From: Candidatus Daviesbacteria bacterium
GTDB taxonomy: Bacteria; Patescibacteriota; Microgenomatia; Daviesbacterales; UBA10151
Length of the DNA stretch: 43,245 nucleotides
Direction: 5' to 3'
NCBI GenBank assembly: GCA_016195715.1
Contig: JACPZA010000002.1
Location: forward strand, 1-43,245
This document shows, piece after piece, positions 1 through 43,245 of the stretch (within the stretch, counting starts at the first letter, position 1; every line of letters starts with the position of its first letter). A program made the position numbers and the translations under genes. Below the pieces are notes generated by a model. That model saw only the letters and a program-made list of their open reading frames with translations. It ran no database searches and was not told where the DNA came from.

Positions 1-606
1 TTTGATTTTTCTGCATAACTCTATATCCTCATAATAAAGAAAATATCGTTCATCAAAACCTCCTACTTTTTCAAAAAAACTTTTTTCAAGAAGCATTGCA
101 GCACCATATGCACATTCTATTACCTGCGATTCATTGCCTGAAGGAATATATTCTTGGTAAGAATTTTTTTTGCCTAAAAAATATTCTTCAAAAACTCCCC
201 TTAAAGTAGGTAATTTTCTGATACTAGCTTGTACGTGACCATTAGTTAAAATTAGCTTGGGTGCAACTAAGGCAACTTTGAAGTTTTCTATTTTAGCCTC
301 AAGTAATTTTTTAATTCCATCATCAATTATTTGTATATCAGAATTTAGAAAAAGTAGGTACTTACCTTGCGCGTACTTAGCTCCTAGATTACAACCCTTA
401 GAAAAACCTAAATTTTTTGATTGTCCATAAAGTTTAATTCTTTTGTCATTAAAAGAATGAATAATTTCAACTGTTTTATCTGTTGAGGCGTTATCAATTA
501 AAATAACCTCTGATCTTTCTGGTAGATTTTTTGTTAAAGATTGAAGATATTTTTTAATAGAAGATTCATTATTAAAAATAACTGTAATTATTGATAAATT
601 AATCAT
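1..606 (-). CDS. GT2 family glycosyltransferase (rhamnosyltransferase-like), C-terminus truncated by window edge
   Basis: Hand translation of the minus strand from ATG at 606: MINLSIITVIFNNESSIKKYLQSL...VILIDNASTDKTVEII...NLGFSKGCNLGAKYAQGKYLLFLNSD...GAAMLLEKSFFEKVGGFDERYFLYYEDIELC. Typical GT2 fold motifs (NASTD, N-D, EDxELC). Not in the ORF track because it is open at the window edge. Confidence 0.9.
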   Translation of the reverse strand, partial: MINLSIITVIFNNESSIKKYLQSLTKNLPERSEVILIDNASTDKTVEIIHSFNDKRIKLYGQSKNLGFSKGCNLGAKYAQGKYLLFLNSDIQIIDDGIKKLLEAKIENFKVALVAPKLILTNGHVQASIRKLPTLRGVFEEYFLGKKNSYQEYIPSGNESQVIECAYGAAMLLEKSFFEKVGGFDERYFLYYEDIELCRKIK

Positions 607-1672
607 AAACAAGTTGCAATATTTTCTTATTAAATTCTTCTTTACTAAATTTTTTCGAATCGATGACGGCTTGTTTAGAAATCTTTTTTTGTAAGGATTC
701 ATCTTCTATCACTTTTAAAGTTAGCTCTTCTAGTTGTTTCGGTGTATCCCATAAAAATCCATTCACCTTATCTTTAATAATTTCAAGATGCCCCCCCTTA
801 TTTATTACAATTGGTATACAACCAGATGCCATAGACTCTACTGTTGTTATTCCAAAATGCTCAAATTTTTTTGGATCGCTTTCATCATACCCAGTAGCAT
901 GCCAATATATTAGCGATTCAGCATATAAATCTATCAATTCTTTTAATTTAATATTCGGGTAAAAAAATATTTTGTATCCTATCGCTTCTTTTCTTAATTG
1001 GGAAAGAAAATCTTCATTTCCATCCATAACTCCTCCAGCTAAATGTAAACTTAGTTCGTTGATTTTATTTCTATTAACTAAGCTCTTAAAAACTTTTATT
1101 AATAACTCCTGCTTCTTGGGTTTTGAAGTACTAAAAAACCCAACCGATAAAATTTTTCTTTTCTTTTTACCTACTCTAAATCCATTCAAACTAACCGGTG
1201 GATAAAGCGTGAAGCCCTTTATCGGAAATTTTTTTTGAATATATTCTCTAGTAAAATCAGAGTTAAAGATTGCTTGTTTCCAGCTACTTAATTTAAACCT
1301 CCCCCAAATTCCATTAACATTTAAATGCTCTAAAGGAAGTTGAAAGTGTAAAATATTTTTTTTAGCGGTAGATAAAAAGATGCTCCCATCACTGTTATAA
1401 AACAAACAATCATATTTTTTCAGAAAAAACAGCCTTGAAAAAAAAGAACTATTTTTCCCAAAAGGAGCCTTAATGAACTTTACTTTAGCTAAGTCTAGAT
1501 TATGCAGATCTAAGATTTTTTTTCTTAAGGTATTTTCACCTATTAAATCAAGATGATCATCTAATAAAAGATCCACTTCGTTTTTATTAGATAAGCATTC
1601 TGCAATTGTTAACATATATTTTTCCCCTCCTCCAGCCGTATCAAGGTAAGGACTATAAATTGCAATTTTCAT
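599..1672 (-). CDS. GT4 family glycosyltransferase
   Basis: N-term AIYSPYLDTAGGGEKYMLTIAE; C-term KKFEHFGITTVESMASGCIPIVINKGGHLEII (GT4 E-x7-E-type motif). Confidence 0.88.
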   Translation of the reverse strand: MKIAIYSPYLDTAGGGEKYMLTIAECLSNKNEVDLLLDDHLDLIGENTLRKKILDLHNLDLAKVKFIKAPFGKNSSFFSRLFFLKKYDCLFYNSDGSIFLSTAKKNILHFQLPLEHLNVNGIWGRFKLSSWKQAIFNSDFTREYIQKKFPIKGFTLYPPVSLNGFRVGKKKRKILSVGFFSTSKPKKQELLIKVFKSLVNRNKINELSLHLAGGVMDGNEDFLSQLRKEAIGYKIFFYPNIKLKELIDLYAESLIYWHATGYDESDPKKFEHFGITTVESMASGCIPIVINKGGHLEIIKDKVNGFLWDTPKQLEELTLKVIEDESLQKKISKQAVIDSKKFSKEEFNKKILQLVYD

Positions 1673-1686
1673 ATACTAATAATATC

Positions 1687-3180
1687 CTACTGTACAAAAC
1701 CAAGCAGTGAATCTGATAAATTTTCGTCCGGACCCATACATATTTTTTCTAAATCCTTCTTTGAAAAAAGTTTTTTTTGGGAAATTAAACCTATGTTGCC
1801 AAAACGGATATCAGACTCATTTGATAGACTATGCGGCAACACTAAATTATAAACGGGAATTTCATTGCTAGGTTTTTTAATTTTAATATTATTAAGATAA
1901 AAAAGATATCTAAAACCAACATTATCTCCCACCTTAGCGATATAACTTATCCCAATGCAAGGATAATTTTTTTTTAACGAATCCATTTTTATATACTCGA
2001 CAGCATATTTTCTTTCAAGATAACCTAAATGATTATATTCTCTTGAGGTAATTATATATAGACTATTTTGTAAAATTAAAAAGCTAAAAACTAGTAAACA
2101 AAAAATTTTAAGGATCTTTGAATATTTAAATATAATCGCTAAACCAACAATCATAATACTTAAAAAAACCATATCTAAATTTGAAAAATAATATTCGGAA
2201 ATAGCTTTTGTAGATAAGGAGAAAAAGCTTATCATCAAAAATATCCATGATAATAAAATTAGTAGATCCTTTTTTTGGAAAGCCTTTTTCCTAACTAAAA
2301 AAAGTGATAATAAAATTAGTAGAAGTACAACCAAAACATTATACGGAAAATTCCCTCGATAAGGATAAAATAATAAGCCTGTTATATTGTAGTTAACTTC
2401 AGATAAAACATGAATTAATTTTTCTATACCTTTTCCTCCGCCTTGATCTTGCAAAAAAGAATTAATAAAACTTTTTGATTGAATAAAATTATGTTTATAC
2501 TCAAAAAGCATGAGTGGAATTGAAGGTATAAGAAACCCAATTAAACCCAAAGCAAGCTCTTTAATCTTTGGGAGCTTTTTAGATAAAACTAAACTTAGGG
2601 GGATTAGAGCTAAAATAGGGGCTTCGGAAAAACTGATATGCCAAATCATTCCTACTAAAAAACCCACAAGTGGAAAATATATAAAGTTACCTCTGGCAAG
2701 CATTAAAATAGAATAAAAATACCAAATTTCCCACAAACTAGTAGTATTAGTTGGAACCACCCATCTATCATGCAAAACTCTCGTCAAAAAAATTGCTTGT
2801 ACTAAAGCAGCAATCAATCCAGTTGTTTTATCAAATAATTTTGCAAAAACAAAATAAAAGCTAAATATTGTGGCAACAGAAATTAGCGTAACAAGAATTA
2901 TTCCACCAGTTGGCTCCATATTTGTAATTAAAAAAAATGGAACCAAACTATAGTAAAAAAAAGGGCCAATAAATATCCCTTCAGTACTAGTTACTTGCCC
3001 AATAAGGCGTAAATGCTTATTTACTACAATGTCTTTTACTATCCAGGAGTATAAATCACCATCATGAGCAAAATCAAAACGCTCAATAGCTTGATAAGTT
3101 CTTAAAAAAATACCAATTAAAACAATTAAAGAAAGGATTAAAATTACCTTATGAGTCTTAAGAATATAATTTAAGTTCAT
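1687..3180 (-). CDS. Polytopic membrane glycosyltransferase (GT39/ArnT-like, GT-C fold)
   Basis: Multiple hydrophobic helices; acidic first-loop motif RFDFAHDGDLYSWIVKDIV. Confidence 0.7.
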   Translation of the reverse strand: MNLNYILKTHKVILILSLIVLIGIFLRTYQAIERFDFAHDGDLYSWIVKDIVVNKHLRLIGQVTSTEGIFIGPFFYYSLVPFFLITNMEPTGGIILVTLISVATIFSFYFVFAKLFDKTTGLIAALVQAIFLTRVLHDRWVVPTNTTSLWEIWYFYSILMLARGNFIYFPLVGFLVGMIWHISFSEAPILALIPLSLVLSKKLPKIKELALGLIGFLIPSIPLMLFEYKHNFIQSKSFINSFLQDQGGGKGIEKLIHVLSEVNYNITGLLFYPYRGNFPYNVLVVLLLILLSLFLVRKKAFQKKDLLILLSWIFLMISFFSLSTKAISEYYFSNLDMVFLSIMIVGLAIIFKYSKILKIFCLLVFSFLILQNSLYIITSREYNHLGYLERKYAVEYIKMDSLKKNYPCIGISYIAKVGDNVGFRYLFYLNNIKIKKPSNEIPVYNLVLPHSLSNESDIRFGNIGLISQKKLFSKKDLEKICMGPDENLSDSLLGFVQ

Positions 3181-3185
3181 GAGGG

Positions 3186-3989
3186 TTAAAGATGAAACTC
3201 ATTATCAATCAACCTTTGATCTATTTTTTTATATGTTTCAGTAAGTGGTTCTTTTTGTTGCAATTGCCACAATCTAATATAAGTTAAAACCATACTGAAA
3301 ATTTGCATTAAAGAATCCATAACTCCAATCGTTCCAGAGAAAAAACCTTTTCTCAAAAAACCTTGGTTAAAGGCTTCAGTTATAAAAATTCTTAGAAATC
3401 TCCAGCCAGACATGGTGGGGTGATTAGCTTTTAGTCTTAACTTGGCATCAATTTTTGACCACTCTAAACTTTTTAAAACAACTTGATCTACATCCCGATG
3501 TGTTAAATGAATAAAGGAGTTTTTTGTGTATCCTAACTTTCCCTCAAATCTAAGATATTCATGAACCTCTCCAAACCATTCTTTAAAATTTTCTTTTTTT
3601 ACTAATCTTATAACCCAATCCGGCCAAAAAGGACCATATTTTTGTATACTTCCAAAAACAATATTAATTCTTGAAATTGCATAAGTATTACCATTATCTT
3701 TTTCTATTAATTCCAGTATTTCCTTTTTTAAATCAGCTGAAACTCTTTCATCTGCATCTACATATAAAACCCAATCTCCCTTAGTTTCTTGAAAAGCATT
3801 ATTTCTAATCAAAGCAAAGTCAGAAACTTCAGTTCTAAAAACTTTTTTAGTGTACTGTTTGGCAATATCTAGAGTTTTATCGGTGGAACCATTGTCGAAA
3901 ACAATAATCTCATCTGCAAACGAGACAGATTCTAAACAAGCTTTGATTAACTCCTGTTCATTTTTGGTAATTATAACTACACTTAGCAT
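3186..3989 (-). CDS. GT2 family glycosyltransferase (WaaE/KdtX-like)
   Basis: LSVVIITKNEQELIKACLESVSFADEIIVFDNGSTDKT; WVLYVDADERVSADLKKEI; HEYLRFEGKLGYTKNSFIHLTHRDVDQ. Confidence 0.88.
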   Translation of the reverse strand: MLSVVIITKNEQELIKACLESVSFADEIIVFDNGSTDKTLDIAKQYTKKVFRTEVSDFALIRNNAFQETKGDWVLYVDADERVSADLKKEILELIEKDNGNTYAISRINIVFGSIQKYGPFWPDWVIRLVKKENFKEWFGEVHEYLRFEGKLGYTKNSFIHLTHRDVDQVVLKSLEWSKIDAKLRLKANHPTMSGWRFLRIFITEAFNQGFLRKGFFSGTIGVMDSLMQIFSMVLTYIRLWQLQQKEPLTETYKKIDQRLIDNEFHL

Positions 3990-3991
3990 AT

Positions 3992-4837
3992 CTAAATTGT
4001 ACCTTTCCCAAACTTAGAGAGCAAAAAATCTGTTAGGGCTTTACGCCTCACCCTATTTGAGCTATTTTTAAAAGCTTCTCTGACTAGTGCAAACTGAGTT
4101 CGTAAATTTAGGAACTTTGATGCAAAAAGCATTCTATTTCGGGTTATATAATAATCTTGGATTGGCGAACCTAAGCCAGTTGATTGAGCATTCAAATGAT
4201 AAACAACTCCGGAATAAACATACATTATTTTAAATCCAGCTTTTTTTGCCCTAAAACAAAAATCACTATCTTCATAATACATAAAGTATCTTTCATCAAA
4301 TAAACCAATACCATCAAACACATCTTTTTTTACCAACATAGCAGCTCCAGTTGCAAAATCTGTTTCACTATCTTGATCAAATTGACCAAAATCTTTTTGA
4401 TCAACTCCAATATGAGATCCTAGTACATTAGCTTTATCAAACTTCCCACCCGCATACCAAATAGTTCTAGAATCAGAAAAATATATTTTTGGACTAACTA
4501 TAGCTACATCATATTTTTCAGCTTTTTTAAACAATTCTTCAATTGTGTTTTTTTGAATTGTTGTATCTGGGTTTAATATAAAGATATAGTCAGAATTTAA
4601 GTCCAACGCTTTTTTAATCCCTAAGTTATATCCTCCCGTAAAACCTAAATTTGATCCAGATTGAATAAAAATTACATCATTGATTTTGCTGATTGCTACT
4701 TCAAGGTTATCTTCTGAATTATTATCAACAACTATGGTTTGTAAATTTTTGTAAGAAGATTTTAAAACTGAATTAATACAGTTTAAAGTTAAATCTTTTA
4801 ATTTATAATTTAAAATAACAATAGCAATTTTTTTCAC
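3992..4837 (-). CDS. GT2 family glycosyltransferase (rhamnosyltransferase-like); GTG start
   Basis: KKIAIVILNYKLKDLTLNCINSVLKSSYKNLQTIVVDNNSEDN; LNPDTTIQKNTIEELF; GAAMLVKKDVFDGIGLFDERYFMYYEDSDFCFRAKKAGF. Confidence 0.9.
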   Translation of the reverse strand: MKKIAIVILNYKLKDLTLNCINSVLKSSYKNLQTIVVDNNSEDNLEVAISKINDVIFIQSGSNLGFTGGYNLGIKKALDLNSDYIFILNPDTTIQKNTIEELFKKAEKYDVAIVSPKIYFSDSRTIWYAGGKFDKANVLGSHIGVDQKDFGQFDQDSETDFATGAAMLVKKDVFDGIGLFDERYFMYYEDSDFCFRAKKAGFKIMYVYSGVVYHLNAQSTGLGSPIQDYYITRNRMLFASKFLNLRTQFALVREAFKNSSNRVRRKALTDFLLSKFGKGTI

Positions 4838-4847
4838 TAATCAATTT

Positions 4848-5750
4848 TTAAGAAATTTTATTTTTGGCTCTTTGTAAAAATCTAGCTAAAGGATTTTTGG
4901 ATAAATTTCCGTATTTAAACCAATAATTTATCTCAATTTGAGCTTTTTTTGCTTCACTTCGTAACTCTTCTAAAGAAATCTTTTGTTCGTTAAACTTTTT
5001 ATCTTCCCAAAGTTTTAGATAAAGCACTAAAAAAGAAAAAGCTTGTAGTAGACTTAAAGCCAATCCATGTAAACCATCTTCAAAACCTCTATTGGCAAAA
5101 AAACGACTTAAGAATTCATTAAGTGGCTTGCTTATTAAATCTTGCCAAGAAAATTCATAACCCCTTTGTTTTAGCTCCTTGGCTTGAATATCAGTATATC
5201 TGTTCATTCGATTAACAAATTCAAATACTGATTGATAGTGATTGTGGACAATTGCCCATTTTTCATCTCCAGGAAGTTTTACCCCCTGACCAGCTGTTTT
5301 GGGTTTTTTGTGAATTTGATCTGACCACTCAACACTTCCTTTTTTAAAGAAACGGACATTATAATCTGGCCACCACATTGAAGCTTTCATCCATTTTCCA
5401 AAAATAATATTTTTTCTTGGAATCTCAATATACGTAGATACCACCTGCTTTTGAACTACCTCCTTCAAGTAATTTGCCAAGCTCCCTTGCACCTCCTCAT
5501 CAGCATCCACAACTAAAATCCATTCATGAGCAGCTTTTGAAATAGCAAAATTTCGGGCTGGTTCTACATATCCCTCATTTTTGTGCAGTATTATTTTAGC
5601 TCCTAGCTTTTTAGCAATCACTGCAGTATCGTCGTCTGAATACATATCACAAACAATAATCTCATCAACAAAATCAAGAGATTTAATGACTCTCTCGATA
5701 TTTTTTTCTTCGTTATAAGTATTTATAATGGCGGTAATTTTTCCAACCAT
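4848..5750 (-). CDS. GT2 family glycosyltransferase (WaaE/KdtX-like)
   Basis: KITAIINTYNEEKNIERVIKSLDFVDEIIVCDMYSDDDT; EWILVVDADEEVQGSLANYL; paralogous architecture to 3186..3989. Confidence 0.88.
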   Translation of the reverse strand: MVGKITAIINTYNEEKNIERVIKSLDFVDEIIVCDMYSDDDTAVIAKKLGAKIILHKNEGYVEPARNFAISKAAHEWILVVDADEEVQGSLANYLKEVVQKQVVSTYIEIPRKNIIFGKWMKASMWWPDYNVRFFKKGSVEWSDQIHKKPKTAGQGVKLPGDEKWAIVHNHYQSVFEFVNRMNRYTDIQAKELKQRGYEFSWQDLISKPLNEFLSRFFANRGFEDGLHGLALSLLQAFSFLVLYLKLWEDKKFNEQKISLEELRSEAKKAQIEINYWFKYGNLSKNPLARFLQRAKNKIS

Positions 5751-5757
5751 ACTTTAA

Positions 5758-7395
5758 TTATTCTTTTTTTTCACTAATAAATAAAGACCGTTTACCATCT
5801 AATCCATTCATATAACTAAAGTTAGGTAAAGTTTGTTGTTCATTCATACTGCCAATATATAAAACACTCCCTTTTAAAGACCTAATGAACTGCTCTGCTT
5901 GATTATCTGGGACATTTCCTATGAAGATATTATTTATTTGTTTGAATTTTAAATTATTTAAATAAGAAGCTTTTTGATTAGCGTATATTATTAATTTTGG
6001 ATCTACAATATCATAAACAGGATAGGCATACTCAATATTATCAATCCTATCTGAAACAATAATAAAGTCAAATTTAATTTTATTCTCAATAATTATACCA
6101 GAAGCTTGTTTTGCCGGATACGACCAAAATCTTGAATATAAGTTTGGAGCAAGGAAATAAAATTTATCAATGAAAAATCCAAATTGGACTAAAAATAATA
6201 AAAGCACCAACCCCAAAGAAAAATATTTCCATTTTTTTATATTTAATAGAGTTACTAAACCTAAGCTAGAAAATAAAATTAATGGGGGTAACATAAATGA
6301 ATTTCTTAGTGCATGTTGCTCTAAAATTAGTGCGGTAGGTAAAGGAACGATTAAAATCCAAAAAATTAAAAAAATAGTTTTTCTGCGATAGTTTGACCAT
6401 CCATAATATAAACCAGTAATAATAAGTATCGCCTCAGCAAAATATAATTCACCGAAGTTTGACATATTATGTCTGGGATTTTTATCTCCGTGAAAAAATA
6501 AAAAATCCCAAGATAAATTTTGAAAGTAACTTTGGAAAATTAATTTAAAATATTCAGTAGGTTTATTATGGAAAAAGTTAGACAAATTTGCTGGTAAAAG
6601 GTCGGTTGATCTTTCCGAATTTATTTTTTGAATGATCTGCTCTTTAACGTCTTTTAAATTAAACACATTTATATTAGAAAATCTATTTTCCGAACCAGCA
6701 AAGAGAGTTTGAGATGCTGAAAGAATTCCTAAAAAAGTTAAAATTAATAAAGATATAGCAGTTACAACTATCAATTTTTTTTCAAAATAAAGTTTAAAAT
6801 CACCTCTTAACCATAAAAGCAAGGGAATAATAAAAAGTAATGTTAATTTATAAGTAGGATAAGTATGGATAGTTAATCCAAGAAAAAATGCAGAAAGAAT
6901 ATAAAAAAAAGGTTTTTTTGTTGCATATATAAATAAAACTATCCCCAAAAGCGCCAAAAAAAGCGCAAAATGAGCTTCAAATCCCCCAATGCTTAAACTT
7001 AAATCCCAAATAGATACAGAATAAATGAAGGCTGCAATAAGTCCTGTACTCTTTGAAAAAAACTTTTTACCAAGAAAATAAATAAGGACAATATTCAAAA
7101 GCCCAGAGATTATTGACAAAGATCTGACACCTAAAGCAGATGGTCCAAATAAAGCAACAAATGGAATTGATGCATAAACATAGCCGCCAGGCCTGCCCGC
7201 TCCCATATTAAAAGTTAGTGGTAAAAATTGACCAGTTTGATCCATTCCAGTTTTAAGCAAAGAATAAGCATCAAACACTAAAGTAAGTTCATCGCCATAT
7301 AAGGAAATTTTATTAATAAGAAGTATTCTTAATATAAATCCTAAAACAATTATTAAAGTTAAAATTAAATATGTGGAATATATTCTTTTTACCAT
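5758..7395 (-). CDS. GT39/PMT-like polytopic membrane glycosyltransferase
   Basis: ISLYGDELTLVFDAYSLLKTGMDQTG (acidic GDE loop motif) and many TM helices. Confidence 0.75.
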   Translation of the reverse strand: MVKRIYSTYLILTLIIVLGFILRILLINKISLYGDELTLVFDAYSLLKTGMDQTGQFLPLTFNMGAGRPGGYVYASIPFVALFGPSALGVRSLSIISGLLNIVLIYFLGKKFFSKSTGLIAAFIYSVSIWDLSLSIGGFEAHFALFLALLGIVLFIYATKKPFFYILSAFFLGLTIHTYPTYKLTLLFIIPLLLWLRGDFKLYFEKKLIVVTAISLLILTFLGILSASQTLFAGSENRFSNINVFNLKDVKEQIIQKINSERSTDLLPANLSNFFHNKPTEYFKLIFQSYFQNLSWDFLFFHGDKNPRHNMSNFGELYFAEAILIITGLYYGWSNYRRKTIFLIFWILIVPLPTALILEQHALRNSFMLPPLILFSSLGLVTLLNIKKWKYFSLGLVLLLFLVQFGFFIDKFYFLAPNLYSRFWSYPAKQASGIIIENKIKFDFIIVSDRIDNIEYAYPVYDIVDPKLIIYANQKASYLNNLKFKQINNIFIGNVPDNQAEQFIRSLKGSVLYIGSMNEQQTLPNFSYMNGLDGKRSLFISEKKE

Positions 7396-9417
7396 CTAAA
7401 TTTTCTTTACCTTGTAAATTATTGACTCATTATTTTCAAAAATTTTTACTAAATGATTTTTTTCCAAATCAAGTTGATTTTTAATTTGTGGCTTTTCTAA
7501 ATAAATATAATCTATCTTTTCATCGGCCAAAAATTCCTCATTCCATTTAAAATCAACCTGACTAAAAAATTTATTCATTTTCTCCAATCTGTCATTTAAA
7601 GGATAACCGGTTATCAAAGCTTGTTCCTCAGCTGAAAGATAGGTTGATCTTAAACCAAAAGCTGAAATATAAGAGGTACTATACCAGGCATATATAGGTC
7701 TGGGCTGTTGTTGATATTTATCTTTTAGATATTTATCAAAGGGATAAGATAAAATAGTAGCATCCGAAGGAGTATTATTTTTTAAGTAATCTAAGGATTG
7801 AAGTTGGGCATTAGAAACTATTGCCAAAGCTGTAGTTCCAGGACCATAAAATTCAACTAAGTTTCCGATAACCGTAGGAACAGATAAAATAATAATCAAA
7901 ACTATTAAAAATATTTTTAATAGTGCATTTTTAATGTGAATCACTTTATAAAAAACTACTGCTGCATAAAAACCCATTATTAATAAATAATACTGCATGA
8001 ATTGAATGTTGTTATAAATTATTCCCTGCTGAACAAAGAAAATTGGAATTAAAAAAGCAACAAGCATTGTCGTAAGAAGCGATATTTCAAAAGGATCTTT
8101 AAGTAACAAAGATCCTTTCTTCCCAAAAATACGAATAAATTCATATAATGCAATTATTCTCATACCTGTATTTCCAATAAGAAAAATTAAAAAAGCCAGT
8201 GTCTCAAGTTGCAAAACCCTAAGGTACGAATGCCAAGTTCCAGCCGCCAGGTAAGTTTGTCTTCTTAATTCCAGATCGAGCCAGTCAAGTCTATTGCCTG
8301 CAACGACCATAGTCCTAATAAACCACCAGGGTAAAAATATTAAATGCCCCTCACCCGATTTCGTTAATAGCTTAAAAGTTATAAAATTTGTTATTGATAT
8401 TAAAATAGCAAAAAATAAAGTTGTAAGTTTTTTTGTATTTATTAAATCAAAAAGCCCCGCTGCTAATACTCCAAAAACTAAAACAATACCACCTGAGACT
8501 TTAAATCCAGTTAAAACCCCCCCCAGTAAAAAAGCTATTATTAACCAGAATTTATTTCTCTCCCTAAAATATTTTAAAAAGCTTAAAAAATATGCAGTGA
8601 TAAAGCTAAAAGCTATAGCATGAGGTGGATTACCTAATATTGTATTTGGTTGAGCTGCCCAAAAAACAGTTTCACCTCCAAAAATAATTCCATGTTTCAT
8701 ATATGTTACAACAAACCCAAAACTTCCAATAAAATAAGTAAAGGCGGTTGCAATTAGACCAATAAGTGCATTCTTTTTCCAAAGACTTACAAAAGAAAAT
8801 ACCGAAACCCCAATCATAAAAGATAAAACTACTGGAAAAAATCTAAAGTAAAGATCAAGCAGAGAGAATATAGGGAAAATCCGAGCAAATTCCCCCATAA
8901 ATATGTCCACTAAATAATGGTAGTTATAAAGCACTTCATGAGCATATATCGGATTTTTTGGGGGCATACTTTTAACAATTTCTTGCATTAGGGAAATATG
9001 CCATAACCCATCGTGGCCTTGAGAACTCCAAAAAAGTAACCCATCTCCGTAGTTAATCCCGCTAGGAAAATTAATGAAACCCTGAATTAATATTCCTACC
9101 AGAATTATTGAAAGCAATTTCCAATTATATAAAAAAACTTTCCAGGTTTTTAAAATCTCAAACTTATATCTAATGAATATATATATATTAAGGATAATTA
9201 ACATCGGTAAACTTAAAAACCTTAAGTTTAGCAGTCCAAATAAAATAGCTTCAAAAACAAATATTACACTTCCCAGCATTAAGGACAAAGCTATACATTC
9301 CTCAGCAACTAATTCTACTTTTCCCAACTTTAGAATTAAAAAGCCAGTCGTATAAATTACAAAAAATATTAGTATCAAAAAAATCGGAAGCAACGTAAAA
9401 CTATTAAGTAAAATCAT
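7396..9417 (-). CDS. Large polytopic membrane protein, probable GT-C-like glycosyltransferase; paralog of the C-terminal half of 9414..12854
   Basis: GHDGLWHISLMQEIVKSMPPKNPIYAHEVLYNYHYLVDIFMGE matches AHDGVWHIALVNQLEKNLPPLNPIYSGAVLKNYHYLYDLLISL of the neighbouring gene; multiple TM segments; soluble-looking C-terminus. Confidence 0.65.
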   Translation of the reverse strand: MILLNSFTLLPIFLILIFFVIYTTGFLILKLGKVELVAEECIALSLMLGSVIFVFEAILFGLLNLRFLSLPMLIILNIYIFIRYKFEILKTWKVFLYNWKLLSIILVGILIQGFINFPSGINYGDGLLFWSSQGHDGLWHISLMQEIVKSMPPKNPIYAHEVLYNYHYLVDIFMGEFARIFPIFSLLDLYFRFFPVVLSFMIGVSVFSFVSLWKKNALIGLIATAFTYFIGSFGFVVTYMKHGIIFGGETVFWAAQPNTILGNPPHAIAFSFITAYFLSFLKYFRERNKFWLIIAFLLGGVLTGFKVSGGIVLVFGVLAAGLFDLINTKKLTTLFFAILISITNFITFKLLTKSGEGHLIFLPWWFIRTMVVAGNRLDWLDLELRRQTYLAAGTWHSYLRVLQLETLAFLIFLIGNTGMRIIALYEFIRIFGKKGSLLLKDPFEISLLTTMLVAFLIPIFFVQQGIIYNNIQFMQYYLLIMGFYAAVVFYKVIHIKNALLKIFLIVLIIILSVPTVIGNLVEFYGPGTTALAIVSNAQLQSLDYLKNNTPSDATILSYPFDKYLKDKYQQQPRPIYAWYSTSYISAFGLRSTYLSAEEQALITGYPLNDRLEKMNKFFSQVDFKWNEEFLADEKIDYIYLEKPQIKNQLDLEKNHLVKIFENNESIIYKVKKI

Positions 9418-12400
9418 TTAACTTTATATATTAATATTTCCTGGTTTTCAAAGATTTTTGAGATTTCATTGTTTTCTTCTAAATTAATTTTATAGTATTT
9501 TTGCAGATAAATATATTTAATGTTTTCTTTAATAAGAAAATTTCCATTTTCTTTGCCTAAAGAATCAAAGAAAACTTTGGATTTAACTCTTTTTCTGCTG
9601 TTATCAAGATTTAAGATATCATTTTGAATTTCATCTTCCAGAAATACGGTTTTTTCCGAAAAAGCAGATACATAAGCGGTAGTCTCATAAACAAAAAGTG
9701 GAAGAGGACCTTGAAATTTTTCTCTATCATCCTTGTTAAATGGAAAAGTTAAAACCACCCCATCAGGTTGATCCTTTAGAAAACTTAATGCTTGCATTTC
9801 AAAGTTACTGATAAAAGCATGCGGACGATTATAAGTGTATCCCCAAGCAGTTGCTATTGAATTAATTGGAGTAATAATTAAGAGAAAAATAATTACAACA
9901 AAATTAATTCCTTTAGGAAATTTATCGAAAATAAAAGAAATAACAAAACCTGCAAAAAGGGCCATAAAATAAAGAAAGTAATATAAAAATTGGATAGTAT
10001 TCCAGGCAGTTCCAACTTGAGTAAAAAATAAAGGAATTAAAAAAGAAAAAATTAATATTGCAAAAATAAATTGAAGTAAAAGATCAGATCTAATTTTTTT
10101 AAATTTTAATATTGTAAAAAGTCCTAAAAATCTAACTCCCAAATTACCAATTAAAAACAAAAGAAAGCTAATCAGCTCCACCAAAAAAAATTTTAACCAC
10201 TCCTTCCTTTCAAAATAAGCAGTTCTGGCACTTGATAATTTAAGCCAGCCCACTCGATCTGGAAAGTCAATCATAGTATCTATAAGCCAAAAAGGCTGAA
10301 AAATAAAAGTACTAGAGTAGCTAAAATTAGGTAGATATATCCCTAAAGAAATTAAGCCGCCTACAACTAAAGTCAAAAATAGTCTAAAAAATAATCTGTT
10401 CCTTAAGTTTATTACCCAAATGATAAATATAGATAAAAATAAAATAATCGCCCCATAGGCTTTAAAACCTATCAAACTACCAACTAACAATCCAAGCAAA
10501 AGAGAATTTTTAAAATTATACCTCAAGGCGTTTTTAAATAAAACTAAACATGCAATGATGATAATTAGAGAAATTGCAAAAGGAGGATTTAGGTTAAAGG
10601 AAACTGCCTGATTAGCCCAAAAAGAAGATTCTCCTGAAAGAACACGCTCATGCAAATAAGTAACTATCCAACCAAAACTTCCGGCAAAATATACAAAAAA
10701 TAGGCTAGAAATTATTGCTACATTAAGTTTTTTCTCATTTATATAATCTTGAAACATTTTTTTAAACAAAACTACTGTTCCCACTCCTAACATTGTAGAA
10801 AAAAGCAAAGGATACAAACGAAAAACTAAATCAACAGGAGAAATTGTAGTTAAATTTGCAGTTAAAGATATTAATAAATCATATAAATAATGATAGTTTT
10901 TTAAAACAGCTCCTGAATAAATAGGATTTAGGGGCGGTAAATTTTTTTCTAGTTGGTTTACTAAAGCAATATGCCATACCCCATCGTGTGCATTTGGTCC
11001 CCAGAAACCTAATCCAAACCCAAAACTAAGACCAGTTTTAACAGTGGGTAGGATTTGAAAAATTATCCCTAAAAGAAGAATTAAATAAATAACCTTACTT
11101 TTTAAATCTATTCTAAATAACAATAAGTCCTTATATTTTTTACTGTATATAAAATATAAATTTATTAAAAGTAAGTAAATTGGAACAAAAAAATCAAGCC
11201 TAAGAAATCTGATAAAATAAGTAATTAAAGTAAAACTTACTAAACCTATTGTTACTGATAGAAAAACTTTTTCTAGATCCAAAAGCTCTCTTTTAAAATT
11301 CAATAAAACCATTCCAGGTATTAATAACACAAAGATACTAAACAGAAAAAACTTTATAACATCGGCCAGTAAAAAAGTTAAAGAACTTTTCAAACTCGTA
11401 TCAACATTTTCCGTATTTACCTTACTCTGATCAATGTAAGTTTTAGTTGCATTTAAAATCGTTCCATCAATAGAGGATATTACTCCATCAATTGAAATAT
11501 CTCGTAATAAAAAATCTAAGCGTCGGTTTCTTTGTGCATCATTTATATACTCAATAAAAAAGCCTTGATTGCTTTTTCCAAAATTAATACTGCTGATTCT
11601 TCCTTCATCAATCAAAAAGTTGCGATGAAAACTTACATCATCTAAAACTCTTGTTGCGGCTGTTGCAAAATTTAAGTTCTGGCATAGTTTTTCATAACAT
11701 AACTGTTCTTGAGATTCTAAATATTGTCTGACATCTCTTATTACACTTCCCTCTGAATTATAAAACCATCCTACCCTATAATAGGGGTTCATAAACCAGA
11801 CAGTTTTTCTACTTGATCCAAGGGGATCATCTGCTATAACAATCTGCTCAGGTGAAACCTCTGGAAAACTAGATTTATACCATTTAGCAAAATCATTCAT
11901 TGTAACAACCAAAAATTGCCCAGATTTTTGTTTGGTAGAAATTACATTTATTTGATTTAAGTATTCATTTTTATATTTACTCCAAGAGTAAGAATTTTCT
12001 AAACCAACAACTAATTGATTAAATTTATTAAATTTTTGATTTGTATAAATATCAACTAGCTTAGAAAAATAGTTAATGTCTAAGCTGTGGTAGTCTATAT
12101 AGTCATTTGCTTGAACTGAATAAGTGCTTTCCTCAACTGCTTTACCGTATCCATTAACCGGGTCTCTAGCAGCCCATTGCATTACCACAATAGGAAGCTT
12201 ATCCTCCAAAGTTTGGGCAGGTGCTAAGGTATTTCTTTTTTGAGGATAATAGGGAGACTGCCAATATTGTCCCCAAATTTGATAATTATCTGTCGAGTAT
12301 TGATCAGCTACAATTAGTGCAGAGTTTATTTGATATTTTTTCTGCATATATTGAAGTGAATAAGCATCAACAAACCAAGCTCCAACAGATTTTGGATAAA

Positions 12401-12854
12401 ATCCAAAATTTTTTTTGAAGTCTTCAAAAGCAGAGTCAATTAGTTTTTCTCGATTCTTTACAGAATAGCCTGTTAGAAAAACACTTCCAGCAGAATGCCA
12501 GTTTGCTGATTTCTGATATTCTACCTTGGCTTGATTTGTCCAGCTCGGGGTGATTTCTAAAAAAAGTCCCAACTCATCTGTAGAAGATATTAATTTTAAA
12601 ATCTTGATAATATTTTGATCCAAAAGAGTATCAGGTCTAATTAACCAAGTTGCAACTATATTTTGAGATTTTAGAATTTGCTGTTGACCAGCAATTGCAT
12701 CAGTTGGTTTTTGATCCTTCAGTTCCCAAAAATCATTTCCTCTAACAGGGTTAACAACAGTTACAAAAGAATTTTGGTCAGCTAAAATTTTATTTGGAAA
12801 AATTATCAAAAACAAAGATAAAAATATTGCTAAAAATCCTAAAATTTTAAACAT
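9414..12854 (-). CDS. Fusion: signal peptide + extracytoplasmic polysaccharide-deacetylase/GH-like beta/alpha-barrel domain + polytopic GT-C-like domain
   Basis: N-terminal hydrophobic segment; soluble region with SVKNREKLIDSAFEDFKKNFGFYPKSVGAWFVDAYSLQYMQKKYQINSALI, resembling the NodB-fold core pattern; C-terminal half paralogous to 7396..9417. Confidence 0.6.
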   Translation of the reverse strand: MFKILGFLAIFLSLFLIIFPNKILADQNSFVTVVNPVRGNDFWELKDQKPTDAIAGQQQILKSQNIVATWLIRPDTLLDQNIIKILKLISSTDELGLFLEITPSWTNQAKVEYQKSANWHSAGSVFLTGYSVKNREKLIDSAFEDFKKNFGFYPKSVGAWFVDAYSLQYMQKKYQINSALIVADQYSTDNYQIWGQYWQSPYYPQKRNTLAPAQTLEDKLPIVVMQWAARDPVNGYGKAVEESTYSVQANDYIDYHSLDINYFSKLVDIYTNQKFNKFNQLVVGLENSYSWSKYKNEYLNQINVISTKQKSGQFLVVTMNDFAKWYKSSFPEVSPEQIVIADDPLGSSRKTVWFMNPYYRVGWFYNSEGSVIRDVRQYLESQEQLCYEKLCQNLNFATAATRVLDDVSFHRNFLIDEGRISSINFGKSNQGFFIEYINDAQRNRRLDFLLRDISIDGVISSIDGTILNATKTYIDQSKVNTENVDTSLKSSLTFLLADVIKFFLFSIFVLLIPGMVLLNFKRELLDLEKVFLSVTIGLVSFTLITYFIRFLRLDFFVPIYLLLINLYFIYSKKYKDLLLFRIDLKSKVIYLILLLGIIFQILPTVKTGLSFGFGLGFWGPNAHDGVWHIALVNQLEKNLPPLNPIYSGAVLKNYHYLYDLLISLTANLTTISPVDLVFRLYPLLFSTMLGVGTVVLFKKMFQDYINEKKLNVAIISSLFFVYFAGSFGWIVTYLHERVLSGESSFWANQAVSFNLNPPFAISLIIIIACLVLFKNALRYNFKNSLLLGLLVGSLIGFKAYGAIILFLSIFIIWVINLRNRLFFRLFLTLVVGGLISLGIYLPNFSYSSTFIFQPFWLIDTMIDFPDRVGWLKLSSARTAYFERKEWLKFFLVELISFLLFLIGNLGVRFLGLFTILKFKKIRSDLLLQFIFAILIFSFLIPLFFTQVGTAWNTIQFLYYFLYFMALFAGFVISFIFDKFPKGINFVVIIFLLIITPINSIATAWGYTYNRPHAFISNFEMQALSFLKDQPDGVVLTFPFNKDDREKFQGPLPLFVYETTAYVSAFSEKTVFLEDEIQNDILNLDNSRKRVKSKVFFDSLGKENGNFLIKENIKYIYLQKYYKINLEENNEISKIFENQEILIYKVK

Positions 12855-14316
12855 TCTTAAGTGCTTTGATGTCTTTGATTATCCTATCTTTACCAAATAA
12901 ATAAACCACACCGATATAAATTAATGCTCCTAAAATTATCGTCGGGATTAAACTCAATTTGCTTCTAACAAAATTTTCAGAAAAAAGATACATTAAGCCA
13001 GCCATTAAAATTGCTGCACCAGTTGGTAGAATAATTGCCTCCATCACTTTAATTGGCAAAATTCTTTTAACTAAAATAATTGTCATGACCGAGCTAAAAG
13101 AAATTATGAAAGAGGCAATTCCTACACCTAAGTATCCATAATAATAAGTCAAGACTGGTGTTAAAATCCAAGTTAAAACAGTCCACATAATCATTAACTT
13201 TAGAGTTTGTTTAATATGACCTGTAGCATTTAAAGTATTTGTTAATGTAGTAGAAATTACCGCCCAGTAAGTAGAAAATGCGAATAGATAAAAACTCGAC
13301 ATTGCAGGTTGCCATTTACTTGAAACTACAAAAGTTACAACCGATGGTAAAATTGCTCCCAACCCAAAAAGTGCTGGATAAACAAATAAGGCTGTTAAAA
13401 ACAGTGACTTATCAACAGCTATACTTAAAGACTCTTTATCATCTTGTAAACGCGAAAAAGCTGGAAAAGTAATTCTAATAATCACATTCATTATCTCAAG
13501 AGGTAAAAAAGCAATTGCTTGAGCCCAAGTTATATAACCAATTCCAGTTGGACCAACTAATCTTGCAATAACCAAAGGGACTAACCGATCCTTAGTCAGT
13601 GCCAATAAATTATTTACTTGATAAGGAACTCCAAAAGATAATAATTTTTTAGCTGATATTTTATCTATTCCAAAACCAATTTTAGTTGGAGCAAGTATAT
13701 AAATTACGATAACTCCAACTACCCCTCTGGCTAAAATGGCTATCGAGAAACTCCAAATATCAAATTTTGCTAAAACTGCGGCAATTAATACCCCATTAAA
13801 AATTACGGTTTCTAAAACCTCAACAAAAACTAAGGGATTAAATTTAAGTTGTCGCTCTAACATGACAGAAGGAATTACTTTGAGTGAAGAAAGGAAAAAG
13901 GATATTCCCAAAACTCTTATTAACCAAATCCCGGAATCATTTAAGCTATAAAAATTTCCTAAATAAGGAGCCCCAAAAATAATAATTAAACTTAAAAACC
14001 CAACAATGATTTGCTGAATTGTAAAAGTAGTTTTAATATCTGAATATTCAATGTCTTCTTTTTTTTGAATTAGTGAAGCGGCTAAACCAATGTCAGAAAA
14101 AAAAGCAAAAAATGAAACTATCGCAGTTGCGATATTAAAAATTCCTAAAGTTTCAACCGAAAGCAACCTGGCTAACACGATGTTAATAGAAATAAACCCT
14201 ATTGCCCGAAGGAGTATTTGTCTAGCAAAAAGAGAAACAAATGAACTCTTTAGTCTTTTTTTAATCTCAGGAAGGGACAACTTTGATTTGCCGGTATCAT
14301 CATCCATATCCTCCAT
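12847..14316 (-). CDS. Wzx-like polysaccharide flippase (MOP superfamily, lipopolysaccharide biosynthesis protein)
   Basis: RQILLRAIGFISINIVLARLLSVETLGIFNIATAIVSFFAFFSDIGLAASLIQKKE; regularly spaced TM helices. Confidence 0.88.
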   Translation of the reverse strand: MEDMDDDTGKSKLSLPEIKKRLKSSFVSLFARQILLRAIGFISINIVLARLLSVETLGIFNIATAIVSFFAFFSDIGLAASLIQKKEDIEYSDIKTTFTIQQIIVGFLSLIIIFGAPYLGNFYSLNDSGIWLIRVLGISFFLSSLKVIPSVMLERQLKFNPLVFVEVLETVIFNGVLIAAVLAKFDIWSFSIAILARGVVGVIVIYILAPTKIGFGIDKISAKKLLSFGVPYQVNNLLALTKDRLVPLVIARLVGPTGIGYITWAQAIAFLPLEIMNVIIRITFPAFSRLQDDKESLSIAVDKSLFLTALFVYPALFGLGAILPSVVTFVVSSKWQPAMSSFYLFAFSTYWAVISTTLTNTLNATGHIKQTLKLMIMWTVLTWILTPVLTYYYGYLGVGIASFIISFSSVMTIILVKRILPIKVMEAIILPTGAAILMAGLMYLFSENFVRSKLSLIPTIILGALIYIGVVYLFGKDRIIKDIKALKNV

Positions 14317-14352
14317 TTTAGCAGAATTAAACCAAGCGTAGATATCTTTTGC

Positions 14353-14358
14353 TATAAT
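14353..14358 (+). promoter_or_regulatory. Extended -10 box TGC-TATAAT, 8 nt upstream of ATG (putative leaderless promoter)
   Basis: Sequence tttTGCTATAATttctaattATG; no recognisable -35. Confidence 0.5.
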
Positions 14359-14366
14359 TTCTAATT

Positions 14367-14921
14367 ATGACTTATGCTTTAATTTATAAGCCCCAGATTG
14401 ATACTTCTTTAATTGATATGTTTCAACAGGAATACGATCCCTATTATCATTTAGCAGGTGCCCATTTTACCCTAATATTTCCTACTCCAGAAATGATTGG
14501 TGAAGATCAATTAATACAACACATAAAAAATACTTTAGATAGGTGGAAGCCCTTTAAAATTCATATACAAGGATTGGAAAAATCCTGGGATAACTGGCTT
14601 TATTTACTAGTACAAGAAGGCAACAGTGAGTTAACAAAATTGCATGATGAATTATATGCTGGAATTATGAGCCCCTTCTTAAGAAAAGATCTACCCTACA
14701 TTCCCCATATAGGACTAGGTCTATTCATTAAAAGAAAGAGGGATTATAAGGTAACTAATCCTAGGCGACTATCTTTTAATCAATCTGAGTTTGAGAGGGT
14801 ATACAAAAAAGCTAAATCTCTCAATCTTAACTATGAGACCATGGTAGAAAAATTAGAATTAGTTAAACTAGATAACGAATTAAAAAAGATTGTCTGGGTT
14901 AAAAAGTTCATACTAAAATAA
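14367..14921 (+). CDS. 2H phosphoesterase / 2'-5' RNA ligase-like protein
   Basis: Two H motifs, HFTLIFPTP and HIGLGLF, in a ~184-aa protein. Confidence 0.65.
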   Translation: MTYALIYKPQIDTSLIDMFQQEYDPYYHLAGAHFTLIFPTPEMIGEDQLIQHIKNTLDRWKPFKIHIQGLEKSWDNWLYLLVQEGNSELTKLHDELYAGIMSPFLRKDLPYIPHIGLGLFIKRKRDYKVTNPRRLSFNQSEFERVYKKAKSLNLNYETMVEKLELVKLDNELKKIVWVKKFILK

Positions 14922-14926
14922 TTCCC

Positions 14927-16189
14927 CTATCTGTTTTCTCTAAAGTAGATATAAATATAATACACTGCAGACCCTACAAATATTGTCTGAAAAATACTTC
15001 GCATAAAATTATAATCTGGAGTTACTCCTAAAATTTGCCAAATACTAATAGAATTATAAAGGCTTGGAAAAATTGGAGAAAATAATCCTAAAGTTAACCC
15101 AGGGTCAAAAAAGAATAATAAACAAAACCAGCTTATATAAATTAGACTTTTTGCTAAAAAGTTTTTAAGATTTGTTAGAGCTGCTTCTATTATTAAAAAT
15201 GGTGTTAACCAAAGTAACCATTGAGGGTGATAATGAGTGAAAATAAAAAATATTAGAAGAGTAATTAGATATCTTTGCCAAAGATTTTCTGCAGAAATTT
15301 TATTTCTAAAAAACAATAGATAAAAAAAGATTAGTGTTGCTAAAAATAAAATTATTGATTCCCCACCAGATATCGGAATCTGCGCATAAAAGCTTTTCAG
15401 AGTTTGCCCGGCTAAAAGAGCCGAACTTCTAAACCCATGTGATGGTAAAAACGGAAGAATTAAGATTAAGTAAGGTAGAATTGAAACAATTAAAATTTTG
15501 ATTCTTTCTTGCCAATTTTCAGTTAAACTCATTAAGGGTATTACTAAAAACAAAGGATAGATTTTAAAAGTTGCACCTATCCCTAAACTTAAACTAGAAA
15601 GTAATAATTTTTTTTCGGAAACTTTTTCGCTACTTGCTTTCAGCAAAAAAAGTGAAAGTATAGTAAAAAAAGTCGGAATAATATCAAATTGCCCTTCAAA
15701 AAAAGAAGCAAATATAGCAATTGGATTAAACATCCACATCCCAAGTATCATTAACTTTTGCCTAGGAGAGCTGAATAGTTTAGTAAGCAAAACTGCACTA
15801 GCTATATCAAACGCTAAAAGGGGTAACTTTAAAGTTAAAAGGTGGAAAAATAAAATTGGTGCTCCCAAAACTGCTTTGGTGTTAAATAAGAAATTAGCAA
15901 TAAAATTATTTCCAACTAAAAAACTAAAAATTAATGATATTCCTCCTAAGAAAAAATAAACTGCTGGGGGATAATTAAAATTAAAGTTAGGAAAAGTTTT
16001 TAAAACTTGCTCACAACCCAAAATACTGGGTAAGTTAGGAAAAAAATCATAAAAACTTAAAATATATCCTTTCTGCAAAACAAATGTGGCTAAATCATAA
16101 GTTTGAATATCTGAATGATAAGTAAAAGGGGAAGCTAGTAGACGAAACAAAATACCTATTCCTAATATAATCCAAATTTTCTGTCTCAT
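14927..16189 (-). CDS. GT-C-like polytopic mannosyltransferase/glycosyltransferase (PIG-M/GT87-like)
   Basis: YHSDIQTYDLATFV first loop; NYPPAVYFFLGG; MFNPIAIFASFFEGQFDIIPTFF; ATFKIYPLFL; ~10 TM helices. Confidence 0.65.
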   Translation of the reverse strand: MRQKIWIILGIGILFRLLASPFTYHSDIQTYDLATFVLQKGYILSFYDFFPNLPSILGCEQVLKTFPNFNFNYPPAVYFFLGGISLIFSFLVGNNFIANFLFNTKAVLGAPILFFHLLTLKLPLLAFDIASAVLLTKLFSSPRQKLMILGMWMFNPIAIFASFFEGQFDIIPTFFTILSLFLLKASSEKVSEKKLLLSSLSLGIGATFKIYPLFLVIPLMSLTENWQERIKILIVSILPYLILILPFLPSHGFRSSALLAGQTLKSFYAQIPISGGESIILFLATLIFFYLLFFRNKISAENLWQRYLITLLIFFIFTHYHPQWLLWLTPFLIIEAALTNLKNFLAKSLIYISWFCLLFFFDPGLTLGLFSPIFPSLYNSISIWQILGVTPDYNFMRSIFQTIFVGSAVYYIYIYFRENR

Positions 16190-17904
16190 TACCTTGATAA
16201 TACACTAACTAATCTTTTTCCTCCAACAGAAAACTTAAAAAAAGAAAATATCAAAGAAACAATTATTCCAAAAACTGAAATTAAATCTAAAAGAATTTTT
16301 AATTGAGTTTCTGCAAAAAAGATTGAAATTTTATGGGCTCCAGATGGAACTTTGAAAGTAATCTGCCCAAATGGACTACCTGGACTAATAGGTACATTTT
16401 TATTATCAACTAAAACTTTCCATCCTGGAAATAAATATTTGTTATAAGAAATTGTTAAAGATTGACTTGAAATTGTTTTAAACTGACTATTTAAATCGGC
16501 ATCAGCTTTTAAATTTTGAATAATTGGATATTGCTGATTTAAAAGTGGATAATTTTTACTGGGACGATAAAGAGTATTTAATGGTAACCTTAAATACTCT
16601 TCTTGAATTTCAAGATACTTCTTGTTGGCAATTGGAGTAGGGATATATCGCTTTAAGAAATAATCATCCATTCTTCCCAAAAAATCATGGGGCCTAAAAA
16701 TATTAAAGCTTAATAAGATTGTTAGGACGATTAAAAATATTCCTATAAACTGATTAAATTTTATTTCTTCTAAAGTTATTATAAATATTGGAGTTACAAA
16801 AGTTGTAATTATCAAAAAGCGCCAAGGGAATTGAAAGTATGGAAGCAATGGTAAATTATCCCAGATAAAAGTGGAGCGATAATTCATCATTAATCCTGCC
16901 ATTAAAAAACTAATAATTGACCAAACCAAAATAATTTTTTGCAAAGTTGAGTATTTCTTTAAATAAAAAAATAATAAAATTATCCCTGAAGCAAATAAAA
17001 TTAAATTTGATATTCCAATAAAAAAAGACATCCCATCATATGGTCCTGGTACTGATGCCCCGTAACCCCAATATGGTTTAAAAAGTTGCAATAAGGTTGG
17101 AAAATGATCTTTGAAATTAAAAACAGTATCATATTTCATTAGCCCACTATCAACTAATGCTGGTAGCCAGAAATATATTCCGGAGAGTAAACCTAAAAAA
17201 AACGTTAAAAAAATTTGTAGGATCGATTTAAGCTTTTGCTTACTATGAAAAATTATCATTAAAATTCCAAGTAGCAAACAAAAAGGAAAGAACATATAAA
17301 TAGTTATATTGTGCGACAAGGTAAGGGCGAGTAGAGAGAGGCTCCCAATACCTATCCATTTAAAATTTAATTTCTTCTCTTCAAATTTAGTTAATTTTAT
17401 AAAAGCTAATGTCAATACTGGTAAAAATACAAAAGTTAGGGCCTCCCCTACTGCTCCTCTAACATAAGTATCCGTTGAACGATATGGAGTATATAAATAA
17501 ATTAACGATCCTGCTAAACTTAAAAACTTGGAACTAAATTCTTTTAATAAAAAAAACATTGTAAAAGCTGATAAACTTAAACTAACTAAGAAAACCCCTT
17601 TAACAGAGTCTACTAAGGATAACCCCAGCAAATGAAAAATTTCACCTATGTAAAAAGGCAGAGGAAAAACAAAATTAAATAATGGATAACCAAAACCAAA
17701 ACTTAAATCTGGTACAAATCTTGGCGGGATCTGGCCTATCCTTAAAACTTTATCCATTTCAAAAAGCCAACCGATATGTAAGTCATCTGAAGCGCCATAA
17801 AATCCTGGAATAAATAATGCCCAAATTGCAGGTATTGAAAAAACTATTAATGCAAGCCACCAATATTTTTCTAAACTAACTATTAAAAAGTTTATTTTTT
17901 CCAT
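16189..17904 (-). CDS. '6-pyruvoyl-tetrahydropterin synthase-related' family membrane protein, YfhO-like C-terminus (copy 3)
   Basis: SDDLHIGWLFEMDKVLRIGQIPPRFVPDLSFGFGYPLFNFVFPLPFYIGEIFHLLG; C-terminal LFPGWKVLVDNKNVPISPGSPFGQITFKVPSGAHKISIFF. Confidence 0.75.
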   Translation of the reverse strand: MEKINFLIVSLEKYWWLALIVFSIPAIWALFIPGFYGASDDLHIGWLFEMDKVLRIGQIPPRFVPDLSFGFGYPLFNFVFPLPFYIGEIFHLLGLSLVDSVKGVFLVSLSLSAFTMFFLLKEFSSKFLSLAGSLIYLYTPYRSTDTYVRGAVGEALTFVFLPVLTLAFIKLTKFEEKKLNFKWIGIGSLSLLALTLSHNITIYMFFPFCLLLGILMIIFHSKQKLKSILQIFLTFFLGLLSGIYFWLPALVDSGLMKYDTVFNFKDHFPTLLQLFKPYWGYGASVPGPYDGMSFFIGISNLILFASGIILLFFYLKKYSTLQKIILVWSIISFLMAGLMMNYRSTFIWDNLPLLPYFQFPWRFLIITTFVTPIFIITLEEIKFNQFIGIFLIVLTILLSFNIFRPHDFLGRMDDYFLKRYIPTPIANKKYLEIQEEYLRLPLNTLYRPSKNYPLLNQQYPIIQNLKADADLNSQFKTISSQSLTISYNKYLFPGWKVLVDNKNVPISPGSPFGQITFKVPSGAHKISIFFAETQLKILLDLISVFGIIVSLIFSFFKFSVGGKRLVSVLSR

Positions 17905-19573
17905 ATCTTGTAATAATTAATAAAGTTATTAAGGAAATTAACGAAAGCATATTGGAAGTTTGTCTAATTGATGTATCTTTAAATTGACCAACAACTTGAT
18001 AATTACCAGGAACTAAGTCTAATCTAATTCTTCCTAAAAGATTTTGATGACTATGGGGATATAATTTTTGATTTACAAAGGTTTGCCAATTTGGAAATTC
18101 AAAAACTGGCACTTCAATATTCGCTTTATCAAAAACATTAACATTAAATTTAAACTTATTAGAATAATTTAAAAAATTGCTAACTTCAGCCTTACCTGAA
18201 ATTACCAGTGGTAAGATTGGCGCTTTTTCTCTTGGTTCATAAGCGGTCTTTGGTAGATAATCATTAATAGCAGCTTTTTGCTGATCTTCAAATAATTTTC
18301 CAGAAAGTTTTTCCTGATCTGTCAAATTTGGATAAAAAGTTTCTGGCTTAAAAAAACTAAAATTTAATAAAATAGTCAAGCTTGATAATAAAATCGAACT
18401 AGCTAATTGCCATTTTTTATTTTTAAAAATTAGAATTAAATAGCCTCCAAGCAAACTTGATGAAAAAATTGTTAAAGCTAAAAACCTCCAAGGAAATTGA
18501 GTATACTGAAGCAGATCAATTTTTTCCCAGACAAATGCAGATTTATTATGCATCATAAATATTGATCCAATAAAAACAACAAACAAGAAAATTATTAATA
18601 TGAATTGATTTTTATTAAATAAATAGAGAAATTTATTAAATAATTTAATTAAAGAGATTGGTATTAAGATAATCCCTAATCCAACTAACCACCAATGCGG
18701 CCAACCAATTTGGAAAGAAATTGTATCATTTATCCCTGGAGTTGAGGCACCATATCCCCAAAATCTACTTATAAAGATTTGTTCAACTGTAACAAAATGG
18801 GCTCTAAAATTTAAATCCATAATTCGAAGTGAATCAGTATTAACTAAAGATTTTTCTACAAAAGCTGGAAGTATAAAAAAAGCTGATAATCCTATTCCTA
18901 AAACTAAACTTCCGAATATTAAGATTAGTGATTTATTTTTTTTCCCGAAAAATAATAACAAAAAGATATAGATAAACCAAACTGGAATAAAAAAAAGTGT
19001 CATGATATTATGAGTTGTTAAAAAAGCTGCAAGTGCTAAGGTATTTAACAAAAAATATTTTTTTGATTTTTCCTGAATTAATTTCAAACTAAAATAAAAA
19101 AGCAAAGGAGCTAGCGTAATAGAAAAACTTTCTGTCACATCTCCTCTAACGTATGCATCAAGTGCTTTATATGGAGCAAACATGTATAAGATACCAGCAA
19201 AAAATCCCCCAAACTTATTAGTTAATTCTTTTGCAAGTAAATACATAAAAACTCCACCAAAGGTTAAAGGTAAGAAAAAAAGTATTTTAGCCGATCCAAT
19301 ATATCCAAAAACAAAACTCAAAATTGCCCCCAAATAGTAAGGAAAAACTCCATAATAATTAAACAAAGGAAAACCATTTCCATATCCCATATCTGGCACC
19401 CATCGACAAGGTATTTGTAAATCAAAAATACATTTTCTCATTTCAAATATTCTCATTATTTGCAAGTCATCATGATGAGAAAAATACCCTGGTAAAAGTA
19501 ATGGCCAAATGATAAACAGTGAAAGAAACAGTAAAATTAAAATTGGCCAATCTTTAAGAAAAATTGCTTTCAT
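17876..19573 (-). CDS. '6-pyruvoyl-tetrahydropterin synthase-related' family membrane protein, YfhO-like C-terminus (copy 2)
   Basis: HDDLQIMRIFEMRKCIFDLQIPCRWVPDMGYGNGFPLFNYYGVFPYYLGAI; FPNWQTFVNQKLYPHSHQNLLGRIRLDLVPGNYQVVGQF. Confidence 0.75.
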   Translation of the reverse strand: MKAIFLKDWPILILLFLSLFIIWPLLLPGYFSHHDDLQIMRIFEMRKCIFDLQIPCRWVPDMGYGNGFPLFNYYGVFPYYLGAILSFVFGYIGSAKILFFLPLTFGGVFMYLLAKELTNKFGGFFAGILYMFAPYKALDAYVRGDVTESFSITLAPLLFYFSLKLIQEKSKKYFLLNTLALAAFLTTHNIMTLFFIPVWFIYIFLLLFFGKKNKSLILIFGSLVLGIGLSAFFILPAFVEKSLVNTDSLRIMDLNFRAHFVTVEQIFISRFWGYGASTPGINDTISFQIGWPHWWLVGLGIILIPISLIKLFNKFLYLFNKNQFILIIFLFVVFIGSIFMMHNKSAFVWEKIDLLQYTQFPWRFLALTIFSSSLLGGYLILIFKNKKWQLASSILLSSLTILLNFSFFKPETFYPNLTDQEKLSGKLFEDQQKAAINDYLPKTAYEPREKAPILPLVISGKAEVSNFLNYSNKFKFNVNVFDKANIEVPVFEFPNWQTFVNQKLYPHSHQNLLGRIRLDLVPGNYQVVGQFKDTSIRQTSNMLSLISLITLLIITRYGKNKLFNS

Positions 19574-21275
19574 ATCTTTTTGAATAAATAAATAGTTTAA
19601 TAATTATTATCAAGCTTAAAATTGTTAATAGATCTCCAATTGTTCTAACTGGAGTATTTGTTAACTCAGCTTTAATTATATGTGTTCCAGTAGAAACATT
19701 AAAATTAATTAGTCCTAAACAAAATTCTTCATTTCGACAATCGCTATGATTATGAACTACTAAATCATTATCAACTGTTACTTTCATACCAGGAAAATCA
19801 AACAGAGGCAACCTTAAGTTTGCAGGTTGGCTAACCACTAGCTTACCAATTTGATAATCACTTCCTTTTTTATAGCTTAAAAATTGAGCTTGTCCACTCA
19901 TTATCTCAGGAAAATCTGGAGCTTGGTGAATTGGTGGTAATTTAGCGTATATTGGTAAGTAATCAAAAATACTAATAGTTAGCTGTTTCTGCCAGGATAT
20001 TCCAGAAAATTTATCTTGATCTGTAATGTTTAACCATTTTTGTGGAGCAAAAAAACTTCCATAAAGTACAAAAGCTACTACAACTGCACCAATACCCAAT
20101 ATTTGACCCAAATTAAATTTTTTTAAAAAAGCTAGCTTAATTTTTTCTAAATAATAAATAGTAATCGCAGACATAGTTGAAAGTAAAAAAATTGAAACAG
20201 CTAAAAATCTCCAAGGAAATTGCAAATATGCAAAGAAGGGTAACTTATCCCAAATAAAACTAGATTTTTGGTGCATTAAAAACAAAACTAAAAGACCAGA
20301 AAAAAATAAGATAAAATTTACATTAGCAAGTTTTTTATTTTCTTTATATTTTAGTATTGATAAGATTACTCCAAAAAAAGCTACTACCCATTGGACTTGT
20401 CCTGTACTTAAAGATAAATCGTCATTTGGACCAAGATATGACGATCCATAACCCCAATGATTAGAAATAAAAAGCTGATTTAAATCTACAAAATGCTGCC
20501 TATAATCAAAGTACCCACCTAAAAGAGTTTCTAGGTGTGCATATGGTCTTTCAACTAAAACTGGTACTGTAAAAAAAGCCGCCAAACCAAGTCCAAGCAA
20601 TCCGCTTAAAAAAACTTTTGGTAAAACAGACCATTTTTTTTCTATGACAATCCAAGTTAATGCCCAAATTCCAGCAACTGGTAAAAAAATCATAGACATT
20701 AAATTATGGGTAATTAAAAGTAATCCTAAAGAAATAGCTAAAAATGCTAAATATTTAATTTTGGAAGTTTTAATTAATTTATATAAACTCCAAAAAATTA
20801 ATGGAAAAAAAACTAAAGACCAAAACTCACTCATGGCCCCCCTAACATAAACTTCAACTGCTTTATAGGGAATATACGTATAAAGTAACGCTCCGATTAA
20901 ACTGCTAAATTTTCCTAAGAAGGAGTTTAAAAAAATAAACATTGCTAATGCCGATAAGACAAAACCTGACACAAAAAGTAATTTAACTGCATCAATAAAT
21001 TGAAAGCCTAACAAGTGAAACACCTCACCTAAATAATAAGTACTTGGCGGATAATAAAGAAATTGTGGATAACCATACTGGTAACCTGCATCAGGAATCC
21101 AGCGACATGGAATCTGCAAATCTTGAATGCACTTATCCATTTGCTGAATCCTAAAAGCTTGCAAATCATCTTGCATTGGAAAAAAACCTGGCCTAATAAT
21201 TTTAAAAAAAGTAGGGATAGTTAATAAAATTAAAATCCAAATATAAATATTTTTTTTAAGAAAATTTTTTAACAT
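19554..21275 (-). CDS. '6-pyruvoyl-tetrahydropterin synthase-related' family membrane protein, YfhO-like C-terminus (copy 1); start moved from 21371 to 21275
   Basis: MQDDLQAFRIQQMDKCIQDLQIPCRWIPDAGYQYGYPQFLYYPPSTYYLGEVFHLLG. The extra 32 N-terminal aa in the ORF track overlap the 21283..22818 gene and are low-complexity; the internal ATG (CAT at 21273-21275, MLKNFLKKN) gives a tight, non-overlapping junction. Confidence 0.75.
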   Translation of the reverse strand: MLKNFLKKNIYIWILILLTIPTFFKIIRPGFFPMQDDLQAFRIQQMDKCIQDLQIPCRWIPDAGYQYGYPQFLYYPPSTYYLGEVFHLLGFQFIDAVKLLFVSGFVLSALAMFIFLNSFLGKFSSLIGALLYTYIPYKAVEVYVRGAMSEFWSLVFFPLIFWSLYKLIKTSKIKYLAFLAISLGLLLITHNLMSMIFLPVAGIWALTWIVIEKKWSVLPKVFLSGLLGLGLAAFFTVPVLVERPYAHLETLLGGYFDYRQHFVDLNQLFISNHWGYGSSYLGPNDDLSLSTGQVQWVVAFFGVILSILKYKENKKLANVNFILFFSGLLVLFLMHQKSSFIWDKLPFFAYLQFPWRFLAVSIFLLSTMSAITIYYLEKIKLAFLKKFNLGQILGIGAVVVAFVLYGSFFAPQKWLNITDQDKFSGISWQKQLTISIFDYLPIYAKLPPIHQAPDFPEIMSGQAQFLSYKKGSDYQIGKLVVSQPANLRLPLFDFPGMKVTVDNDLVVHNHSDCRNEEFCLGLINFNVSTGTHIIKAELTNTPVRTIGDLLTILSLIIIIKLFIYSKRYESNFS

Positions 21276-21282
21276 TAAAAAT

Positions 21283-22818
21283 TTATTTATGAATTTTTGG
21301 TGTAGGTGATGATTCAATAGTTGGTGAGACTTTAAAAAGCAGCATTGCATCCGGTGGAATACTATTTCCAACCGCCTTAGGAAACTCCATAATTTTAGTT
21401 AATCCTTCTTCGATTGATGGATATCTGGACTTATTTGCGACAAAAAATGTTGGATGAGAATTGGCGGCACTTCGCAGTTCAGCTGAAACTGTAGCTTTAC
21501 CCGGCACAATACTCACTTGTCTATTTTTATCTAAATAGATTTGCAAACCATCTGGAAGTGTACCAAAACTTCCTTCTGTCCCAACTACAATTGGAGATTT
21601 CTTAGATTCAAGATCAAGGAAGCTGGCAATTTGTTTTAAGCCATACCCTGCTGTCCAATCCTCTAAATAACCTCTCCTTTCTTCACGAGGAAGATTAGCT
21701 TGTGAAGGATCAATAAGCAAATAATAATCAAAAACGAGTGGTTGAATCATTAGAATAACAACTGCAGATAAGCTTAAAAACCACTTATTTCTAAAGCTTA
21801 ATAGCTCGGATAAAAACCAACCAGCTAAAATAAGTAATGGCGGAAATGAAAAAAGAATATATCGAGCAGTAAACGTTCTTAAAAGTGCCATTTGAATAAT
21901 TAATGGGATCAGAGACCAAAAAAGTATTACCAGTGCTAACCTATTTTTTTTATAAATTGACCAAAAAATTCCTCCTAAACTTAAAAATAAAATAGGTAAA
22001 GTGAGTATTTTTGGTAACCAATCTAGCAAGTCATGAAAGTGGGGTATGAAAGGATCAAGTGGTCGATAAAGTAAAATCGTTGGAGAAAAAACATAATCTT
22101 GATTTCTACTATTTAAATTACTAAACCCTGGCCCGAGTCTTAAAACATTATAAATCACCATGGTAATCACAAAAACAATTATCCACAAGCCCAAAATTTT
22201 AGCTAACCTTTTAGGGCGGTCTCTACTTGAAAAATCAAAGATAAGCAAGCTAGTAGGTAAATTTATCAGATTAAAAAATCCCGGAGGTTTTGTGAGCAAA
22301 CTCCCTCCCATTATGTAACCCAAAAACATAGCCAAATCAATTCTTTGATATTTAATTAATTCTAAACTTAAAATTAACGCCCACATAGAAAAGGCTGAAA
22401 GAAGTGAATCAACTAAGGCCATTCTGTCAAAAAAAACAATCATAGGTGCAATAACTAAAATAAATCCAACAAGTAAGGCTACTGAGCGATTAAAATGTCT
22501 CCAAGCTAAATAAACCCCCCCAAAAAAAGTTAGAAAGCCAGAAAAAACAGATAACATTCTTCCAGCTAAAAGTGGGTCAGAAAAAATCTTAAAAAGTGGA
22601 ATCATCACCCACATAAAAAGAGGAGTTTTTCCATCTGATAGAGGTAAAAATCGTAAAGTAGACTCAGCTCGCATAACCTGAGCCCATCTAATATAGATTG
22701 CCTCATCTGCAAAAATTGGTTGAAGAGTTAAATTTGGCAATCTTATTAGAAAATATAAAATTCCTAAACTTATTAATCCTAGTAGATAAAATTTGTTTTT
22801 AAGGATGAAATTCATCAT
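21283..22818 (-). CDS. GT39/ArnT-like polytopic membrane glycosyltransferase
   Basis: LQPIFADEAIYIRWAQVMRAESTLRFLPLSDGKTPLFMWVMIPLFKIF, ArnT/PMT-type first loop (ADE, K-x-PLF-W). Confidence 0.85.
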   Translation of the reverse strand: MMNFILKNKFYLLGLISLGILYFLIRLPNLTLQPIFADEAIYIRWAQVMRAESTLRFLPLSDGKTPLFMWVMIPLFKIFSDPLLAGRMLSVFSGFLTFFGGVYLAWRHFNRSVALLVGFILVIAPMIVFFDRMALVDSLLSAFSMWALILSLELIKYQRIDLAMFLGYIMGGSLLTKPPGFFNLINLPTSLLIFDFSSRDRPKRLAKILGLWIIVFVITMVIYNVLRLGPGFSNLNSRNQDYVFSPTILLYRPLDPFIPHFHDLLDWLPKILTLPILFLSLGGIFWSIYKKNRLALVILFWSLIPLIIQMALLRTFTARYILFSFPPLLILAGWFLSELLSFRNKWFLSLSAVVILMIQPLVFDYYLLIDPSQANLPREERRGYLEDWTAGYGLKQIASFLDLESKKSPIVVGTEGSFGTLPDGLQIYLDKNRQVSIVPGKATVSAELRSAANSHPTFFVANKSRYPSIEEGLTKIMEFPKAVGNSIPPDAMLLFKVSPTIESSPTPKIHK

Positions 22819-22845
22819 TTAAATATTATATCTTTTTATTGGTAT

Positions 22846-23943
22846 TTATTTATAAAGTTCAATTAGAATATCCCTAGAATCTGAATTATTATTTTGACTT
22901 ACTATATCAGGATAATTTTTTTGCAAGTTAAGTTGAACTTCTTTTTTAATATCATCTGAAACTTTGCCGGAAAAACTAATTAAAGAAGCTTGGTTTTGAA
23001 AGAGAGTATTTCCAGTTTCAATATTTTTATAACCTAAATTCTCTAATATTGTTTTAATTTGGGCAGCTTTGCCAGTGACTCCTGAACCGTTTAAAATTTT
23101 AATTGTTAGATCTTGTTTAGCAACTTCTAACTTTGGACTGGCTGATTGAGAGGCTTGAGGGATAGTCAAAGTTTGTTTATTCGAGTTTGATTTATTAGAT
23201 ATAAAATTACTCAACGAAAAATGCAATTTAATTAAAACGACTATTGTTATAGATGCGATCAATAAAACTAATATACTAATTAGAATTAAAGTAATTAAAC
23301 TACTTTTGGGATTATTTTTAAGATCTACTTCTTTATCTTCAAACCCAACATCAAATTCTTCAGCTTTTAAAAAGTCAACTAATTCTAGTGCTTTTTTAGA
23401 ATCTAATACTTGCACAATGTTTTCTTTGGTTAAAGATTCATTTTTAATATTGTCAAATATATTAATTGGTACTATGGCTTCAATATACCAATTAAAGTTC
23501 TCAAAAACTCTTTTGACACTTAAATAAAGAGTTTTATTACTGGCTAAAAAATGTATTTTCTGTTCTGATTTAATCTGCAAACAATCTAAGTCCTTAAGTT
23601 TAACAGGAAGATTTTTTAAAAAATTAATTTTCTCTTTATTGATATCTAACAAAGAATCCAAAATAAATTCTTTATGAAAAACTAAAGAATCTGATAAGGT
23701 TAAAATTGCATTTTGAGCTGGTAAATCTACTTTGGCTATAAAATTTGCAATTAATTCATCAAATAACTCTTTATTAATAATTTGCTTATTTGAAAAGATT
23801 TGATTTGAAAAGCTGACTCTTTCATCTCCTTCATAATCGATATGATAAAGAATTAATCCTTGTTCACTAAATAATAAAACTACCTTTGTTTGATTATTAA
23901 ACATCTTAAATTTAAGATAATTAGTATTTTTTTTGCCAATCAT
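22846..23943 (-). CDS. LytR C-terminal domain (LytR_C) membrane protein with N-terminal cytoplasmic domain of unknown (possibly degenerate actin-like/PilM-like) type
   Basis: Single strong TM (SLITLILISILVLLIASITIVVLIKL) then ...LTIKILNGSGVTGKAAQIKTILENLGYKNIETGNTLFQNQASLISFSGKVSDDIKKEVQ (LytR_C). Start could instead be internal ATG at 23904. Confidence 0.7.
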   Translation of the reverse strand: MIGKKNTNYLKFKMFNNQTKVVLLFSEQGLILYHIDYEGDERVSFSNQIFSNKQIINKELFDELIANFIAKVDLPAQNAILTLSDSLVFHKEFILDSLLDINKEKINFLKNLPVKLKDLDCLQIKSEQKIHFLASNKTLYLSVKRVFENFNWYIEAIVPINIFDNIKNESLTKENIVQVLDSKKALELVDFLKAEEFDVGFEDKEVDLKNNPKSSLITLILISILVLLIASITIVVLIKLHFSLSNFISNKSNSNKQTLTIPQASQSASPKLEVAKQDLTIKILNGSGVTGKAAQIKTILENLGYKNIETGNTLFQNQASLISFSGKVSDDIKKEVQLNLQKNYPDIVSQNNNSDSRDILIELYK

Positions 23944-24664
23944 TAAGTCTAATTCTTAAAATATCTTTTATCGCTTCTATAGAATCTTTAATTATTTGAA
24001 CTCTTTCAGTTCCAACATGATGCCAATCAACAACCACTTCAGCAATTTTTAAATTCTTTTTCTTAGCTAGAAATAACACCTCAACATCAAATCCAGCATT
24101 TACTGCTGCCCCAGATTCTTTAACTTTTTTCCAATGGATCGACAAAGTTGGAAAAATTTCTTGAATAGCTTGGTTTGTAAAAGCCTTAAATCCACACTGA
24201 GTATCAATATATGGTAAACCTAAAACAATATTACGAATACTGGCAAAGCAATAAGCTGCAATTTTCCGAACTAGAGGAGCACCTTTGCGTCCTTGTCTAG
24301 AACCAATTACAATATCAAATCCCTCAGCAAATTTTTCCCAAAATTTTTCCACTTCTTGTAAGGGGGTTGCTTGATCCATATCAGTAAACAAAACCACTTT
24401 ACCTTTTGCCATGAGTAATCCTGACATCACGGCGATAGCTTTACCACCATGAGAATTTTTGATTAATTTAAAGTCTTTTTTATTTTTAATTTTTCTGTCA
24501 ATCAGTGAAACTGTATCATCAGTTGAACCATCATCGACTATTAATACTTCGAAGTTATATTTTTGCTTTGTTAAGTAACCTTCTACTTCATCCAAACTAC
24601 CTCTCTGGATATTAACCGATTCATTATATGCAGGTATAACAACAGATAATTTTAAATTATTCAT
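23921..24664 (-). CDS. GT2 dolichyl/polyprenyl-phosphate glycosyltransferase-like (DPM1/DPG synthase type)
   Basis: LSVVIPAYNESVNIQRGSLDEVEGYLTKQKYNFEVLIVDDGSTDDTV; GKVVLFTDMDQATPLQEVEKF; IGSRQGRKGAPLVRKIAAYCF; DTQCGFKAFTNQA. Confidence 0.88.
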   Translation of the reverse strand: MNNLKLSVVIPAYNESVNIQRGSLDEVEGYLTKQKYNFEVLIVDDGSTDDTVSLIDRKIKNKKDFKLIKNSHGGKAIAVMSGLLMAKGKVVLFTDMDQATPLQEVEKFWEKFAEGFDIVIGSRQGRKGAPLVRKIAAYCFASIRNIVLGLPYIDTQCGFKAFTNQAIQEIFPTLSIHWKKVKESGAAVNAGFDVEVLFLAKKKNLKIAEVVVDWHHVGTERVQIIKDSIEAIKDILRIRLNDWQKKY

Positions 24665-24669
24665 AAAAT

Positions 24670-26190
24670 TTAGGGTTTACCTCCAGGATTAGCTACTAAT
24701 TTAAAAACTTTTACACCCAAAACTGAAGTCTCGTCTGCAATTTTAGCAAGTCCAAATCCAGCGATTTCATATTTTGGATTATTAATTGGTTTACAAACTG
24801 GATCTTCACAAACTACAAATAGCTGGTCAGTTATCTCAACTGGAACAACGGCAGGTTTGTGATTATATTGCTCAAAATAAAATTGATAAGCTGCATCATA
24901 ATTATGCCCAGAAATTAGAGCAAAGTTAAATGGTTTGTTTTGAGATTCAGAAATTACATATTTAGCAATTTCTTGAGTTCGCTGAAGCTGATTATTAGGT
25001 GGAGTAAATAAAGGATTTTTGGGGATATTTACTAGCATAAGTATTAATAAAATAATTATCATGGCGACAAATTGAAAACTTTTTTGAAAAAAATTAATCG
25101 ATGCTCCAAGCAATATAAAAGAGACTGGATTTAAAAATCCTAAGTAATGATCATAAATAGAATCTCTATAAAATGCTAAACCTAAAATTCCCAGTATTAA
25201 CCAAACAGCTATTGTAAGTATCGGCCAAGATATTGGTTGGTGATTAATTTTTCGCCGTAAAGCATGAATTAAAGGTAGGGCAATCAGAATTGAGAAAATC
25301 AAAGAAATTATTAAATTTTCGCCTGCTAAATATCTAGAAATTAAATTATATTGATAGATTGGAAAAACTCTTATTAAGGTTGCAAGGATATTAAATTGAA
25401 CCGGTGAGTTTTGTCCATGGATAATATTTAAAAATGCATGCAAGTTTAAAAAATTATATTTAAAATCAAAAATTAAAAGGGGTGACATTAAGAAAAAAAA
25501 TATTAAAATAGAAAAAATTAATCCTTTATATAAATTCTGATGTCTTTCTTTCTTGTTTTTTATTTTAATGGTATAGAAAAAAATAATTCCCAAAATTGGT
25601 ATGAGAAGTAAGGCTAAATAATGCATCTGAAGTGCAAAAGCTAAAGAAGCGCCAACTAATATGAGCCATAAAAAATTATTAGTTTGTTTTAAAAAATAAA
25701 GTCCTAATAAACAAAGTAAAGCAAAAAATGATTCAGGATTTGGGTTCCAAGATGATCTAGAATAAATTATAGTAACCGGAGAGATAGTATAGGCAACGGA
25801 TGCCACGACTGCAGCGTAAACTCCAAAAAATTTCCTAGTTAAAAAATAAATTAAAGCAATAGTTAAAACTCCAATCGTTGCTATCATTCCAGCAGCTGCC
25901 ACTGGATTTAACCAAAAAACAAGCATCGCCAAACTCATCATATAGTAATAAAGTGGTCCTAAATACATATTCCCAACTGAAGTTGGTGGACCAAGAAGGG
26001 GAAAATCATGTCTGACTAAAATTCGCTCAACCATTAAGGCATCTCGACCTTCATCGCCTAAAAAAGTCATGTATTGATCAAGTTTATAAAAGCGCAAAAA
26101 ACAAGCTAAAATTAAAATTAAAAAAATAAAAATTGATTCCTTGGGATGAGATTTAATCCAGTTTTTGAAATTGCTTAAAGAATTTTTCAT
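24670..26190 (-). CDS. GT39/PMT-like polytopic membrane glycosyltransferase
   Basis: MTFLGDEGRDALMVERILVRHDFPLLGPPTSVGNMYLGPLYYYMMSLAM, conserved first-loop GDEGRD motif; many TM helices. Confidence 0.82.
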   Translation of the reverse strand: MKNSLSNFKNWIKSHPKESIFIFLILILACFLRFYKLDQYMTFLGDEGRDALMVERILVRHDFPLLGPPTSVGNMYLGPLYYYMMSLAMLVFWLNPVAAAGMIATIGVLTIALIYFLTRKFFGVYAAVVASVAYTISPVTIIYSRSSWNPNPESFFALLCLLGLYFLKQTNNFLWLILVGASLAFALQMHYLALLLIPILGIIFFYTIKIKNKKERHQNLYKGLIFSILIFFFLMSPLLIFDFKYNFLNLHAFLNIIHGQNSPVQFNILATLIRVFPIYQYNLISRYLAGENLIISLIFSILIALPLIHALRRKINHQPISWPILTIAVWLILGILGLAFYRDSIYDHYLGFLNPVSFILLGASINFFQKSFQFVAMIIILLILMLVNIPKNPLFTPPNNQLQRTQEIAKYVISESQNKPFNFALISGHNYDAAYQFYFEQYNHKPAVVPVEITDQLFVVCEDPVCKPINNPKYEIAGFGLAKIADETSVLGVKVFKLVANPGGKP

Positions 26191-26885
26191 GTCAATTTAA
26201 GCCAAAGTTTAAAAAGGTCCAAAAAAGAATTAATAATAACTTTTAAACTTGAGCCAGTTGGGGTGCCGTATAATCTAGGATAGTGGTGAACACCAACTTG
26301 AACTATCTTAAAACCCATCTTTTGAGCATTTAAGGCGAGTTCTGGATTAATCATTGCCCCTCTTGAAGATTCTAATCTGGGAATGGTACTGAGAACTTTT
26401 TTGCTAACCATTTTAAATCCACAATCTACGTCTTGAAACCAGGTGGCAAAAAATAAAAAAATTAGAAATTTCCAGCCTTTAGCTAAAAGCAATCTAATCC
26501 GCGGATCATTTCTTTTAATTCTATATCCTAAAATTAAATCTGCCTCACTCGTTTTATCGATAAATTTATTCACTTCAGAAAAATCAAACTGACCATCTGA
26601 GTCAGTATAAACAATCCAGTCATATTTGCTTTGGTAAAAACCAGTTCTTAAAGCTGCTCCATATCCTCCATTCGGCTGATGGATGACTCTAATTTGAGGA
26701 TATTTTTTAGCCAGCTCGTCTGCTATTTTACCTGTACTGTCTTTGGACCCATCATCAATGATTAAAATTTCCCATTTTTTTAATCTTAAATTCTTAAGTA
26801 CTTTGATTGCTTTTTCCGTAGTCTGAGCAATATTTTCAGCTTCATTAAATGCGGGAAAAAATACCGAAAGATTTTGAACTAACAT
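26187..26885 (-). CDS. GT2 DPM1-like polyprenyl-phosphate sugar synthase
   Basis: LSVFFPAFNEAENIAQTTEKAIKVL...ILIIDDGSKDSTGKIADELAKKYPQIRVIHQPNGGYGAALRTGFYQSKYDWIVYTDSDGQFDFSEV; DVDCGFKMVSKKVL. Confidence 0.9.
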   Translation of the reverse strand: MLVQNLSVFFPAFNEAENIAQTTEKAIKVLKNLRLKKWEILIIDDGSKDSTGKIADELAKKYPQIRVIHQPNGGYGAALRTGFYQSKYDWIVYTDSDGQFDFSEVNKFIDKTSEADLILGYRIKRNDPRIRLLLAKGWKFLIFLFFATWFQDVDCGFKMVSKKVLSTIPRLESSRGAMINPELALNAQKMGFKIVQVGVHHYPRLYGTPTGSSLKVIINSFLDLFKLWLKLT

Positions 26886-26907
26886 TCTAATATGCTAACA
26901 TCAATTT

Positions 26908-28077
26908 GTGAGTAAAACAATTAAAGATATAGTACTTTTAAGCCTAATTACAACTATTATTACATTTTTAATTTGGCTACCTCATTTCTTGGCATTACCC
27001 AATTTTTATGGGTTAGATTTTAGCAGTGGGTTTAGTAATATTTATAAAAACTATGACGGATTGGAATATATAACAATTGCTAAATCCTTTTATAATCCGG
27101 ATTTAATTGCCAGCATCCCTCAAAGTTTATCAGCAAACTATTATGCCGCTCATTTTCCACTTTACTCCATTTTTATATTATTTTTTGGGCCGATCTTTGG
27201 AATGTTAAAATCTATGCTTTTTGTTTCTCTTATTTTTACAATTTTCTCAGCTATTGCCTTCTATTTTTTAGTCAGAGATTTTCAACTTTCAACAAAACCG
27301 CTTTGGCTTTCAATTATCTTTCTTCTGCTCCCTGCAAGGTGGATAATCGTACATTCAATTGGTTCATCTGAACCCACCTTTATATTTTTTGTTATAACAT
27401 CGATCTACTTTTTTATGAAATTTGAAAGTCAGAAGAAATCTAAATATATTTTATTGTCATCCATTTTTGGACTTTTTGCTCAATTAACAAGACCACCAGG
27501 AATTTTACTTTTTTTGAGTCTTTTGCTCTACATACACTGGAAATATTTTCTTCCGTTAAGTTTATCAAAATTCAAACAAAACTTTAAAGCGCATTTATCC
27601 TACTATCCACTTATTTTAATCCCTGTTGGGCTATTAGGAGTTTTTTATATATTCAATTTAAACTATAATGATTTTTGGGCTTATTTTCATAGCGGTGATA
27701 ATATTCACCTAACCTTCCCTCCTTTTCAGGTTTTTAACAAATCACAATATTGGGTAGGCGAAATTTGGTTAGAAGATATAATTTTTGTGTTTTTGTTGGG
27801 AATTTTAGGAGGACTTACATTAATTAAGCAAAAATTGTACCCCCTAGCATTTTTTGTATTAACATATCTGGTTGCAACAAGCTTAGTGACCCACAGAGAT
27901 GTCAGTAGATACGCTCTACCTATTTTTCCTTTTGTTTTAATAGCCTTTGAAAAAGTACTAACCACCAAAGAATTTAAAATAGTTTTAGCAGTGTTGCTTT
28001 TAGCTTTATATCTATACTCCCAAAATTTCCTTATTCATAATGTTGCTCCCATTGCCAACCTCAACCCTTATAATTGA
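26908..28077 (+). CDS. Polytopic GT-C-like mannosyltransferase (PIG-V-like); GTG start
   Basis: NYDGLEYITIAKSFYNPDL; NYYAAHFPLYSIFILFFGPIFG; ~10 TM helices; LTRPPGILLFLSL. Confidence 0.6.
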   Translation: MSKTIKDIVLLSLITTIITFLIWLPHFLALPNFYGLDFSSGFSNIYKNYDGLEYITIAKSFYNPDLIASIPQSLSANYYAAHFPLYSIFILFFGPIFGMLKSMLFVSLIFTIFSAIAFYFLVRDFQLSTKPLWLSIIFLLLPARWIIVHSIGSSEPTFIFFVITSIYFFMKFESQKKSKYILLSSIFGLFAQLTRPPGILLFLSLLLYIHWKYFLPLSLSKFKQNFKAHLSYYPLILIPVGLLGVFYIFNLNYNDFWAYFHSGDNIHLTFPPFQVFNKSQYWVGEIWLEDIIFVFLLGILGGLTLIKQKLYPLAFFVLTYLVATSLVTHRDVSRYALPIFPFVLIAFEKVLTTKEFKIVLAVLLLALYLYSQNFLIHNVAPIANLNPYN

Positions 28078-28109
28078 TTTACTTGCTTAAAAAGATTAGT
28101 ATTTTACAA

Positions 28110-28331
28110 ATGAAAGAATATGCACCGCAAAAAAGCGAACCTTTAAAAAGGGTAGTTAAAACATTAACTCACGGTTTATCCGAAAAAGTACATTCACTTC
28201 TTATTAAAATAAGTGATATTTTTATTAAAAATCCAAGACGCTTCAATATTCCACTTAGCTGTGATTTAGATGGGTTTATTCCACCTGGTGAAGTTATCAG
28301 GCAACGAATAATTCGTGCTATCAAGCAATAA
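28110..28331 (+). CDS. Small hypothetical protein (about 73 aa)
   Basis: ORF MKEYAPQKSEPLKRVVKTLTHGLSEKVHSLLIKISDIFIKNPRRFNIPLSCDLDGFIPPGEVIRQRIIRAIKQ; track start at 28074 is TTG, ATG at 28110 more plausible. No recognised family. Confidence 0.45.
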   Translation: MKEYAPQKSEPLKRVVKTLTHGLSEKVHSLLIKISDIFIKNPRRFNIPLSCDLDGFIPPGEVIRQRIIRAIKQ

Positions 28332-28334
28332 ACT

Positions 28335-29537
28335 CTAAATTATTCTAGTTTTTTCTACAGCAGCTTTGTGCCTAAAAGTAACGAAATGATTTATGGTAAA
28401 ATTCCATCCCATTACTGGCGGAATTGTAACTAAAAAGTAAATATTGTAATAAGCAATTTTTAAACCCAAAATACTAGCTACTCCATCACCAAAAAGTATA
28501 TGTAATATTTTAATAATAATTACAGCAATCCCTAATCCTCCTAAGCTTACTAAATTAAATATTCCGAATTTAGAAAAAATATTCCCTGAAGTTTTTCTAT
28601 GTCTAAAAGTCCAATAATTATTAAGTATAAAATTATTTACAATTGCAATCTCTGTTGAGATTGCTTTTGCAGTTGCTGGAGGAATTAATAATTTTGAAAT
28701 AAAAATATTATAGAAAAAAAAGTCAACTACTGTCCCGATCGTACCTACCACACCAAATTTAACCATAGTCTTAGCTCTTCTGGTTAACAAAAACAAAGGG
28801 ATATTAATCCCCATTTTATGTAACCTTATATCCAATGTATAACTAAAAATATCATAAACATAATTTACAATTTTATTTTTGGAATACCCCTCAGCCCTAT
28901 TTTTAAAAATTAAAGGCATCTCTTTATATTTAGCACCAGCCTCTATTGCTTCATGTAAAAATGCAGGCTGAATTATAAAAGTTTTTTCCCTCCAAGGGAG
29001 TTTTTCAAGATTAATTTTTTTAAAAAGTTCCGGAGTAAAAGCCCTAGCAGAATTGGTAAACTCTCTAATATTAAAAGGTCCCATTATTATTCTACAAACA
29101 AAAGATGCACCAGCACTAAAAAGTCTCCTTGATAATGAAAGCATATTTTTACCACCTTTAACAAATCTAGAACCAAGTATTAAGGTATAACCTTCTTCTA
29201 TGCCTTTAACCAATTTAGGTAAAATGACTGCATCAACTTGCCCATCAGCATCAAGTTGAGCAAGTACATCCGGATTTAAATATTTTATTGAATATTGGTG
29301 TCCTTTAATAATTGCAACCCCTAGACCTCTTTCAACACTCAAAAAATGAATTTTAGGATTTTTATCCGCCAATTTTTTAGCGATCTCTCCTGTCCCGTCT
29401 GGAGACTTACTATCAGCAATTAAAAGTTCAATTTTGTATCCTGGTAAATTTTTCTCTTGCTCAAGAACTTCTTTTGCGAACTTCTCAATAATATTTTTTT
29501 CATTATAGGTAGGTAGTAAAACAACTACTTTTTTCAT
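28335..29537 (-). CDS. Bifunctional-architecture protein: GT2 DPM1-like domain fused to GtrA-like membrane domain
   Basis: N-term VVVLLPTYNEKNIIEKFAKEVL...LLIADSKSPDGTGEIAKKLAD...QLDADGQVD; C-term MVKFGVVGTIGTVVDFFFYNIFIS...EIAIVNNFILNNYWTFRHRK...NFTINHFVTFRHK (GtrA). Confidence 0.9.
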   Translation of the reverse strand: MKKVVVLLPTYNEKNIIEKFAKEVLEQEKNLPGYKIELLIADSKSPDGTGEIAKKLADKNPKIHFLSVERGLGVAIIKGHQYSIKYLNPDVLAQLDADGQVDAVILPKLVKGIEEGYTLILGSRFVKGGKNMLSLSRRLFSAGASFVCRIIMGPFNIREFTNSARAFTPELFKKINLEKLPWREKTFIIQPAFLHEAIEAGAKYKEMPLIFKNRAEGYSKNKIVNYVYDIFSYTLDIRLHKMGINIPLFLLTRRAKTMVKFGVVGTIGTVVDFFFYNIFISKLLIPPATAKAISTEIAIVNNFILNNYWTFRHRKTSGNIFSKFGIFNLVSLGGLGIAVIIIKILHILFGDGVASILGLKIAYYNIYFLVTIPPVMGWNFTINHFVTFRHKAAVEKTRII

Positions 29538-29559
29538 AAATACACTTCTCTCTTGCTCG

Positions 29560-29589
29560 ATTGTAGGAGAATATTGAGTTTGTTTGCAA
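29560..29589 (-). promoter_or_regulatory. Putative sigma70-type promoter for the GT2-GtrA gene (-35 TTGCAA, 18 nt, -10 TACAAT)
   Basis: Minus strand TTGCAA-acaaactcaatattctcc-TACAAT, then cgagcaAGAGAGaagtgtattt before ATG. Confidence 0.45.
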
Positions 29590-29652
29590 TAAGCTATTAA
29601 TAAATAATAAGCTTGTAATGGATAATTTGGCTATGACCACTTAGTTCAAACC

Positions 29653-30672
29653 TTATGAGAATTTGGCAAGATCACTATCTACCATTAATTTGATTAATTC
29701 CTGGAATTTAATTTTTGCTTCCCAACCTAAAACTTGTTTTGCTTTTGCAGGATTACCACATAAAGGCCCAGTTTCTAGAGGTCTCATAAAAGCTGGTACC
29801 TCAACAACATGATCTTGCCAATTTAAACCAGCATGGGAAAAAGCTACCTCAACCATTTCCCTTATGGTATGAGTCTCGCCAGTTGCAATAACAAAATCAT
29901 CAGGGTTATCAGTTTGCATAATCAAATAAATTGCCTCTATAAATTCTTTGGCATAACCCCAATCTCTTTTTGGCTCTAAATTTCCCATATGTAATTTCCA
30001 GTCTTTGGTGACAATTGGTTTACCCGCTTCATTTAACGGCGGGTTTTTTACTTTATTTGCTATACAAGCTACAGCTACTGTAACTTTTCTAGTAACATAT
30101 TGTATCCCTCGACGAGGGGATTCATGATTAAATAAAATCCCACATGCTACCCAAAGTTTATCGGTCCCCTCACGGTAAATCCTGGCATTATGATGAGCAA
30201 ATAGTTTAGCTACCCCATAAGGATTGTTTGGAATAAATGGTGTGGTTTCATCTTGGGGCACCACCTTTGGGGCACCATACATTTCAGAGGTAGAGGCTTG
30301 GTAAACTTTAACTTGATGACCTGATTTTTGTAATCTCAAAGCAGCTTCATAAACTCTCAGTGGACCTAAAGCATTTATATCAGATGTATACACTCTTCTT
30401 TTGAACGAATCAGCTGGTGCAGCTTCTGCTCCCAAATTATAAATCTCATCTGGTTTAAACTCAGATAAAGCAGCCTCAATTGATCTTTCATCATCTAAAC
30501 TTCCTCTAAAAAATCTTATCTCTGCTCTTAGGTGTTCAATATTCCCTAAATGACCGGTACTACTCGATCTTGCAAAACCTGCTATCTCATAACCTTTTTC
30601 TAGTAAAAACTCAGCTAGATATGATCCATCTTGTCCTGTAATACCAGTTATAAGTGCTTTTTTTGATACCAT
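29653..30672 (-). CDS. gmd: GDP-mannose 4,6-dehydratase
   Basis: KKALITGITGQDGSYLAEFLLEKGYEIAGFARSSS; YQASTSEMYGAPKVVPQDETTPFIPNNPYGVAKLFAH; GILFNHESPRRG; LEPKRDWGYAKEFIEAI. Confidence 0.92.
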   Translation of the reverse strand: MVSKKALITGITGQDGSYLAEFLLEKGYEIAGFARSSSTGHLGNIEHLRAEIRFFRGSLDDERSIEAALSEFKPDEIYNLGAEAAPADSFKRRVYTSDINALGPLRVYEAALRLQKSGHQVKVYQASTSEMYGAPKVVPQDETTPFIPNNPYGVAKLFAHHNARIYREGTDKLWVACGILFNHESPRRGIQYVTRKVTVAVACIANKVKNPPLNEAGKPIVTKDWKLHMGNLEPKRDWGYAKEFIEAIYLIMQTDNPDDFVIATGETHTIREMVEVAFSHAGLNWQDHVVEVPAFMRPLETGPLCGNPAKAKQVLGWEAKIKFQELIKLMVDSDLAKFS

Positions 30673-30721
30673 TTTGACTTTTCAGGCTGCTTTTTAATTA
30701 ACCCTGAATATTTCCTTTCTT

Positions 30722-31693
30722 TTAAAAACCAAAGGCTTTTTTAATCCCTTCTTTCCAACTAGTTGGTCTAAACCCTAACCTAGCTATTTTTTCAGATTTC
30801 TCACCACCTTTCAAGGGGCGAGTTGCAAGATATGGGTGAGATTTATGAAATTCAACCAAACTGCCTTTTGTTAAAAGCTGTTCTGGATTATCAACTCTTC
30901 TTGCAACTTTTAAAACTTCGCTGGCAAAATCAAAAGGGGTGGTAATTTCAGGAGAAGTTATATGGAAAATTCCAGTTTGACGTTTTTCTAAAAGGGTTAT
31001 TAAAGCCTTAGATAAATCATCAATAAAAGTAGGTGTTAAAGTTTGGTCAGCAAAAATTGGGTAAATAGAATCTTTTTTTCCACTTTTAAAATCATCATAA
31101 AGTGTTAAAAAATTTCTAGCAAAATCTCCTTTATGTGGAAAATTACCTCTGTAAGGATAGGATATCCTTAACATTAAATAATCAATACTTGCCAAAGAAA
31201 CTTGCTTTTCTGCTAAAACTTTAGTCCAGCCATACCAACTTACCTCATTTGGTGAAGTTGCAACGGGGTCCTCTTCACTATATGGACCATTTTTACCGTC
31301 AAACACAAAACCTGTAGATATAAAAATAGGAAATTTTCCTGAAATCACTGCAGCATTAATTATATTTCTTGTTCCAATAACATTTATTCTATATGCTAAA
31401 TTCTCATTTAATTGCTTTTGGTCATTTGGATCACTAGGTCGAGTTTTTTCTATTTCATCAACTGCAGTAGCCCCAGCAAAGTTAATTACATAATTTACTG
31501 GAGAGCTTCTAATTACCTCCAAAACCTCATTACTATTTGTGATATCTAACTTACTAAAACTCTCTAGTTTAGATTCTTTATCAAAACTTCCTCCTGCCCC
31601 CCAAACTTTTATATGAGAAGGCAGTAGCTCCACAAAACGCGAGCCAACTAAAGATCCAGATCCTATTACAAGCAACTTATCTAAATTTGGCAT
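30722..31693 (-). CDS. rfbD: dTDP-4-dehydrorhamnose reductase-like SDR; start at internal ATG 31693 rather than 31747
   Basis: LLVIGSGSLVGSRFVELLPSHIKVWGAGGSFDKE; VINFAGATAVDEIEKTRP; FISTGFVFDGKNGPYSEEDPVATSPNEVSWYGWTKVLAEK; adjacent to rfbB/rfbA. The ORF-track N-terminus overlaps the upstream gene. Confidence 0.82.
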   Translation of the reverse strand: MPNLDKLLVIGSGSLVGSRFVELLPSHIKVWGAGGSFDKESKLESFSKLDITNSNEVLEVIRSSPVNYVINFAGATAVDEIEKTRPSDPNDQKQLNENLAYRINVIGTRNIINAAVISGKFPIFISTGFVFDGKNGPYSEEDPVATSPNEVSWYGWTKVLAEKQVSLASIDYLMLRISYPYRGNFPHKGDFARNFLTLYDDFKSGKKDSIYPIFADQTLTPTFIDDLSKALITLLEKRQTGIFHITSPEITTPFDFASEVLKVARRVDNPEQLLTKGSLVEFHKSHPYLATRPLKGGEKSEKIARLGFRPTSWKEGIKKAFGF

Positions 31694-31694
31694 T

Positions 31695-33080
31695 TCAGGA
31701 AAATTTTTCGGGGTATAAATCTCTAAGCTTTGGATTATTTTTATCACGCTCAGATAAAATTGGATTTTTTACAGGCCAAGAAATATTTAAATCTGGGTCA
31801 TCAAAAGCAACCGCTTTAGTATCTGAACCATCATAATAATCATCCACTAAATAAATATAATGCACCCCTTTATCACCGTTAACACAAATCGAGTTAGCAA
31901 GTCCTTTGGCTATAAACAGAGCTTGATGATTTCTTGCGTCAAATTCAAAAGTTTCCACTTTGGCAAAAGTCTCAGATTCAGGCCTAATATCAACTATCGC
32001 AACAAACGTTTTACCTGTAATCGGATAAACAATCTTATTCCAATTCTCTGCATGAAGTGCCATAATTACATTAGGTAAAGCCTGATATGATTTTTGAGCA
32101 GTCCTATCCGTATTTGGCCTATCCTGTTTTAGAATTTTCCACCACCACTCATTTTGTTTATACCATTCTATAGTTTGAGAAAGCCCTTGATCAAATTCTA
32201 CTTCACTTTTAAAACCCAATGCTCTAATTTTCGAATCATCAATTGCATATCTGAAATCATGTCCTAACCTATGAGGAACATATTGAATATAAGATTCATC
32301 CTTATTTAATAATTTAAGAATTTTTCTAGTCACGTCAATATTTGCAAGCTCAGTTCCAGCAATTAAATATTTTTCACCAACCTTGCCTTTTTTCAAAATT
32401 AAATCTATAGCACTACAATGATCTAACACATAAAGCCACTCTCTGATATTTTCTCCTTGACCCATTAAAGGAACTTTTTTATCTTGTAGCAGATTAGTAA
32501 TAAAGCGCGGGATTAATTTTTCCGGATCATGATATGGACCATAATTATCTGCACAATTTGTAATCGTTATGGGTAAGCCATAAGTAATAAAATAAGCTAA
32601 TACTAGGTGTTCTGCACCAGCTTTTGATGCAGCATAAGGCGAACGGGGGGCAAATTCACTAGATTCATTAAACGGGGGGTCATCTTTTTTAAGTTGTCCA
32701 TATACTTCATCAGTTGAAATATGATGAAATCTTTTAACATTATTTTTTAGTGCTGCATGCAAGAGCACTCCTGTTCCTAAACAATTTGTTTTAATAAAAA
32801 CCGTTGGATCAATAATTGAACGATCAACATGAGTTTCAGCCGCAAAATTAATTACAATATCGACACCATTCATTGCCTCATCAACTATCGATAAATCAGC
32901 GATATCGCCCTTAATAAATTTGTAGTTTGGGTTATTCTCTAGATCCTTTAAGGAAGATAGGTGACCTGCATAAGTTAGAGAGTCTAAGTTAATAATTTGA
33001 TCATCAGGATATTTTTTGAACCAGTAATGAATAAAGTTTGATCCTATAAAGCCTGCTCCACCTGTAACTAGTAACTTCAT
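31695..33080 (-). CDS. rfbB: dTDP-glucose 4,6-dehydratase fused to a truncated RmlC-like (dTDP-4-dehydrorhamnose 3,5-epimerase-like) cupin domain
   Basis: MKLLVTGGAGFIGSNFIHYWFKKYPDDQIINLDSLTYAGHLSSL...FAAETHVDRSI...STDEVYG...YAASKAGAEH (RmlB); C-term VDIRPESETFAKVETFEFDARNHQALFIAKGLANSICVNGDKGVHYIYLVDDYYDGSDTKAVAFDDPDLNISWPVKNPILSERDKNNPKL (RmlC-like). Confidence 0.9.
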   Translation of the reverse strand: MKLLVTGGAGFIGSNFIHYWFKKYPDDQIINLDSLTYAGHLSSLKDLENNPNYKFIKGDIADLSIVDEAMNGVDIVINFAAETHVDRSIIDPTVFIKTNCLGTGVLLHAALKNNVKRFHHISTDEVYGQLKKDDPPFNESSEFAPRSPYAASKAGAEHLVLAYFITYGLPITITNCADNYGPYHDPEKLIPRFITNLLQDKKVPLMGQGENIREWLYVLDHCSAIDLILKKGKVGEKYLIAGTELANIDVTRKILKLLNKDESYIQYVPHRLGHDFRYAIDDSKIRALGFKSEVEFDQGLSQTIEWYKQNEWWWKILKQDRPNTDRTAQKSYQALPNVIMALHAENWNKIVYPITGKTFVAIVDIRPESETFAKVETFEFDARNHQALFIAKGLANSICVNGDKGVHYIYLVDDYYDGSDTKAVAFDDPDLNISWPVKNPILSERDKNNPKLRDLYPEKFS

Positions 33081-33817
33081 TCATTACTCTCCTTTATTTT
33101 TCCTGCCCAAAAATTACTCACATCAAGCAGTGTCTCAAAAGTTCCAGCATCTCTCCAGAAACCCTTTAACTCTTCCCAATGCAAATCATCAGTTTTTAAA
33201 TAAAAATCAATCACTTGGGTAATCTCAAGTTCTCCTCTTCCTGCCCAATCTGGACTGCATTTTTTTATATATTCAAAAACTTTTAAGTCAAAAATATAGA
33301 GTCCCGTAATAGCATAAGAAGATTTGCCATCCTTAGGTTTTTCTACAATTTTAGTAATTTTTTTACTGTCACTAGGATCTAAATAAGCTACTCCAAAACG
33401 CTCTGGGTCTGAAACTTGTTTTAAAAAAACCGTTGCTCCTTTACTAAAAGATTTAATCGCATCAGAAATATCAACATCAGTAGTATTATCTCCTAAAATC
33501 ACCGTTGTTGAATCTCCATCTGCAAAATCTTCAGCCAAAGATAAAGCGTCGGCAATACCTCCATCTGGCTTTTCTTGATAAGCATACTCAAGATGATTTA
33601 CTCCAAGCTCTTTCCCGTTTTTTAAAACCCCCAAAAAATGTCCAACGTGGGGACCGCTGACAACTACTAGGATATCTTTAATTCCTGATTTTACTAAAGT
33701 TTCAACGGGATAAAAAATCATCGGTTTGTTATAAACCGGGAGGAGATGTTTATTAGTAACATGAGTTAGCGGATAAAGTCGCGTCCCCAACCCGCCTGCC
33801 AAGATGACACCTTTCAT
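33077..33817 (-). CDS. rfbA: Glucose-1-phosphate thymidylyltransferase (short form)
   Basis: MKGVILAGGLGTRLYPLTHVTNKHLLPVYNKPMIFYPVETLVKSGIKDILVV; ILGDNTTD; IVEKPKDGKSSYAITGLYIFD. Confidence 0.92.
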   Translation of the reverse strand: MKGVILAGGLGTRLYPLTHVTNKHLLPVYNKPMIFYPVETLVKSGIKDILVVVSGPHVGHFLGVLKNGKELGVNHLEYAYQEKPDGGIADALSLAEDFADGDSTTVILGDNTTDVDISDAIKSFSKGATVFLKQVSDPERFGVAYLDPSDSKKITKIVEKPKDGKSSYAITGLYIFDLKVFEYIKKCSPDWAGRGELEITQVIDFYLKTDDLHWEELKGFWRDAGTFETLLDVSNFWAGKIKESNE

Positions 33818-33830
33818 AAATTTTAAAAAG

Positions 33831-34106
33831 TTAAATACTTTGTCCTTGTAAAATTATTATAACCAAAGCAGCCATGAGAATATACTCAATAATTACTTCT
33901 AATGTCAAACTTTTATCAAAATAATGGTGCAGCATAGCAATAGTTATATAGATAATCGCAGATAACATGACTATATCTATTTGCAAATGGGGACTGTTTT
34001 GTAAAAGAACTACTAAACTTAAAAGCAAGATTGATAAAACAAAATAAAAATAAACTAAAGATTTTTTTATAATTTTTTTATATATCAAAATTTTTAACTC
34101 ACTCAT
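33831..34106 (-). CDS. Small membrane protein with about three TM helices, function unknown
   Basis: Hydrophobic ORF of 91 aa with 4-nt overlap (34103-34106) with the CAP gene; operonic context. Confidence 0.6.
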   Translation of the reverse strand: MSELKILIYKKIIKKSLVYFYFVLSILLLSLVVLLQNSPHLQIDIVMLSAIIYITIAMLHHYFDKSLTLEVIIEYILMAALVIIILQGQSI

Positions 34107-34996
34107 AATATTGATCCTGGCTTCATATTAAGCAATGCACTTGCAGCGATGGAAAGTAGAGCTAAATGCGACAAGTGATAAGAACTAATTCGTACTACAC
34201 CTCGTTTCTTAATTACATAAAAATCAATTATTAGAAGTAGGAAAATAAACCCCAGCAAGACTAACCCCAACTGCTTATTAATAGCAAAAGGATCTATATT
34301 AAGTTTAGGTAAATTTTGTTTGGTAGCAGCTTGAACTTCAGAAATGGGAAGACTTAAGTTAGTTTGGGTTAACTGTTGGTCATTAAGTGTAATTTTTTGA
34401 CCTGCAACATTCACAGTCGGTTTAGTCGCTACTGCCTCAAATGGTGTCCCGAACATCTGTACCACTAAAGTAGTTTTTTGTCCTTTCAAAACTCCATCAG
34501 CTACAGCCATACCAATCTCACTGTAGCGACTATTAACTATATTTTCTTTGTGAGTTGGAGATTCCATCCAAGCATTAACCACATCTGAAGAAGTATAAAA
34601 ATTGCGTGCCAAATTTTCTCCAGCATAAGAAAACTTATAACCCGCTGATAAAATAAAACCCCAAGGATCTTTACCTGATGGTGAATAATGCGCCCAATAA
34701 TCTTCAGTAAACATATTTTGGGCTTTAGCAGCTGCAGCAGCATCAAGTAATGCGTTTTCTTTTAAAGCTGGTAAATTTAATTTAGCCCGCTGTTCATTTG
34801 TATCATTAATTAAATCTATAACATTAATATCTGATGAGATTCCCAAAACTCCTGGTTTAATGTGAGAAAAAACATTAAAACCAACTTGCAAGAATATAAA
34901 GAACAAAACATAAATCAACATTGCTTCCCACGTTAGTAAATGGGCTTTTTGATGAGTTTGGGGGTGTGGCAAAAAGAAATTTCTAAATTTTCTCAT
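34103..34996 (-). CDS. CAP/SCP-domain (CAP superfamily) membrane protein
   Basis: NEQRAKLNLPALKENALLDAAAAAKAQNMFTEDYWAHYSPSGKDPW; GENLARNF; WMESPTHKENIVNSRYSEIGMAV; VVQMFGTP; TM helices at both ends. Confidence 0.9.
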   Translation of the reverse strand: MRKFRNFFLPHPQTHQKAHLLTWEAMLIYVLFFIFLQVGFNVFSHIKPGVLGISSDINVIDLINDTNEQRAKLNLPALKENALLDAAAAAKAQNMFTEDYWAHYSPSGKDPWGFILSAGYKFSYAGENLARNFYTSSDVVNAWMESPTHKENIVNSRYSEIGMAVADGVLKGQKTTLVVQMFGTPFEAVATKPTVNVAGQKITLNDQQLTQTNLSLPISEVQAATKQNLPKLNIDPFAINKQLGLVLLGFIFLLLIIDFYVIKKRGVVRISSYHLSHLALLSIAASALLNMKPGSIL

Positions 34997-35015
34997 TTTT
35001 CAGCTTAATAATAGT

Positions 35016-35321
35016 TTAAGTATATATTAAGTCTGTTTCAATTTCCTTATTATTAACAGGGATCTTTAAAGAAAAAGCCAAAGCATTAGCCACAGCTACA
35101 CCTACTTTTAATCCAGTGAAAGAGCCCGGACCTGTTTCTACCTCTATTGCTTTTAAATCTTTAAATTCTAAACTATTTTTTTTTAAAAGTTTTTGAATTA
35201 AGGGCAAAAGCACTTGTGATCCCCACTCATTCTGATCTGAAAGCTGATCAATAATTTTAGCGTCTTTTTTTAATTTCACTTCAATGCTTTTTTGATCTTT
35301 GGTATTGATATATAAAATCAT
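35016..35321 (-). CDS. tsaB: Very short TsaB-like protein (tRNA t6A biosynthesis), N-terminal region only
   Basis: MILYINTKDQKSIEV...LLPLIQKLLKKNSLEFKDLKAIEVETGPGSFTGLKVGVAVANALAFSLKIPV, the TsaB G-P-G-S-F-T-G-L-(R/K)-x-G motif; only 101 aa. Confidence 0.75.
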   Translation of the reverse strand: MILYINTKDQKSIEVKLKKDAKIIDQLSDQNEWGSQVLLPLIQKLLKKNSLEFKDLKAIEVETGPGSFTGLKVGVAVANALAFSLKIPVNNKEIETDLIYT

Positions 35322-35842
35322 TTCTTATAAATCCTATATTCAACTTCATCTAAAATATTGCCTGATAAATTGGTTTTTTGCATTTCTGCAATAACTTCCC
35401 CTCCTAATGATTCAGCAATTTTTCTACTTGGAATATTTTTCTTGTCCACAGGATATTTTATATATTGATAATTAATGTTTTGATCAGCCCAATCTTTTAA
35501 AGCTGTCAATGCCTCTCTACCATAATGATTCCCATGAGCAGATTTTTTAATCCAGATTTCAAGTTCAGGTCTACCAGACTTGATTTTGTGCAATCCTCCA
35601 CAACCTAAAAACTCACCTGTTTCTTTATTGGTAATAACCTTAACAATATCTTCACCACTTTCATTTTTTCTAATAGCAGAATCAATAAATTCTTCAGTTT
35701 CTTCTTTTCTTTTTGGTGGAGCAGGAAACATATATGTAGTAATTTCAGAAGTGAAGTTAGCAAAAATATCTTTTAAATATTTCCTACTAATTGGCACTAA
35801 TTTTAATCTATCAGAAACTATCTCTAAGCTTTGTAAATTCAT
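35318..35842 (-). CDS. GNAT family N-acetyltransferase (RimJ/RimL-like)
   Basis: LQSLEIVSDRLKLVPISRKYLKDIFANF; GCGGLHKIKSGRPELEIWIKKSAHGNHYGREALTALKDWA; IPSRKIAESLGGEVI. Confidence 0.88.
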   Translation of the reverse strand: MNLQSLEIVSDRLKLVPISRKYLKDIFANFTSEITTYMFPAPPKRKEETEEFIDSAIRKNESGEDIVKVITNKETGEFLGCGGLHKIKSGRPELEIWIKKSAHGNHYGREALTALKDWADQNINYQYIKYPVDKKNIPSRKIAESLGGEVIAEMQKTNLSGNILDEVEYRIYKK

Positions 35843-35848
35843 GCTCAG

Positions 35849-35854
35849 ATTATA
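35849..35854 (-). promoter_or_regulatory. Extended -10 box TGG-TATAAT, 6 nt upstream of GNAT ATG (putative leaderless promoter)
   Basis: Minus-strand sequence ctttggTATAATctgagcATG. Confidence 0.55.
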
Positions 35855-35876
35855 CCAAAGTTTTGATCTTAATCAG

Positions 35877-35905
35877 TTACAAAATAGTTTTTTCTGAGTT
35901 ATTAT
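35877..35905 (+). promoter_or_regulatory. Candidate promoter for macA-like gene (-35 TTACAA, 17 nt, -10 TATTAT)
   Basis: TTACAA-aatagttttttctgagt-TATTAT; -10 ends 13 nt before ATG 35919. Confidence 0.4.
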
Positions 35906-35918
35906 ATAAAGGACCAAA

Positions 35919-37007
35919 ATGAGAAAAATATTTAGGCTGCCACATATTCCAAAGAAATTTCTAATCCCAATTATTCTCATCTTACTAGTTGGCGGATATT
36001 TTTTATTCAAACCTTCAAAACAAGAACCCATTCAAACAGCAACAGTTAAAAGACAAGATATTAAAGCTACAGTTTCTGCATCAGGTATATTGGCTGGAAA
36101 AAATACAGCTGATTTAAAATTTATTGGTAGTGGCAAACTGGCTTTTATTAGTGTTCAACAAGGAGACATAGTTAAAAAGGGACAAAGTATTGCCGGACTG
36201 GATACTAAAAGCTTACAAATCGCACTCCAGGAAGCCAACAATACTTACCGTGATAAACAAGCAACCGTTGATAATGTTTTAGACCAAGTTAAAAATAACG
36301 ACACCACCGAAACTTTTACTCAAAAACAAAATCGAACTACAGCTCAAGTTGCCAGAGATAACGCTTATGATGCGGTTAAAGCTGCTAAGCGTGCTTTTGA
36401 TGATGTGATTTTATATTCACCAATTGATGGTACTGTTACTCAAGCCAGTCCGTTACCAGGACAGTTTGTCGCTCCAACAGATTTAATTGCTGAAATTGTT
36501 GATTGGTCAGTAATTGATTTTGACGGCGATGTTGACGAGTCAGATATTTCTAAAATTAATCTCGGTCAAGACGTTGAAGTTAGCTTAAATGGTTATCCAG
36601 ATCAGACTTTTAAAGGAGCGGTTGATGAGATCTTGCCAAAAACCAAAACCACATCCTCTGGTGCCACAGTAGTCACTGTCAGAATCAATCTAGCAAATCC
36701 TAACATTCATTTAATTCCCGGATTAAATGGTCAAGCAACTATCATTACAGCAACTGATAACAACGTTTTAACCATTCCTCAAGAGGCTTTAAAAGATGAT
36801 AATACTGTAATTGTTCAAACACAAAATGGTTATATGACCAAAAAAGTCACAACTGGATTAAAATCTGATGCTGATGTGGAAATAAAATCTGGTTTGACGG
36901 ATGGTGAGGTGGTAGTTAAAAATCCCGCAGCTGTTCCCAGTACTCAAAAATCTCCTACTAATACCATCTTCAATAGAATATTTCGCTTGGGAAGAACTCC
37001 AAGATAA
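35919..37007 (+). CDS. MacA-like periplasmic adaptor (HlyD/RND membrane-fusion family)
   Basis: TATVKRQDIKATVSASGILAGKNTADLKF...LAFISVQQGDIVKKGQSIAGLD...DVILYSPIDGTVTQASPLPGQFV. Confidence 0.9.
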   Translation: MRKIFRLPHIPKKFLIPIILILLVGGYFLFKPSKQEPIQTATVKRQDIKATVSASGILAGKNTADLKFIGSGKLAFISVQQGDIVKKGQSIAGLDTKSLQIALQEANNTYRDKQATVDNVLDQVKNNDTTETFTQKQNRTTAQVARDNAYDAVKAAKRAFDDVILYSPIDGTVTQASPLPGQFVAPTDLIAEIVDWSVIDFDGDVDESDISKINLGQDVEVSLNGYPDQTFKGAVDEILPKTKTTSSGATVVTVRINLANPNIHLIPGLNGQATIITATDNNVLTIPQEALKDDNTVIVQTQNGYMTKKVTTGLKSDADVEIKSGLTDGEVVVKNPAAVPSTQKSPTNTIFNRIFRLGRTPR

Positions 37008-37675
37008 TGAGTTTAGTTAAATTAGAACATATTAATAAACTCTATTTTTTAGATTCTGATCTATCCTTTCAAGCTTTAAAAGATATTAATGTAGTTATTC
37101 AAAAGGGTGAATTTGTAGCCATAGTTGGCCCATCTGGTTCGGGAAAATCTACTTTAATGAATATTATAGGTTTGCTTGATCAGCCTAGCTCCGGCGAATA
37201 CATTTTAGATGGTTTAGATATCTCTAAGTTAAAAGAGAATAAATTAGCCCAACTACGCAACAAAAAAATTGGTTTTATTTTTCAATCATTTAACTTATTA
37301 AAGCGGACTAAAGCTATAGATAATGTTGCACTGCCTTTAATTTATGCTGGTGTTGGACAATCAGAAAGATTAGCTAGAGCTAAAAAAGCATTAGAAGAGG
37401 TGGGGTTAGCAGACAAATTAAATTCATTGCCAAATCAGTTATCTGGTGGACAACAACAAAGAGTAGCGATAGCTAGAGCTTTAGTTACAAATCCAGAAAT
37501 TTTACTAGCAGATGAACCAACTGGTAATTTAGATTCTAAAACTGGTGAAGAAATTCTAAAATTATTTAAAACTTTAAATAAAACTGGCAGAACTATTATT
37601 TTAATTACTCATGACCACCATATTGCAGATAACGCAAAAAGAAAAATAACTTTAAAAGATGGAGAGATAAGTTAA
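37007..37675 (+). CDS. MacB/LolD-type ABC transporter ATP-binding protein
   Basis: Walker [10 protein letters not shown]; signature [15 protein letters not shown]; Walker [13 protein letters not shown]. Confidence 0.95.
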
Positions 37676-37683
37676 ATAAATTT

Positions 37684-38877
37684 ATGGATATCAGAGAAAC
37701 ACTAAGATTATCACTGACAGCTATTATCACAAACAGGCTTAGATCAGCTCTGACTATTTTAGGAATTGTAATTGGGGTAACCTCAGTTATTTTATTGGTT
37801 GCTTTAGTAACTGGTCTAAAAAGCTATATTACTGGACAAATTTCTGGCTTGGGTTCTAACTTAATCTATGTAATCCCTGGAAAAATTGGTGGAGGTAGAG
37901 GTCCAGGTGGAGTTCAAGTTAATCGTTTAATCCCAGCTGATGCTAAAAATCTAAAACTTCAATTAAGTAACGAAGCAGAAGTTTCAGCAGTGGTTCAAAA
38001 AGTCACTAAGCTGCAATATTTAAATAAATCTGATAAAGATGTGACTTTAGCTGGAGTGGAAAGTAATTATCCAAAAATTATTCAATCGACTAAAATTACT
38101 GAAGGTAGATTTTTTACTTTATCAGACGCTGAAGCTGGAAAAAGAGTAGTAGTAATTGGTCCAACAGTTAAAAAGAATTTATTTGATGGCAGTTCAGTGA
38201 TTGGAAAAGCAATCGAAGTCAATAATTTAAAATACACTATTATTGGCGTTTTGGGCCCCAGAGGTTCTACTTTTGGAGTGGATTTTGATAACAGTGCTTT
38301 GATCCCTTTGTCTGCAGCTCAAAAACAATTTGGCATTGATAAGTTAAATACAATTTATGTTTCAGCTAATTCACCAGATAAAGTTAAAGAAGTTCAAGCT
38401 AAAATTACTAAAATTTTATCTAAAAGATTATCTGAGGATGATTTTACTGTCCAAACTCAAGAGCAAACTTTATCCACAATTGCCTCCATTACTTCAGTTC
38501 TAACTTTAGCTTTAGGTGGAATTGCAGCGATTTCTTTAATTGTTGGTGGAATTGGAGTGATGAATATTATGTTAGTTTCTGTCACAGAACGAACTAAAGA
38601 AATTGGATTAAGGAAAGCCCTCGGGGCAAGGCCTCAAGATATTCGAAATCAATTTTTAGTTGAAGCACTAACTCTATCAGGACTTGGTGGAATCATTGGG
38701 ATAATTTTAGGCGCATCGTTATCTTTAATTGCTAATCAATTTATAACTACTGTTATTCCTTTATGGTCAGTTGGGTTATCCTTTGGGTTCTCAATGTTAA
38801 TCGGGGTAATCTTTGGAGTCGCTCCCGCGATTAGAGCTGCTCAACTTGATCCTATTCAGGCACTAAGATATGAGTAA
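37684..38877 (+). CDS. MacB-type ABC transporter permease (MacB_PCD + FtsX domains)
   Basis: LRLSLTAIITNRLRSALTILGIVIGVTSVILLVAL; GGIGVMNIMLVSVTERTKEIGLRKALGARPQDIRNQFLVEALTLSGLGG. Confidence 0.94.
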   Translation: MDIRETLRLSLTAIITNRLRSALTILGIVIGVTSVILLVALVTGLKSYITGQISGLGSNLIYVIPGKIGGGRGPGGVQVNRLIPADAKNLKLQLSNEAEVSAVVQKVTKLQYLNKSDKDVTLAGVESNYPKIIQSTKITEGRFFTLSDAEAGKRVVVIGPTVKKNLFDGSSVIGKAIEVNNLKYTIIGVLGPRGSTFGVDFDNSALIPLSAAQKQFGIDKLNTIYVSANSPDKVKEVQAKITKILSKRLSEDDFTVQTQEQTLSTIASITSVLTLALGGIAAISLIVGGIGVMNIMLVSVTERTKEIGLRKALGARPQDIRNQFLVEALTLSGLGGIIGIILGASLSLIANQFITTVIPLWSVGLSFGFSMLIGVIFGVAPAIRAAQLDPIQALRYE

Positions 38878-38901
38878 ACAGGAGTTTGTAAACTCGGCCG
38901 A

Positions 38902-39537
38902 TCAACCTCGCCTTCTTAGTCTCCTTGATCTTTTAGAATATATTTCACTAAAATAAGCTGCTGGATACTCATCAGCCAGTCTTTCTTCTCTACTTTGAGT
39001 GGCAGGTGAATTTAAGGTTCTGATTTGCTCTGCCCCATTTCTTTCTAAAATATCTTCAGCATCTATAGTATCTGCCAGCGTTGTTGGTACTGCAATTAAT
39101 ACTCCGCCAGCCTTGATTCTATCTTCATAAATTCTAGCATCTTCATCTGGGATTCCTAAACCAGTTAAAGCTCCAATTAGTCCTCCAGCTACTGCACCTG
39201 TAACTGCTCCAGAAATTGTTGTGGCTGCAGCACCTCCTAGACCCAAGGCTGCTGCTAGTGGCCCACCTATTAAAATAGCTCCAATCGAAGGGATAGTGAT
39301 TGCTCCAACACCTACCAAAAGCCCTGCTAACCCACCAAGCAAACCTCCTGCTGTGGCACCGGAAACTGCTCCACCAGCTAAATTTGCACCGGTGCTTTCT
39401 CTCATAACTACTGCCTCTTGGCCATTTCTCATAACTATCGAGATGTCTTTAGGGTTAAAATTTGAGGCAGATAACTCATTAATTGCATCCTCAGCCATCC
39501 CTCGACTACCAAAAATTCCTATAACAATTTGGTCCAT
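38902..39537 (-). CDS. General stress protein 17M-like / glycine-rich membrane-spanning protein
   Basis: VIGIFGSRGMAEDAINELSASNFNPKDISIVMRN... plus glycine/alanine-rich hydrophobic hairpins GGAVSGATAGGLLGGLAGLLVG; strong SD AAGGAGGTGAG upstream. Confidence 0.8.
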   Translation of the reverse strand: MDQIVIGIFGSRGMAEDAINELSASNFNPKDISIVMRNGQEAVVMRESTGANLAGGAVSGATAGGLLGGLAGLLVGVGAITIPSIGAILIGGPLAAALGLGGAAATTISGAVTGAVAGGLIGALTGLGIPDEDARIYEDRIKAGGVLIAVPTTLADTIDAEDILERNGAEQIRTLNSPATQSREERLADEYPAAYFSEIYSKRSRRLRRRG

Positions 39538-39557
39538 TTTCTCACCTCCTTAAAGTA

Positions 39558-39610
39558 CTTACAAGCTATTCTAAATTTAGTAATTAATAAATAAACAATA
39601 GCTTAGTAAG
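39558..39610. repeat. Interrupted inverted repeat CTTAC-AAGCTATT ... AATAGCTT-A-GTAAG in divergent promoter region
   Basis: Left arm 39558-39570 (cttacaagctatt), right arm 39597-39610 (aatagcttagtaag); arms complementary over 13 positions with one unpaired A at 39605; 26-nt spacer. Confidence 0.7.
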
Positions 39611-39630
39611 AAATTAATGAGTGAGTGTAA

Positions 39631-39636
39631 TATAAT
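39631..39636 (+). promoter_or_regulatory. -10 box TATAAT 7 nt upstream of prfB ATG (putative leaderless promoter)
   Basis: gtgtaaTATAATctgattcATG. Confidence 0.5.
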
Positions 39637-39643
39637 CTGATTC

Positions 39644-40714
39644 ATGGAAGAGATTAAAAATAGCTTAAAAGACTTAGAGAATAGATTTAAAAATATTAAT
39701 GCAAAGTTCAATCAAGATGAGTTAAGAAAAGAAATTAGAGAGCTAGAAGCACAAACTTTAAAGATGGGCTTTTGGAGTGACCAAAAACAAGCAACTATTA
39801 TTAGTAAACAATTAGCAGAAAAGCAAAAAGAGTTAGAAACTTTAAAGTCGCTTGAGCAAAGAATTGCTAATGCGGAGGAGATGTCTGATGAGCCAGAGAT
39901 GCTTAATGAGCTGGCGCAAGAAGTCAAAAAATTAGCAAATATTTTAGTTAAATTTGAATTAAAACTTTTTTTATCTAAACCTCATGACAGTTCAGAGGCA
40001 ATAGTTTCTATTCATTCTGGTGCTGGTGGAGTTGAAGCAATGGATTGGGTAGCAATGCTTGCTAGAATGTATCAAAGATATTTTGAGAAAAAGATTTGGG
40101 AATATGAAATTTCAGATGAATCTCCTGGAGAAGAGGCTGGATTTAAAACTGTCTCTATGATTATCCATGCTCCTTTTGCTTTTGGCATGCTCAGGGGTGA
40201 GGCTGGAACTCACAGATTAGTTAGACAATCCCCTTTTAATGCAGATAAGCTAAGACAGACCTCTTTTGCTTTGGTAGAAGTTTTGCCAGTGATTGAAGAT
40301 CGCTCTGAAATAGAGATAAATGAAGCAGATTTAGAATTTTCTAGTTTTAGGTCAGGAGGAGCAGGAGGGCAGAATGTTAATAAGGTTTCTACAGCTGTAA
40401 GACTTAAACATATCCCAACAGGGATAGTTGTTACCTGCCAAACAGAAAGATCCCAACTCCAAAATAGAGAGAATGCTATGAAATTACTTCGAGCTAAGCT
40501 TTGGGCGCTAAAACAAGAGGAGGAAAATAAAGTTAAGCAAGAACTAAAAGGCAGCACTACTCAAGCGTCTTGGGGAACTCAAATTAGATCATATGTACTT
40601 CACCCTTATCATATGGTCAAAGATTTAAGAACCAATGTTGAAACATCTGATACTAATGGGGTTTTAAATGGAGATTTAGATCAATTTATAGAAGCAGAGA
40701 TAACTAAACTTTAA
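39644..40714 (+). CDS. prfB: Peptide chain release factor 2, without programmed +1 frameshift
   Basis: GGQ motif [25 protein letters not shown] anticodon-mimic motif [21 protein letters not shown]; single uninterrupted frame of 356 codons. Confidence 0.95.
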
Positions 40715-40717
40715 TTA

Positions 40718-41095
40718 ATGATTGAGAGAGCAAAATTGGAAATTTTGGGATGGCAAAACGCTCGTGCTTTACTCAGCGACCCAAATGGATATTCAATTTT
40801 ATTATTTAAAGATGATCCCGAGCGTTCTTTTCCTTCAATATTTGCGCAAGTTGTTGGTCTGGTGCGAATTGCTGGATATTTCACTCAACCTAAGCAACGA
40901 CAATCACAAATCACTCAAGATGTTTTAGCTCCTTTTCAAGCTTTTAAAGAAGAAGTTAACGCTACCCATTTTGGGGATTTAAAAGCTGAAGCGGTAGAAC
41001 GCATTGCTAATGTAACTTTTAAATCAATCCTTGAGTGGATTTTAGTCCGCAGATTAAGCCAGCCTCTAATAATTCCTGTTATTGATATCAAATAA
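40718..41095 (+). CDS. Hypothetical protein (125 aa), 3 nt downstream of prfB
   Basis: Tight coupling to prfB; MIERAKLEILGWQNARALLSDPNGYSILLFKDDPERSFPSIFAQVVGLVRIAGYF...; no recognised family. Confidence 0.65.
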   Translation: MIERAKLEILGWQNARALLSDPNGYSILLFKDDPERSFPSIFAQVVGLVRIAGYFTQPKQRQSQITQDVLAPFQAFKEEVNATHFGDLKAEAVERIANVTFKSILEWILVRRLSQPLIIPVIDIK

Positions 41096-41126
41096 GAATT
41101 ATAATAACTTTACTCTTCGATTAAAT

Positions 41127-41162
41127 TTAGGCTGACACCTTAAAGGTGGAAAGCTAATTTTT
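41127..41162 (+). terminator. Candidate rho-independent terminator after prfB-hypothetical operon
   Basis: TTAGGCT-GA-CACCT-TAA-AGGTG-GA-AAGCTAA followed by TTTTT; 5-bp inner stem, tandem G-A internal loop, imperfect outer stem. Confidence 0.5.
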
Positions 41163-41184
41163 AATTAATTTTATTTCTTTACTT

Positions 41185-41212
41185 TTGCCTGAGTTGATGC
41201 ATGTGATACAAT
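41185..41212 (+). promoter_or_regulatory. Promoter: -35 TTGCCT, 16 nt, extended -10 TGA-TACAAT
   Basis: tTTGCCTgagttgatgcatgTGATACAATtaaacagaagATG; -10 ends 10 nt from ATG 41223. Confidence 0.5.
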
Positions 41213-41222
41213 TAAACAGAAG

Positions 41223-41657
41223 ATGGATTTTCAGTCAAATAAACTCATTCAAAAATTTAAACTTCCAGAAGATTTTGCTAAGTTATTTATTGGGGTAATA
41301 GTTGTAGCTTTAATAGCTGGTGTGGGAACAGGTTATATTTTAGCTTCAGGTGGAACTCAAGGTGGAGTAGCTAGTGTTATCCCAAATGCTGCTCCCAAAC
41401 AAGCTCAAGAAGATACTCATACTTTTAAAGATTTTGCCGAAGGGACTTTGCAAAAACGTCCTGCTCCTAAAAATCCAACTGAATATGTTGAGGGAACACA
41501 TATTTTAGTCAGAGAAGGGGCTGTTCCTGTAGCGCTAACTTCTTCTGTAATAGATTTATCTCAATATGAAGGTAAAAAAGTTAAGGTTTTTGGTGAAACT
41601 CAAAAGGCGCTAAAAGAGGGTTGGTTAATGGACGTTGGTAAGGTTGAAGTGGAATAA
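41223..41657 (+). CDS. Single-TM exported protein with small C-terminal beta-rich domain (possibly OB-like), function unknown
   Basis: TM LFIGVIVVALIAGVGTGYIL; C-term YVEGTHILVREGAVPVALTSSVIDLSQYEGKKVKVFGETQKALKEGWLMDVGKVEV. Confidence 0.7.
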   Translation: MDFQSNKLIQKFKLPEDFAKLFIGVIVVALIAGVGTGYILASGGTQGGVASVIPNAAPKQAQEDTHTFKDFAEGTLQKRPAPKNPTEYVEGTHILVREGAVPVALTSSVIDLSQYEGKKVKVFGETQKALKEGWLMDVGKVEVE

Positions 41658-41751
41658 TTTTTAGCTCGTTTTTTCTCCTAATAAGTTCATAAATTGATCT
41701 AGACAGCATACTTTGATAAGCTGTAAACTAATTAGACTAATATAAATGTAG

Positions 41752-42438
41752 ATGATCATAAAATTCGAAGATGTTGGTAAAAAATTTGGTTCAAACAGTG
41801 TGGCTTTAGCTGATGTTAGTTTAGAGATTGGTGGAGGGGAATTTGTATTTGTAGTTGGTCCATCTGGCGCTGGAAAATCTACACTTTTAAGATTACTAGC
41901 CCGGGAATATCCAGCAACTTCAGGTCGAATCCTAATTGATGATTTAGATTTAGGTAAAATAGAATCTAAAAATATTCCAAAATTTAGGCGTAAAATTGGC
42001 TTTGTTTTTCAAGATTTTAAACTACTTGATGATAGAACTGTATTTGAAAACGTAGCACTAGCACTAGAAGTTCGAGAATTTAAAGAAGAAGAAATTGAAA
42101 AAGAAGTTGAGCGTATTTTAAAATTATTTGAAATTTGGGATAAGCGTAATTTATTTCCTTCTCAACTTTCTGGAGGTGAGGCCCAAAGAACAGCAATTGC
42201 CAGGGCTATCATTGGCAAACCTGATCTGCTTTTAGCTGATGAACCAACTGGAGATTTAGATCCCCAAACTTCCTGGGCTGTTTTGCAACTTTTAAATGAG
42301 ATTAATTCTTGGGGCACAACTGTGATTATGGCAACTCATAACGTTGAGATTGTGAATACTCTAAAAAGACGCGTCATATCCATTAGAGGAGGTAAGGTTA
42401 CCAGGGATCGAAAAGAGGGTCGTTATGAGCTTCATTAA
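41752..42438 (+). CDS. ftsE: Cell division ATP-binding protein FtsE
   Basis: [84 protein letters not shown]; followed by ftsX. Confidence 0.93.
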   Translation: MIIKFEDVGKKFGSNSVALADVSLEIGGGEFVFVVGPSGAGKSTLLRLLAREYPATSGRILIDDLDLGKIESKNIPKFRRKIGFVFQDFKLLDDRTVFENVALALEVREFKEEEIEKEVERILKLFEIWDKRNLFPSQLSGGEAQRTAIARAIIGKPDLLLADEPTGDLDPQTSWAVLQLLNEINSWGTTVIMATHNVEIVNTLKRRVISIRGGKVTRDRKEGRYELH

Positions 42439-43245
42439 AGTAACTAAAAGAAATCTAAGAAGAACTCCATATCAAGCTTTAGTGGCTTCAATGGCGATGT
42501 TTTCCACTTTTTTAGTCTTAAGTATTTTTTTAATTTTAGCTGCTGGCAGTTCAGTTGTTTTGAAATATTATGAAAGCAAACCTCAAGCGATCGCCTTTTT
42601 TAAAGATAATACCTCGCTAGGCGATGTTGATGCTATCAAAAAAGCGCTAGAACAAACTGGCAAAGTTACCTCACTAAAATATATTAGCCAAGATGATGCT
42701 TTGCAAATTTATAAAGATCGCAATAAAGCTAACCCAACTCTGCTTGAGATGGTAACTGCCAAAATTTTACCAGCATCTCTGGAAATTTCTGCAGCTAATC
42801 CAGAAGATTTAAAACCAATTGCGGGAATTTTAAAACTTGAACCAGTGGTTGATGATGTAGTTTATCCAGAAGACGTAGTCGAAAGATTAAGTAAAGCTGC
42901 CTCAATTATTAGAGGAGTCGGATCAGGTGCAGTTGGCTATTTATTAATCTTTGCCAGTTTAATAATTATTATGGTAATTGGTTTTAAGATGAGGTTGCGC
43001 CGTCAAGAAATTGAGATCATGAAACTACTTGGTGCTTCAAGTTGGTTTATAAGGTTACCATTTTTACTGGAGGGAGTTTTTTATGGAGTAGTTGGAGCAA
43101 TTTCAGCTTGGGTTGCAAGCTATGTTTTACTTTGGTATTTTACCCCATTTTTACAAAGTGAGTTACTTTCTGAAATTAATATTTTACCAGTTTCACCTAT
43201 TTTTATGCTGTTACTTTTAGCAGCAGAGGTAGTAATCTCTGCTTT
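42425..43245 (+). CDS. ftsX: Cell division permease FtsX, truncated by window edge
   Basis: ATG at 42425 overlapping the ftsE 3' end; hand translation MSFIKVTKRNLRRTPYQALVASMAMFSTFLVLSIFLILAAGSSVVLKYYESKPQAIAFFKD...MKLLGASSWFIRLPFLLEGVFYGVVGA; open to the window end. Confidence 0.92.
   Translation, partial: MSFIKVTKRNLRRTPYQALVASMAMFSTFLVLSIFLILAAGSSVVLKYYESKPQAIAFFKDNTSLGDVDAIKKALEQTGKVTSLKYISQDDALQIYKDRNKANPTLLEMVTAKILPASLEISAANPEDLKPIAGILKLEPVVDDVVYPEDVVERLSKAASIIRGVGSGAVGYLLIFASLIIIMVIGFKMRLRRQEIEIMKLLGASSWFIRLPFLLEGVFYGVVGAISAWVASYVLLWYFTPFLQSELLSEINILPVSPIFMLLLLAAEVVISA

Follow-up and report, generated by a model that had tools for sequence, protein, structure and literature searches.

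What does a bacterial locus make that encodes eleven polytopic GT-C-like proteins, three DPM1-type GT2 synthases and a Wzx-like flippase, with neither an initiating transferase nor a Wzy/WaaL ligase next to them? A first-pass annotation had read these genes as an outward-facing assembly line in which many GT-Cs decorate a product, different from a classical Wzx/Wzy system. The window, i.e., the whole stretch of DNA analysed (43,245 bases), is the start of a 116.9-kb contig (C12) belonging to a 1.149-Mb genome in 36 contigs; its left edge coincides with the contig edge, which interrupts a GT2 gene (1..702) of variable presence having homologues in several relatives. Genes are designated here by their first position and lie on the minus strand unless otherwise indicated. 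Protein 9414 has its named relatives almost exclusively among Candidatus Daviesbacteria or Patescibacteria, which makes the source a Microgenomates bacterium.

The eleven polytopic ORFs and the three GT2s are real in the sense that all are intact open frames where the first-pass annotation had placed them. Each of the polytopic proteins contains 8–13 hydrophobic segments and can be assigned to a GT-C family or fold, the Pfam evidence being weak for two of them (1687 and 26908). The curated PMT_2 cut-off of Pfam is passed by 5758 (5758..7395; 3.8e-9, D35-E36 invariant) and by two core genes, 21283 (21283..22818; 7e-9, D38-E39 invariant, present in 16/16 relatives) and 24670 (24670..26190; 3e-9, D46-E47 invariant). 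Sub-threshold matches were obtained with 1687 (1687..3180; PMT_2 1.7e-4), a variable gene with orthologues in 2/16 relatives, and with the divergently transcribed core gene 26908 (26908..28077, plus strand; PMT/PMT_2), whose product is 58–69% identical to its orthologues. PTPS_related (PF10131) matches 17876 (17876..19573; 8.1e-16, D35-D36 and D61 invariant) and, just above the cut-off, 19554 (19554..21371; 2.2e-6, D68-D69 and D94 invariant), whose translation likely starts from an ATG near 21275; 16189 (16189..17904; D40-D41 and D66 invariant) is a paralogue of these proteins, 31% identical to 17876 over 536 columns (E 7e-69). Protein 14927 (14927..16189; H25, D27 and D48 invariant) is of the GT87 type, the PF09594 cut-off being passed by an orthologue. 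The PMT_2, PTPS_related and GT87 types account for nine of the eleven polytopic proteins, and the remaining two, 7396 (7396..9417; 13 hydrophobic segments) and 9414, are paralogues, the former being 36% identical to the C-terminal half of the latter (E 2e-89). A comparison of the Pfam-negative GT-Cs with NCBIfam gave nothing useful.

The usual catalytic position of GT-C enzymes consists of acidic residues in the first outer loop. Alignments with orthologues reveal invariant acidic residues of the DE, DD or D.D type in or near this loop in ten families (1687, 5758, 7396, 14927, 16189, 17876, 19554, 21283, 24670 and 26908), the invariance of D40/D42 in 1687 being that of three sequences only. 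Most of the polytopic proteins therefore look enzymatic. The possibility that many of them are transporters or scaffolds devoid of catalysis, which the first-pass annotation had kept in mind and which the weak or missing Pfam matches of several proteins might suggest, is made extremely improbable by these residues, by the paralogy to recognised GT-Cs and by the GT2::GT-C fusion described below. The idea that such a density of GT-Cs is unusual for this organism was rejected: PMT_2 matches number 18 in this genome as compared to 15 to at least 28 in eight further members of the class, so that GT-C richness is normal for the class, while elsewhere in the phylum (other Patescibacteria) mostly 0–9 are found. 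More polytopic GT-C-like genes are found on C12 downstream of the window (47809-57203).

The donors of GT-C enzymes are expected from the three GT2s, all of which resemble solved polyprenyl-phosphate-sugar synthases, as their DPM1-type assignment had implied. The core genes 23921 (23921..24664) and 26187 (26187..26885), both present in 16/16 relatives, encode a GtrB-like (GtrB sll0501, 5.2e-17) and an ArnC/DPM1-like enzyme (ArnC, 1.8e-14; DPMS, 1.7e-10), respectively. The third core gene, 28335 (28335..29537), encodes a DPM1-type synthase fused to a GtrA flippase domain (GtrA_DPMS_TM, 9.3e-20) and matches the Pyrococcus furiosus DPMS (5mlz, 3.1e-31) over nearly its full length, GtrA-like membrane part included; its C-terminus is the sole GtrA domain found in the genome. 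In 10/16 relatives 26187 and 24670 constitute a single ORF of 714–739 amino acids, with the GT2 occupying approximately residues 1–234 and the GT-C beginning at ~218–255. The fusion thus links a donor synthase to a transferase and provides the best sequence-based argument for the supply of a particular GT-C by a synthase; it also reinforces the reading of the locus as an outward-facing GT-C assembly line supplied by DPM1-type enzymes.

Synthase, flippase and transferase are the elements of multi-component transmembrane glycosylation, known from GtrA/GtrB/Gtr, from CsdAB/CD/EF with CflA in L. lactis and from GtlA/GtcA/GtlB in L. monocytogenes (PMC8035078, PMC11127046). All three were found here: GT-A type synthases (23921, 26187 and 28335), flippases of the GtrA (28335) and Wzx (12847) types, and a GT-C genetically linked to a synthase (26187::24670, in 10/16 relatives). 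As with the lactococcal CflA, a single GtrA may serve several synthase/GT-C pairs. On the other hand, the known three-component systems are small pairs or triples that decorate a polymer, whereas here ten or eleven GT-Cs, three synthases and a Wzx occur in a largely fixed block, and synthase::GtrA and synthase::GT-C fusions are present.

Other genes of the window would provide the cytoplasmic side of the pathway. Three core genes encode a GT4-type glycosyltransferase (599..1672; PF00534, 3.2e-25; orthologues in 14/16 relatives) and two cytoplasmic GT2s (3186..3989, 15/16, 53–65% identity; 4848..5750, 16/16, 55–64% identity), while a further cytoplasmic GT2 (3992..4837) was recognised by a profile match and by comparison with relatives. 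The Wzx-type flippase, also a collinear core gene (12847..14316; PF13440, 2.3e-53), is the only one in the window, as the first-pass annotation had stated. Sugar-nucleotide synthesis is represented by a GDP-mannose 4,6-dehydratase (29653..30672; PF16363, 5.9e-102), an RmlD-like dTDP-rhamnose synthase (30722..31747; PF04321, 8.7e-37), an RmlB-RmlC fusion (31695..33080; dehydratase plus PF00908) and an RmlA-like nucleotidyltransferase (33077..33817), the latter identified by eye and having homologues in relatives. RmlB and RmlC, fused here, are separate genes in most relatives. A membrane-anchored protein with one transmembrane segment and a C-terminal LytR_C domain (22846..23943; PF13399, 1.2e-6) was considered as a core member and rejected, orthologues being found in 0/16 relatives.

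How constant is this arrangement? Few regions of bacterial genomes usually vary as much as surface-glycan loci. The synteny comparison recommended at the outset identified a core of 11 genes (28335, 26908, 26187, 24670, 23921, 21283, 12847, 9414, 4848, 3186 and 599) that are collinear in 22/22 genomes examined, a figure that expresses conservation given presence, these genomes having been picked for a homologue of 9414 or 26908. All core genes lie on a single strand except 26908, which is always divergent. Sixteen of these genomes belong to the family of the source (Ca. Daviesbacteria and close relatives), the other six to five different families of the class; where a core gene is missing, in a few genomes, its place is at or past the edge of the stretch read. 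Homologues of 26908 were found in 43/91 and of 21283 in 72/85 genomes of the class. The three PTPS_related genes, 14927, 7396, 5758, 3992 and 1687 are instead variably present among the relatives. What is new here is the conservation of the core order across families of the class; the recurrence of an unchanged order in five additional families of this uncultivated class points to an essential or defining envelope polymer as the product. Within the core block, a 2'-5' RNA ligase-like (2H phosphoesterase) gene (14367-14921, plus strand) has an orthologue in the same region of 0/16 relatives.

The most peculiar member of the core is protein 9414 (9414..12854; 1146 amino acids), which consists of a signal sequence, an extracytoplasmic deacetylase/glycosidase fold (residues 29–461) and a GT-C domain (492–1146). 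Its sequence has no significant match among PDB chains and only the fold comparison gave one: with an AlphaFold model of pLDDT 84.6, the best Foldseek matches of the N-terminal fold were a putative glycoside hydrolase/deacetylase of solved structure (3lm3, E 1.3e-10) and peptidoglycan deacetylases, and those of the GT-C half were the oligosaccharyltransferases AglB (3waj, 1.8e-7), STT3 and PglB, together with AftD. The latter resemblance, along with a sub-threshold STT3 match in 17876, could indicate a locus for protein glycosylation, in which a lipid-linked oligosaccharide built by the GT-Cs would be moved to S-layer or pilin proteins by 9414 or 7396 acting like PglB/AglB. This appears quite unlikely: the TM-scores to oligosaccharyltransferase folds are low (0.38–0.49 depending on the target, rmsd 12–17) and oligosaccharyltransferases are well represented among solved GT-Cs, a scan of five sequences of the 9414 family revealed no WWD motif in the GT-C half, and the WbaP, Wzy_C and LCP proteins discussed below point to a polymer.

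A match to 9414 occurs in 31/45 genomes of the family, and its identity to 22 nearly full-length homologues encoded in other genomes is 38–52%. The syntenic counterpart in three other families is a GT-C of ~565 amino acids that lacks the N-terminal domain (two cases) or a protein of ~1,020 amino acids (one case), and the N-terminal region by itself matches loci in Woesebacteria and Gottesmanbacteria, so that the fusion of the hydrolase-like domain to a GT-C seems to be confined to the Daviesbacteria group. Separate proteins of 600–690 amino acids carrying this N-terminal domain occur in other glycan loci (G041:C3:343404 and similar).

If the window holds neither an initiating transferase nor a Wzy/WaaL ligase, where does the glycan begin and how does it leave the membrane lipid? 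The absence holds for the window but fails for the genome: its one WbaP/PglC initiating transferase (PF02397, 1.1e-59) is encoded on contig C13, with DUF4012, GT4s, a PMT_2 protein, a Wzy_C protein, a second Wzx and the dcw/mur cluster as neighbours. The Wzy_C protein scores near or below the cut-off and belongs to a family that cannot separate polymerase from ligase. An LCP-domain protein related to TagV/TagT/Cps2A (1.5e-28) lies outside the island, on C16, and is present in 16/16 relatives. The adjacency of C12 and C13 is taken from the relatives, both contig ends being cut within genes and without a physical link in this assembly. Nine relatives have WbaP and the 9414 homologue on one contig and in the same orientation, with WbaP 75–144 kb downstream (a search for WbaP in G005, G040 and G019 gave no match), and in the four spans read (G008, G029, G041 and G011) the far end is syntenic gene by gene with C13, the interval between the arms being filled mostly with glycosyltransferases, GT-C-like proteins, methyltransferases and sugar-nucleotide enzymes. 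In these four genomes there is one continuous glycan island of which the window is one arm. Since WbaP/PglC, Wzy_C and a second Wzx occur together on C13, the inferences that an initiator and a polymerase or ligase are absent and that the system is not of the Wzx/Wzy kind find no support; the island offers candidates for an initiator and a polymerase, WbaP being encoded tens of kilobases away and on another contig, and not just outside the window.

In the closed relative G008 the island measures ~120 kb and takes up ~15% of the genome (0.82 Mb), which is remarkably much where the genome is so reduced. It contains 96 ORFs of at least 100 amino acids, 36 of which encode long polytopic proteins, and a Pfam census of 89 island proteins returned 19 GT2, 14 PMT_2, 9 GT4 and 12 methyltransferases. 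A DUF4012 protein is encoded directly after WbaP on C13 (L008:12151-14076) and beside WbaP in 13/13 further genomes examined, 12 full-length copies being 52–67% identical. The idea, suggested by eye, that it might be a hidden LCP ligase is disfavoured by an hhalign probability of 4% and no LCP fold match; as only 13 related sequences and a model of middling quality entered the comparison, this makes the idea less likely without eliminating it.

From the observed protein families, gene order and fusions and from the WbaP, Wzy_C, Wzx and LCP proteins of the genome, we infer a flow of intermediates, sugars, acceptor and mode of attachment, according to which the window is probably one arm, upstream and conserved, of a single very large surface-glycan locus in a Ca. 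Daviesbacteria-like bacterium. WbaP would place the first sugar-phosphate onto undecaprenyl phosphate, and the cytoplasmic enzymes 599, 3186, 3992 and 4848 would extend the chain with donors including dTDP-rhamnose and a GDP-deoxyhexose, whereupon the Wzx 12847 would flip it. In parallel, 23921, 26187 and 28335 would load polyprenyl phosphate with single sugars, to be flipped at least in part by the GtrA domain of 28335 and added outside to the flipped chain by the ten or eleven GT-Cs. The N-terminal domain of 9414 would probably trim or deacetylate the chain, the Wzy of the downstream arm may polymerise the repeats, and the product would be attached to peptidoglycan, probably by the LCP protein.

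The two arms, A (the window) and B (WbaP-Wzy), could also make two different glycans. In one form of this alternative the window would encode a self-contained lipoglycan or glycolipid pathway (LM/LTA-like), with GT-Cs building on a membrane lipid, and the WbaP-Wzy arm a separate capsule. Arm A is indeed equipped with a flippase and three synthases of its own and keeps its collinearity beyond the family, and GT-C-rich lipoglycan synthesis is known in Corynebacteriales (MptB, PMC2440535; PimE, PMC12041525). However, the relative order and orientation of the arms are the same in nine relatives and a dedicated lipid-anchor glycosyltransferase was not identified, so that we regard this form as unlikely.

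The best reading thus remains a fixed, class-wide multi-component transmembrane glycosylation core inside a giant Wzx/Wzy-type locus. As in Gram-positive capsule-type Wzx/Wzy loci, the genome has WbaP, Wzy_C, Wzx and LCP proteins, and conserved flanks enclose a variable middle; unlike them, the locus reaches ~120 kb in G008, has two flippases and many GT-Cs, and its arms are unusually constant. In the assembly of mycobacterial and corynebacterial arabinogalactan and lipomannan, GT-Cs extend the chain and Lcp1 ligates it (PMC4981717). The likeness (GT-C extension outside the membrane with lipid-P-sugars, an LCP protein being available) is one of working, without membership, since here the initiator is of the WbaP type, the GT-C families are others and arabinosyltransferases were not identified. 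What sets the locus apart is how many GT-Cs it has in a single block, the occurrence of two types of synthase fusion and a gene order that is conserved across families. The papers searched had nothing on this locus, and its first-pass description as an under-described system seems fair. More tentatively, the core might specify an undescribed, lineage-defining envelope glycan of Microgenomates, built mostly outside by a fixed relay of GT-Cs, each with a dedicated or fused synthase, with one GT-C bearing its own extracytoplasmic deacetylase/hydrolase domain in Daviesbacteria. The core narrows the candidates for biochemistry to a few genes and fusion proteins, in a lineage with a scarcely explored surface chemistry.

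Two small genes follow the sugar-nucleotide genes in the window: one encoding a three-TM protein (33831-34106), with counterparts at the same position in several relatives, and, next to the glycan locus, a TsaB-like short ORF of ~100 amino acids (35016-35321), similar in length in relatives.
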